Shown here piece after piece: positions 1-64,000 of a stretch of DNA of 64,000 nucleotides; within the stretch, counting starts at the first letter, position 1; each line of letters begins with the position of its first letter. The notes beneath the pieces are model-generated. The model saw only the letters and a list, made by a program, of their open reading frames with translations, had not been told where the DNA came from and did no database searches. A program made the position numbers and the translations under genes. The DNA is taken from contig CP136066.1 in assembly GCA_032622095.1 (NCBI GenBank), positions 170,634,664 through 170,698,663 of the forward strand, written 5' to 3'. Source of the DNA: Siphonodentalium dalli (taxonomy: Eukaryota; Mollusca; Scaphopoda; Gadilida; Siphonodentaliidae).

Positions 1-39
1 TATTAACCATAATTATGCTGTGGTTAAGAAGTCGATTAC

Positions 40-339
40 TTAGAGCATTACTGTTTCCTCGATAATGTTGTGCATCTCATCCGAACTGTCAAGAGTATCC
101 TCACGCAGAAGAGTCCTTCGGTTGTGCACATCCTTCATTGGCGTTGCATCTCTCCTGACTTTATCTTGAGGAGTGTGCACTTCTTCTTTACTTAGAGTAC
201 GAATTGTCATTTCATCATCGCCAAGAAAAAAGTCATCGCCTGCGGTTCTAGCGACCACTCCAAAAATGTATCGCTCGTTATTTGTTTCGCCCCAACGCAG
301 AGTCGCCACCAAGTTCACTAAGAATCGGAACCTCTGCAT
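40..339 (-). CDS. Open frame of unknown function, possible exon
   Basis: A 99-residue open frame with mixed, non-repetitive composition (starts MQRFRFLVNLVATLRW, acidic and Thr/Arg-rich towards the end). No domain, signal peptide or membrane segment is recognised. The codon on the far side is followed directly by a GAT/GATG microsatellite, and no convincing splice signals were identified. The first 45 bases of the window, which include its 3' end, resemble 24055-24095 next to a large hairpin, so part of the frame lies in repeat DNA. It may be chance, or a real exon of a gene outside the window. No function is assigned. Confidence 0.18.
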   Translation of the reverse strand: MQRFRFLVNLVATLRWGETNNERYIFGVVARTAGDDFFLGDDEMTIRTLSKEEVHTPQDKVRRDATPMKDVHNRRTLLREDTLDSSDEMHNIIEETVML

Positions 340-381
340 TAGCTAGGATGTGTCTCTTTTGTGCGACTATGATCGGCGGTT

Positions 382-575
382 ACAACGACGATGTTGGAGA
401 AGAGGACAAAGATGATGATATGGTGATGATGATGATGATGATGATGGTGAAGACGATGGTCAGGCGACGACGATGATAGTGATGAAGATGACGTGATGGG
501 AATGAGAATGATGATGACGATGATGAATATGGTGATGATGATGACAATTGTGATGATGAATTCACCGGGCTGTAT
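382..575. repeat. GAT/GATG-rich microsatellite
   Basis: A run of GATGAT/GATGGT/GACGAT words, purest at about 418-450. It gives spurious His-, Met- or Asp-rich frames on both strands. Confidence 0.9.
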
Positions 576-1149
576 GAGACGAAAACCGGGGGTTGATGTA
601 TATTTGTATATATGTGATGTCACTTTATTTTTTGCTGTCTATCTTTTGTAAAAAAAAACTACATTTTTGTTTTCTCAATGTCCATATATTTTATCTTGGA
701 TGAGAGAATAAAGCATATATATAAAGCAATACCTCGCTGTTTTCTTCGATTCCTTGCAGTTGTAGCATCTGAACTTATGAAATAAAACCGAAAACTGAGC
801 TTTATTATGAATATCCATAAGCTACCGTGTCCCGTAAGCGTGTGTGTGAGCAACGGCGCCATCTACCCATTTCCTTCACTGTATTGGAATCGAATGTGTA
901 CACATTAAAACTCTATATCTCAATAAACAGACAAGAAAACCATAGTCAGAAATGGTAACGCCACCAAGATCATATTATTAGCCATAAATATAAATTATAA
1001 TACAATTATTCTATAAACTAGCTTTCAAATTTTATGTGGGAAATTTGCATACTTCTATATTTCAAGTTTTCCCGTTTCTCGTGTTATACATTACTTTCTT
1101 CAAACTGTCTTCTTTATTACACAAGCTGATGGGCCCGACTTCGTCCGGG
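576..1149. other. No gene seen
   Basis: AT-rich DNA with stops in all frames and no recognisable domain or strong repeat. Confidence 0.6.
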
Positions 1150-1695
1150 ATGTTTCCCATCTGATTTCCGGCGAAAGGCGCGATTTGACCTTCAATTGAC
1201 TATTTCGAAAGTCAAGGTCAGGTCAGGGTCATGATTTGACCCGTCCAAAACACCCCACCGGAGAAAAGTACCACTAGGTATCAAATTTCGTCGAAATCCG
1301 TCCGTTTTACCCCACTTGACCTTTAATTAACAATTTTGAAGGTCAAGGTAAGGTCGGAGTCATGATTTGACCCGTCCAAAACACTCCCCCGACAAAAGTA
1401 CCCAGAGGTATCAAATTTCGTCGAAATCCATCCGTTTTACCCGATTTGACCTTTGATTGACCACATTGAAGGTCAAGGTCACGCCGATGTCACGATTTGA
1501 CCCGTTCAAAACACTCCCCGGACAAAAGTATCCCTAGGTATCAAATTTCGCCGAAATTTGTCCGTTTTACCCAAATTGACCTTGCATTGACAGTTTTAAA
1601 GGTCAAGATCAGGTCGGGCTCACGATTTGACCCGTCCAAAACACTTCCCGGACACAAATACCCATAAGTATCAAATTACGTTGAAATCTATGGAA
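1150..1695. repeat. 130-bp tandem repeat, about four units, rich in AGGTCA half-sites
   Basis: The landmark GT(C/T)CAAAACAC recurs at 1244, 1374, 1504 and 1634, an exact 130-bp period. Each unit reads TTTGACCTT...TTGA, then AAGGTCAAGGTCAGGTC-like, then CACGATTTGACCCGTCC, then ATCAAATTTCGTCGAAATC. Direct AGGTCA-type hexamers are frequent and also occur as TGACCTT. Units differ by scattered substitutions, so the array is not new. Similar AGGTCA/TGACCTT words appear at about 8750-8770. Confidence 0.9.
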
Positions 1696-1999
1696 AGCCG
1701 AAGAGGACATGTTAGTTGCTAATTGCTAGATATACGACGCACGACTTGTCGCGGTATTTTAAAGGTGTTTCAAACTAGGAGATAGAAGGATTCTGCGTTT
1801 CAAATGGTGATGAATTATAGTAATTTATTCAAATTTTATGGCATAAATTGTTATTAAAACCGTATATACTATAACAAAAATCAATGACTCGAAAATTAAG
1901 TGGGACTTTAAACAAAGTCACAATTGCAGTTAGGCTCATCTCATACTCGTTTAATCAGCGATATTCTGCTGCGCAGTTTGTTATAGTTCCCAGTATTCA
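1696..1999. other. No gene seen
   Basis: AT-rich sequence without a convincing open frame; it joins the 130-bp array to the next repeat family. Confidence 0.5.
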
Positions 2000-3057
2000 T
2001 TGAGCGTTATAGCCCCACTGTTATAATTCGCCTTTAGCAGGCGTACTCTTGCCTCAGATTATTGAGATATTAGGTCACACGTAATGACATTAAATCGCAT
2101 GGAAACATAGCAATTGTGTGGGCTGCTTGGCGTGAATATTTAATGAGAAATAAAGTCATACGTACTGACATTCAACTCAAGAAAACCCGCGAAAACAAAA
2201 CAAAATCACATTTAATGTTTTAAGTTATTTCCTTCATAAAAAGAATCTTCGTGATAATGAACCCTCCCAATACATTAGAATATAGAATTAACCTTAAAAT
2301 AACAAAAACCTTCGGAATACAGAACCTTCGGAATAACGAACCTTCTGATTGGTGAACCTTCGGAATAGCGAACATTCAGAGAAATTTCGGAATAGTGGAC
2401 ATTCTGGATAGTGAACCTTCGGAATGGAGACATGCCCCCAATATTCATATTATATGCCCAGAGTTCAAAGGTATGGGCCCATAAAATCCTAAATTTGGCC
2501 CTTAAAATATTGAACTCCAAATTGGAGCCCACACAGAACATCACTTAAGTCAACTGTACCTGTGTCATGTCCCAATGCGGGAGGGTCCACAATATACCAC
2601 AACATTCATATTATATGCCAAGAATTCAAAAGTATGGGCCCACGTAATGACATTAAATCTCAAGAAAACCCTCGAAAACAAAACAAAATCACATTTAATG
2701 TTCTAAGTCAAGTTATTTCCTCCTGTATCTGTATCGGTATGCGCGCAGGATCAGTTCGGATGTGAGCGCACACTCCGTAAAAAGAATCTTTGTGATAATG
2801 AACCCTCTCAAATTAGTCTCAATACTTTAGAATATAGAATTAACCTAAAAATAACAAAAACCTTCGGAATAGAGAACCTTCGGAATAGCGGACCTTCGGG
2901 ATAGCGAACCTTCATAATAGAAACATGCCCCCACAAGTACACCGGCGACGTAAACACATGTGCTAATCTTTGTTGTACTATCGTGTCTCTATCGGTACGA
3001 TTTATACTCAGTACGAAATAACCATAATAATACAGTCGCAAGAATCTTCGTGATAAT
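2000..3057. repeat. Dispersed repeat family with CCTTCGGAATAG minisatellite, first copy
   Basis: A low-copy repeat whose 2000-2435 part recurs at about 29775-30180 (both contain GCAATTGTGTGGGCTGC-like and GACATTAAATCGCA words). It carries a degenerate array of about 16 bp, GAACCTTCGGAATAGC, at about 2305-2430 and again at about 2850-2925. The segment 2260-3038 is repeated at 6177-6955. The words AGAATCTTCGTGATAATG at 2242 and 3041 show a tandem unit of 799 bp, whose second copy is split by the insertion at 3058-6176. Reverse-strand frames here are repeat artefacts. Confidence 0.85.
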
Positions 3058-6000
3058 GGTTACACTGATGTAAATGTTTTCCATAGGACTCAGTGCAAAA
3101 TTTTCTTTAAATCTGAAAAATTGACATTTTGGGAAACTTTTTACAAAAAAAAATCATGTCTGTCTAGCAGGGAATTCGCCTTTAAATCTTATGTTTTCGT
3201 AACTAGTGTCAGAACCGCATAAAAAAATACAGTCATATTTTAGACCACACCAACAAATTCAAACTTCACTACAAAGGGTTAATTCCTGTGCCAATGGTTA
3301 TTTTACCTATGGGAAATCATAGGGAAGAGGTGTGATGATTTTTTTATGTGAAAAGCACACAAGGCTATTGACCAATCAGGGCCCAGTGTCTATTTTATTC
3401 TCTCCTATATATTCCTCCCGCATCCGCTAGATGTCACTCGGAACCTTATTTACACCAGTGTAACCTAAAGCGATAGCCCGCTTTTTCGCGGAATAATTGT
3501 AACTCCCTACATTTCTTCAGAATTGCCCATCAATGGAAAAAATGTGTTCAAAAACAATATCACTTCTGTGGTTCTTTATTTATCACACACAATTTAACCC
3601 CACCCTCTTTAACAAATTATTCATCAAAAAAGCACAATTTTCCACCACCAGTCATGTTCAGGCCCCATTTTCACTCAGTTTTAGGGGTCTGGTGTTGCAA
3701 ACTTGGATCAGCTATGGAAGACTGTTCAATATTCTTTCCATGAGAGAACTTCTGGTGATGTGAGGTCATTGAGTCCAGATCTGATCAGCTGAGCATCAAG
3801 CGCATGACTTTATCAGCACATTGAAGAATAAAATATGACATTTTCAGGTCTGCAAGGGTGATCCAAGATAACTGGATGTGGGTGTATATTGAATTAGTTG
3901 AATAAAGATATGCTCTCTTTGAATTGCTGAAGCATTTTCTTAAATGTGTCCAAGTTTTAGTGCTATTAACCTTCAAATGACCATACCCACCAGTGGAAAT
4001 GACACACTTTTATGATATATATCTGTATATCACTGGCTATAAAATCCAAAATACTTGTTAAATTAGGTTCTTATAACAATTGATATATGTGTCTTTGACA
4101 TGCCCATGTTATGGGTCATTTGCATTATCATGTGACTATTACCACCTTGAAAAATTTTGAAAATACCTTGAAAAATTGGCATTTTTTATGAAAAATCTTA
4201 CTATTTTTTTGGCTGATGTAAGTGAAAGAAGACATCAGCAGCAAGAATAGCCACATCAAGCATGAGATATTCATTGGACTGAAAGACCAGGCTCTGTAAA
4301 ATGCATTAAAATGCTTTAAAGTGACTCCCAGGAATCAAAAATGATAAAAAGCTATTTTTTCCCTTTAGGTTACACTGATGTAAATGTTTTCCATAGGACT
4401 CAGTGCTAACGTTTTAGCGTATAGTGTTGGCAATATAAATGTTGGGTCCAAAATTTTCTTTAAATCTGAAAAATTGACATTTTGGGAAACTTTTTACAAA
4501 AAAAAATCATGTCTGTCTAGCAGGGAATTCGCATTTAAATCTTATGTTTTCGTAACTAGTGTCAGAACCGCATAAAAAAATACAGTCATATTTTAGACCA
4601 CACCAACAAATTCAAACTTCACTACAAAGGGTTAATTCCTGTGCCAATGGTTATTTTACCTATGGGAAATCATAGGGAAGAGGTGTGATGATTTTTTTAT
4701 GTGAAAAGCACACAAGGCTATTGACCAATCAGGGCCCAGTGTCTATTTTATTCTCTCCTATATATTCCTCCCTCATCCGCTAGATGTCACTCGGAACCTT
4801 ATTTACACCAGTGTAACCTAAAGCGATAGCCCGCTTTTTCGCGGAATAATTGTAACTCCCTACATTTCTTCAGAATTGCCCATCAATGGAAAAAATGTGT
4901 TCAAAAACAATATCACTTCTGTGGTTCTTTATTTATCACACACAATTTAACCCCACCCTCTTTAACAAATTATTCATCAAAAAAGCACAATTTTCCACCA
5001 CCAGTCATGTTCAGGCCCCATTTTCACTCAGTTTTAGGGGTCTGGTGTTGCAAACTTGGATCAGCTATGGAAGACTGTTCAATATTCTTTCCATGAGAGA
5101 ACTTCTGGTGATGTGAGGTCATTGAGTCCAGATCTGATCAGCTGAGCATCAAGCGCATGACTTTATCAGCACATTGAAGAATAAAATATGACATTTTCAG
5201 GTCTGCAAGGGTGATCCAAGATAACTGGATGTGGGTGTATATTGAATTAGTTGAATAAAGATATGCTCTCTTTGAATTGCTGAAGCATTTTCTTAAATGT
5301 GTCCAAGTTTTAGTGCTATTAACCTTCAAATGACCATACCCACCAGTGGAAATGACACACTTTTATGATATATATCTGTATATCACTGGCTATAAAATCC
5401 AAAATACTTGTTAAATTAGGTTCTTATAACAATTGATATATGTGTCTTTGACATGCCCATGTTATGGGTCATTTGCATTATCGTGTGACTATTACCACCT
5501 TGAAACGTTTTGAAAATACCTTGAAAAATTGGCATTTTTTATGAAAAATCTTACTATTTTTTTGGCTGATGTAAGTGAAAGAAGACATCAGCAGCAAGAA
5601 TAGCCACATCAAGCATGAGATATTCATTGGACTGAAAGACCAGGCTCTGTAAAATGCATTAAAATGCTTTAAAGTGACTCCCAGGAATCAAAAATGATAA
5701 AAAGCTATTTTTTCCCTTTAGGTTACACTGATGTAAATGTTTTCCATAGGACTCAGTGCTAACGTTTTAGCGTATAGTGTTGGCAATATAAATGTTGGGT
5801 CCAAAATTTTCTTTAAATCTGAAAAATTGACATTTTGGGAAACTTTTTACAAAAAAAAATCATGTCTGTCTAGCAGGGAATTCGCCTTTAAATCTTATGT
5901 TTTCGTAACTAGTGTCAGAACCGCATAAAAAAATACAGTCATATTTTAGACCACACCAACAAATTCAAACTTCACTACAAAGGGTTAATTCCTGTGCCAA

Positions 6001-6176
6001 TGGTTATTTTACCTATGGGAAATCATAGGGAAGAGGTGTGATGATTTTTTTATGTGAAAAGCACACAAGGCTATTGACCAATCAGGGCCCAGTGTCTATT
6101 TTATTCTCTCCTATATATTCCTCCCGCATCCGCTAGATGTCACTCGGAACCTTATTTACACCAGTGTAACCTAAAG
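3058..6176. mobile_element. Alternating array A-B-A-B-A of an inverted-repeat element, 1353-bp period
   Basis: A-type segments lie at 3058-3465, 4368-4818 and 5721-6171. Each starts GGTTACACTGATGTAAAT and ends ATTTACACCAGTGTAACC, a terminal inverted repeat of about 18 bp. B segments of 902 bp lie at 3466-4367 and 4819-5720. The two full A-B periods are nearly identical (a few substitutions, for example at about 4144 versus 5497), so amplification is recent. The first A lacks about 43 bp after ACTCAGTGC. B itself begins CCTAAAGCGATAGC and ends GCTATTTTTTCCCTTTAGG, so the inverted ends can be read as belonging to either A or B. The array interrupts the flanking repeat between GATAATG and AACCCTCCC. 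No transposase frame is seen; the small frames repeat with the array. Confidence 0.85.
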
Positions 6177-7008
6177 AACCCTCCCAATACTTTAGAATAT
6201 AGAATTAACCTTAAAATAACAAAAACCTTCGGAATACAGAACCTTCGGAATAACGAACCTTCTGATTGGTGAACCTTCGGAATAGCGAACATTCAGAGAA
6301 ATTTCGGAATAGTGGACATTCTGGATAGTGAACCTTCGGAATAGAGACATGCTCCCAATATTCATATTATATGCCCAGAGTTCAAAGGTATGGGCCCATA
6401 AAATCCTAAATTTGGCCCTTAAAATATTGAACTCCAAATTGGAGCCCACACAGAACATCACTTAAGTCAACTGTACCTGTGTCATGTCCCAATGCGGGAG
6501 GGTCCACAATATACCACAACATTCATATTATATGCCAAGAATTCAAAAGTATGGGCCCACGTAATGACATTAAATCTCAAGAAAACCCGCGAAAACAAAA
6601 TCACATTTAATGTTCTAAGTTAAGTTATTTCCTCCTGTATCTGTATCGGTATGCGCGCAGGATCAGTTCGGATGTGAGCGCACACTCCGTAAAAAGAATC
6701 TTTGTGATAATGAACCCTCTCAAATTAGTCTCAATACTTTAGAATATAGAATTAACCTAAAAATAACAAAAACCTTCGGAATAGAGAACCTTCGGAATAG
6801 CGGACCTTCGGGATAGCGAACCTTCATAATAGAAACATGCCCCCACAAGTACACCGGTGACGTAAACACATGTGCTAATCTTTGTTGTGCTATCGTGACT
6901 ATATCTGTACGATTTATACTCAGTACGAAATAACCATAATAATACAGTCGCCCAGTGGATTATCGATCGACCACAGAATATGAAAATCTGCGTACCAAGC
7001 AACACCAC
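6177..7008. repeat. Second copy of the CCTTCGGAATAG repeat family
   Basis: This matches 2260-3038 base for base over most of its length, including the minisatellite stretches at about 6225-6345 and 6772-6835. It is the continuation of the repeat interrupted at 3057. The match stops near 6955 after CAGTCGC. Confidence 0.85.
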
Positions 7009-9228
7009 GGTGTGGCGTAATAACTAAGTATCTAATATATAAAGATACCGAACAATTTACCCATAAAACTCATTTATATTCCATGAAAAGTTAAATGCTT
7101 TGTCGAAGAATGAACCGTCGCCTATCAAAATGAAGTACATATGAACCGTCGCTCTCAATCAAATAGAATCGCCGCCGCTCGTTTTAGGAGCGCTTTATCT
7201 GTTCCAGCAAATATGATATAGAAATAGCGCTGAGTAAGTGTAATAATCGATAACCAAAATTACTAAAATCGACATCTATGGAAATGACAGGGCGTTTATT
7301 CGTTCAAAACAAAGCTTTCAAAGCCGTGATGCTGACATATGTCGGAAATATGGTGGTGATTAACGTACTGATTTTATTGACTGAAATGTGGGTAAGGGCT
7401 CTAAATGACTTGCTTCCAGGCCAATGCCATAAAATCAAATCATAAGTTTATATATTCCATCCAATAAGTATGTTTTATTAATAATTTAGCATTGAGATCA
7501 CAACGCCAACATGATGGCAACATCGCCTGATCGATTATCCGCCATCACTTTTATCAAAACACCGAATCTCGCGTCGCATGGGTTCAACGCCCGTGAATTG
7601 GTCTCTTTATCTTATGTCACGACAATTGAAACAATGTAGGACTGTGCACTTGGCACAATGCTAAATTATTCAGTTATCCAGGAGTCACAAATGTACGATT
7701 GTGAATAGAATCAAGAACAATATATTTCCGGCATGCCCCCAAATTACTATTCCCATGTCTTTTATGCCCGTGCATCGTTGATTCGTCGTATGGTGGCGAT
7801 GCATACATTTCGTTTGTATGAAAATCGGCGAAAAGAATGTTTTATCAAGTTTGGTCTCCCTCTTCTGATCCCCAAATCCTGACTCGAATGGTGCCGCTTA
7901 AGAGAATTTAAATTACACTATTGGGTCTCTTATATTACGGGAATGTATGCAAGTTAAATCCGCGATAAAATGTTTTATAATTTTATGTCCCCTTCTCAGA
8001 CCCTTATTCCTGACATGGGCGGTGCCTATTATGTCTTTATAGCACAAAATTAGATTTTCCCATGTCATCGAGATAACTGAATATAAGTTTGGTGGATATC
8101 GGCCACAAACATATTTCCATCGAATTTGGTGTCTCTCCCATTTTCCATCGTTTACTCAGACAGTGTAATTTTAATTTGTTTTAACCAGAACCATTATCTT
8201 CCTCGTAATATGTTAACCCCCAGTTTGAACCCTTTTGCGCACCAAAGATGGTTCCCCGTTATTGTCGATATAGGACCGACAGATATATGAATAATATTTA
8301 AAGTCAGGTACATGTACAATCGTGCATGTATACTATCAGACATAATATACTATTTAAAGGCCTCGATCCCTACAAAATCCACGCAAATAATTGCTATGTT
8401 GTCAGCTTTTACGCCAAAACTGTACCAGGTAACCGAAACTTCTTAGTACAATGAATTGTCATTCGATTGAATAACTCTTCGTAAGAGTATCAATGCATAT
8501 CAAATATCGGGCGGATTGCCCCTTGTAACTATTAAACGTACATCTCTTAAATCGTAGACTGTAGCAATATTTCATATTAAGGTTTATTGTTATTATCAAC
8601 TCATGAAGACGTTTGTGATTTATACGTGACGAACATCACGAGGAATGTGTGTTCCAGTGTTTTATTTGGAGTTTGTCGATTTAAAGGGCATATTAGCGAT
8701 GTTCAGCCACATGTACTTGTAACTTGTGTTGTAATTTCCAACCAAAGCGACCTGACCTGACCCACATGACCGTTCCACCTACACGTACACCGTCGACCCG
8801 TTTAGAAGTTTTGTATCAAACGTGTAGCACAGATGAGTAATCCAATCTTCGGGTCAATCGGCGAATCTGTGCTTCGTGAACTTTTGTTAAAGGTACGGTT
8901 GGCCTTGGCGGTGGGTATCCTGTGAAAATATCTCCACCCATCAAAAACCGCTACAAACAGAAAGAACATCAAAATGTAGATCGACTTTGTCCGTATACAA
9001 ATAAGATATATCGCATAAACAGTATGTTATTGTCATATGTTTGACCATTGTTATGTAAACAAAAGCATAAAAAGTGACTTTTCTGGCGTTTGTTTATATT
9101 ATGATGGTAAACATAAAGAGCGTTCTTTGTTGTTGAATTCCTGATATGGAACTAATAAAGAGCGTTTATGCTATTTTTGTGTAATCACGTTGCCATACGA
9201 ACTACTCATTGACAGGTAGTTCCCCAAA
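7009..9228. other. No gene seen
   Basis: More than 2 kb of AT-rich DNA with no long open frame. The first receptor exon expected upstream of 10054 was looked for here and not found. The word AATGTTTTATCAAGTTTGG at about 7838 recurs at about 14006, so some of this is old dispersed repeat. Confidence 0.55.
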
Positions 9229-9278
9229 GAAATATTCAGATAAGTTCAACAAGCGACCTTATTATCTGAACATTTCCC
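9229..9278. repeat. Small imperfect hairpin, family copy 1
   Basis: GAAATATTCAGATAAG pairs with CTTATTATCTGAACATTTCC across a short loop. A related hairpin is at 60257-60322, and both lie next to an ACTACTC word, which suggests relics of one small fold-back element. Confidence 0.55.
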
Positions 9279-9407
9279 ACCAATACATGTAGATGAATCA
9301 TTCTATTCTTGTATTATTTGTTTTTCTGTATGTAATCTGCTTGTATTACGTGAAGACCTCTCTGAATGAATTATAGACCATTCAAATGTATACTTTTATA
9401 ACTGAAT

Positions 9408-9952
9408 CAGGGGGGGGGGTGAAAAAAAAAATTCCGTCACGTGTGCCGGGGTGGGTGGGTGGTCAAAGCCACCAACAAGCAATTTTTTCCGCAACTAAAA
9501 AAAAAAATTCCTGCTTGTTTTTTAGTGTTTTGGCAATGAGTTGGGCTTCAAACCCACTTTGAATGAGAGAAATAATGTAATTCTAACTGTAAACTGACTG
9601 CAGGCAGTTATCGTGTTGTATTTTGTTGCAAATTTTGAAATCCAAGATGGCCGCTGGCAGCCATGGTTTTTTGGCCGAATGACCTCAAAATGACTCATTC
9701 CTATTTACATGTCCATGTTAACATCCATGATAAATAGTATGCACAGAAATTCATATACAGCTGTTTACAGTGAATTTCCCCCCGCAAATCTCTGTTTTAG
9801 TGTTAAAAGGGGGGGTGGGTGTAAAAAAATGGTCGGAAAAAACTGCCGAAAACGGAAAAAAATTTGGCGGTGGGTGTGGGTGAGTACAAAAAATGATCGA
9901 AAGGGAAAAAATGCCATACGTGCCTGAATTTTTTTTCCGACCCCCCCCCCTG
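9408..9952. mobile_element. hAT-like MITE with CAGGGGGGGGGG ends inside receptor intron
   Basis: The left end is CAGGGGGGGGGGTGAAAAAA followed by CCGTCACGTGTGCC. The right end is its reverse complement (GGCACGTATGGC side, then CCGACCCCCCCCCCTG), giving imperfect terminal inverted repeats of about 40 bp. The flanks are ACTGAAT at 9401-9407 and ACTGAAT at 9953-9959. The paralogous intron carries one uninterrupted GACTGAATGGGAGAATC at about 21051, which acts as an empty site. CAGGG ends with a 7-8 bp duplication fit the hAT superfamily. The interior has G-runs but no transposase, so it is non-autonomous. Confidence 0.85.
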
Positions 9953-10053
9953 ACTGAATTGGAGAATCGATTCAGTATAGAAAACGGTTAATTAGTATCG
10001 TATAATCTTATATGGTAATTACTTAATTGATTTACTATCGTATGTTCTTTCAG

Positions 10054-10532
10054 GTATAACGTTAATGTTGGAAATAGACAACCGCCTTGATGACTTGACT
10101 CCTCTACAAAAGAGCAACCTCATATTCTATGTCGCCGGCATCGCATACATCAACGGTATCGTGAATCCCATCATATATGCATTCAAAATACGAGTCGTCA
10201 AGATCAGATTCTACAAAATATTCTGCTGCAAGGATATAATCATATCAGCTAACGGGTCACTGGCGAAGAACGGCAGTTATAACCCATCTATGAGTTCAAG
10301 GGCGACTTCAGAAATGAGAAGTTCGTCTTCTGACAGTCAGTCTGGAATAAACGTTAGTACAATTTCAGCATCAATAGACACAGTGTTCACAGAAGACCGC
10401 GAAGAGAAAACAACTATTATGAGTTCAAGGACTTTAGATATGGCAATTCCTCATTCTCACAGTCAGCTTGAAATACATTTTGATAACATTTCACCGTCGC
10501 CAGACAAAGTTTCTACACAAGTAGGATTTTAG
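10054..10532 (+). pseudogene. Orphan second exon of a class A GPCR (TM7, helix 8, tail)
   Basis: The splice acceptor TTCTTTCAG ends at 10053, and the exon opens in the same phase as the complete receptor at 21103. The frame encodes the end of extracellular loop 3, then TM7 with I-Y-I-N-G-I-V-N-P-I-I-Y-A-F (the NPxxY switch motif), then helix 8 with F-Y-K-I-F-C-C, whose cysteines are likely palmitoylated. A Ser/Thr-rich tail with two repeat units follows. The TM7 to helix 8 stretch is almost identical to the 21.1-kb copy, while the tail differs more. No first exon (TM1-TM6) was found in the 3 kb upstream, and a MITE sits in the intron. In the tail a deletion joins two repeat units out of frame and stops the frame at 10530. 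It is probably a truncated duplicate; use as an alternative last exon of an unseen upstream gene is not excluded. Confidence 0.75.
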
Positions 10533-10904
10533 AAATGGAAATTTCGCGTTCTGATAGGCTGTCTGCGAAAGCATGTACCATTGCACTACGACAGACATAG
10601 TTTTAAAAAGAAAGCAGTGAGAAACCAGCTACGGGTTCAAGGACGACTTCAGAATTGATAAGTTCGCGTTCAGAGAGTCAGTCTGAAATAAATTGGATTC
10701 TATTTCACCATCGTCGGACACAGTTGTCACAGAAACCAATGGAGAGAAAACATCTATGAGTTCAGAAATGGGAATTCTGTATTCTGACAGTCAGCCTGTG
10801 AATAACTTTGATAAGATTTCACCGACGCCAGACATAGTGTTCACAGACATAAGCCAGTGAAATGAAAACATCTATCAGTTCAAGGACTTCAGAAATGAGA
10901 ATTC
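10533..10904. pseudogene. Decayed receptor tail repeat units
   Basis: Words of the tail coding unit (AGTTCAAGGACGACTTCAGAA, TCACCATCGTCGGACACAG, GAGAAAACATCTATGAGTTC) continue past the stop at 10530, in shifting frames and with several stops. The ancestral tail was longer than any open frame now present. Confidence 0.75.
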
Positions 10905-11722
10905 CGCATTCTGACTATCAGCCTGTCCGCATTCTGACTATCAGCCTGTCCGCATTCTGACTATCAGCCTGAACTAAATTCCGCATTCTGACTATCAGCC
11001 TGAACTAAATTCCGCATTCTGACTATCAGCCTGAACTAAATTCCGCATTCCGACTATCAGCCTGAACTAAATTCCGCATTCTGACTATCAGCCTGAACTA
11101 AATTCCGCATTCTGACTATCAGCCTGAACTAAATTCCGCATTCCGACTATCAGCCTGAACTAAATTCCGCATTCTGACTATCAGCCTGAACTAAATTCCG
11201 CATTCTGACTATCAGCCTGTACTAAATTCCGCATTCTGACTATCAGCCTGAACTCAATTCCGCATTCTGACTATCAGCCTGAACTAAATTCTGCATTCTG
11301 ACTATCAGCCTGAACTAAATTCCGCATTCTGACTATCAGTCTGTCCGCATTCTGACTATCAGCCTGTCCGCATTCTGACTATCAGCCTGAACTAAATTCC
11401 GTATTCTGACTATCAGCCTGAACTAAATTCCGCATTCCGACTATCAGCCTGAACTAAATTCCGCATTCTGACTATCAGCCTGAACTAAATTCCGCATTCT
11501 GACTATCAGCCTGAACTAAATTCCGCATTCTGACTATCAGCCTGTACTAAATTCCGCATTCTGACTATCAGCCTGAACTCAATTCCGCATTCTGACTATC
11601 AGCCTGAACTAAATTCCGCATTCTGACTATCAGCCTGAACTAAATTCCGCATTCTGACTATCAGTCTGTCCGCATTCTGACTATCAGCCTGTCCGCATTC
11701 TGACTATCAGCCTGAACTAAAT
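10905..11722. repeat. 31-bp satellite derived from receptor tail coding sequence, with higher-order structure
   Basis: About 25 units of ATTCCGCATTCTGACTATCA plus GCCTGAACTAA (31 bp), with some 23-bp units in which AACTAAATT is lost (CCTGT-CCGC junctions). The consensus matches the tail unit TTCGCGTTCTGACAGTCAGC followed by CTGGAATAAATTT seen in the open receptor tails. 31 is not a multiple of three and the unit contains TGA and TAA, so the array is non-coding. A larger repeat of 325 bp is visible: the variant junction CCTGTACTAA at 11216 and 11541, and CAGTCTGTCCGC at 11337 and 11662. A third block boundary is near 10923. Confidence 0.92.
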
Positions 11723-12299
11723 TTTGATACTATTTCACCATCGTCAGACACAGTGTTCACGCGAGCCATGCAGTGAAATGAAAACATCTATTAAATCTAT
11801 GCCTTAATTCAGAAATGGGAATTTCGCGATGACAATCAGCCTGAAATCAATTTTGATAACATTTCTCCGTCGGCAGACATTGTTTTTTTTTGGTCAGAAT
11901 GCAGTGAAGTTACACATGAAGTTTAAATAGTAAAGCAATCAGTGAATAGTATACAGCTAATACCACCGCCTCGTATATACGCGACACTGGAAATTGCACA
12001 TGAAGTTTGCCAATTTTATCGTCTTGATACTATACCACTGTTATAATTTCATCAATTTCATTTATAACTCGTAACTCTGGCTGAATGTGTTCGCTATACA
12101 ACGGCCGTGGTAGGATATGGACGATGCGCTGAACAGTAAGTATAACGCGCATGCCGAGTAATGTAAAATAATTGTGCGCTCCTGCACAGAAAATATCCAC
12201 CATATAAAACGCCCCTTATGTAATATACCATATTAATTTTTCTCGAGGTTCTTTCTAAAGAAATTACATCGATAAACATCGAGGTGGCATTTCAGCCTG
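11723..12299. pseudogene. End of decayed receptor tail and 3' flank
   Basis: After the satellite the sequence returns to tail-like words (TTTTGATACTATTTCACCATC, GAAGTTACACATGAAGTTTA, AAGCAATCAGTG). These correspond to the F-A-E-A-x-E-V-T-N-E-V-Q-T-V-K-Q-S segment readable at about 21920-21985 and 34790-34850. Stops and shifts prevent translation. The rest to 12299 shows no gene. Confidence 0.6.
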
Positions 12300-12680
12300 T
12301 TATACGGAATATCCGCAGATTATCTGCTTATATTAGAACTTGATTTAGGTAGATAAACTGCTTAGAAAGCTTCATTTTGAGCCGATAATGTACTGAGCAG
12401 GAGAGCATTTTAGTCACATTATCGACTCATAATGAAGCGATACCAAGCATTTTATGTGCGGACAATGACAACAATAAGCCAACTCACTACCTTTCAGGTG
12501 TACGCTCTTTAACATGTGTTTTCATTGTAGCCCGCGCCATAAAACAAAATAACGGGTATGAATCCATTATCGGCTTATCTCAAAATCAAATAATCACATT
12601 ATGTACCTATTTCACATTATATGTGGATTTTGTGCGTATTTACGCGAGGATATGTTGCGGCATTTTGTAAGGTCATTTTC
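12300..12680. repeat. 3' flank duplicated with the receptor tail, contains a conserved stem
   Basis: Similar to 35850-36025 plus 37915-38045 in the 34-38 kb copy (shared words ATTATCTGCTTATA, TTATGTGCGGACAATGACA and CGAGGATATGTTG). It contains a stem, TTGAGCCGATAATGT with ACATTATCGACTCA, that is also present in the other copy with a changed base pair. Confidence 0.75.
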
Positions 12681-14399
12681 AGTGCATTTGCAAAAAAACT
12701 AAGTGATATAAATACGATTAAACAACTGCATATAAGATGAAATGACATGTGCCCTAACCCATGGTAGTTATTCGTTACAATACAATAAGCTTACAATAAG
12801 TCTAACTGCATCATGTCAGGCTTTTTAATAAGGTAATTTTCTCCCACTAGATTTGAAATATATTATATATCTAGAATAATGTAAAAGGGATTCGGGCACA
12901 AGTTTTGCAACTTATGCACCCCTCTCCCGATGCTCCTGATCGGTACTCCTAAATCAAAATAAGAAGGGCGGTGATTGTTCTATCTGGGTTATAGCTAGGT
13001 TTGTTTCCTCTCAATTGGAATCTCAACTGGTATATGAGTAGCATTTTGCCTCTACATTACTGGCTGGCAAACTAATGTAGGCCTTATGTCCACATTTGCT
13101 CAAATAAGGAAAAACTTGTTTTGGTTTCAACACTTTGTATTGTGATCATAAACTTATCAGGAAAATATCCATGAATTTGAAGTTCTATAAATATTTTTCT
13201 ATCAATTTTTATTTATATTTATATGTGTTTCCTTGGATGACTCGGGGTGGTATTCTGGCCCTCCCGTAGTTGTTAACAGCCAGGCATACTTCACCCTTAA
13301 AATTGCAAGTCGTTTCAAATGGAGCACAGATACACATTTAAGGGATGGTTCATAAGTTCTTTAGTGTACATATGGGGATGATCTTCCAAAGAAATGGAAC
13401 ATCCTTTGCCATTTCTCCATATGGGTGGAATTAAATTGTATAATATCCTCTAAATGATCTCATAACAAACTGGGGGAGTTGTCTCAGTCGATATGGTATG
13501 TATAACATACGTCATACTCAGTAGTAAGCCAACAAAGGTTAATTGATCACCTCTTTGTATTTTAAACTTTCACTCTCACTGCCGCCCGGACAACAATGCG
13601 AAAACACCCCAATGGATATATTCATCTCCACTGGGGTCTGCATTTAACATGAATAGGAAGAAGCTATTCAATGAGGGCGACGCTGGTTCTCTTCCTGACC
13701 TCTCATATTTCTGATCCATATGTACTGAAAGCTTTAATTGTGCAAATGCATCAGTCGTTTAACGAGGGTCGCCAGTTTTTATTTATACGGGAGTTATTTT
13801 ATTGTTCACGTGCGGTACCCTCTCCTTGAACAGAATATGAATAGACTGTAAGACTTTTTAGTATGCATGGCGCTCTACATATACGTGTATATATTTTGTT
13901 CATTCTGGTGACCTTAGTCAAGTGAAAATAACAATATTATCAATAATCAATTAAATTCCTGGAATTACAGAGCTGCCTACATATCTATCTGGTGGGAATA
14001 GGGGTAATGTTTTATCAAGTTTGGTACTATCTCTCTTCTCGTCCCTGAAGCAGAGAACACCACACAGTTATATTCCTGAAATCATGGAAGTTTCTACAGA
14101 TAGGTTTGGTGGAAATTAACATTTCTTTACCATTACTGTCCTCTTCTAACACCGTCCTATCCGGTCGGCATTGCTTGTGGCAAATTAAAGATACACGGTC
14201 CGATTTGACAAAATATAATACTTGCAACCACCGCGCCATTCGGATGGCATTATCTACCTCGTTTGTGAAACGAAAGCATGGGTGCTCATTGAAATTTTTG
14301 CTAGGCTGACGAAAACACAAAACGTGTTTAAATTTCCTGTTTTGAAAGTCTGTCCATCAAATCCTCATATTAATGAACTCATGTGTCCGGTCACAGGTA
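12681..14399. other. No gene seen
   Basis: AT-rich, without a recognisable protein. A reverse-strand frame at 14027-14320 (97 residues, Cys- and Arg-rich) has no known domain and is not called. Confidence 0.5.
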
Positions 14400-15560
14400 T
14401 TAGGCACAATTTTTTTTATTAATTTAATCAAAATCTCGGAAAGGTAAGTATCAAGGCTGATAGTGAAAATAGGAGGTCAAAAAATCATCCTCACAAAAGC
14501 AAAATGTTTTATCAAATTGATCTGGAATTCTAGCATTATGAGCCCAAGTAATCATATTTTTTGTTAAAGTTTAGCTTTCAATCGTATTTTAAACTAGTCA
14601 GCATAGAAAATCATTCGAAGTTGTCAATGAAATTTATTTTTTGGTACCCAAAACGTCCGTCCAATGAAAAATCAAAAAATCAAATAATATAACCCCTAAA
14701 TCACCGAAAGTTTTACTATTATCATCAAACTAAATAGCCCTATTGTCAAACAGACGTTGTTTCATGAAGTACAGCTAATTTGGGGTGGTACTCAACATAC
14801 ATCGTGTTTAATAACGATTTATGTTCTTTCTTTTCGTCAGTTTTACAGATTTCTATTCCCGGGAAGCCATTTTGCAAAACTGAAAGCGAAACTAACTTGA
14901 AATTTATTAAATTCATTTTAATATCTCTTATTTTAATTGATATCCAGCATTCGTAATGACAAAATTCATGCGGTGGATATATAATACCCACTAGATAAGG
15001 AATTTGATAAAACATTATTTTTTATCGATGTAAAATTATTTTATTTTGGAGTCATTCACGGCAGTGTTTCTCGAGTTTGTTTCGCACTTTCAAAACGGCC
15101 TCCCGAGAATAGAATCATGTTAAACTGACGGGGAAATAAAGACAAAAATCGTTATTAAACTCGATGTATGTTGAGTACCACGCCCAAATTAGCTGTCCTT
15201 CGTGAAACAACGTCTGTTTGGCAATAGGGCTATTTAGTTTGATGATTAGAGTATAGATTTCGGTGATTTAGTTGTTGGATTGTTTGATTTTTTTTTATTT
15301 TTCATTGGACGGACGTTTTGGGTACCAACCAAATAAATTTGATTTATTAAGTTTAAATGTTTTTCTATGTTCACTAATCTCAAATACGACGGCGAACCAA
15401 ACTTTTTTGAAAACTATGATTATTTGGTCACATAGTGCTGCAATTACAGATCAATAAAAAATAAAATGTTGCTTTTGTAGAGAAAAATGCTGACCTCTAT
15501 CAAAAATGAGATAGATACCTTTCCGAGATTTTGCTTAAATTAAAAAAAAAACAGGGCATA
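14400..15560. repeat. Long inverted repeat, arms about 490 bp, loop about 170 bp
   Basis: The left arm, about 14400-14900, pairs with the right arm, about 15070-15560. Landmarks are AAAATCTCGGAAAGGTA with TACCTTTCCGAGATTTT, TCAAACTAAATAGCCCTATT with its complement at about 15223-15242, and GTACTCAACATACATCG with CGATGTATGTTGAGTAC. The arms have diverged by roughly a tenth to a fifth, so the structure is not new. The loop is AT-rich. No transposase and no clear target duplication were found; it may be a fold-back element or an inverted duplication. Confidence 0.85.
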
Positions 15561-15580
15561 CATAAGCCACATCATTGTAT

Positions 15581-15895
15581 TCATTGTGTCACGGACATGC
15601 GTACACAGGTGTTGTGGAAATCGACGTCAAATATTATATTAAATTCGGCGAAGATCTCCGACCCCCATGCATCCCTGCCAGTGACCCAAAATGACGGAGA
15701 CACGTTTGCTAGTTTTAAATCATACAGTTTTCTTCCTGGTACAATGCTAAAGGTATTAAACCTCTTTGGAGTCGTAATAACGGCCCCGTCAATTTCAACA
15801 GTGGACAAGCAGGCAGACACACATTCCAAAAAATATATAGATACAAGACATAAACCAGCTTTGTCATTATACTGTATCGCTTCCATTACACGCAT
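15581..15895 (-). CDS. Open frame of unknown function
   Basis: A 104-residue frame on the minus strand with ordinary composition (hydrophobic stretch L-C-L-V-S-I-Y-F-L-E-C near residues 15-25). It lies directly beyond the right arm of the long inverted repeat. A plus-strand frame covers the same bases, so at most one can be real. No domain, splice site or homologue is recognised. Confidence 0.15.
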   Translation of the reverse strand: MRVMEAIQYNDKAGLCLVSIYFLECVSACLSTVEIDGAVITTPKRFNTFSIVPGRKLYDLKLANVSPSFWVTGRDAWGSEIFAEFNIIFDVDFHNTCVRMSVTQ

Positions 15896-16083
15896 AAAAG
15901 GCTAATGAGGTATGCATCTGACAACTGAATCATTGTTATTCACTTTCCGGTTACATTGGGGAGAAAGTTGTGTTTTTAGAGAATGGAACTGTTAGATCAA
16001 ACAACATAACAATGCCACTCCTACTATTCCGTAAAGTTCAAGTAATGCCTGCAACGGATTTGATCGGATTTCGGTGGCATAGA

Positions 16084-16482
16084 TTAACCCTTTACCCAAC
16101 AGAAGGGCCCTGTGCCAATGCATTCTCTTATATATGCGAGTCGACCATAGGTCGCCTCGCATATATAAGAGAATGCATTGGCTTAACACATTAAAAATTA
16201 TAAAATTGTTAAAGAATGTAAGAAAAATGGTAAAAAGTGTTAAAACAAGATTTTTTTTAGGCCAATGCATTCTCTTATGTATGCGAGGCGACCTATGCTT
16301 GACTCGCATATATAAGAGAATGCATTGGCACAGGGCATAACTATAACCATCACAATGTGGTCAATGAGCCGGTTCCAATGATATCCATATTTGTATGGTT
16401 TTATTGAGACAGACCCAAGATATTTTAGGCTGTTGAAGCTTTATTTGGCCGGTTTTGGCCGGTTTGTTGGGTAAAGGGTTAA
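16084..16482 (+). mobile_element. TTAA-flanked nested-hairpin element, copy 1
   Basis: It is bounded by TTAA at both ends. The inverted ends are CCCTTTACCCAACA and TGTTGGGTAAAGGG, a TTAA target and CCC start typical of piggyBac-type elements. Inside are two hairpins of about 76 bp. Each has 26-bp arms starting CCAATGCATTCTCTTATATA and ending TGCGAG, round a TCGACCATAGGTCGCC loop. The second hairpin is the inverse of the first, so the pair is palindromic as well. The AT-rich spacer carries TTAACACATT...GTGTTAA. A longer right shoulder (TGATATCCATATTTGTATGG, then GGCCGGTTTTGGCCGG) precedes the right end. This copy has a few arm mutations in hairpin 2 (TATGTATGCG, ATGCTTGAC). No protein is coded, so it needs outside transposase. 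Confidence 0.88.
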
Positions 16483-17514
16483 ACACTAATGTTTTGCATT
16501 TTCACGTCCTCTCCCTATGCAGGCAATTTCAAATTTTAAACTGAAATGTCTATTTGTTCTTTTTCGTACCGATATTTCATTCAGATGTCTAAGATGTATA
16601 TAAAGACACCATGAAATCGTTAAGTAAGTTCGCATCACAATGTATTGTGCATCTGAGAAACCATTGTTGGCGTGTGGTTTCTAACCATTTGTTTTGTTAT
16701 ATGAACGAACACTTGATTTAAACTAAGACTTCCTTCGAAAATAGTTAATGGGAGGTTTGTAATTACGACTACTCCTTTAAATGAATTGTATCGTAACGGT
16801 CATCGCATGTCATAGCATGTGTTAAAATTCAAAGTAGGCCTTTAAACTTACCATGCTGACAAGCTTCAGAGAAGATAATCCGATCTGATTATATTTTAAA
16901 TCCCCAAATAAGTTACCATTAAATTGTAATGGACGAATATATGATGCACACATGACCTGGAGGCTGGAACTAAACAGAATGGTATCATCGTCATCACACT
17001 GATATGTAATAATATGATTCCTATTTTGAGACAAATATTTGCCCGTAGTTTACAGATAATTATTCCGTTTTGCAATATTCCATACAGTAATCAATCCGGT
17101 GAATTGTAATTTGCACGACACTGCTCCTGCAACTAGCCGTACAACAGATAATTATATCTTTCGGCAGTAATTTTACCAAACTGCTATCAATATCATGTGT
17201 GTTTGGCGCTATATACACCATTATGATCCTTATTGTGTCATGGGTATGGCAATATTCAAACATACATACGATTTAAGTATATTATATTATGTATTTATCA
17301 GACCAAGTTGCAGACAATCCGTTCAGTTCACTTAATAATCGTAAATTCAGAGGACGCACTTCACCTCCAGGATTTATAGATAGTAAATTTTAGAAGTATA
17401 GTATATTCACCAATTAGTCCGAGCGATTTGATATTCCGAACATGTCCTATTATTTAGACATCATAAATAGCATGTGAAAAATAATATAATTTAATGTAAA
17501 CAAATGAAAAACTC
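16483..17514. other. No gene seen
   Basis: AT-rich DNA with only short frames; nothing recognised. Confidence 0.5.
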
Positions 17515-17884
17515 TTGAGCAATTTCTGGTGTCGAATACACACCCTGAATGTTCAGTTGGCTAGGTGTCCTATGTTCTGCGTCAATATATATACAGCAAT
17601 GTTCTGTAAACTAAATCAGACTGCGGGTGCAAATGGTGATGTTGGTTTGTGCGGCAATTCACCCGGCTATCGAAATGAAAGCCAGAAATTCGTGGTCGAA
17701 CGAAATGCAGCGGACGATGGTTAAGTTGGAAGTGAAGATACTGCAGCAGGAGAAGGTGATGGTGTTCTGGCAGTTGTGGACCAAACTGACCACCGTGAGA
17801 TATATGCCGAAGACCAATGGAGCTTTCCACAGAGGCCACACCCACAGCGGTAGTACCGCCCACTGGTAAAAAGACTTTACCCAC
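17515..17884 (+). pseudogene. Relic of receptor-associated end-of-tail coding sequence, copy 1
   Basis: Reads D-V-G-L-C-G-N-S-P-G-Y-R-N-E-S-Q-K-F-V-V-E then A-A-D-D-G, a stop, and V-G-S-E-D-T-A-A-G-E-G. The same series is readable at 22083-22245 downstream of the intact receptor (D-V-G-L-C-G-N-S...V-V-E...D-D-G-F-V-G-S-D-T-T-A-S-E). Agreement at protein level across an in-frame stop suggests a once-coding sequence duplicated together with the receptor family. Whether it belonged to the receptor tail or to a neighbouring gene is not decided. Confidence 0.5.
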
Positions 17885-18551
17885 ATAAATATTGTCTGTT
17901 ACCCGAGATAGACTTCCGAAGTGAACACAACAGCACTCGCCCTTACGTTAACTAGCTGAAACAGACTCATACATATGATTCGTGCGATCTTTTTAAATAG
18001 TTTGATTAAAACAAATTATTTAAATTCAATTTTTACATTTTTTTTAGGAATTGAACTCTGATCTGCTGTAGAACAAATATTAGTAATTTTTGTTTTAATT
18101 TAAAAAACAAATTTAAATTTTTTAATTTGTTTTTATATTTATTTGGGGGCGGACAGGACTAACCGGACAGTGATTTCGAAGAGGGTGTCTGCATAGAAAG
18201 AAGTAATTATTTAAACTGAGAAAATCTATGATAATAATAAATATGGCAATATGGCGTAATAAATAATATTTAATGGGGGAAGATCACACATTTGAACTGA
18301 AACATTGGTTTTGATAAAAATTTGCTATGAAAATTATGAACATTTACATTTGATGGGATATTTTTGAGAACAATTCGTCAGTCGGTGATGATTCAAATGA
18401 TTTTTTCAACAATAGAGCGATGTCAATTGATTTGAATAAAGCATCGGGGCCTTATGCCACGAACACATTATTAACCCACCTTAAACTGATGAAAACAAAG
18501 GGTTATGATGCTGTAATTTGTAAAAATGCGAGTATTCAAGCTAAAAGTAAT
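17885..18551. other. No gene seen
   Basis: Very AT-rich, including runs of A and T at 17990-18145; no supported feature. Confidence 0.5.
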
Positions 18552-18557
18552 ATCTAA

Positions 18558-18871
18558 GTGCCACCGCAGACGCTGCGATTAAAATCGTAAGTGGGGATAA
18601 TCGCAGGTGGAGAAAAGTCGCTTGCCTGCGATGTATGCAGCTGCGATTTTATCCACGTGATCGATCGCACGATAGCATGTAAATAGTGAGAGCAGCGCGA
18701 CCATGGTCATGTGACAGTTACGATCGCGCGCTTTACCAAGGTCGCCACGATTTTCCTGATAAAATTCAAACATTGCTTGATCGCTACGATATGGCTGCGA
18801 TATTGTCGTGAGCATGCGCAGTGGATGTGCCAGCTGCGATTTTCCCCACTTACGATTTCAAACTGCGGTGG
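18558..18871. mobile_element. GC-rich MITE with about 50-bp terminal inverted repeats
   Basis: The left end GTGCCACCGCAG...AAATCGTAAGTGGGGA then TAATCGCAG is matched by the right end CAGCTGCGATTTTCCCCACT then TACGATTTCAAACTGCGGTGG. The flanks are ATCTAA at 18552-18557 and 18872-18877, a probable 6-bp target duplication. The centre is rich in GCGATCG/CGATCGC words, in contrast to the AT-rich surroundings. No protein is coded. Confidence 0.82.
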
Positions 18872-19087
18872 ATCTAAAATATATTTAAAATTATCTCGCC
18901 TCGGACTTCTTGACTGCATATTTTCGTTACTGCTCGATGATCTACTGTGTGCATACTGACAGGGGATGGTCTCTGGGGACCGTGATTTCCATGTTATTCA
19001 CATAGTGTCAACCTGTTAATGGAAACTTGTTAATATCAAACCGATTAAGGACGTGTGCGTTTCCGTCGTTACACAAAGGGGGACAGG

Positions 19088-19095
19088 TATATAAA
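19088..19095 (+). promoter_or_regulatory. Possible TATA box of the receptor gene
   Basis: TATATAAA lies about 540 bases upstream of the likely start codon. The stretch between has several out-of-frame ATGs. No transcript data are available, so this is a weak prediction. Confidence 0.25.
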
Positions 19096-19629
19096 CACAA
19101 CGGACATGTTTCTGCATTAGACTCAATTGGCCTGCTATTCTGTTGTATATTCCATCGATCTGGATTGCGCTATGTTCTGTTGAAGCAATGTGACATTTAG
19201 AGGTTCATTGAACCGTTCGATTCGGCGACCTGTAGGAACTTACTCCGCTTTGGATATTATTATCTCCAGAACAACAAAGCAAGCCTTCAAGATAGAAAGA
19301 GTTCGTACACAGCTGGACTGAAACACATGTTGAATTGAAAGATCGTTCAAGTTTGTGTGACTTGTATATGCAACATTTTGAGTTTTTATTGGACCATTAT
19401 ATTCTGGGACTTGCATCAACTTACATCGCTTACCTTTAAATCAACGACAGCCTTCAACATAGAACGATTTCGTACATACTAAATATGTTGATGTTGAATT
19501 TAAAAATCATTCATGTATGAATGTAAAACAAAACACGAAAAGTATAAATATGTATAGGGGTCATGCAGTGTTCAAAATGTGTTTCTGACAACAATTCATT
19601 TAAGGTATTTTTACAAGCGGATTCATGAA

Positions 19630-21575
19630 ATGGACCGTAATGCTTCTCAACACGTGTTATTCTGGACCTTGAATGGCTATGGACCCACAGCGACGGTACT
19701 TTTCATCGGCGCAATCTCATCCCTGATTGCACTTACGATTATATTCCTCAACTCAATCGTTCTTGACACACTCCGGACGAATAGACACGTGCTCCAGACA
19801 GCCGATATATTTATAGCTAGCATCGCATTGGCCGATCTCATTCATGGAGTAACATTGTTGTATCAAGTGACATATAGCATCGTTAACTTCCAAGATTTAA
19901 CGGAATGTAGGTTCCGGTACGGACTTATCCACACCACTGGAATAAATTCAGTCCTTAACCTCGTTTCATTGACCTTTGAACGCTACGTTAAGATCACACT
20001 GCCGTTCAAATACAACAACATTTTCCATAAGACATCAAACCTATGCCTGACCGCCGGAATATGGATCCTGTCTGGAGTTATTGGTCAGCTCCCGACGATG
20101 GGATGGAACGTGGATCCACCGAATGACGTCATATGGCCTTGCACATATCTAGGTGTCCATAGCAACGCGTATCTGACGCTGGTTGTCGTCGCGTTCCTGT
20201 TTACATCCTTCATCATGATCGTCGTTTATCTTCATATTTTCAAGGTCGTGTGGTCACACTCACGAGCAATGAAGACACAGCGTCACGTAGGCCGCAGTTC
20301 TAATTTCGACAGAAACACGTGGAGATTAACTAAAACAATCTGTTTCATAGCCGGGGTTTATTTCCTTACTTGGATTCCAACAGGTAAGGGGTGTCAGGTC
20401 CAGGAACCTATACGTCACTAATGTAATATCTCTTCAGACGTTCGGGTGGCCGCTATTTTGGAACTCATGCAGTGGATGAGGTCGATATTTCTTGCACTAG
20501 TTATTGTACGAGTGAAAGGTATTATAGGAGGTGCCAAGTGAATTCTTTTATATTAATGTTTTGACTCGTTTCACTCGAACAAACAAATGATTTATACAAT
20601 AACAACTACGAATTATAGAAGTTTTAAATCTAGAAATTCAGGTTAACGTCATTTGCTTCAAACTAATTGTACACATCTTATTTATATTGTTATAATATAG
20701 TCACAAAAAAGACCTGTAATCCTATTAACATGTATCGTACAATGAAACTAACTCGCCAATCACCCAGATATGCCCCATCGATTTAACCCACGTCGATCTT
20801 ATATTTTCCATTAACATCCTTATCTCCAAATAATTCTTCGTTGAACTTCAATAAAGTAATTTCGTTATATCGAAATAAGATATCGTTATAACGAAATAAT
20901 ATTTAGATATATCGAAATAAGATATCGTTATAACGATATCAGATTTCACTTGTTACACTTGTGTTATTTTTTTGTTTTGTCTGTCTTCTGATCATTTTTT
21001 CTGGCCAACCTTCAAATGAATGATAGGCTATTCCAAAGTATTATTGTATGACTGAATGGGAGAATCTGTTTAGTATAGAACGGATTAATTACTTCATTAC
21101 AGGAATAGCGTTGATGTTTGAAATAGATGGACGTCTTGAAAACATGACACCTCTACAAAGGGGCAACATCATATTCTATGTCTCCGGCATCGGCTACATC
21201 AACGGTATCGTGAATCCCATCATATATGCATTCAAAATACGAGTCGTCAAGATCAGATTCTATAAAATATTCTGCTGCAAGGATATAATCATAGCAGTTA
21301 ACGGATCGGCGATGAAGAACGGCAGTAATAGACCATCTGTGAGTTCAGTGACGACTTCAGAAATGAGCATTTCGCGTTCTAACAGCCAGTCTGGAATCAA
21401 TTGCAGTGCTAGTTCACCACCGTCAGACATATTGTTTACAGAAGCCAACGACGAGAAAACATCAATGAGTTCTAGGACGACTTCCGAAATGGGAATTCCG
21501 CGTTATAACAGTCAGCCTGGAATTAAATTTGATAACATTTCACCGTCGCCCGACAGTTTTTACAGAAAACAGTAA
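19630..21575 (+). CDS. Orphan class A G-protein-coupled receptor, two exons
   Basis: The CDS is join(19630..20383, 21103..21575), 408 residues. It starts at M-D-R-N-A-S, which has a glycosylation sequon; an in-frame ATG at 19579 would add 17 residues. The donor ACAG/GTAAGG and acceptor TTCATTACAG split a glycine codon. Visible landmarks are: TM1 F-L-N-S; TM2 A-L-A-D-L; the TM3 cysteine (T-E-C-R) paired with W-P-C-T in loop 2; E-R-Y in place of DRY; a TM4 Trp; M-G-W-N after TM4; TM5 without the usual proline; TM6 F-x-x-x-W-I-P; TM7 N-P-I-I-Y; and helix 8 ending F-C-C. M-G-W-N recalls the lipid/adenosine (MECA) group, but the ligand cannot be named. The tail holds about two and a half Ser-rich units (S-S-R-T-T-S-E-M...S-Q-S-G-I...S-P-P-S-D...F-T-E-A). 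A 2-base deletion near 21556 ends the frame early, after P-S-P-D-S-F-Y-R-K-Q. Confidence 0.85.
20384..21102 (+). other. Receptor intron (719 bp) with a palindromic minisatellite
   Basis: A phase-1 GT-AG intron between TM6 and TM7. At about 20855-20945 a unit of about 40 bp (ATATCGAAATAAGATATCGT then TATAACG) is repeated roughly twice and is itself palindromic (GATATCGTTATAACGATATC). The 3' part is similar to the intron of the orphan exon, except that this one has no MITE at GACTGAAT. Confidence 0.75.
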
Positions 21576-22000
21576 TTATAAGCCACCTGTGAGTTCAGAT
21601 ATGAACAGTTCGCGTTCAGAGAGTCAGCCTGGAATACATTGTGATACTATTTCACCATCGGACACAGTGTTCACAAAATCCAACGAAGAGAAAACATCTA
21701 TGAGTTCAAGGAGGACTTCCGAAATGGGAATGTCGCGTTCTGAGTTTCAACCTGCGACAAATTTCGATACTACATGTATTTCACCATGCATCGACATAGT
21801 TGTCACAGAGGGCAATGGAGAGAAGTCATCTATGAGATATACAATGTTTAGGACTTTCTCATTCTGGCTGTCAGCGTGGAATACATTATGATAGTATTGC
21901 CCCCTCGTCAGACATAGCTTTCGCAGAAGCCAGGGAAGTTACAAATGAAGTTCAAACAGTAAAGCAATCTTCAGAATCTACTGCTAATAATAGTTCATAG
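21558..22000 (+). pseudogene. Frameshifted continuation of the receptor tail repeats
   Basis: Just past the 2-base deletion the tail unit is readable one frame over: V-F-T-E-N-S-N-Y-K...S-S-R-S-E-S-Q-P-G-I-H...S-P-S-D-T-V-F-T-K, then another unit S-S-R-R-T-S-E-M-G-M-S-R-S-E-F-Q-P. After a second shift near 21850 a last segment reads A-P-S-S-D-I-A-F-A-E-A-R-E-V-T-N-E-V-Q-T-V-K-Q-S-S before a stop at about 21998. The ancestral tail was therefore about 140 residues longer. Splicing could in principle rescue it; no clear sites were seen. Confidence 0.7.
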
Positions 22001-22282
22001 GGTGGTGTCTCTGGTGTTCCGCGTCAGTCTATAGACAGCGATGTTCTGTAAAATAAAGGATACCTTATGTATAATACGGATGATGTTGGTTTGTGCGGCA
22101 ATTCACGCGTCTATCGTGATGGGGGCGAGAAACTCGTGGTCGAACCACCTGCAACTGAAACGGATGATGGTTTTGTTGGTAGTGACACTACTGCATCAGA
22201 AGTAGGTGCAATTGACAATTGTGCTGACAGTTGTATACCAATCTGACTGCCATGAGTTTTATGCCGAAATTTAGGCATGGCT
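22001..22282 (+). pseudogene. Relic of receptor-associated end-of-tail coding sequence, copy 2
   Basis: A frame at 22083-22245 reads D-V-G-L-C-G-N-S-R-V-Y-R-D-G-G-E-K-L-V-V-E and ends C-A-D-S-C-I-P-I before TGA. It matches 17635-17760 at protein level. It lies right after the shifted receptor tail, so it may be the old true end of that protein or a separate small gene. Confidence 0.45.
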
Positions 22283-23921
22283 CTCTTAGAGCGATTATTC
22301 AGCCATCTGTGATTGATCACTTGGTTGATATAATTTCCGGAGAATGAACTTCCGGGGATTAACATGACTCAAATTGTGATTATAATTAATCACTTATGTG
22401 CACGCGATATGGACAAACAAGCGATTTTGAGGGCCATTGAAGAGGAAACCTGGAATATGAGTATTCGCACAGACTTACCACTGATCACGAAGTGTGAGCG
22501 GGCATCACTAGCTAACACAGCGTACGATCTTAGAAAAAGACAGAAAAACAGAAAACGTGCATTAGACTAAATGGAACTAAAATGATCCTGAAGCCTGGTA
22601 AAAATTCTACAAACCATCCGCTAGTTCTTAGTGTGTTAGAGACTAGCACCAAGGAACTATATATCACAAGAATTCTGAGAAATATTGGAAATTTACAATA
22701 AATTTTGATCTTAATTTTTCATCTTTATAGATGTGTTTCTAGAGTATAGTAACAGTAATAGTAATAGTGTCCACCTTGTATAGAAAAACCTGACATACAT
22801 GTATTCACAAATGTATTATTGGATGAGGAATTGCTTATCACACAGCTGGTTGCTTATTTTGTCTTATTTTATTCATGGCAACTTGGCTCATGCCACTTGC
22901 TGCAGCTTAGTTCTGGGTAGCTTTGTATTAGAAAAAATGCAACGTGATTTCTATTCATTACATGAGGGTTTGGAATATGTTCAAATTGTTAGATTTTTAC
23001 AATGACTTTGTGATCACTTGGTGTGTCCACATCTGACCTAGTAATTATATACTATAACTCACACGACATCTAAAATTTCCTGATCTCTACTATGAGTTAC
23101 TGTACTGTTCAATTTCTGTGTTGGGCCACAACAATAATATGGTTGGTTTACGAACATTTGGTTTGAAAAAAAAAGTATTTGCAAATAAAAAAATAAACTT
23201 ATGCATCACTACCACAACATTTGGCAAATATCAGAATTGTCCATGAATTTCACAAAACTTTTGAATACGATAAGCTTTAATCAGATTATAAAAATAAGTT
23301 GAAGTGTTCCTGCCTATGAAACTGTATAGATGGTAAAAAAGAGACTCAGCCATCAAATAATTTATTCACCACTATTACCAAATGCTTCATATTTTAATCA
23401 GCTTGAACATAAACCATGTAAACAAATATTTGTTTTACAGTATTGGAGGAAAAGTTGTAAGAGAGGTTTGCAGGCTAGGCTGTTAAGTTGTTGATGCCTT
23501 GCACAGAAATATTGTATAGAATTTTGTATTACCTGTTCCTGAAATTTATTGAACTTATTAATATTTATATATAAAAAAGTAGTATCTTGGTGCTTGGGTA
23601 TCATGGTCTTGTTTCGCGCTATGCAGCCCGTTAGTACCCTTTCAACTTTCAATATTTCGCGAAAGGGTACAATATAGGGGCCGGCTTACATACCACCGTG
23701 GTCTCAAGCAATTGTACCAAACAGCATGGATAAGCATTCATGTAATTTCTGAGGCCGACTATCTACCTATCAAGCATCTCGTAATCGTATAATTACTCTT
23801 ATTTATTTTCCAAAAACTTCTAGTGGATATCTAAACACTTTGGGCACTGAATAACTTGTATCTTGAATTGTTCAAATAGACAAAACTATGGTGAAGTAGT
23901 CCCATAACATGGTCGTGGCAC
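22283..23921. other. No convincing gene
   Basis: A 68-residue plus-strand frame at 22364-22570 ends in a basic stretch (L-R-K-R-Q-K-N-R-K-R) and looks protein-like, but it overlaps a segment similar to 29222-29280 (CCGGGGATxAACATGAxTCAA). It is not called. The rest is AT-rich without signals. Confidence 0.4.
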
Positions 23922-24073
23922 CCACATCAGAATTATGGGTAACTTTTCAGGATTTAGTCGGAAATATGGCTTGTTGCCATTCATCGGAAAGCTCTCGGGG
24001 ATAGATTTCCGATGAATGCAACAAGCCATATTTCCGACTAAATCCTGAAAAGTTACCCATAATTCTGATGTGG
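23922..24073. repeat. Near-perfect 152-bp hairpin
   Basis: CCACATCAGAATTATGGGTA... at the left is matched by ...TACCCATAATTCTGATGTGG at the right. The arms are about 70 bp, with one extra C in the left arm (GTTGCCATTC versus GTTGCATTC), and the loop is about 10 bases. The flank GTGGTTAAAGGAGTCGATTA resembles bases 10-40 of the window. The near-identical arms point to recent formation or gene conversion between arms. Confidence 0.9.
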
Positions 24074-24097
24074 TTAAAGGAGTCGATTAATTAGGCA

Positions 24098-24112
24098 CCC
24101 CCCCCCCCCCCC
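24098..24112. repeat. Poly-C run
   Basis: Fifteen consecutive C, just outside the 24-kb hairpin. Confidence 0.9.
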
Positions 24113-25110
24113 TCAGTCCCAAAAGAATAAAAAAAATAAAACAATAATAATCACCATAATTATAATGATTGCTAAAAATGCAATACTGTATTCTACTTAT
24201 GATACGGGATTGTAGACGTTCTGTTTGTCACACTATGTGTCCCGCGGGGATGATGGAGCAGAGGCTAAATATATCTACCCCACCCTTCGCCATTATTTCG
24301 GAAGGATGGTTTTGTGGGGATGGCCTACCCCCTCTTGTTCTGTTCACCATCTGATGGACACACATGGTACAACAATAATTCTGCTGTAACAACCTATGTT
24401 AATTATAGATTACATGTACGACAAGAAATATTTTAGCTAAAACGAATAAAAAGTTTAATTCTCCTAATTTAAAATATGTGAGATATAACTTTTTCGATTT
24501 CAGTACTGCGTTACTAAATTTAAGTTAAATACTACTTTCATGTATTAATGTTGGATATAAGCTATCACTGAAGCCAATATATAGATATAGCATTGCCTCG
24601 TAATTATTTAATCATTTACGGACTGAATCTCGATGCTTTTGCCACTTCTCACACGAGGTTACCTGGCATCCATATATCATATTATAAATTAAAGAAATCT
24701 CTAAGAAATTAACATATTTTCCAGTGAGGAAATAACCACGTGTACGGGAGCATGCCAGCACACAATCTGGGAAGTTAGTTATATATGTCTTTTTTTCATT
24801 ATTTGCAAAATGATTATTATTTTCTTTTTTATTCGGACCCTGAGACTATGTGCGATACCGTTTGTCTAGGTAGTTAATATGATACTTGAGTTATCGGACC
24901 TTGATACCATATCTTTTAATGTTTCCATAAATTTCTACCCTTTGTCTCCTAGTGGCTAGTTGTAACAGAATAGCGTTTGATGGTATAGTATATAATTGAC
25001 TGCTAAGAAACATACCAGTCATGATCTGACGGACAAGATGATTCGGCCGATAATCAATATCTGGATTAGTTCCAAAAAATATTATTTCCCTGAGGTTTTT
25101 CAACAATACA
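24113..25110. other. No gene seen
   Basis: Short frames only; nothing recognised. Confidence 0.5.
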
Positions 25111-25402
25111 AGTTTCATTGTTTACTTTAAACTGTCGAAGTTTCAATGCCAATTGGGATGCTTTCAAGACACTGATATACGAACTACAAAATACAAATGA
25201 TAAATTTGGTCTTGGGTCTGACTGATATATTTCGTGCCCCAGACAATATTAATTTAAGTTTCATTGTTTACTTTAAACTGTCGAAGTTTCAATACCAATT
25301 GGGATGCTTTCAAGACACTGATATACGAACTACAAAATACAAATGATAAATTTGGTCTTGGGTCTGACTGAAATATTTCGTGCCCCCGACAATATTAATT
25401 TT
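25111..25402. repeat. Tandem duplication of 146 bp
   Basis: AGTTTCATTGTTTACTTTAA starts at 25111 and again at 25257. The copies differ at a handful of positions (TGCCAATT/TACCAATT, CTGATATAT/CTGAAATAT). Confidence 0.92.
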
Positions 25403-25639
25403 TCGCCAGTAGGATATCATCCTCTGATAAAAAATATAGACCTCTGGCGATATGCTTACTGGAGGAATGTCCCTTTCTACTATCATCGCCTAAATGCTCA
25501 AGCAAATCAACCGTACTATTTCATAGAAAACATCGTCTGAACTACGCTCAATTGTAAATATTGATTCGGGACGCAACAGTTACTGTCGGCGATAAATTTC
25601 GCCATCGAGAGTCACTTATTTTTAGTCGAGTTTTTTTCT
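25403..25639. other. Spacer, no gene seen
   Basis: Ordinary AT-rich sequence between the 146-bp duplication and the satellite; it includes the short inverted pair GTCGAGTTTTTTTCT / AAAACTCGAC at about 25625-25651. Confidence 0.4.
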
Positions 25640-27600
25640 CCAAAACTCGACTTATAGTTTGATGGGGGACGGCGGGCGGCGGGCGGGCGGGCTGGCGGGC
25701 GGCCTGTTTTGCTTATAACTGAACCGTTTATTGACGGATTACGAAAAAATTTGGTGTGTGAGTACATATCCATGCACGTAAGCTGCAGACAACAAATCGG
25801 GTTCGTCCGCACATTTATTACAGAGTTATGGCCTTTTGCCATTTTTCACTGATTTTAGGCTCGTTAGCGCAACAACTTCAACAAACGTTATCTGATTCGA
25901 TTGAAATTTGGGATATATGTGTCTCCCAAGAATATCTCGGACGAGTTCGAAAACTGGCCTGGTCCGATAAAATTTGATAGGTTATGGCCCTTAATTAGTC
26001 ATTTTTCACGAATTTTCAGCTCGTTAGCGCGATAACTTCAACAAACGTTATCCGATTTGATTGAAATTTGGTATATAGGTGTCTCCCAAGATTATCTCGG
26101 ACGAGTTCGAAAACCGGCCTGGTCCGATAAAATTTGATAGAGTTATGGCCCTTAATTAGTCATTTTTCACGAATTTTCAGCTCGTTAGCGCGATAACTTC
26201 AACAAACGTTATCCAATTTGATTGAAATTTGGTATATAGGTGTTTCCCAAGAATATATCCGACGAATCGAAAACCGGCCTGGTCCGATAAAATTTGATAG
26301 AGTTATGGCCCTTAATTAGTCATTTTTCACGAATTTTCAGCTCGTTAGCGCGATAACTACAGCAAACGTTATCCGATTTGATTGAAATTTGGTATATAGG
26401 TGTCTCCCAAGAATATCTCGGTCGAGTTCGAAAACCGGCCAGGTCCGATAAAATTTGATAGAGTTATGGCCCTTAATTAGTCATTTTTTCAAAAAAATTC
26501 AGCTCGTTAGCGCGAGAATTTAACAAACATCATCCTATGATATATATATATAGGTGTCTCCCAAGAATACCTCGGACGAGTTAGAAAACCGGCCCGGTCC
26601 GATAACATTTGATAGAGTTATGGTCCTTAAGTAGTCATTTTGTACGAATTTTGAGCTCGCTAGCGCGATAACTTCAACAAACGTCATCCGATTCAACTAA
26701 AATTTGGTATATAAGTGTCTTCCAATAATATCCTGGACGAGTTTGAAAACCAATAAAATTTTATAGAGTTATGGCCCTTAATTAGTCATTTTTCACGAAT
26801 TTTCAGCTCGTTAGCGCGATAACTTCAACAAACGTTATCCAATTTGATTGAAATTTGGTATATAGGTGTCTCCCCAGAATATCTCGGTCGAGTTCGAAAA
26901 CCGGCCAGGTCCGATACAATTTGATAGAGTTATGGCCCTTAATTAGTAATTTTTCACGAATTTTCAGCTCGTTAGCGCGATAACTTCAACAAACGTTATC
27001 CGATTTGATTGAAATTTGGTATATAGGTGTCTCCCAAGAATATATCGGTCGAGTTCGAAAACCGGCCAGGTCCGATACAATTTGATAGAGTTATGGCCCT
27101 TAATTAGTCATTTTTTCACAAATTTTCAGCTCGTTAGCGCGAGAATTTAACAAACATCATCCTATGATATATATATATAGGTGTTTCCCAAGAATACCTC
27201 GGACGAGTTAGAAAACCGGCCCGGTCCGATAAGATTTGATAGAGTTATGGTCCTTAAGTAGTCATTTTGTACGAATGTTGAGCTCGTTAGCGCGATAACT
27301 TTAACAAACGTCATCCGATTCAACTAAAATTTGGTATATAAGTGTCTTCCAATAATATCCTGGACGAGTTTGAAAACCAATAAAATTTGATAGAGTTATG
27401 GCCCTTAATTAGTCATTTTTCGTGAATTTTTAGCTCGTTAGTGCGATAACTTCAACAAACGTCCTCCGATTTGTTTAAAATTTGGAATAGACGTACTTGC
27501 CAAGAATATTTCGGACGAGTTCGAAAACCAGCCTGGCCCGATAAAATTTGATAGAGTTATGGCCCTTAATTAATTTTTCGATTTTACCTATTAATTAGTC
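25640..27600. repeat. Satellite of about 161 bp, about 12 units, with a GC-rich head and higher-order period
   Basis: GTTATGG recurs at 25981, 26142, 26302, 26463, 26618, 26768, 26929, 27090, 27243, 27395 and 27555, mostly 160-161 bp apart with 150-155 bp variants. The unit reads GAGTTATGGCCCTTAATTAG, CAGCTCGTTAGCGCGATAAC, TTCAACAAACGTTATCCGAT, GGTATATAGGTGTCTCCCAA. A variant unit (GCGAGAATTTAACAAACATC, with TATATATATA) occurs at about 26510 and 27137, showing a block duplication of about 627 bp. The head at 25665-25705 is a run of GGCGGGCGG words. It matches a repeat style common in bivalve genomes. No gene. Confidence 0.9.
25668..25702 (+). other. G-rich tract able to form a G-quadruplex
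   Basis: GGCGGGCGGCGGGCGGGCGG followed by GCTGGCGGGCGG gives at least four GGG runs with loops of 1-4 bases on the plus strand, in an AT-rich region. Folding is an inference. Confidence 0.55.
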
Positions 27601-29286
27601 TACCGATACTGATGCACACCAATTGGCGGTAGCCACTAGCCACCGGCAGTAAGCCACCGAAAACGAGACACAGCATCTCCGATGCCACCTCTTGTAATTA
27701 ATATATAAGAATGACGGTCTGTGTGTTGTAAATTTGCCAAATTTGGATATAATATTTGTAAAAATACCTACTTTGAGCAAGTTATTCTCAATTTCTATTT
27801 TATCACATTACCGGAGTGTTTCACATTACTTTAATCTTAACATCTTGAAATTTGGATTACACTCGAAAACAAATGGGTTTGTCAATTCGTTCCTTGCTGA
27901 AGTGTTTCTGCCGACCATATTTAAACCAACACAAGTTACCACTATACAGTCTATACTGCAACATTGATTGGCCAATTACTTACCAATAACTACTTGAACT
28001 TCCAATCCGGCTTTATTGTAACTGACGTCATTGACAATTTTGGTACTTTTTATCGCGAATCGGCCATACGTCATCTTTAATAAAAGATATGACAGCCACA
28101 CTGAACCAATTTTCAAAAAGTAAAATTCTGAAAGCTCGCGATCTTTGTGGATTACGCGTTTAGCAATTCATGAACAATTGGTCTTGTAACACTGACCCCT
28201 GGCATTCCAAAACACGTATCACATATATCATCACACTACAATGGTAACTAGACAGAGTGGCAAACTGTGAGGAACTAAATCTAGAATAGCCCTCTCCGAA
28301 AACATTTCTTTCCAGAATTTGAATCATCTCTTCAATCAGTATCAGAAGAAATTATCAATAGCTATTCCGATAGTGTCATATGTAAAACATACACTGTTTC
28401 GACTCTTATCAATTTATGGATGAGAACTAATACGCACACATTGATAAAAACAATCCAACGTTGTTAAATCCCTAGTTTGTTCATCAAACATTATATAATT
28501 TATAAATGTCAGTTTTATACCATCAATTAACGATTAATTAACGTATTGCCACTTACATGTATGCTTTGGAAATAATGTGAATCACGTAGTTATTGTTGTC
28601 CATAGTATATATATGTATGTATACACAACCAGTAGACGTCGTCGCAGGGTCTCAGTGTCGTATTATTGTTAGTTAAGTTTGGGAGTGTACATGAAGACGA
28701 TTAGTAGGTCATGCCATTTCCCGGTAATATATACAATGTTTTGCTTCAATTTTGTATTATGCGTTATCATGTTCGATATATATTACTAAATAAACATTCA
28801 TTCAAAAATTCATTCAGGTGTTATAACCTTGTTAACCATGGATATTAATTAACTCAAATTGTGGAAACAATACAGTTCCTACAATCAAGTCCAATAGCAC
28901 ACGAAATGTGTGTTAGTTAGTAGAATATTACATATATGTACTTATATATGAGCCGCCAATCCCATAAAAAGGCTACTTCCCAAATCATGATATGCTGCGA
29001 ACTATGCTAGTATGAAATGGTGAATATATAAGTTACGACCATACTAAAACTTCTCCAATATTTAAATTAATATTTCTATAATTATTCTGAAACTATCTAA
29101 CAAGCAGGTCAGGACCATAAGACGATATTAACCGATGATTTCTCATTGTATTGTTGCTATTCGTGCTAGGTTAAAATGGTGGGGGTGGGAAATTGCGATC
29201 CGGCACGGTCACGGTATTAAACCAATGACCATCCGGGGATGAACATGAATCAATTTTATTGTAATTATGCATTTATTTTCGCCTTG
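27601..29286. other. No gene seen
   Basis: AT-rich sequence after the satellite; a short CCACCGGCAGTAAGCCACCG stretch sits at the border. Nothing else is supported. Confidence 0.5.
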
Positions 29287-29773
29287 TTAAAGGTACTCAA
29301 TCCGACCAGAGGGTCCCCATCTCAACAGATTCCAACAACAACAATCCGATCAGAGGGTCCTATATTACTATTTCTTTGGCTTTGGTGGTAAAAAATATTT
29401 GATTCGAGTCGAGGAACCATCAAACAAAGCTCAGAGTTATTAGATATTGATTTTTGAAAATTCTTATGTTCTCGAGATGAGTACTAATAATTGCCGTCAA
29501 TTTCGTTTCCTGCTCGAGATTTGTACACCAAAACTCAATTCAAACAGACAAGGATGGATAACTCTAAAATCAAGTGGTAATAATAACGCAATTTTGACTG
29601 AGATCTGGGCCAGAAAGTATTCCCGATAATGAAAAATAATAGATTTCTTAAATCGATATCTAACAAATCTGAGCTTTGATGGGTGACTTTCTCGACTCGA
29701 ATAAAATATTTTTGACCCCCGAAGCCATTGAAATAGTAATTGAGAGGAGTTTTATCGGATTGAGTACCTTTAA
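29287..29773. mobile_element. TTAA-flanked fold-back element with about 150-bp arms
   Basis: TTAA at 29287-29290 and 29770-29773 flank AGGTACTCAATCCGA...TCGGATTGAGTACCT. The arms continue inwards (GATTCGAGTCGAGGAACCATC with its imperfect complement at about 29685-29705, and AGCTCAGA with TCTGAGCT). The interior has no transposase. TTAA makes piggyBac-type mobilisation possible, but the ends differ from those of the nested-hairpin family. Confidence 0.75.
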
Positions 29774-30185
29774 GAGTTATAGTCCCGCTGTTTTAATCCC
29801 GCCTTTAGTTGGCGTATTGTTGCCTGTAAGATTATTGAGATATAACGCCATACGCGATGACATTAAATCGCACGGAAAGAGCAATAATTGTGTGGGCTGC
29901 CTGACGTGAATATGTTTTGGAAAATAACGTCATACGTATTATAATGACATTAAATCTCAAGGAAACCCACGAAAAAAAATAAAAATAACATTTAATGTTT
30001 CAATGTTTTAAGTTATTTCCTTCATAAAAAAGAGTCTTCGTGATAAAGAACCCTCTCAATACATGAATATAGAATTAACCTTTAAAAAAAAAAATCTTCG
30101 GAATAGCGAACATTCGGAGTAGTGAACCTTCGGAATAGTGAACCTTCGGAATAGCGAACCTTCGGAATAGAGACATGTTCCCCTT
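29774..30185. repeat. Third copy of the CCTTCGGAATAG repeat family
   Basis: Similar to 2003-2435 in the same order (GTTATAG, GCGTA, ATTATTGAGATAT, AATTGTGTGGGCTGCxTG, GACATTAAATCTCAAG, AGTCTTCGTGATAA), ending in five GAACCTTCGGAATAG-like units at 30092-30172. The fold-back element lies at its left edge. Confidence 0.8.
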
Positions 30186-30390
30186 ACATATATATTAACC
30201 GTCAAGCCGACAGGCCACCAAAAACCATTCGGTAAGAAAAACGGAAGGCCAGAAGAATCATAAGGTCCTCAGACACCTAATGAAGAGGAAGCCGTCGCAT
30301 ATACTGAACAGAACTCTCTTCCCAGACGGAACGTCAATTATCCCTTTCATGACGGGAGCCGCGTTGGTGCAGCAATAAAAATCCTGCCCC

Positions 30391-30545
30391 AGTGCATTCT
30401 CTTATATATGCAAGTCTCACATCGAGAGCCTCGCACATCTAAGAGCATGCAATGGCTTACAAGGTCAATCTAAGTATTGTTAGGCAAAATTATTCTCTTA
30501 TATATGCGAGGCTCCCTATGAGACTAGCATATATAAGATAATGGG
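30391..30545. repeat. Old relic of the nested-hairpin element core
   Basis: CAGTGCATTCTCTTATATAT, then GCCTCGCACATCTAAGAGCA, and a second arm pair at about 30491-30538. The order is the same as in the intact copies, but there are many substitutions and no outer ends. Stray CCTTCGGAATAGCGGACC follows immediately. Confidence 0.75.
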
Positions 30546-30736
30546 GACCTTCGGAATAGCGGACCTTGGGAATAACGGACTGTACTCGAATCACACGACG
30601 AAGGCATGCTTGCACTGTTCCGTTCTACATCCGTTTTCCAATTTCTAGATAAAGATGTTCTTATTCTAGCACCTAACGTAACTATGTTGAATCAATAGAT
30701 ACCGTGCTGAAATCTTTAATTATATGCATGCTGTAG

Positions 30737-31136
30737 TTAACCCTTTACCCAACAGAAGGGCCCTGTGCCAATGCATTCTCTTATATATGCGAGTCGACCA
30801 TAGGTCGCCTCGCATATATAAGAGAATGCATTGGCTTAACACATTACAAATTATAAAATTGTTAAAGAATGTAAGAAAAAATGGTAAAAAGTGTTAAAAA
30901 AAGATGTTTTTTAGGCCAATGCATTCTCTTATATATGCGAGGCGACCTATGGTCGACTCGCATATATAAGAGAATGCATTGGCACAGGGCATAACTGTAA
31001 CTATCACAATGTGGTCAAGGAGCCGGTTCCAATGATATCCATATTTGTATGGTTCTATTGAGACAGACCCAAGATATTTTAGGCTGTTGAAGCTTTATTT
31101 GGCCGGTTTTGGCCGGTTTGTTGGGTAAAGGGTTAA
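30737..31136 (+). mobile_element. TTAA-flanked nested-hairpin element, copy 2
   Basis: Full-length, same orientation as copy 1, with TTAA at 30737 and 31133. The hairpin arms are perfect in both hairpins, in contrast to copy 1. The right shoulder reads ATAACTGTAACTATCACAAT then the GGCCGGTTTTGGCCGG block. Confidence 0.9.
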
Positions 31137-31578
31137 TCGAAAATCATGGTACGCAACTGAAGACTTCTAGTCTCCATGTACACATATCATACATATTAAT
31201 TCTCAAGGTTTCCGGTGACTCAAGGGATGAGACTCAATCTGTTCAATATAAGTTTCATAAGAATTTCAAATTATATTGTAATGCAAATAAAACCTCACAA
31301 CTTGAATGGTCGTTCTAAGTGAAGCGATTTGTTGACTAAAGTGATAGGAAACTGAAATATACTCATACAACCAAAATCGACATTTCATGCATGCCATCTC
31401 TCTTAAAGTGTATACTTCCCATACGTAACATACTCTTTCAGATCGATATTATGATCAGAAGACATATTTAGTCACAGTGAACCATAACATACAGTCTGTC
31501 TGTCTATCTGTTTCTCAAATTAAAGAACATTGACAATTGCGATATTGTCGGTCTCAATTGTGACACAGTGATTTTTTT
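31137..31578. other. No gene seen
   Basis: Short frames only. Confidence 0.4.
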
Positions 31579-31950
31579 TACCCTGTGCCAATGCATTCTC
31601 TTATATATGCGAGTCGACCATAGGTCGCCTCGCATATATAAGAGAATGCATTGGCCTAACAATTTTTTATCATTTTTTTAAAATAAATGTTTCTTACAAT
31701 TTTTAGGAAATAAAATAAAAAACATCCATTACCCTGCAGGGAGCCCCACACATATATAGAAGCATATAGAAGAGTGTCGTCTGCTCATGTTTGTCTGGGG
31801 CTCTGTATGGGTGAAATTATAAAATTGTTAAAGAATACAAGAAAAAATTATTAAATTTGTAAAAAATTGTTAGGCCAATGCATTCTCTTATATATGCGAG
31901 GCGACCTATGGTCAACTCGCATATATAAGAGAATGCATTGGCACAGGGTA
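31579..31950. mobile_element. Core-only form of the nested-hairpin element
   Basis: Starts TACCCTGTGCCAATGCATTC and ends GAATGCATTGGCACAGGGTA; the symmetry continues into flanking T8/A8. Both hairpins are present with perfect arms. The outer CCCTTTACCCAACA ends and the GGCCGG shoulder are absent. The spacer differs and includes an extra inverted piece (GGGAGCCCCACAC against GTCTGGGGCTC). This form suggests that the hairpin core can exist, and perhaps move, without the TTAA shell. Confidence 0.8.
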
Positions 31951-32615
31951 AAAAAAACCAGACATGTATGTCTTAGCCGATTCTACTTATGTGGTGATAT
32001 GTGGGTTTATTGGAGACACTGTCAAAAATCGTTACAGACAGACACACACTTGGCTTTTATATAGTACGAGTAACGATGCTATGCATTTAAATTGCTATTT
32101 TGTAAACACTATTTCCTGGCAGTTTTACTCGAAATGTTGTATAATGGGTCACAGACGTGGCAAGATGGCGTCTCTTGTGGCGGCTGTTCAATTTAGAATT
32201 AACAAAAGAAACCCCGTGAATCAGACCCATATGTTCAACCCGACAGCCCACTGATTTTTCAGTTGATGACCATTTCAATCCAACAATTCGACCAAATGAA
32301 CGAAAATATTCAACTTTTGATCTAAAATCAACAAATTTCACACTAAATACTAGAATGAAGATCAATCAATAAGAAAAAGTTTAATCTGCCAACTGATATT
32401 GTGTCAGGCAAAGGGGTGTGGGTCTGTTGATTTTTTTTAAAGACACATTAGGAAGTGGTGTGTGGGTATGTGTAGATGGGGCGAGGCAGACATATTTACC
32501 ACGATATTATTGGGAAGAACCATCTAGATGGAAATCTACAAACTATTAGCTACCAGAAACCCCGAACTTAAAAAACGTCTAGGTATTTTAATTAAAATAG
32601 GACTGAAAAGGATCG
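31951..32615. other. No gene seen
   Basis: A plus-strand frame at 31964-32254 runs out of the element and is not convincing. Confidence 0.4.
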
Positions 32616-33350
32616 ACAATAACGACCGTGGTGATGATAATGAGGATTATGACGACGATGAAAAGATGATGGTGCTGCTGCTGATGATGATGATGATAAC
32701 AAATATGATGATGATGGTGACGACGAGGATGAGGACGATGGTGATGAATAACGATGATGAAATGACGAGTAGTTGACGATTATGATGATTGCATGATATT
32801 GGTGATGAAAATGTTGATGATTTGATGATAATGATGGATGCAGGTTAGTGGTGATAATGGTGATGTGGTGATGATGACAATGATGATGATGGTGATGGCG
32901 ATGATGATGATTACTTCATGATCGATCGACGTACTGATGACGACGATGATATTAACGACGATAGTTGAGGACGATGATGGTAGCGGTGACGACGACGATG
33001 ACTGCATGATAGTGGTGATAATGATGATAATTAATGTTGAAGATGATGATGGAGATGATAATGACGATGATGCCGATGACGGTGACACAAACACATACAG
33101 ATGGCGTGTTCTGATGGCGACGATGATATTGATGATGATATATGAGGATGATGAGGATGATAGCGGCGACAATGATGATGATGATGCGGACGATAGGCAT
33201 TCTAATGATGACGGAGGTGATGACAACGAAGATGATGATTATGATGATGATGATTATGATGATGATGAGGATTATGATGAGGATGATGATGATGATGATG
33301 ATGAAGATTAGCATAACACAGATAACGATTATAGTGATGATGAGATGACG
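32616..33350. repeat. Long GATGAC/GATGAT microsatellite
   Basis: About 730 bp of degenerate GAT, GAC and GATG trinucleotides, purest at 33220-33305. It generates acidic (Asp/Glu) frames on the plus strand and Ile/Ser-rich frames on the minus strand, none of them credible genes. Confidence 0.92.
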
Positions 33351-33422
33351 ATGACTATGTTGTAAATAGTGTATATATGTTCACAGTCATCTCTAATTTC
33401 ATGTTAATTCACGATTGAGTTA

Positions 33423-33820
33423 TTAACCCTTTACCCAACAAAACGGCCAAAACCGGCCAAATAAAGCTTCAACAGCCTAAAATATCTTCGGTCTGTCTCA
33501 ATAGAACCATACAAATATGGATATCATTGGAAACGGCTCCTTGACCACATTGTGATAGTTACAGTTATGCCCTGTGCCAATGCATTCTCTTATATATGCG
33601 AGTCGACCATAGGTCGCCTCGCATATATAAGAGAATGCATTGGCCTAAAAAAAATCTTTTTTTAACACTTTTTACCATTTTTTCTTACATTCTTTAACAA
33701 TTTTATAATTTTTAATGTGTTAAGCCAATGCATTCTCTTATATATGCGAGGCGACCTATGGTCGACTCGAATATAAGAGAATGCATTGGCACAGGGCCGT
33801 TCTGTTGGGTAAAGGATTAA
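33423..33820 (-). mobile_element. TTAA-flanked nested-hairpin element, copy 3
   Basis: In reverse orientation relative to copies 1 and 2 (GGCCGG shoulder on the left). TTAA at 33423 and 33817; the right end reads TGTTGGGTAAAGGA, one change from consensus. One arm of the second hairpin has lost AT-rich bases (CTCGAATATAAGAG for CTCGCATATATAAGAG). Confidence 0.88.
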
Positions 33821-34281
33821 AGCACAAATTAGTTTTGCTACAATCAACTTTACTCATGTTGTCCTCTATCTACCTTATATAGATCATTTAGAACATATTT
33901 AGCTCTCTGCAGATGGTCTATATTTGGTCTGAATTTCCAATACTCGTTCCAATGCAGGCATTCTGACACGGTCCTCGTGAAAACGTGTTGAACTAGTTCC
34001 AGGGCTAAATTGGAAATTTACCTCCTGGTCAGCATTGATGAGAAGATTGTCGGGCAGATTGAACATTCAAATATGAGCCTGTATTAGCGAAGGTTTTATG
34101 GAATAAGTTATATTTGGCGGCGAAAGATGGGGATCGATGTGATACCGGTACAATATATAGGTTTCCTAACTTGTTATTTTATATTTTTAAGTGGCGATAT
34201 CATTTTTTTAAATTAATAATAAAGGCATTGTCTGACTTAGTTACTATTGTCATGGAACATCATAGGCATAATGTGGCTTTA
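33821..34281. other. No gene seen
   Basis: AT-rich; leads into the receptor tail relic. TM7-like coding sequence was looked for and not found. Confidence 0.4.
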
Positions 34282-34890
34282 GCCCCGTAAACGATTAGCC
34301 CCGGAGCTTTGATGAAGAAGAACGTCAGTTGTCAACCATATATGACTTCAAGAACTTCTTCATAAATGAGAAGTTTGCGTTTTGTCAGACTTGAATAAAA
34401 TGCAATGTCATTTCACCATTTCGTCGGACACATATTTCACAGAAGCCAACGAAGAATAATAATAGATCTACGAGTTCAAGGACGTCAGATGTGGCGTGGA
34501 AATTCCGCGTTCTGACAGGCAGCCTGGAATCAATTTAATAGCATGTCAATAAACCATCCATGAGTTCAATAATGTGTTTAGAAATGGGGATTTAGCGTTC
34601 TGACATTCAACTAGCGATAGGTTTTGATATCATTTCACACCATTGTAAAACATTTTTCACAGCAAATAGTGAAGATAAAACATCTGTTAGTTCAAGGAGA
34701 ACTTCACAAATGTCAACTATGCGTTCTGACAGTCAGTCCGTGATAAATTTTGATGGTATTACACCAGCGCTAGACAAAGGTTTCGCAGAAGCCAGTGAAG
34801 TTACAAATGAAATTCAAACAGAAAAGCAATTAGTGATATCGTATGACAGTGAGGCAGATTCTACTGCCCATATATACAGAGCGATATGAG
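34282..34890 (+). pseudogene. Third, fragmented copy of receptor tail repeats
   Basis: Tail-unit words recur at roughly 100-130 bp intervals: TTTCACAGAAGCCAACGAAG, AGTTCAAGGACGTCAGATG, TTCCGCGTTCTGACAGGCAG, then ATGAGTTCAATAATG, then TCAAGGAGAACTTCACAAATG. It ends F-A-E-A-S-E-V-T-N-E-I-Q-T-E-K-Q in one frame at about 34787-34835. Multiple stops and shifts. No transmembrane part remains. Confidence 0.78.
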
Positions 34891-35113
34891 TGTGTTAATG
34901 GGTTGGTCGATATGGCACCACACTATCGCGGAAGGATATAAAGATATGCGCAGCCTCGAGTTCTATCCGTCCGCGATGTCACAAGTGCAGCATGGACAAC
35001 AATATTGACATCCGTGTCGTTCTGTGTTGATTACACGCCATCCGTCCTAGAATCTGTGAATTAAATAAAAACAGATTTACAATGCAGGGCTTGTTTTGTT
35101 ATGTGCGATGATC

Positions 35114-35514
35114 TTAACCCTTTAACCAACAGAACGGCCCTGTGCCAATGCATTCTCTTATATATGCGAGTCGACCATAGGTCGCCTCGCATATATAAGA
35201 GAATGCATTGGCTTAACACATTAAAAATTATAAAATTGTTAAAGAATGTAAGAAAAAATGGTAAAAAGTGTTAAAAAAAAGATTTTTTTTAGGCCAATGC
35301 ATTCTCTTATATATGCGAGGCGACCTATGGTCGACTCGCATATATAAGAGAATGCATTGGCACAGGGCATAACTGTAACTATCACAATGTGGTCAAGGAG
35401 CCGGTTCCAATGATATCCATATTTGTATGGTTCTATTGAGACAGACCGAAGATATTTTAGGCTGTTGAAGCTTTATTTGGCCGGTTTTGGCCGGTTTGTT
35501 GGGTAAAGGGGCAA
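35114..35514 (+). mobile_element. TTAA-flanked nested-hairpin element, copy 4
   Basis: The left TTAA at 35114 is intact and the inner end reads CCCTTTAACCAACA (one change). The right end TGTTGGGTAAAGGG is followed by GCAA instead of TTAA, so one target copy has mutated. Both hairpins are intact. It lies between the receptor tail relic and its 3' flank. Confidence 0.88.
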
Positions 35515-35849
35515 TGCTTTCATTCAGGTTTCATGGTTGATGGTAACGTCATTTGTGAGCTGTTTCACGGTGTGCGTATGGAACGCTTGTTCCATACGGA
35601 TTTGTAAATATGGAGCAACAGAAACACTGCAATTCCAGGAAGAGTGCAATAAATATCTTTATTGCCTCCATCACAGGTCACGACATTTGTCCTAACACCA
35701 AAATTACCTATTATACGACAAGGTTCTTAACTCCCGAAATGTACAATTTCCACATGTCCTCAAGACATTGGTCAGAGATGCAGCGATATATGGAAACAAG
35801 AGATAATAATGAAACAGTCAGATGCCTTGAATAATTCAGGCCGTTCTCC
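35515..35849. other. No convincing gene
   Basis: A 74-residue frame at 35610-35834 is open but has no recognisable domain. It contains the palindromic CGTATGGAACG...CGTTCCATACG pair at about 35576-35600. Confidence 0.35.
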
Positions 35850-36041
35850 CGAAAATTCGCATATTATCTGCTTATAATATAATTTGTTTTAAGTCGATAA
35901 TCTACTTAGAATCTTATCGTTTTGAGTCGACAATGAACTGAAAATAAGAGTGTTCAGTCACATTGTCGACTCAGAATGACTTCGTTATAGGTTCATTATG
36001 TGCGGACAATGACACAAATAAACCTTGTCACGACATACAGG
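35850..36041. repeat. Duplicated 3' flank of the receptor family, second copy (left part)
   Basis: Aligns with 12310-12480, with the stem TTTTGAGTCGACAATG / CATTGTCGACTCAG. The flank resumes after the compound element at about 37880-38045 (TTATGTGCGTATTTGTGCGA then GGATATGTTG, matching about 12628-12657). Confidence 0.75.
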
Positions 36042-37873
36042 CCGTATTCGTCATCTCCGCTTTAAACCTCCGAGTTTAAACCTGGTTTAAACCTACATTG
36101 GCGGTCCACCCAAACCGGGTCTAAGGGGCGTTTTTGTCGTTCAGTTGCCAGCTAATTGACAACTCGATTCGGTGATATGATTATGCAATCAAACTACCCT
36201 CTTACCAATCGGACCAAAGGATAGGCCGATATAATGGTTATTGACAAGTCATCGATTATCGTGACCGCGTGCACGTACAATGGATTTATTCATTGAGAAA
36301 CAAGTATCGCTAATTGACTATTAATCCGATCTCATTCTGTGTTGAAAAGCAATTTAACAAAGGGCATGTCTCTCAACACGAGTTTCACGCTTTGTTCATC
36401 ACTTTGTTTGTGATAGGTTTCTGCAAGATGCTTCACCCGAAAAGACAAAATTTTGTGTATTTACATGTATATCTGTATATATTAAAGGATATAGGAGCTG
36501 TCTAGCTGTATGTCCGTTTGTATGTTCGCAACTGTTTTCCAATACCTCTGGACCGATTTCAATTAAATTAGGGGTGTGGTGATTCGTGTGGTATAACGCG
36601 TTAGGTTTTAAAAAATTTGATTTAAAAATAAGGAAAATATAATTTTTAAAAAATGAAAAAATTATGTTAAATTGAGTAAGGAGTTGAATCTAAAAAGAAA
36701 CAAAATTTAAAATTTAATTTAACATTTGTTTGTTTTAAATTTAATTAAAATATTTTTTAAATTAAAATGATAAAAATGTGCACAAAGCCCCTCTGGCGCT
36801 GAATAAAATTTCCATAATCGAGTCAATCCTGGACCAAGAGGCCAGTCAAGTAAAGGCAATTTGCTTATGAGTGCACACCATAAGCGGCATCTGAACTGTT
36901 GGAAGTTGGCAGCCATGCAGAGGGATAGCTTTTAATAAAGAAATATATTACATGCGTTGATTTTTTTCACAGTCATAAATTTCCAGTCATGCAGAAAATC
37001 AAAAAGGTTCCCAGGTTTTGAATTGGTAGAATATTATGGGAATTTATGTGCGTAGCCAGAGTAGAGCTTTGTGGCATGATCTACATCAAAATAAGTTATC
37101 AAATTTGACTCATATAGCATTATAGGTTGAGGATTGCAAACTATGTGTATAGCATATCTGGTCATGCAGTAGCATCGTTTTGGTGTCAAAATTAAAACGT
37201 TGAACCCTTCAAATGAATTCGTAGAAAACACCAGTATTTGCGATTGCCACAAGCCAAACAAAAAACCCCACAAAATAGTTGTAAAAATCATATATATGGG
37301 AACATGTCCATATCTGAGCAAAGCTCGCATGCGAATGAATCAACTGTGACATGATAACACCAGTCGCCACTTAGACACGCCCTCACTCAAGATTATTTAC
37401 AGCTCCACCCTTTGACTGATTGTTTGACAATTCTAAACCGCGATGAAGAAAAGACGGATTCGTCATCTCAAGTTTAGCCTCGATAAAGCTGGTTTAGCTG
37501 GACCGCCGAATTAGATGGTTTAGTTGCCGGTTTAAGCTTATAAAACGCAAAAACAATATTGAAATTGACAAAAACTTATCCCCATACGATTTATATGTTT
37601 CAATCAAAATATGACCGCTGTCGTAATTATTGATTTTCGCAATCAATAAAATGAGTCGGTCCGCATTAGGAAAGTACGTTTAATTAGCTCGACGATACAG
37701 AGACACTATTGCTAAACCACTGGTCTGGCTGGACCAGGTTTAAACCAGAGATGACGAATGCGTCACTTAGACCTGCGGTTTCGGGTTTAAACCACGGATT
37801 TTGCTGACTCGTGGTGGTTTAAACCTAGAGGTTTACGTAGACCAGGTTTAAACCTGAGATGACGAATCCGGCC
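36042..37873. mobile_element. Compound fold-back element with ATTCGTCATCTC ends, one element nested in another
   Basis: The left end GGCCGTATTCGTCATCTC is matched by the right end GAGATGACGAATCCGGCC. Both ends are packed with GGTTTAAACC palindromes. The flanking sequence on both sides belongs to the duplicated receptor 3' flank, continuous at about 12490-12530, so the boundaries are supported. A second pair of ends, GGATTCGTCATCTC at about 37455 and GAGATGACGAATGCG at about 37750-37765, lies inside, pointing to a nested related copy of about 310 bp. Frames inside (for example 37034-37330 minus) have no known domain. No target duplication is clear. Confidence 0.75.
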
Positions 37874-38086
37874 ATAGGATGTATTCTCTTTAAAATTATT
37901 TTGTTCACTGTGGCATGCGCCATAACACGGAATAATGGATATAAGTCCTTTATCTGGTTATTTCAGCCTGAATCAAATAATCCACTATGAACATTGTAGG
38001 TCACTATGGGTAGCTTATGTGCGTATTTGTGCGAGGATATGTTGAATAATTCCCTTCGTTTTGGCATATGAGGCAATCATGTACAT

Positions 38087-38114
38087 CATCATCATCATCA
38101 TCATCATTATCATG
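38087..38114. repeat. (CAT)n run, likely 3' tail of the ORF1 element
   Basis: About nine CAT repeats. On the minus strand this is (ATG)n, placed directly downstream of the retrotransposon ORF1 and its short 3' region, as expected for a simple-repeat tail. Confidence 0.7.
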
Positions 38115-39410
38115 TTCTTGGAACAAGTCTTGCGACTTTTTGTTCCTGTACTAATGATAATACATTTATTTGTAATCAATTAATTGGGAGACAGAGTCGA
38201 GTGGACTCTTATCCCAATTTTACAATGTGAACATTAACAATTTTCAATTTGTCACAATAGGTAGTAAGTCATCGACATTCGACAATGTCCATGTCTTGGA
38301 TAAAACATCTTTTTGTTGGTTCATTTTCTCTCTTTTTCTTTAGTTCAACTCTGAGTGTATAAAGTTCTTCTATTTCCTTTCTTGAATACTCTCGATTGAA
38401 ATATATTTTTAGTTGTCCCTTTACTCCAGTTTCTTTTTTATTGAATAAATTCGCTTCTTTTATCATTTGGTCTCGTGAATGTTTAGAATTTAATAACAAT
38501 TTCACTGGTCGATGTTTGTTTTCAGTTTTGTGACCAATCCGCTGGTATGACAGTACTTCAGTCGCCTCACATGTTGTCGTTTTTATTACTGTTTTTGATA
38601 TTTGAGTCAGATCTGCTTCTTCTGTTGATCCATGGGGTATGTTTGCTACTATATGATGTTGTTGTTTCTGTTTTCTACGATGTTTTTGTTTTTTTCTAAC
38701 ACTTTTCAATGTCTCGTTTATGTTCATTTCTAACCTTCTTGTAATTGCTTTATCTCAGTTTTCTGTAGAGCAAACGATTGTGCTTGCTGTTTCGGACATT
38801 CCTTGATTTGGTTGTCCGTTTTTCTTTTCAAGGCGTCAAGTTTTGTTTGAAACTCACCTCTCTCGATAGCTTGTCTGTCTTCATGATTTGATAACCGCTT
38901 TTCTACTTTGAATATCCTGGTTTCCATTTTCAACATAATACTGCTTATTTCTGTTGTGTGCGTTTCCATTCTGGTCAATTGTTTCTTCTCAAATCGTTCA
39001 AAACGCAAATCATATTGTTCAAGACTAAGGACTACTTTTTCTAATAATACTTCCATGCGCTCCATTCGTTTTTCTACTGCTTTCATCGTGCTATGTGTGT
39101 CTTTACATCCATGTGTCTTTTGTTGTACTTGGTTATTTTCTCCTTGTGTTTCTGTCTCGTGTGTCAAGTCCGTTGAGGCTAGATTATGTTTCTTTTCTTG
39201 CGTTTTTGTATTTTTGCAGCGTTTACATGGCCATAAAATGGCTTTTGATCGTTTGACGAGATTTTCCGCATCTTCTCTTTCAATTCCCAGGCAGCTGACA
39301 TGGAAAGCGTGCTTACAAAAATCACATATTATTTTGTAACTTAGTTTCTTGAAGGTTCCATCGCAGGAAAAACACTTATCTGTGCACATGTTGGAGTTAC
39401 TATTTTGTTT
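38115..39410 (-). mobile_element. Non-LTR retrotransposon ORF1-only copy (HAL1-like structure)
   Basis: Reading on the minus strand: ORF1 (39388 to 38269), a short 3' region of about 150 bp with AATAAATGTATT, then the ATG-type tail at 38087-38114. The endonuclease and reverse transcriptase (ORF2) are missing, though ORF1 and a plausible 3' end are present. The 5' side abuts the 39413 element exactly. Confidence 0.6.
38269..39388 (-). pseudogene. Retrotransposon ORF1 protein with PHD finger, coiled coil and RRM-like end (frameshifted)
   Basis: The first frame (from M-C-T-D-K-C-F-S-C-D-G, to 38730) has a C4HC3 PHD finger in the first 60 residues: CFSC, CDFC, H-V-S-C, CKRC. A Glu/Lys-rich coiled coil of about 100 residues follows (M-E-R-M-E-V-L-L-E-K-V and onwards). 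The frame stops at Q-L-Q-E-G and a second frame starts two bases later (38727-38269). It carries a basic stretch and R-I-G-H-K...R-P-V-K-L-L-L-N-S...R-D-Q-M-I-K-E-A-N, the RRM/C-terminal pattern of L1/CR1-type ORF1 proteins. Such proteins bind RNA and act as chaperones. The break may be a mutation or a stop-restart. An upstream ATG at 39425 lies in the neighbouring element's end and is probably fortuitous. Confidence 0.75.
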
Positions 39411-39412
39411 TA

Positions 39413-40058
39413 GGTGACACTCCACAGTTTCGAATGATCAGTAGGGGTGATTTTATAGATATAAAGTGCTAGTGGTTTCTGGCACCATTCATGTGGTATG
39501 TATATTGAGACATGGTGGGATATGAATTTGTGTAATTTTAGAAGGTGTTCTAGACTGATGAAAACATTAAGTGCAAGTGACCTTGACCCCACCCATAGAC
39601 AGCAGTAGCGTTTTCTGCGAAACAGTGGCTCTAGATACTGGGTCAATTTTTTAGCACCCAAAATTTGTCATCTGCATTAAAAATTGATTTTCTGGAAAAT
39701 TTAACGGCGAAACTTGAATTTTTTTCACATTGATGTTGGAAGCCAGAGGCCTTTAAACCAACATAGGTGACCATGCTTGAATAAATCTGGTATTCGTGCC
39801 TCTTGGGTATGAACATGCAATATTTTGGTCTTTTTTTGAATAAAAATCACATTTTCGATCAAAAGATCAAGGGCCATAACTCTTGATAGTCCATATATTA
39901 TGGAAATTATGTATCAAATTCTGAATGCCTATTCTGTACTAATTTCAGGCATATATATATTGTCTATATGGCTTGGTATCATAATCCAGATAAATCTCAA
40001 TGAATCTATGGGCCCCTTATTTCTGGGCCCATACCTGTTGAAACTGTGGAGTGTCACC
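39413..40058. mobile_element. 646-bp TTAA-type element M, copy 1
   Basis: The ends are GGTGACACTCCACAGTTTC and GAAACTGTGGAGTGTCACC. TTAA follows at 40059; the left flank is TTTA, altered where the ORF1 element joins. Same length as copy 2 at 42153. No protein is supported; the minus-strand frame at 39410-39661 occurs in both copies but has no domain. Confidence 0.85.
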
Positions 40059-42148
40059 TTAAAGACCAGCAAATAGCACCATTGTCATCTGTCAAATTGA
40101 CAAATATTTACACTGAAAATCATTTTTAGCAAATCTGCTCAGTTAGAAGGAACATTTTATGTTAAATACACCATTCTTCTATGGAAATTCCAATACATGT
40201 GGCCTTTAGACATATAAATTGGTGGGGATATGGAGTCTTAGAGCAGTGGGGGGGGGGGGGGGGGGGTGGTGGTGGTTTATGTGTGTTGTTATTGATGATG
40301 TTTTAGATGATGGGTACTTCTTCATGACATCATGCTCCTTGAATCTTAGCTGAAAAGGCTGACATTGACATTACACAGTATACTAAAAGATTATATATTC
40401 AGTCTTTCTTATTCACAAGTGTGAAATATAATAATTCATGTTTTCCTGGACATATTTCACTTGACAACATATTGTTCATGTGATGTCATAACCCTGTATA
40501 GCTTTCCCTTAATGCTAAATAAGACTTGGAATTGTTTAACCCATGGTTTTGGGAGAGTATTAAAGATAGTAGTTGCATGAAATATAATGTTTTATTTTGA
40601 TATCTGAGGAAAGATGCATCTCATAATATATTTTATACAACATTTTGGAATTTCAGACCTTTTTCAAGCTATAGATGATGGTTGAATATATACATTTTGT
40701 CACTACATCAAGCATAACGTCATTGGGTTCTGAAAGACCCAAAAGAGGTGAAATCATGCGGGTGCATGTAAATCCCCACCCAATCTTGCTGCTTGTGATT
40801 GCAATAACGCATGGGGTGTAATATATCATTTAAAGCGATATAATGCAGAGAATATGGAGATGTGGTCCATATTAAAGATTAATGAAATTGCTTTCCCCTT
40901 AAAGACCAGCAAATAGCACCATTGTCATCTGTCAACTTGACAAATATTTACACTGAAAATCATTTTTAGCAAATCTGCTCAGTTAGAAGGAACATTTTAT
41001 GTTAAATACACCATTCTTCTATGGAAATTCCAATACATGTGGCATTTAGACATATAAATTGGTGGGGATATGGAGTCTTAGAGCAGTGGGGGGTGGTAGT
41101 TTATGTGTGTTGTTATTGATGATGTTTTAGATGATGGGTACTTCTTCATGACATCATGCTCCTTGAATCTTAGCTGAAAAGGCTGACATTGACATTACAC
41201 AGTATACTAAAAGATTAGATATTCAGTCTTTCTTATTATTGCACACACAATGGCTTATTTGTGCGAAATACAGCAAAATACAGAAGAATTGAAACGTTCA
41301 ATAAAAAAATGTGTATTGTTCTTAAACAATACAAACATATTACGTCAACAACGGCACTGGCGACGTCAACTTTAACAGAAAATGTCTTCGCTAAATTATG
41401 GGATATAGTCTACATTAAGCACACGTTTGTTCAATTAAATACAACAATATCGACATAAATGTTAGTATGTTACAAGCTGCAATCTTCAAAGTGTGCAATA
41501 AATATAGAACAACACAGTTGTGTGAACATAGTAACGTTATTGCACTCGTTTGTCGTGCTGCGAGGTAAAACTCGAACCTCCGGTTCTCGTTTTACCATCG
41601 CGTCACAACAAACTCGTGCAATAACGTTAACCAGTTCACACACTTGTGTCGTTCTATCTATTTCACAAGCGTGAAATCTAATAATTCATGTTTTCCTGGA
41701 CATATTTCACTTGACAACATATTGTTCATGTGGTGTCATAACCCTGTATAGCTTTCCCTTAATGCTAAATAAGACTTGGAATTGTTTAACCCATGGTTTT
41801 GGGAGAGTATTAAAGATAGTAGTTGCATGAAATATAATGTTTTATTTTGATATCTGAGGAAAAGATGCATCTCATAATATATTTTATACAACATTTTTGC
41901 ATTTCAGACCCTTTTCAAGCTATAGATGATGGTTGAATATATACATTATGTCACTACGTCAAGCATAACGTCATTGGGTTATGAAAGACCCGAAATAGAT
42001 GAAATCATGGGGGTGCATGTAAATCCCCACCAATCTTGCTGCTTGTGATTGCAATAACGCATGGGGTGTAATATATCATTTTAAGCGGTATAATGCAGAG
42101 AATATGGAGATGTGGTCCATATTAAAGATTAATGAAATTGCATTCCTC
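40059..42148. repeat. Tandem pair of unit U, each bounded by TTAA
   Basis: U1 is 40059-40898 (840 bp) and U2 is 40899-42148. Both begin TTAAAGACCAGCAAATAGC and end AATGAAATTGC followed by a short C/T tract, and are nearly identical apart from a poly-G length change (a G run of about 18 at 40247-40266) and an insert in U2. Unlike M, U has no inverted ends. The series is M-TTAA-U-TTAA-U-TTAA-M-TTAA. Confidence 0.88.
41238..41661. mobile_element. Fold-back insert in U2, absent from U1
   Basis: U1 reads TTTCTTATTCACAAG without a break, whereas U2 has about 424 bp between TTTCTTATT and TCACAAG. The right part (about 41504-41658) is an imperfect palindrome: TAGAACAACACAGTTGTGTG with its complement near CACACACTTGTGTCGTTCTA, and GTAACGTTATTGCACTCG with CGTGCAATAACGTTA. 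No protein is coded. Confidence 0.78.
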
Positions 42149-42152
42149 TTAA

Positions 42153-42798
42153 GGTGACACTCCACAGTTTCGAATGATCAGTAGGGGTGATTTTATAGAT
42201 GTAAGTGCTAGTGGTTTCTGGCACCATTCATGTGGTATGTATATTGAGACAAGGTGGGATATGAATTTGTGTAATTTTAGAAGGTGTTCTAGACTGATGA
42301 AAAAATTAAGTTCAAGTGACCTTGACCCCACCCATAGACAGCAGTAGCGTTTTCTGCGAAACAGTGGCTCTAGATACTGGGTCAATTTTTTAGCACCCAA
42401 AATTTGTCATCTGCATTAAAAATTGATTTTCTGGAAAATTTAACGGCGAAAGTTTGAAATTTTTTCACATTGATGTTGGAAGCCAGAGGCCTTTAAACAA
42501 ACATAGGTGACCATGCTTGAAAATATCTGGTATTCGTGCCTCTTGGGTATGAAAATACAATATTTTGGTATTTTTTTGAATAAAAATCACATTTTCGATC
42601 AAAAGATCAAGGGCCATAACTCTTGATAGCCCATATATTATGGAAATTATGTATCAAATTCTGAATGCCTATTCTGTACTAATTTCAGGCATATATATAT
42701 TGTCTATATGGCTTGGGATCATAATCCAGATAAATCTCAATGAATCTATGGGCCCCCTATTTCTGGGCCCATACCTGTTGAAACTGTGGAGTGTCACC
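42153..42798. mobile_element. 646-bp TTAA-type element M, copy 2
   Basis: Intact TTAA on both sides (42149-42152 and 42799-42802), with the same inverted ends as copy 1. It differs from copy 1 by scattered substitutions and single-base indels. Confidence 0.88.
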
Positions 42799-42802
42799 TT
42801 AA

Positions 42803-43189
42803 CTCTTCCATCGTCGTTGCTAAGGTTAAATTAACAAGAATGTTCCTGTAGGTATATTAAGAGAATTAGAATCGAATAACTTCAAAACATCCACGAATTT
42901 TCCATCAGAATTTCACATATAAGTTCCATGATATGTAACAGTCATTTTGTAGAAGTTTTTTTTCGGCGTCATTTCTGTCGTTTTTTGTAGTTTTTCGCGT
43001 TATTTTACGGAGCTTATTTTTTCATGACTGGCTGGCTATTGTGACACCATACATCTAGCAACAGTAGAGATAGCTTCCATGATACAATCGGACAATACTG
43101 GAGACCGCACAAATAAATGGTCGAACAGGACTGTCCGATCACGCACCATACCATAATGACACTAATATTAGCATAAGGATTGTGTCGAT
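42803..43189. other. No gene seen
   Basis: Nothing recognised. Confidence 0.4.
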
Positions 43190-43314
43190 ACAGCCATCGA
43201 ATTCCTGCGATATTTCCCTTTGTTATCCTTCAACCCATTTCCTCTCTTCTGATTGGCTGAGAGTGCGTCACATGGCGGGCGATAAATCACCATATTACCC
43301 TCGAGGGTAACATT
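43190..43314. repeat. Left part of the repeat unit into which Harbinger inserted
   Basis: TTCCTCTCTTCTGATTGGCT, GAGAGTGCGTCACATGGCGG and TACCCTCGAGGGTAACATT match 48866-48936. The unit continues at 47819. Confidence 0.85.
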
Positions 43315-43731
43315 GGCTGCGGACACACGTACCACAGTTTCGATGGCATAGTAGGTGTGACAATTAATTATGGTGGAGTTTGGTGACAATTGGCCAACAT
43401 AATTTATATGGCATAGGAAGTCATGTCGCCCACCGCATATTCACACAGTGAGTCGACTGACCAATTAACCCATTGCGTTTCACCAAGGCTGATCTCTACT
43501 CATTACGTTTAGCCACATTGTATTCTCTACGATACATAAAATTGCACGATCGATCGTCCATAATTGTGTTTGAACCTATTCACTCACATATCATGCAAGT
43601 GGCATGTTTTTATTGATATGAGCTGAATACATGTTTATCTACTTATATTATTTTCACGCGTATTAAGTCAGTTCCCCAATTGCGTGTTTTATTTTGCGAC
43701 GTTAAATTCTACGCATAATTAGGCTAACATC

Positions 43732-44688
43732 ATGTGGACAGATGCAGCTGTATCGGAATTGTTGGAAGCGATGCAGATAAGAGAAAGTATATGGAATAAA
43801 CAAAGCGACTTATACAAGGATCTAAACAAGAAAAAAGCTGATTATAACGAACTTTTGGAAATTTTGTCCACGATTATTCCGGGTTTATCGGAAAAATCAC
43901 TGAAGAGTAAAATACAGAGTTTAAGGACCATGTATCGAGAGGAAGTGAGAAAGGTGAATAAAAGCAAGAAAAGCGGCGTTGCTGCCAAAGATATATATGT
44001 ACCAAAATGGAAGTTTTTTGAGGAATGCTCTTTTCTGGAGGAAAGTCTGTGGACCGGACCAGGGACTTATTCTAACATTCCACAAACACGTGCAAATACC
44101 GTCGTTTCTGACCACTCCGATGTAACACAAGCCAGTATCTCGGATAGTATTTCAGGTGATGCTGATGTGCCTGCTACCAGCAGTAATGACACAAACGATA
44201 ACAGTTCTGTGCAATCGACGCTACCGTCGACATCCAACGTGAGAAGGAAGCGTGGTGCTACGTCATGGGTGGACACAGCAGCCCAGGCATTCGCTACAAT
44301 CGCCGATAATGTTACACAGAAAGAGGATGAATGTGATGTGTTTGGTAGAGACATCGCGATGGCCCTGAGGCGTTGTCCGGATGCAGAAAAGCGACGTAGA
44401 CTCAAGTTTTTGCTACAAACCACTGTATATAATTTTGAAGAGAGCAGCAGCTATTTACAAAATTTCCAAGGAAATCAAAGTTTCCCTTCAACTTTTATTT
44501 CCGGACCGACGGTGCCAGCGTATCCAAATGTTGGATCTTCGATGAATGGACAATCTAATCAAGGATCTAATGTTATGTTCACATCGAATTATAATTCTCT
44601 GAATGGAATGCAGAATGGTAATGTTTATCCGACTGGACAGTCATGTGTCACCACGGACGTACAACCCCCTAGTACACCAGACTGTTGA
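43732..44688 (+). CDS. Harbinger accessory protein, MADF/Myb-SANT-like DNA-binding
   Basis: 318 residues. The N-terminal 100 residues look like a MADF domain: W-T-D at the start, L-L-E-A-M, an E-x-I-W-N-K-Q-S-D-L-Y-K-D segment, L-K-S-K-I-Q-S-L-R-T-M-Y-R-E-E and P-K-W-K-F-F-E-E-C-S-F-L. A Ser/Thr/Asn-rich linker follows. Near residues 205-240 is a short helical segment, D-V-F-G-R-D-I-A-M-A-L-R-R-C-P-D-A-E-K-R-R-R-L-K-F, resembling the BESS-type interaction motif that often accompanies MADF. The end is rich in Gln, Asn and Ser. In Harbinger elements this second protein binds DNA and helps bring the transposase to the ends and to the nucleus. The ATG follows an open stretch from the left end; no intron is needed. 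Confidence 0.8.
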   Translation: MWTDAAVSELLEAMQIRESIWNKQSDLYKDLNKKKADYNELLEILSTIIPGLSEKSLKSKIQSLRTMYREEVRKVNKSKKSGVAAKDIYVPKWKFFEECSFLEESLWTGPGTYSNIPQTRANTVVSDHSDVTQASISDSISGDADVPATSSNDTNDNSSVQSTLPSTSNVRRKRGATSWVDTAAQAFATIADNVTQKEDECDVFGRDIAMALRRCPDAEKRRRLKFLLQTTVYNFEESSSYLQNFQGNQSFPSTFISGPTVPAYPNVGSSMNGQSNQGSNVMFTSNYNSLNGMQNGNVYPTGQSCVTTDVQPPSTPDC

Positions 44689-45805
44689 ACTGATGACTGA
44701 CATTTTGAACTAGTTCGTTGGTGTCTTGAGATAATTGATTAAAAGAGCGTTCGTGAGTTTCTTATGTGTCATTCCATATTATCACTGACATGGGGATAGG
44801 GAGAAGTGGATGGTAATCGACCGCACTGATGGTAAAAAATTCCAACTAGTTAAAAAGAGACACAAGGCAGTCGCAGTGGGTTCAAGTAAATGTGGAAAAT
44901 AAAATAAAAATATTTAATAAATATAACAAAATTAATTAACATGGAAAAAGTATTTTTTATTATCAATACTGATAACTCCGATGACGATGTATAGCATGTT
45001 GGCACCATTCTTTTGTAAACAGTACTGTTACACGCCAGTCATCCCATACATATCGCCAAATGGAGTAGCTAATCAAATGTTAAGTCGAAATTTTTTTTGG
45101 TTTAATTTATTGTTGTTACCATTTGTAAATTGATCTTAATTTGCTGATCTGTTTACATAACATATGTTTTAACATGTGACATCTCATCATTGGATGACTG
45201 CATATAGACAGTAATGTGGATATTTCCAACAACAAATATTGAGAAAATAAGACTTTTGATCTTTCATATCGGACTCGGGGGGGGGGGGGGGGGTCAACAT
45301 TCGAAGTTGGACATACGCAGAAAAGATAACTTATAAACACACCCATACACGCCGGAACCACATATATTAATGTTAAGAACAGTTGTTCCGGGGATAAATT
45401 AGCTTGGTAAATACGTTACTCAAGGAACGACTTGCAGATCGATTGGGATCATTGGATTTTGACCGGCAGAGTAATTAAATAAAGTGTGTGAATCCCAAAA
45501 TGATTCAAACGAACTTTGTTTAACTACCCTGCCGGTCAAAACCAATGACCCCAATCAACCAGCAAGTCATTCCTTATAATCATATATCAGTACATGTTAA
45601 TATTAGTCATTTGAAAAATATTTCAAAACTACCAAAACAATTGTCAAGAGTTCAATGACACCTACATTTAAGCAGCGAAATATTTACATATGGCATATTA
45701 CTGGGACTACACGACTATACACATAAACCGCACACATTATAAAACATATTTTATAGTTTAATCTCATTAAATCGAGTGTTGAATTTTGCAAGCACATAAT
45801 AATTA
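44689..45805. other. Intergenic middle of the Harbinger element
   Basis: No coding potential. A poly-G run lies at about 45279-45292, and an inverted repeat at 45422-45575 (AAGGAACGACTTGC with GCAAGTCATTCCTT, TTTTGACCGGCAG with CTGCCGGTCAAAA, loop about 55 bp). It lies between two convergent genes and could act in transcript ending; that role is a guess. Confidence 0.6.
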
Positions 45806-47427
45806 TTACTCAATAAGACTCCACTGAAAAGGGAGCGCACCCTCATAAAAAAAAAAGTCACTGAGTTCGTCCCTCACTTCACGAGCATCGACATTCGGAA
45901 CAGTTGTCGAATCTCCAATATCTCCAGTTGCAGTCAACTGTGCATTATGTTCAGCATATCGTAAACATCCGCTCTGCGAAACACCTAAATCCGCATCCTT
46001 CCCAAGAAAATTGTGAAGAGCAATGCATGCACGGACTACCCGATTCACGTTATCGGTGTCCAACTGTATGGACCCTAGAAGTATTCTAAATCTAGCCACC
46101 AAAACACCAAATGCACACTCGACGGTCCTACGTGCCCTCGAAAGTCGGTAATTGAAAACTTTCTGATCACCAATGGCTGTTCGATGGGGATACGGCTTCA
46201 TTAGGTGATTGCTTAATGCGAAAGCGTCATCACCAACAAGGAAATACGGTATGCTCAGTGTTCTGTTAGGACTGGAAAGTGGACTAGCATCTGGGAAGTT
46301 CTGCTGTATATCACACATCCCACTGTCCTTGAAAATGCCACCATCAGCACTACTCCCTGGTGATCCCAGATCATAACATATAAATTTTCCCGTTGCATCA
46401 ACTACAGCCATCAGAACAATGCTCTCGTAGTCCTTATAGTTCCGATGATCGCATGCACTGTCAGACGGCCTCCGAATTTCAATGTGTTTCCCATCGATTG
46501 CACCCAAGCAATGAGGAAACTGCCACATTTTGTCAAAGTTATCTGCGTGGAGCAACCACTCTTGCTTGTTTTCGGGCATTCTCAAGAAATCTCCCTGTAG
46601 AGTGTCGTAAATAGCATCACAAACTTCCGGAATAAACGCACCAATGGTTGATCTGGCGATTCTGGAAGTGAAGTGTAGACTTGTGTACGTTTCCCCTGTA
46701 GCAAGAAATCTGAGTGTTGTGGCAAGTTTTTCATATGGAGTCAACGCTGATCTCATAACTGTATCTTGTTTCGCAATCAATGGGGTCACTTTTTGCAATA
46801 CGGTATGGAACTCCGACTTGTTCAGCCTGAAGAAAAAAGAAAACACCATGTAAAGTAGCTCATAACATATTTTGACAAATTATCACCCCCTCCCATATGC
46901 AATCATAGAATGGGCCATATTTTATACGCTGAAAACGACGCAGAAGACACAGACGCCGAAAACACAGAATGCCAAAATAACTTTACTGCAAATACGCATT
47001 CTCACCCAAGAACATTCGCACGATGCGTTGTAATGTATAGGCCCCCGGTGGCACTGGAACTATGTACATCATGGGACTGTGGCACCAGCCATCAACTCAC
47101 CCTATAATATATTTTATATTGTCCACCCATGTGAAATGGTTATGTCTCAATAGTAATACTCTCCTGGTAATATGCACCTATCAACATAAACATTTATATT
47201 TACCTCGTGAAGTTGGTGAATTCTTTCTCATCCGCGTCTTCTAATTCCTGCAGTAGACTGTGAGAAATTCCATACCGGTTCCGTTCTAGGGTGGAGTTCA
47301 TTGGTTTTGTCCAGCACTTACGATTTAGATGTCGTTTTGTTCGTTCCAGTTCTCCCAATAGTAACGTGCCCAGACCCACAAGGGCCAACAACGTATCATC
47401 ATTCGACCGTACATGTGAACGCGACAT
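45806..47427 (-). CDS. Harbinger DDE transposase (HARBI1-like), two exons
   Basis: The CDS is complement(join(45806..46826, 47204..47427)), 414 residues from M-S-R-S-H-V; an in-frame ATG at 47511 would add 28. The donor CACGAG/GTAAAT and acceptor TTTTCTTCAG/GCTG split an arginine codon and join E-F-T-N-F-T-R to L-N-K-S-E-F. The N-terminal part is helical, with a helix-turn-helix-like segment (L-A-T-T-L-R-F-L-A-T-G-E-T...I-A-R-S-T-I-G). The catalytic DDE_4 nuclease follows: G-A-I-D-G-K-H-I (first Asp), V-G-D-D-A-F-A-L (second), R-R-T-V-E-C-A-F-G (Glu), then A-C-I-A-L-H-N-F-L. All three acidic residues are present and the frame is unbroken, so activity is plausible. It is transcribed towards the MADF-like gene. 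Confidence 0.88.
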
Positions 47428-48696
47428 AACACTTATAACTGATCGCAATGTTTGACCCACTTTTATATATGCTGAGAAATTACACCGGTGATTTGTTCTT
47501 AGTAAGAACAATCATGACTGTTGACAGAAACAAGGTATTCATTAAGTTATCAAGTGGACTTGTGTGTTAGCATTAAAATATAACATTGCGTGTTGAGTAA
47601 AGATCAACAACGACAAGACATTCGGTTAGATAAATCATTGAGATGTCGATCTCGACGCTGATAGAGCTTGGAAAAGACTCATTGTGTGAATGTGCGGCGG
47701 GCGACATGGCTCACTATGGCACAGAAATATGACGACCAAGTGTCACCAATATTGCACCATAATTAATTGTCACACCTACTATGCCATCGAAACTGTGATA
47801 CGTGTGTCCGCAGCCATTGTCTCAGTTATTGACCGGTCAGCTGTTACCAGTAAACATAGAACTACGAAGAACTCACCGCGCAGAGATTCTCTGAAAGCTC
47901 TCTGATAATTTTGAAAAACACTGTTTTTATAAACCCCACTGTTTCATAACAACCGCGAAATGTGGTGTTTGCTAATTTGCATAATTGTGTGTTTTTTATT
48001 TGCAATTTGAGCACGCTATGTATAAATGGTGTTATCACAGACACATATCTGTTATAAGGTGTAATATTCATATTGGACCTTTTTATATCAATAATAAAGA
48101 CCGTGGGACAAATATATAAACCTTATTATGTAGTTGGTATGCTGCAGACAATTGCACATACGATGTACATACGTTACAACTACGTTTATATACTAGATCA
48201 AATAGCCACTCTTTGCTGTTTATCAATTGATTATTTCTTTTCTTCAATACATTCATCAGACTTCAGAGAATACCCATATATTGCGTAACGATCTGTGACA
48301 GATATCAATTTCTTTTTGCACTACCACAACGTGTTAGTTCCACATTATAGCATTCTGGAAATTAACACGTCTGTCGGCGTCTTCACGCTCATTTGAAACG
48401 AAACCGAACATTTCGCTGCATGGCAACTCAACTTCGAAATTGCTTTACTCCTCTTTCCGTGAACCGATTTCCACAATGCAACCAGCAAACTGACCGGAGA
48501 ATATCTGCGCAAATGACGGGTATGTTAATTGATCCAGATTATGAATGTTTTATTTTCTAAATAGCGATGATTCCAACATAAAATTAACTTTTCGAACTGG
48601 ATTAAAGAATATATGCGCACATTTATGCCTGCTATTAAGGAGGTTCGTGTGTACTCCATTGTCAGATAACAAAACAATTATCACCCTTGTTTTCGT

Positions 48697-48804
48697 GAGA
48701 CACGGGGATTTGTCGCCGCTCTCGACCTGGAATGTCACCCTCGGGCCTGGTGGCCCTCGGGTGACATTCCAGGTCTCGAGCGGGCGACAAATCCCCCGTG
48801 TCTC
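48697..48804. repeat. GC-rich hairpin in the 1.1-kb repeat, copy 1
   Basis: GAGACACGGGGATTTGTCGC, then CTCGACCTGGAATGTCACCC, pairs with GGGTGACATTCCAGGTCTCG, then GCGACAAATCCCCCGTGTCTC. The arms are about 50 bp and the loop is TCGGGCCTGGTGGCCCTC-like and itself self-complementary. Confidence 0.9.
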
Positions 48805-49803
48805 ACTCAATCGCGGGCGATAACTGTATATTGTTATCCTTCATCACATTTCATCCCATTTTCCTCTCTTCTGATTGGCTGAGAGTGCGTCACATGGCGG
48901 GCCGTAAATCACCTTATTACCCTCGAGGGTAACATTGTCTCAGTTATTGACCGCTCAGCTATTACCAGTAAACATAGAACTACGAAGAACTCAACGTGCA
49001 GAAACACTCTCACAGCTCTCTAACAATTTTCGAAAACACTGTTTTTATAAACCCTACTGTATCATAACAACCGCGAACTGTGGTGTTTGCTAATTTGCAT
49101 AATTGTGTGTTTTTTTAGTTGCAATTAAAGCACGCTATGTATAAATGGTGTTATCGCGGACACAAATCCGTTATAATGTGTAATGTTCCTATTGGACATT
49201 TTTATATCAATAATAAATACCGTGGAACAAATAGATAAACCTTATTATGCAGTTGGTGTGTGCTGCAGGCAATCGCACATACGATGTACATACGTTACAG
49301 ATACGTTTATGTACTATAGTTCAAATAGCCACTCTTTACTGTTTATCAATTGACTATTTCTTTTCTTCGATACATTCCTCAGACTTCAGAGAATACCCGT
49401 ATGTTGCGTAACAATCTGTGACATATGTCAATTTCTTTTTGCACTACTACAGCAACGTGTTAGTTTCACATTTTAGCAATTTGGAAATGAACACGTCTGT
49501 CAGCGTCTTCACGGCCATTTGAAACGAAACCGAACATTTCGCTGCATGGCTACTCAACTTCGAAATTGCTTTACTCATCTTTCCGTGAACCGATTTCCAC
49601 CATGCAACCAGCTGCGCAAATGACGGGTCTGTCAATTGATCCAGATTATGAATGTTTTATTTTCTAAATAGCGATGATTCAAACATAAAATTAACTTTTC
49701 GAACTGAATTAAAGAATATATGCGCGCATTTATGCCTGCTATTAAGGAGGTTCGTGTGTACTCCTTTGTCAGATAACAAAACAGTTATCACCCTTGTTTT
49801 CGA

Positions 49804-49910
49804 GAGACACGGGGATTTGTCGCCGCTCTCGACCTGGAATGTCACCCTCGGGCCTGGCGACCCTCGGGTGACATTCCAGGTCTCGAGCGGGCGACAAATC
49901 CCCGTGTCTC
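49804..49910. repeat. GC-rich hairpin in the 1.1-kb repeat, copy 2
   Basis: The same structure as at 48697. The loop differs (GGCCTGGCGACC for GGCCTGGTGGCC) and the arm mismatch CCCCC/GGGG is absent here. Confidence 0.9.
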
Positions 49911-49936
49911 ACTCAATCGCGGGCGATAACTGTATA

Positions 49937-50560
49937 TTATTTTAATGTATGGTGTGAACATGTACAATAGCGCTAGTTGAGCTATCTCCCACGAAAACAT
50001 CGGATAGTGGCCAAAGAATGTGGCCGACCAAGTCTCGGTCCGATAAAACGGCCATGAGACCTGGTCCGGAACGCGGCAATGATACCGGACAGAGTCTTGT
50101 TCGACCAATGGTTTTCGCCGGTCTCCGATGGTTTCAGGGAAGATATCTCCGCTGTCGCAGACCCAACACAGTTGATACATATATAATCATGTGGGGACTT
50201 GTTATCGCAATACAAAAATTCTACTATTTGACTTTATTTTGTCTCTGTTATTCGATTTCTTACCAGAGTTTGGAGAAATTATCAATTTGAGGAGTATAGG
50301 AAAATTGTCTTATATATTGTGCCAGTGTGTGTCAGGGACCTGTGGCCTCCATTACACGAAGAGTAGATACCACGCAGAACAATAAAAATGCATACAACAA
50401 TGTGCAACACTGAACATAACAAGAAAATATAAACATAATTACACTATTATCATTGTATGGCGGAGCACATGCGTGCACCATACACACTCCACTATATATG
50501 TACACTACTGTATACACACGTGTACACATGCACGGGCATGCAGAAATATACGATAATAGC
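49937..50560. other. No gene seen
   Basis: Overlapping short frames on both strands at 49980-50290, none with a domain. Confidence 0.4.
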
Positions 50561-50666
50561 AGTGTGTTTTGAGATGTGTGTTATCTCTTTGAGTTAAAAG
50601 TATGATCGGCAAAGCGAAAAATCATACTTCTAACGAGTTGAGATAACACACATCTCAAAACACACT
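50561..50666. repeat. 106-bp hairpin
   Basis: AGTGTGTTTTGAGATGTGTG, then TTATCTC, pairs with GAGATAACACACATCTCAAA, then ACACACT. The arms are 27 bp perfect, then weaker (AAAAGTATGAT with ATCATACTTCT). Loop about 15 bases. Confidence 0.9.
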
Positions 50667-51671
50667 ATTTTATTGTTGTACATGTAATTATATTATGCCG
50701 ACCGACATCACTTTTGGCCAAATTTATGTCAGTTTTGAGAAAAAAACATTTCATTTCAAATACTTTTTTTTTGGCGGAGTTATGGCCCTTTTGCCATATC
50801 AGTTTTCCTCTAGTGGTCGACCGTTTCTAATCGTATTGCAGGGAAGTTCATGGGTGACTAACTTCCCTCGTTAATACCCATCCTAATAATTAACAAAATA
50901 ACGCAAATATCTGAATGTCATTTGAGATTTTGATTTGTTTCTATTCCCAGCGAATGGCGCATCGTAACGTTAATTTGTTTTACACTTTCACGTAACATTG
51001 AAATTCGTCTGTATATTGCATTTGTGTTTGTTTGCAAGAATAAGTAAATAATAAGCAACATAGTAAACTAAAATAGTGTCACGAAAAGGGAAATTTTGTA
51101 AATTGCTTAAATATTCATTAATGGCTTTTTCGGGGATATTGATACCAAAACTCAATTTCACACGTACTTCCATTGCTATACCGGTTGTACTTAGCTTTTG
51201 AAATCCATGATTACAGAGCAGAAAACCGTTCCAATTTATTTTGAGTTACTGGAAATGAATGGGCGCTGCCAGCAATGATTCGATGTATTCGTACGAACCA
51301 GCCTTGGGTCAGAAGCAAGATTATTTATCTCAAGTTTAAAACGGACATGGTTCTTTTCAATGCCCAAAATTACATAATTAGGTAAGTGGTATCCAAAAAT
51401 ATACCTACACGGAATATTATTCGTCTATATAGTGCTGAAAATACGCCTTTTTTTCTTGCAGTTTTCGATAAATTTGAGGTCGTTTCGTTTGTGTGGGTTT
51501 TTTTTTGTCAGCGGCCATGGAAACATTGCAACTGCTGACCATAGGAAGAATATGTAGAGCGATCGTTGCTCTGAAACGTTTATGGTGTATACTATATACT
51601 TTTGATGATAAAAACGAACAGAAAGCAATTAATGTATGCATTTTTAATTACATGCAGTTCCATGTTAAGAT
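50667..51671. other. No gene seen
   Basis: The GGAGTTATGGCCCTTTTGCC motif at about 50776 links this to the satellite family at 25.8 kb; otherwise nothing. Confidence 0.4.
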
Positions 51672-51760
51672 AATTATAATAATAATAATGATGGAGCTTA
51701 TATAGCGCCTATCCCTGCGAGGGCCCTATAAGCGCTTCACATTATTACCCCAGCTGTTGA
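51672..51760 (+). repeat. Fragment of a dispersed element with TATATAGCGCC...TAAGCGC ends
   Basis: TTATATAGCGCCTATCCCTG then CGAGGGCCCTATAAGCGCTT is a pattern often seen at ends of dispersed repeats in marine invertebrates. Only a fragment is present, abutting the retrotransposon. Confidence 0.4.
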
Positions 51761-51763
51761 GGA

Positions 51764-53251
51764 ATGCTCTTGCTTACACTTACCCAACAACCAGTTCCCT
51801 ATTTCTCGTTTAGGTACGACGATGGGAAAATCCTTGCAGTTATAAAAGCATTGTATAATAACCTGAAACTCTGTATTCGCACGAAAACGCACGAATCAAG
51901 CTTCATCAACAGTAGTGTGGGCCTAAAACAGGGAGACAACTTATCACCTCTGCTATACGCCCTATACGTCAACGATATCGAAAGCTCACTGAAAAAATCA
52001 GGTTATAATGGTATAGATATATCAGATTTCGACAGCGAGTTTTACATAAAGCTCTTTATCCTGATATATGCGGACGATACTGTCCTACTGGCACATTCAG
52101 CCGGCGATCTCCATTATGCCCTTCACAAATTCTCTAACTACTGTAAGCAGTGGAAACTAGATATCAGCGTAACAAAAACTAAAGTACTAATATTTGGAAG
52201 AAACTGCAAGAAAAAACATAATAATATTTTTAAAATCGGCAACAATAACATTGAAACAGTGAAAGATTATACATATTTAGGAACTACCTTCCATAGAAAT
52301 GGCTCCTTCTCTCTTGATAGAAACATGCGCTGCGAAAGAGCTAAAAAAGCGATGTACGCATTACTTAATAAGAAGAGATCCAATAGCTTAACTGTAGAGA
52401 GCACACTCGAAGTTTACGAAAAATCAATTGTCCCGATTCTAACATACGGAGCAGAGATTTGGTCATTCGAAAATCAATCCTGCTTCCAGAAAATAGAACT
52501 ATGGTTTCTAAAATTTTTGCTTAATCTGAAAAAATCTACACCTTCAGCATTCGTGTATGGGGAACTGGGAATATTCCCCATCACTATGAAAATCAAATTA
52601 AGAAATTTAACGTACTGGGGAAAACTTATACAAATGAACTTCAATAGGCTACCATTTATACTGTATTATATATTACTCACTTATTACAACTCATCTAACG
52701 TTAACAACCCATGGATTGCAAATGTGCATAAACTGTTAAATGAACTTGGAATGGGGGGTATATGGATCAACCACACATTATCTAGTCTCGACAGATTTAA
52801 GAAGTCGGTCAAGTGTAGGCTGGAAGACCAATTCATTCAAGAATGGAGAGGTACAATGTGTAATTCAAATAAGTATGCCTTTTACAGAATTATAAAACAC
52901 GACTTCACCAAAGAGAAATTCCTCTCTTTCGTGAAAAACGACACCGTCCAAATACTTCTGAAATTTCGTACCCGCAACCACCACTTACCAATCGAATCTG
53001 GTTCATGGATTAACTCAGATTATTCCGATAGACTATGTACTCTATGCGGTACAAATATAGGGGACGAATTCCACGTAATATTGCAATGCCCGTGTTTAAA
53101 AGACTTGCGAGTCAAATACATACACAAATATTATTATTGTCGACCAAATACCATCAAATTAAGTGAACTTTTTAACTGTAAACGACATAAAACCTTGAAA
53201 AACCTATCTCTTTTCATTAGACGGGTCCTGATTTTATTCAAAAACTCCTGA
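51764..53251 (+). CDS. Non-LTR retrotransposon reverse transcriptase, 5'-truncated
   Basis: A 495-residue open frame. Homology appears to begin near R-Y-D-D-G-K-I-L-A-V-I-K-A-L-Y; the first about 17 residues come from flanking DNA. Reverse transcriptase motifs in order are G-L-K-Q-G-D-N-L-S-P-L-L-Y-A-L-Y-V-N-D-I (finger/palm), Y-A-D-D-T-V-L-L-A (catalytic), a K-T-K-V-L-I-F-G segment and Y-L-G-T-T-F (thumb approach). Further on are I-V-P-I-L-T-Y-G-A-E-I-W, and near the end a cysteine/histidine motif C-T-L-C-G-T...H-V-I-L-Q-C-P. The endonuclease and first RT motifs are missing. There are no stops in the remaining frame, so insertion is fairly recent. It is CR1/L2/jockey-like in organisation; the clade is not decided. 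Confidence 0.85.
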   Translation: MLLLTLTQQPVPYFSFRYDDGKILAVIKALYNNLKLCIRTKTHESSFINSSVGLKQGDNLSPLLYALYVNDIESSLKKSGYNGIDISDFDSEFYIKLFILIYADDTVLLAHSAGDLHYALHKFSNYCKQWKLDISVTKTKVLIFGRNCKKKHNNIFKIGNNNIETVKDYTYLGTTFHRNGSFSLDRNMRCERAKKAMYALLNKKRSNSLTVESTLEVYEKSIVPILTYGAEIWSFENQSCFQKIELWFLKFLLNLKKSTPSAFVYGELGIFPITMKIKLRNLTYWGKLIQMNFNRLPFILYYILLTYYNSSNVNNPWIANVHKLLNELGMGGIWINHTLSSLDRFKKSVKCRLEDQFIQEWRGTMCNSNKYAFYRIIKHDFTKEKFLSFVKNDTVQILLKFRTRNHHLPIESGSWINSDYSDRLCTLCGTNIGDEFHVILQCPCLKDLRVKYIHKYYYCRPNTIKLSELFNCKRHKTLKNLSLFIRRVLILFKNS

Positions 53252-53459
53252 GGCATACTATATGCGTAATACATTAAAATCCGACATTTGCACAACCATG
53301 GGCTGTTCTCAATCACCTGTATTATTATAATATGTGTAATTTTCAACGCGCACCACTTTTGTAACTTGCACAGAAATTATATGCACTGTATTCCACCGAG
53401 CTCTATTGTGTCATATTTGACGATTTGAGTGAATAAATAATTGAATTGAATTGAATTGA
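53252..53459 (+). repeat. 3' end of the retrotransposon with (TTGAA)n tail
   Basis: A 3' untranslated stretch ending GAATAAATAATTGAATTGAA then TTGAATTGA. The simple-repeat tail instead of poly-A marks the 3' terminus. It does not match the ATG-type tail of the ORF1 element at 38.1 kb, so these are different families. Confidence 0.75.
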
Positions 53460-53549
53460 CGAAGCGAGCGCAGTACAAGTGACCTTGCCCAAGGGTCACA
53501 ACATGGCGCGAGATTTGCGAACTCACGTCGGTGTATTAACACCACGTCT
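53460..53549. other. Flank after the retrotransposon
   Basis: Short flank leading to the direct repeat; nothing recognised. Confidence 0.3.
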
Positions 53550-53895
53550 CGGAGGCTGTAACAGATTACAAACACTGATTTATAGATGTCTGTAAAAACA
53601 CTAGTTTGGAGAAAAGATATACACCAGTGAAGGGTACGATAGGGGCTTGAACCAATATCTGTCGCACAGTACCTGACGGGAAACGTTTCATAATGGTGAG
53701 CTCAATATTTAACAAAAGCGGGTTGTTTTGGAAATTAATCTGTCGTAAGCTAGGAATATGCGGTCGATAGCGTTGGCTTCTTTCGAATGTGTTTTGTTTA
53801 TGTATCACCCACACACTTTATGGAGAGAGAAAGCACTTGTCATACACGCGGATAAGTAACTAATTTACGGGTCAATAACACTTTATGAGCACTCT
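53550..53895. repeat. Direct repeat of about 345 bp, copy 1
   Basis: GGAGGCTGTAACAGATTACA to CACTTTATGAGCACTCTGGT matches 55143-55488, in the same orientation about 1.6 kb apart. The copies differ by scattered changes. There are no TG...CA ends or primer site, so LTRs are unlikely. Confidence 0.85.
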
Positions 53896-55142
53896 GGTCG
53901 CATAAACCCACTTTAACTACTGGGCTACCACTTCCACTGATAACGCAAACATACCTTTTGCGGACATTCCGTTTCCGATACGAGAATTCTGATGAATACG
54001 GATCGGAACATCGTGTTCGAAGTTGTATTTTTGATGACTTCAATGCGTCATTCGAGAACATATAATGCTCGTAGAAATGTAGTTCAGGTATTTATCGACA
54101 TATCTCGATACCGGAAAGTATTTAAAAGCGAATATTAGTAGGTGAAATTTGAGCGCAACACGTACAGTTTTAGATATTGAATCGATTCTGTCGAAGTCAA
54201 CTATAAATTACTCACATATAAATCTTTAGCAATTAGAAGAAAATATTCAAACCTATAATAACATGAGGGGAATATAAGTAATAGTATATAATGGTGTTAT
54301 TATAACTAATAGCTTATCGGTGTCGAAGACTCTCATTGGTAAACAAGAGTAATTTGTTGGCCGGATTAAGAAGCAACATGGGTGCCTTATTGGGAATTCT
54401 AGAGGTTCTCGAAACGATAGTTTATGCACAAAATCGAAGGGTGTAATGTCGAGTGTGGCTCAAACACATTTACCACGGTCGCAAAGATGTCACTGCAACA
54501 AGGAAAATTGTTCTTCGATTTTGAATATCATATTACATTCTTCATACTTCTTCGTTGATAGTTGTTATATATCTGGTGCCAGTTATCAACTCCCTTTCTG
54601 TTTGTACTTGGAACATAATTAATGAAAGTTCGATTATTCCTATGTTGTTACGCCTATTGTAAGGATGCAGGTACAGAGACTACAAATATTGAAGCTGTGG
54701 CGGTCGATAGCGTTTTAGTTAAACATAGTTTATTGCCATTATAGGACATATAAGACAATATGGATTAGAGCACTAGAGTGTTGGACAATAAGGCTTGTCT
54801 AGCTGCGACATATAACACAAGTTCAATATGCAGCAATAAATGACAATGGTTAACAATAGCATATGCTTATGGGGAAATACAGTTAATGTAAATGCACCTG
54901 CGAAAAGAACAAAGAGATGATTTATCTCTTCCCAGAAGTGCTAGCTTCATCAACATAAGTATTTCTATAAATATTTTGACTACTTTTGTGCAATGTTATA
55001 CCAGAAGGAAACAGGCGTAATCGTCTGATATATAAATGGATCTAATTAAAGACATGTTTAGAAGTCCAGAATATTCGAAAAATTTATAGCAAATTTTTGT
55101 CCCGAGTTCAGGTATATTTTGTTCTGGAGAACAAAAACGTTT
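53896..55142. other. No gene seen between the direct repeats
   Basis: AT-rich sequence without a recognisable protein. Confidence 0.5.
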
Positions 55143-55490
55143 TGGAGGCTGTAACAGAGCACAAACACTGATTTATAGAAGTCTGAAAAAAAAAATAGTT
55201 TGGGGGAAAGATATACACCAGCGAAAGTAATGGGAGGGGATGAAACCAATACCTGTCGCACAGTACCTGGCGGGCAACGTTTCACAATGGTGAGCTCAAT
55301 ATTTAACAAAAGCGGTTTGTTTTGGAAATGAATCTGTCGACAGCTAGGAATATGCGGTCGATAGCGTTGGCTTCTTTCGTGTTTTGTTATGTATCACCCA
55401 CACACGTTATGGAGAGAGAAAACACTAGTCATACACGCGAATAAGTAACTAGTTTACGGGTCAACAACACTTTATGAGCTCTCTGGTCGT
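55143..55490. repeat. Direct repeat of about 345 bp, copy 2
   Basis: See copy 1. It includes CATTTCGTGTTTTG-type small deletions relative to copy 1 (TTCGTGTTTTGTTATG for TTCGAATGTGTTTTGTTTATG). Confidence 0.85.
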
Positions 55491-56226
55491 ATTCGATCGA
55501 TGAAAGGAAGAAATGCGACAAGATATGAGCGCCACTCATATGGGAGTCTATACGTTCACTACATGTACATGCTAGCAAATTGGGAATGTTAACTTTTGAT
55601 CTCTCTCTCGCATCAGCTTAGTGCTGAATATACATCCAAATTCCATCCTGGGTAACGCGTTTCAACCTGTTACAATGCATTCAAGTTCACACTGAGATAA
55701 TGTCGATGCCGGGACGTGGTTCTGTATGTCAATGCAACCAGCTTCCAAGGTGAACTGTCAATGCCATACTAGTACATGTCTGTGCTAATGACCTACGATT
55801 CAGCACATTTACGCAGATTCGAAATCCGATATCGAATCGGGTGTCTGATATCGATATCGAATCTCGAATCGAATCGATAACGGTGTGGCATGGCATATAG
55901 GTCACAACATTCAGTAGCGAGCTTATTCATATTTTGAACTAAAATACAATAATTACGTGGATATAATTGTACAGAATTTAATTATAACTATGTAATTATT
56001 TAAATTGATTCTGAGTATATGATTGTGCGCAAACTAACTATTCGGTTTGCGGTTAATCGTTATGTTAATCATCTCAAGTACCATTGTTCGCACAATATGA
56101 CCCTTATGTTAGTCAGTTCGCGGCCATACAACAATGGGATCGGGCCATATCGTGACAAAATCAATTAGCAGTTGGTGAACAACGTGACCATGTTCATACT
56201 AACCCGATAACACCTCGATAACACAA
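55491..56226. other. No gene seen; GATTCGA/TCGAATC-rich stretch at 55810-55885
   Basis: ATCCGATATCGAATCGG, GATATCGATATCGAATC and TCGAATCGAATCG give overlapping small palindromes. Related words (TCGATTCAGTATCGACACCG, AATCAAATCGAATC) occur at 56870-57000, beyond the next hairpin element. Confidence 0.5.
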
Positions 56227-56627
56227 TTAACCCTTTACCCAACAAACCGGCCAAAACCGGCCAAATAAAGCTTCAACAGCCTAAAATATCTTCGGTCTGT
56301 CTCAATAAAACCATACAAATATGGATATCATTGGAACCGGCTCCTTGACCACATTGTGATGGTTACAGTTATACCCTGTGCCAATGCATTCTCTTATATA
56401 TGCGAGTCGACCATAGGTCGCCTCGCATATATAAGAGAATGCATTGGCCTAAAAATAAGTCTTTTTTTAACACTTTTAACCATTTTTTCTTACATTCTTT
56501 AACAATTTTATAAATTTTAATGTGTTAAGCCAATGCATTCTCTTATATATGCGAGGCGACCTATGGTCGACTCGCATATATAAGAGAATGCATTGGCACA
56601 GGGCCCTTCTGTTGGGTAAAGGGTTAT
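56227..56627 (-). mobile_element. TTAA-flanked nested-hairpin element, copy 5
   Basis: Reverse orientation. TTAA at 56227; the right flank reads TTAT, a one-base change. Both hairpins have perfect arms; the spacer has small changes (TTAACCATTTTTTC). Confidence 0.88.
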
Positions 56628-57035
56628 AATAATAAATTACCAATTAGTCATACAACTGTTAGGCCACTTGGTGTAGCTGGTCTCTTATGTGAGCTTTCTG
56701 TCTTTACCTAAGTGACCCATCCTTTACACATTTAACATCGGATGTGTTCCGCAGATTATCCCACATGTTTATCATTCCGACATGTAATTAACCACCACCT
56801 AGCGCAAAATCCGCAACAATAGTTCAATGTTGGAGACATGTTGGATAATTCAAATTATTTGAGGGGTTTCGATTCAGTATCGACACCGAATCAGACCCGT
56901 GACTTTTAGCTTTGTGAAGACATGAAGGGTGTAGCATAAGTGGGAGCCGTCTTTAGCGCCATTCATCGTTTTTATAGAATCAAATCGAATCTCCAAGATT
57001 CGCATGGCGCTTTTGTTTTCCTAAATAAATTGTGT
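56628..57035. other. No gene seen
   Basis: AT-rich, with the CGATTC/GAATCG words mentioned above. Confidence 0.4.
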
Positions 57036-57584
57036 TTAACCCTTTACCCAACAAACCGGCCAAAACCGGCCAAATAAAGCTTCAACAGCCTAAAATATCT
57101 TCGGTCTGTCTCCATAGAACCATACAAATATGGATATCATTGGAATCGGCCCATTGACCAAATTGTGATGGTTATAGTTATGCCCTGTGCCAATGCATTC
57201 TCTTATATATGCGAGTCGACCATAGGTCGCCTCGCATATATAAGAGAATGCATTGGCCTAAAAAAACACTTTTTTAAACACTTTTTACCATTTTTTCTTA
57301 CATTCTTTAACAATTTTATAATTTTTAATGTGTTAAGCCAATGCATTCTCTTATATATGCGAGGCGACCATAGGTCGCCTCGCATATATAAGAGAATGCA
57401 TTGGCCTAAAAAAAAAAAAAAAAATAACACTTTTTAACATTTTTTCTTACATTCTTTAACAATTTTATAATTTTTAATGTGTTAAGCCAATGCATTCTCT
57501 TATATATGCGAGGCGACCTATGGTCGACTCGCATATATAAGAGAATACATTGGCACAGGGCCGTTCTGTTGGGTAAAGGGTTAA
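57036..57584 (-). mobile_element. TTAA-flanked nested-hairpin element, copy 6, with three hairpins
   Basis: TTAA at 57036 and 57581, perfect outer ends, reverse orientation. Three hairpins instead of two (at about 57188-57257, 57338-57405 and 57487-57555), so the element is about 150 bp longer. The middle hairpin has the fully symmetric centre GAGGCGACCATAGGTCGCCTC, a hybrid of the two normal loops, and is followed by a run of about 17 A. Confidence 0.9.
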
Positions 57585-58331
57585 AGCCCAACTAGACGTG
57601 ACAACGAAAATATCCAGCTAACGTGAATCCTTTCACAATGGACTCACGGCTTTCTTGTGGTGATCAGTGATAGCAACACAGCGCCCATACACATGGTGGG
57701 ATTATACTGCAGCGTTCGGTTAGGAAGGGAAAGAAGAGACCATTCGAACTGTTTTGTGAGCGATTATAGCTTCATTGTGTTCTCTGATCTCGTGAAGGGC
57801 ACCACGCGAAGATGTTGTGGACCAGAGAGAGCAAAAAAAATTTGCTGGTATGAGGCATGCTGCTGCGAACAATCATATCCAAAAATAACCGAGTTCAGGT
57901 TTGATTTGAAGGGAAACCATCGGAATTTGTTGTCTAATTACTTGCTAAAAGTGTTATACGATATACTATAACTATAATGTGCTTTCGTCACTAGACAGTG
58001 GAGACACCCGCCTAATTAGATCTTCTGATCTCCATATATGCAATTGGTGTACGTGGAGCCATACGCTACTCAAATGTATCACATACATAAAGTCAATTTT
58101 TTAACATGTATTGAAAGAATGATAACTACATGTACGTCGATGTTCTACCTGTCGACGTTACCACAGGCTTCCGCATAATCCGTGGATTTCGTTACGTGAT
58201 CTGAGTGCAATGATGCTCTCGTTTCGTAAACGGAAAGCAGCAGCGGGTAAAATGTTATTGCGTTCTTCAAACTTGTGTCATTCATATAAAGCTGTGGATT
58301 TGAAATTGCTATCATGCATTTTTGAACATGT
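57585..58331. other. No convincing gene
   Basis: A 104-residue frame at 57657-57971 is open with a Cys-rich middle (C-C-G-P-E-R...C-W-Y-E-A-C-C-C-E), but nothing identifies it. Confidence 0.4.
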
Positions 58332-58625
58332 TGTTGATCGATTGATTAATTGACTGGGGTTTAATGTCGCTTTCAGAAACTAAGGCCATATCACGACATA
58401 GCCAGTTTTATTGGTGGAGGAAATTCGCACATGCACTTACTGCTAATCTAGTAGTGATTTCAATGGCTGATAAACTCGTCGACCATGTGCGACAACTCCA
58501 TCTGATAACGATTTCGAGTTACAAAGTCCACGATGGAAGCATGTGGATTTGAACCCTCATCGCCAGCGCTGGAGGGAGAAACGGTTTGGAGTTTTACCCC
58601 TAACCGCTTGCGCCACCGAAGCCCC
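58332..58625 (-). mobile_element. tRNA-derived SINE, full length
   Basis: On the minus strand it begins GGCTTCGGTGGCGCAAGCGG. The A box TGGCGCAAGCGG (58604-58615) and B box GGTTCAAATC (58546-58555) are 46-47 bp apart, wider than in a plain tRNA and in the manner of a Ser/Leu-type tRNA with a long variable arm. A body of about 170 bp follows, ending GAAAGCGACATTAAACCCCA then GTCAATTAATCAATCGATC. The TTAAACCCCA tail with AATC repeats is typical of mollusc SINEs. It would be transcribed by RNA polymerase III and moved by a LINE. Confidence 0.85.
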
Positions 58626-60256
58626 AGAACATACTATTGTAATGACTTCCAAAATACATATGTGGCAATTTGCCCGGAAATTGGGTATGGACGAGTATGT
58701 GTAGCCTATAGACTATATACAAGTCCGTTAATCCAAACGGTGTCAAATACTTTCCACATGCACGTCCAAGAATATTCTTCTCGGACGTGTAAGAAATGCA
58801 TTACTGCACCATGATTCAGAATATTAGCTTCATGGTCCATGAATGATGGTAGCATGCAGCTGTTATTCTGCTAAAACAATCGGTAACGGATGCACTGAAG
58901 GAAGGAAGTTTTGTTATCGATGAAGGATAACTCTTTCAAACAATTGATAAATTGCTGGTAATCGTCAAACTACATGCAGCGCCCTGCGTTGTAGCACTGC
59001 CACAATGATGGTACTTTGCGGACCGATACATCTATTTTTACACATCGTTGGAACTATATTTAGTCACATATTATCTTATTTTACCACCAAAAGTTTGCAA
59101 TAATGGTAATTCTTTCGGTATTGATAAGACGAATGTGAACTGAGCCAGACATAGACAATTTTAATCTTCAAACATAAGAATTAAGAACACGTCAGAAATT
59201 CTTACCAATTGTACTTATGGCAGTGATATCTCAGCGGAGCGATGGGAGATAACTCTGCCTGGAGTTTGGGTAATAGTGTTATCGCTCTGTAACTGTCAAA
59301 GCTGTCACGAGGCTCATGTGTTCCTCTATATAATGAGCAAATGAAATCCAGTTTCCGTATACCAACAAGATACATGTAGCAGTTATTGTACTATTCCAGG
59401 CATGGAAAGTCGGTATAATGACTGTGAGTGATACATCATCTCTGCTATGTCAAGTACATTACAAGGCGATCACCACCCACGATACGATGTTCTAGCCGGT
59501 GCCAGCATTTGCAGCTCCTATCGCAAGGTTCCGTTGTCTTGTGACAACGCAGTTACTACTGAGATGTGGCTTCATTGCGAGGAATATTTGAAGCCGCGAT
59601 ATCCTAATTGGGCCCACACAATGTACACAAACAATGAATGATGGTGCCAAAAAGTTCAAGAAATTTAATACAATTAAATTCCCGTTCCACATGGAAGCCT
59701 CCCCCAGTATCCAAGCAAGAGAGGTGTGTGTTTAATTTTCTCAATACTACTGTTTTTGGAGTTGTTGTTGGCAATCTTGCTAGTGCATGCAAAATATCCT
59801 GCGGCTTATAGACCTGAAACCAAGCACCTTAGCATTATCTACTAGATACATATATATCTTCAGTCTGTATATGTAACCAACCCTTAAGTAATCATCACTG
59901 CAAATGTTTGTTTTTTAATTTAGAAAACTAAATCTGCTCACAATAAGCACATGCATAGTATTTCCAAAGATGTAAAGTTCAGGTAACGTCATTCAGTAAC
60001 ATATTTCTGCAATATGATATAGTAAAACTCACCTCCTATTAATTTGTTCTCATCGGACTGGTGCCACTGTTTAATATGGAACGATGTCGTAATTTATTTT
60101 TTTGGCGCATTTGGCACATGAACCCTTTCTATACCAAATGGATTCTCCAAGTCAGTTAAAATGTGTCCATCAGAATGGTCTATTATTCATCTGGAGGGAT
60201 AAGGTGGTAAGCATATTATAGATACATAAAAGCACAGAAGGAGCCCTATTTATTGA
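58626..60256. other. No gene seen
   Basis: Short frames (58533-58814 and 59447-59641 plus strand) without domains; the first overlaps the SINE. Confidence 0.45.
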
Positions 60257-60322
60257 GGGAAATGTTTAGATAATAAGTTCAACAAAATAGTCGTTGTTTG
60301 AACTTGTTATCTGAAAATTTCC
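60257..60322. repeat. Small hairpin, family copy 2
   Basis: GGAAATGTTTAGATAATAAG, then TTCAA, pairs with TTGAAC, then TTGTTATCTGAAAATTTCC. Related to 9229-9278. Confidence 0.65.
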
Positions 60323-61403
60323 TATGGGACAACTACTCGTTATATTCTACATATATATCATATACAGGTACCATGCATAGATTACAATCTACGTCACCCT
60401 TAATATGCGTAGTCTCCCAAAGTTCTGGCAAGTGATTTCCATCATATATAATGTGTGTGGGTTTTACCATTTTCCTCAGTATATCGTATAGCATTATGAC
60501 CTACGAAAAACAAGATCAAATATAATATACATTTGTTGTGTTTCGGAAGTAATTATTTTAGCTATAAGTGGCACATGTCACCGTGGTAGTTATGTTTGCT
60601 AACAACTCACATATTTCAACAAATCATAAGTCATGTGTTATTCACCAGAGGTTCACATCCACACACATGTTGAACATTCGGAACTGACGACAAAATGTGT
60701 ATGCTGTTTCCTCGATTTTATATATGTGAATTGGTTTCAATCCTGTTGTTAATTGAACCTAACAACAACAGTGTATATAGTGCAGGTAGTCTTCCGATAC
60801 AAGTCCATCAGAAACCCAGTGGTCCGACAATCTCAGATATCTGTGGAGGGAATTACAGCTGTAGCGCAGCGTGTCATATCTCTCTTTTCTAATGTCTCTG
60901 ACATTTGTCTGGGAAGCTTGGATTAGTAAAAGTTAATGAGGTTATTAATTTGAACACATTCAAATACCAGTGATGATGAAAAAGGGGACATATATCATAT
61001 TTGATGAGGGACATTTTAGACTAGGATAAAAAGTCAGGCATGAATAAATTAAGAACATATCAATTTAAATAAAAAAAAGTGTACACTGGAAGAATTGTTA
61101 TTGAATATGAAGAATTTCGAAGCAAGAAAAAATATTTAATAAACTCAGAGTGAGTAATAATTGTCTTGAACTTGAACAAGACAGACTACCCAAAATAGCA
61201 TGAGATAATATGAAGGTATTGTGATGACAATCAAATTGAAAAAAACATTCATTGAAATATAGTGGAAAATGCGAAACAAATTTTGCTCTGACTGTTTAGC
61301 ATATATACCCGAAATGCAATTTATAAATGGGGACGACAAATTTATATTTCTAATGAAAAACTAAACAAAGATGTTGCCACTATTTTCTGTCTGGAATTTC
61401 TAT
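60323..61403. other. No gene seen
   Basis: AT-rich, nothing recognised. Confidence 0.5.
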
Positions 61404-61535
<132 letters not shown>

Positions 61536-61561
61536 CATTCGACTAATCGTAATGACTTTCT

Positions 61562-61762
61562 AATGTCTAACTATTTATAATTGCATGTATTAACGTTACT
61601 TTTATTTTTTAAAAGTCTAACTATTTTATAATTGTAAGTATTTACGTTACTTTTATTTTATATGTCTAACTATTTTATAATTGTCTGTATTTACATTACA
61701 TTTTATATATGTCTAATTATTTTATAAGTTTATGTATTTACGTTACTTTTATTTTATATGTG
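61562..61762. repeat. About 50-bp AT-rich tandem repeat, four units
   Basis: GTCTAA starts at 61565, 61615, 61664 and 61711. The unit reads GTCTAACTATTTTATAATTG then TATTTACGTTACTTTTATTT. Confidence 0.88.
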
Positions 61763-61804
61763 GGATCTGCCATAGTGTGCTTGAATCGACAATAAATTAT
61801 GTCG

Positions 61805-63060
61805 TATATAAATAGTCCAAGTCTTCTTGTACTAAAACCAGCTAAGATATTGGAATGGCGATTTGCTGGTGTTTAGTCCAAGCCCGCCTGCATAGGCTTC
61901 TTATAACACGACTTATGCCCAGGATCTGTGGCGGGAATTTGTGGTGTATTTTACTCGATTTACCTAAAAAATCAATACATGATGCTATATACATCGGAAA
62001 GAGTGACATCTTATGGTCATAATGGTTTATAATAATCTAACTTTCATGTTAAATTACGCATAGAATATTCCGGTTGATTGTCACCGACATCGCATTTTGT
62101 GACATCGCTGTATATTTTGTTTACGTTTTAAGTGAAAGCCGAAGTCGTACGGAAGAAATCCGGTACAGTCCGGAGTTTGTTCTGGCTATACAAACAAAAT
62201 GGCGGCCCCCATATTATTCTAATGCTCGTTGTGTTTACACTGTTTTAAACTGTGAGATGGTTGTAATTCCCGCAATTTATTTAATGTATTACATTTATAT
62301 CTTCAATATTTACTTAATCTATGCATTTATTTATTTATTGACACGTACAATTCCGATTACAATGGAGAATTCATCGTGCGTGGTTGATCGAAAATCTACG
62401 GAATATTTTCCCCGGAAAATGCCGAACGCAGTTCGCGAGGTCAACTGAGTTCGCATACTTTTAAAATTATGTAAACATTGCGTTAAATGTCTCTTTTCAC
62501 ATTAAATTACCGCGTTCAAATCACAACTGATGTGGGATTCAGATCAAATAGCATGTCTTCTGTGGAAAATATCCGTTTATTGTCGCAATTGTGATATTTT
62601 ATTTCATATAATTGTGGTTTTATTCTTGACAGCATGAATAGCGATACACTCCTTGCGTTTTGCCTAGGAGGGTGTATCCCAATGCAAATTGAACTGATTT
62701 GTGATGAATATCGTCTTTTCAAGCGATGTGTGAGGTTTATGTTCATCCTGTGTTCTGACTAAGTTTTATGATATCGGATACTTCACTATATATTTGTCTT
62801 AAACATCTTGTCTTGCAGTATATCATTCCCACAATGAATTTCTCAAGTTAAATTATATTGCATGTGTATATATGTCTTCATGTAACTTTTGTATATATAT
62901 ATATTGTACCATAATGGTCTCCATATTTGGAGGAATAAACATATCTCTCTCTAAGTCGTGTTATAAGAAGCCTATGCAGGCGGGCTTGGACTAAACACCA
63001 GCAAATCGCCATACCAATATCTTAGCTGGTTTTAGTACAAGAAGACTTGGACTATATATA
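61805..63060. mobile_element. DNA element with long (about 110-bp) near-perfect terminal inverted repeats
   Basis: The left arm, 61805-61918 (TAGTCCAAGTCTTCTTGTAC...CAGGCTTCTTATAACACGACT region), is matched by the right arm, 62954-63060 (AGTCGTGTTATAAGAAGCCT...GTACAAGAAGACTTGGACTA). Only about two differences are visible (TTGGAATGG/TTGGTATGG, AAATAG/TATAG). The interior of about 1.03 kb has an open frame at 62074-62448 (124 residues, with a hydrophobic Tyr/Ile-rich stretch) that resembles no transposase. The near identity of the arms suggests recent activity or gene conversion. The flanks are TATA-rich, so the target duplication is unclear. Confidence 0.85.
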
Positions 63061-63187
63061 AAGAGCTCGCAAGGTCATATTTTTCATTTACAGAAGAGAC
63101 ATCGCAATTGATTTTCTCCAAGTTCGAAATAATTGAATTAAACGCTTACGCTCAGTGGGGAATCGTGCTATTTAAATTATTAATGTT

Positions 63188-63655
63188 TAGCTAAAGTCTG
63201 AGTTTAGTGTGCATGTCATTTGCAGAAGAGGTCCCAGAGGGTTAATGTATTGATACTATCCCACATAGCGGGCTAGCATAACTAAATTCACCATCTGGGG
63301 ACCTCATTCTGATAAGGCCTCATCTTCTCTGGAAAGTTTCTTTATTGTCAAATTTCTATAGAAATTTCTTCACATAGATTCTATTTCTTTGTTAGTGTAG
63401 TTTATCTATATCCCCAAAATTGGCAGACGACACATTGCATAATCTAGGTTCTCAATGGGTGTACATGACAATATTCACCATTTTGGAACTTCAGTCTGAG
63501 TCTATGTCTCCAATAGCGGGTGAGTTCATGCAGAATGAGGTCCCATGAGGGTGAATTTAGTGATGCTAGCCCGCTGTGCGGGATAGCGTCACTATAATAC
63601 CCACTGGGGACCTCATTCTGCAAATGACAGGCACACTAAACTCAGACTTGACCCG
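63188..63655. repeat. Inverted repeat with a smaller hairpin inside each arm
   Basis: The left arm, about 63188-63320 (TCTGAGTTTAGTGTGCATGT then CATTTGCAGAAGAGGTCCC), pairs with the right arm, about 63515-63655 (GGGGACCTCATTCTGCAAAT then GACAGGCACACTAAACTCAGA). Each arm contains its own stem round the GC-rich centre (GCTAGCCCGCTGTGCGGGAT then AGCG on the right). The 190-bp loop is unrelated. The layout of two mutually inverted hairpins is the same as in the TTAA family, but the sequence is different. Confidence 0.8.
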
Positions 63656-64000
63656 AACAAGCTCACTGATCGAGACGGAGAGGCTGTGGGTGTTCACAAA
63701 CTTTCGTACTAAAATATCGGCGTTTATTCACTTGCCTAAATTATGCATAATATCTTTCAGAAAGTCAGGAACTACCCGTGGTGTAAATGGATTATCTCAT
63801 GCATGCTGTACCCCGCTTAATCTAAATAGTAATGCCATAAATTACAATCAATGGAGTGATAATGAACGATGAATGTTGAAATAATAGTAGAGGTCAACCC
63901 GGAGAGACATATGCCATTTTGGACCAATCGGGTAAATTATCGTTGCCTGAGAATTATAATGTCGAAAATGAGAAGTTGGTATCGTTGGAATCGCCACGAA
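63656..64000. other. No gene seen
   Basis: A plus-strand frame at 63576-63872 starts in the inverted repeat; no domain. Confidence 0.4.

What the first reader, a model, noticed from the sequence alone, without database searches (positions are those of the whole stretch)
16084..57584. A TTAA-targeted family with hairpins nested in hairpins, six full copies in one window
Elements at 16084, 30737, 33423, 35114, 56227 and 57036 share TTAA flanks, CCCTTTACCCAACA ends and two 76-bp hairpins that are themselves mutually inverted, plus a TTAACAC/GTGTTAA spacer pair. The DNA can fold at three levels. Hairpin arms are kept perfect in most copies while spacers vary, which suggests either very recent spread or selection or gene conversion acting on the arms. 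A transcript would form two long perfect stems, candidates for small-RNA precursors.
Basis: partly seen in the sequence, partly recalled or inferred. Interest (0 to 1): 0.78.

Follow-up and report, generated by a model that had tools for sequence, protein, structure and literature searches.

The report
Hairpin cassette shared by jumping-DNA families
The six copies belong to a very large family of short, gene-less jumping DNA, and their striking double hairpin is a cassette that also sits inside several otherwise unrelated jumping-DNA families of the same genome.

Summary
In detail: six elements (five of ~400 bp, one of 549 bp) with CCCTTTACCCAACA ends; 10 of 12 flanks are TTAA. They are non-autonomous piggyBac-type MITEs with 91,612 exact 18-nt ends in a 2.23-Gb genome, and TTAA empty sites exist in related repeats. 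'Arms kept perfect by selection or conversion' is not supported for individual copies: arms mutate about as fast as other parts, mutated pairs show no excess compensation, and a built-in T·C mismatch stands in all 100 loops listed. The arms look perfect because the burst is young. The predicted fold is one ~80-bp stem, not two hairpins.

The surprise: the module CCCTGTG–hairpin–spacer–hairpin–CACAGGG sits in at least four MITE families with unrelated outer ends. Three are TTAA-type; one has TGTGACCC ends and 2-bp target duplications. Consensus hairpins of three families are identical (69/69), with no net divergence. Exact arms number 270,224. Coral CMITEs (Wang 2010) are a precedent for a shared core under different piggyBac ends. 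Nested hairpins, this scale and sharing across two end types look like a new variant. How the cassette moves is unresolved; template switching in gap repair is my best guess.

The parts
16084..16482 (+). F1 copy 1, 399 bp; hairpins 16114-16182 and 16261-16329
30737..31136 (+). F1 copy 2, 400 bp; hairpins 30767-30835 and 30915-30983
   Evidence: folded
33423..33820 (-). F1 copy 3, 398 bp; hairpins 33576-33644 and 33724-33790 (2 bp lost in one arm)
35114..35514 (+). F1 copy 4, 401 bp; hairpins 35144-35212 and 35293-35361; right flank GCAA
56227..56627 (-). F1 copy 5, 401 bp; hairpins 56380-56448 and 56529-56597; right flank TTAT
57036..57584 (-). F1 copy 6, 549 bp, three hairpins: 57189-57257, 57337-57405, 57486-57554
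30338..30543 (-). decayed F3 (TTAACCCTTTCATGAC..) element with the older hairpin variant; its far end gives way to a 16-bp tandem repeat at 30545-30580
31581..31948 (.). hairpin module without piggyBac ends, in a T8A..TA8 context like the core of family F4; hairpins 31587-31655 and 31874-31942

Best explanation
The finding (family F1) is a non-autonomous piggyBac-superfamily MITE moved in trans by a transposase that recognises its TTAA-flanked CCCTTTACCCAACA ends (inferred from ends and target; the transposase was not found). Its nested hairpins are not rebuilt or guarded in each copy. They come from a module, CCCTGTG-hairpin-AT-rich spacer-hairpin-CACAGGG, that at least four MITE families with unrelated outer ends carry (shown; F2 carries a one-hairpin version in the copies read). 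F1 and F4 then amplified from founders that already had the module (inferred: module-free versions are very rare). After insertion copies decay without arm-to-arm correction, so arms look perfect because the burst is young (shown). The most likely capture step is template switching during gap repair after transposon excision, with the palindromes acting as stall and switch points (inferred, not tested).
For: Ends and target: 45,784+45,828 exact TTAACCCTTTACCCAACA in 2.23 Gb, reversed-pattern control 0. TTAA on both sides in 35 of 39 elements outside the window, duplicates included, and 4 of 6 inside. Empty sites: of 11 alignments printed for 9 chosen pairs, 6 hold a clean single TTAA, covering 4 insertions. 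Module sharing: same hairpins under F2 (TTAACCCTTTGAGTGCCAGG), F3 (TTAACCCTTYCATGACTGGAGC) and F4 (TGTGACCCGCC..) ends. Outer ends share only the terminal 9-10 nt TTAACCCTT(T), and F4 shares no more than 7-nt matches. 44,286 exact module ends with a non-G before them; the first 100 fall mostly in F2, F3 and T-run/F4 contexts. Consensus hairpin identical in F1, F2 and F4, between-family divergence equal to the mean of the within-family values. Module-free F1: 2 places, both module remnants. Module-free F4 centre of at most 12 nt: 6 places against 12,755 exact F4 arms. No correction in copies.
Against: Capture by template switching is inferred only. Between the F3 and the F1/F2/F4 lineages the hairpin changed in a paired way in both hairpins, so arm-copying or a pairing constraint may act rarely on founder copies. 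F1 hairpin sites carry no shared subfamily variants (0 of 138). F3 hairpin arms differ from consensus by 7.0% against 10.1% for outer arms, a hint of slower change, though the loci were picked by an exact loop. TA/TA at the module edges in F4 and in two of three solo modules would also fit transposition of the module itself.
Confidence: 0.72

Rival explanations
1. The module is itself an independent transposon (ends CCCTGTGCC../..GGCACAGGG, TA target) that inserted into several MITEs, which then carried it along.
For: Sharp identical edges in several contexts; TA on both sides in F4, TA before it in F2. Modules without outer MITE ends exist, with TA on both sides in two of the three whose both edges were printed (window 31581-31948, L093; not L101).
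Against: No target duplication at the module edges in F1 (GG before; CATAAC, in some copies TATAAC, after) or in F3 (AAAA before, ATC after). The solo copies keep a T-run like F4 instead of random TA sites.
Confidence: 0.25
2. Hairpin arms are actively kept perfect in every copy by palindrome-templated repair, gene conversion or selection for a folded RNA.
For: 37 of 59 indel-free F1 hairpins equal the consensus; paired changes between old and young hairpin variants in both hairpins. No shared subfamily variant among 138 hairpin sites against 6 of 79 spacer and 9 of 135 right-arm sites. F3 arms 7.0% against 10.1% in outer arms.
Against: Singleton rate in F1 arms 0.71% against 0.84% in the right arm; 1 double change among 37 mutated pairs, not complementary. 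F3: 19 doubles against 15.2 expected, and 8 of the 12 complementary ones sit at one CpG pair. T·C mismatch kept in 100 of 100 listed loops.
Confidence: 0.1
3. The families share the module because they are one old family whose ends diverged, not because the module moved.
For: F1, F2 and F3 all begin TTAACCCTT(T).
Against: Outer arms show no similarity beyond the first 9-10 nt while the hairpin is identical in F1, F2 and F4. F4 has unrelated ends and no TTAA duplication. Lengths outside the module differ (about 24 and 147 nt in F1, about 42 and 45 in F3).
Confidence: 0.05

Closest known systems
CMITE families of Acropora corals (Wang et al. 2010, PMC2872659; abstract, Results and Discussion read)
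   Same: TTAA-flanked piggyBac-type MITE families with different ends sharing an internal region more conserved than the ends; tandem forms; one family tied to a piggyBac element with the same ends.
   Different: CMITEs are ~100 bp with a 75-bp core, about 1,600 copies in A. millepora, all TTAA-type, and no nested hairpins are described in the sections read. Here the core is a double hairpin plus spacer, exact arms number 270,224, and a non-TTAA family carries it too.
piggyBac-superfamily MITEs in general
   Same: TTAA target, CCCTTT terminal motif, short, no credible ORF, high copy number.
   Different: Nested hairpin cassette not derived from the ends and shared with other families.
Foldback / Galileo-type elements (recalled; only a search listing for Galileo seen)
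   Same: Large inverted repeats; exchange of parts between elements.
   Different: Here the terminal repeats are only ~18-26 bp; the long inverted repeats are internal.

Membership tests
piggyBac-superfamily MITE | TTAA target duplication | tested here: met
   Both sides TTAA in 35 of 39 and 4 of 6; single-TTAA empty sites in related repeats (6 of 11 printed alignments)
piggyBac-superfamily MITE | terminal inverted repeats with CC[C/T]T motif (motif as in PMC2872659) | tested here: met
   CCCTTTACCCAACA at both ends
piggyBac-superfamily MITE | short and without transposase | tested here: met
   Lengths 233-549 bp among 44 elements (search limited to under ~720 bp); longest ATG ORF 89 aa overlapping copy 6 and 57 aa overlapping copy 2 (other copies not tested)
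piggyBac-superfamily MITE | autonomous piggyBac element with the same ends | tested here: inconclusive
   128 PF13843 match rows; 22 loci read: no exact CCCTTTACCCAACA, single 2-mismatch hits in L015 and L020 and a 3-mismatch hit in L051, none paired; the rest not opened
CMITE-like families (shared core, different ends) | several families with unrelated ends share one internal region | tested here: met
   F1, F2, F3, F4
CMITE-like families (shared core, different ends) | core homologous to the coral CMITE core | not testable with these tools
   The coral core sequence is in a figure, which is not held
small-RNA precursor (hairpin miRNA/siRNA locus) | small RNAs from the arms | not testable with these tools
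   No reads available; no Rfam match at gathering threshold in the window
F4 as piggyBac/TTAA element | TTAA duplication | tested here: not met
   Four distinct copies with both ends have 2-bp duplications TA, TT, TA, TT (L092, L094, L096, L097; read off the flanks printed). One further copy (L030/L100, one end seen) has TTAA beside its end

The most novel reading that the evidence does not exclude
The double hairpin is a selfish passenger: a sequence with no transposon ends of its own that spreads by repeatedly getting itself copied into new non-autonomous transposons of different superfamilies (TTAA piggyBac-type and a TGTGACCC-ended type). It thereby exploits several transposases at once, possibly because its palindromes attract template switching or help amplification.
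Probability: 0.35. Interest if true: 0.75.

Novelty: new variant of a known kind. Interest (0 to 1): 0.52.

Why it matters
How MITEs get their internal sequences, and why a few families explode in number, are open questions. A cassette identical under unrelated ends, in one chromosome-scale genome with over 10^5 exact arms, makes both testable: junctions, empty sites and founders can be read directly. It also shows that perfect hairpins in repeats need not mean selection or conversion.

Tried and rejected
Gene conversion or selection on arms in individual copies: tested on 33 F1 and 37 F3 copies, no support. Hairpins as deletion hot spots: in 35 copies, 10 of 20 deletions of 12 bp or more touch a hairpin and 18 of 40 breakpoints lie in one, P = 0.19 against random placement, so not claimed. 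A known RNA family: none in the window at gathering threshold. The 2.4-kb element at C1:6269628-6272033 as an autonomous partner: it is an F1 copy with a ~2-kb insertion in its spacer (read by eye). Autonomous partner among the 22 piggyBac loci opened: none. Weak lead: three loci (L009, L016, L021) start TTAACACGTTGAGTGCCGG, like F2. Host identity: mollusc haemocyanin domain PF14830 gave nothing, and nothing rang in the controls, so uninformative. Papers: searches. The end and arm sequences themselves are in no held paper. Only PMC2872659 was opened; other papers were seen as listings.

Rows dropped: one search looked at 40 F3 loci; L056 lacked the loop, L084 and L089 were dropped as duplicates of L083 and L086, leaving 37. 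Of 44 F1 elements 8 with matching flanks were set aside as duplicates; copy 6 and two outside 330-480 bp were also left out of the alignment, leaving 33. L098 was left out of F4 as a duplicate of L097. Not removed there: L108/L109 in F2, and L096/L099 and L030/L100 in F4, share flanks and are likely duplicates. One search took only hairpins without indels and with at most 8 changes. Most F2 and F4 loci were found by an exact 25-nt module end, so one arm of each is preselected to be intact. The module-free F4 test allows a centre of at most 12 nt and exact 9-mers, so longer or mutated empty centres would be missed.
Full report
OBSERVATION. Copies 1, 2 and 4 run one way, copies 3, 5 and 6 the other. 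Layout: 18-nt end with TTAA, 12 nt, hairpin 1 (69 bp), AT-rich spacer, hairpin 2 (69 bp, mutually inverted with hairpin 1), CACAGGG, and about 147 nt to the other end. Copy 6 has a third hairpin. Its middle hairpin is a hybrid of a hairpin 2 and a hairpin 1 and is therefore fully paired (sequence). Folded alone, copy 2 makes one ~80-bp stem of hairpin 1 with hairpin 2 (RNA -218.3 kcal/mol, z -23.3; DNA -134.1 kcal/mol, z -25.1).

SCALE. The window lies in a 2.23-Gb genome of nine contigs. The exact 18-mer TTAACCCTTTACCCAACA occurs 91,612 times, reversed control 0, so about 46,000 copies if both ends are intact. Of 39 further elements read, 35 have TTAA on both sides; duplicates are included. 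Of 44 elements under ~720 bp, window copies included, 8 were set aside as segmental or tandem duplicates. Flanks joined with one TTAA were compared with all loci held and 11 alignments for 9 chosen pairs were printed. Six hold a clean single TTAA where the element would be (L048 at 3393-3209, 3172-3352 and 4267-4160; L030 at 5933-5762; L036 at 2050-2307; L094 at 160-10), covering 4 insertions. Two (L030 at 969-1150 and 1191-1006) hold TTTAA. Three do not fit (L047 AATA, L032 TTAT, window 27695 TATA). So insertion at TTAA is real.

ARMS. In 33 copies singleton changes are 29 in 4,102 arm bases (0.71%), 36 in 4,302 right-arm bases (0.84%), 31 in 2,482 spacer bases (1.25%) and 11 in 1,186 end bases (0.93%). 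Of 37 mutated hairpin pairs one has both sides changed, and it is not complementary. In the older family F3 (37 copies) arms differ from consensus by 7.0% (259 of 3,691), the spacer by 6.5% (59 of 912), outer arms by 10.1% (321 of 3,194). Double changes are 19 against 15.2 expected; 12 are complementary, of which 8 sit at one CpG pair. The T·C mismatch next to the loop is kept in all of the first 100 of 127,660 loops matched; those 100 include tandem duplicates. So I see no correction or selection for pairing in individual copies; perfection reflects youth. Against this: hairpin sites carry no subfamily variants shared by 3 or more copies (0 of 138, against 15 of 214 in spacer plus right arm), F3 arms change less than F3 outer arms, and the old and young hairpin variants differ by paired changes, alike in both hairpins (positions 29/39 and 30/38 in both, 4/64 in one, plus one mismatch turned into a pair). 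Rare rewriting of founder copies, or constraint on them, is therefore not excluded.

THE SHARED CASSETTE. Hairpins also occur outside F1. F2: TTAACCCTTTGAGTGCCAGG..CATATA, then one hairpin and spacer in the copies read (14,969 exact ends). F3: TTAACCCTTYCATGACTGGAGC.., older hairpin variant, short spacer, some with extra hairpin units (10,119 exact old loops). One F3 copy, L037, carries the young hairpins and a long repetitive spacer. F4: TGTGACCCGCCATATCAAATCCAGTCGTAAGTCGGGATTTTTTTTA on both sides of the complete module (12,755 exact matches to a 26-nt piece of it), with 2-bp target duplications TA, TT, TA, TT in four distinct copies (read from flanks). Outer arms share only the first 9-10 nt among the TTAA families, and none with F4 beyond 7-nt matches. 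Consensus hairpins of F1 (59 hairpins), F2 (8) and F4 (20) are identical over 69 nt. Between-family divergence (F1-F2 2.95%, F1-F4 2.13%, F2-F4 3.44%) equals the mean of the within-family values (F1 1.66%, F2 4.24%, F4 2.58%), i.e. no net divergence; a few likely duplicate loci remain in the F2 and F4 sets. The exact 27-nt arm occurs 270,224 times. Of the first 100 exact module ends not preceded by G, 52 are F2, 16 F3, 10 exact F4 context, 12 other T-runs, 6 F1 variants, 4 other, judged by the 10 nt before the module; the list includes tandem duplicates.

EMPTY FAMILIES. Module-free F1 (CAACAGAASGG joined within 9 nt to ATAACTGTAAC) exists at 2 places, both with module remnants. A module-free F4 centre of at most 12 nt exists at 6 places, one of them made of T and A only. 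So F1 and F4 appear to have amplified with the module in place. F1 shows no target duplication at the module edges; F4 shows TA/TA, as do two of three solo modules.

MECHANISM. Shown: TTAA insertion, MITE-like size without a credible transposase ORF, one cassette in families of two end types, no arm-to-arm correction in copies. Inferred: a piggyBac transposase acts in trans; new families arise when ends of a transposon are rejoined around the cassette, most likely by template switching in gap repair. Unknown: whether the cassette helps transposition. A weak lead for F2: piggyBac loci L009, L016 and L021 begin TTAACACGTTGAGTGCCGG.

COMPARISON. Coral CMITEs (PMC2872659; abstract, Results and Discussion read) already show piggyBac-type MITE families with different ends and a shared core whose origin its authors could not explain. 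What I did not find in the listings searched is a core of nested hairpins, or one shared with a non-TTAA family. The library is partial and most subscription papers are missing.

Noticed in passing
L092, L093, L096, L101, window 31337-32195 (inside the F4 spacer); also L102, L103: A second palindromic module (GGGAGCCCCACACA...TGTCTGGGGCTC) sits inside the F4 spacer and next to or apart from the hairpin module elsewhere, suggesting more than one shared cassette.
   Followed up: no
window 3282, 4635, 5988 and 40536, 41786: TTAACCC words recur at 1,353-bp and 1,250-bp spacing, pointing to tandem duplications in the window.
   Followed up: no
window 25822-27572 and 10949-11668: Long tandem arrays: 161-bp unit x11 and 31-bp unit x24.
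   Followed up: no
G000 C1:735542-926285: F1 and F2 copies recur every ~14.5 kb, then every ~11.2 kb: large tandem duplications carrying the elements.
   Followed up: partly
L037:5708-6588: F3 copy with the young hairpin variant and a long spacer made of ~30-bp repeats, a possible intermediate between F3 and the young modules.
   Followed up: partly
L093, L101, window 31581-31948: Modules flanked by T-runs but without the F4 outer ends; TA on both sides in two of the three.
   Followed up: partly
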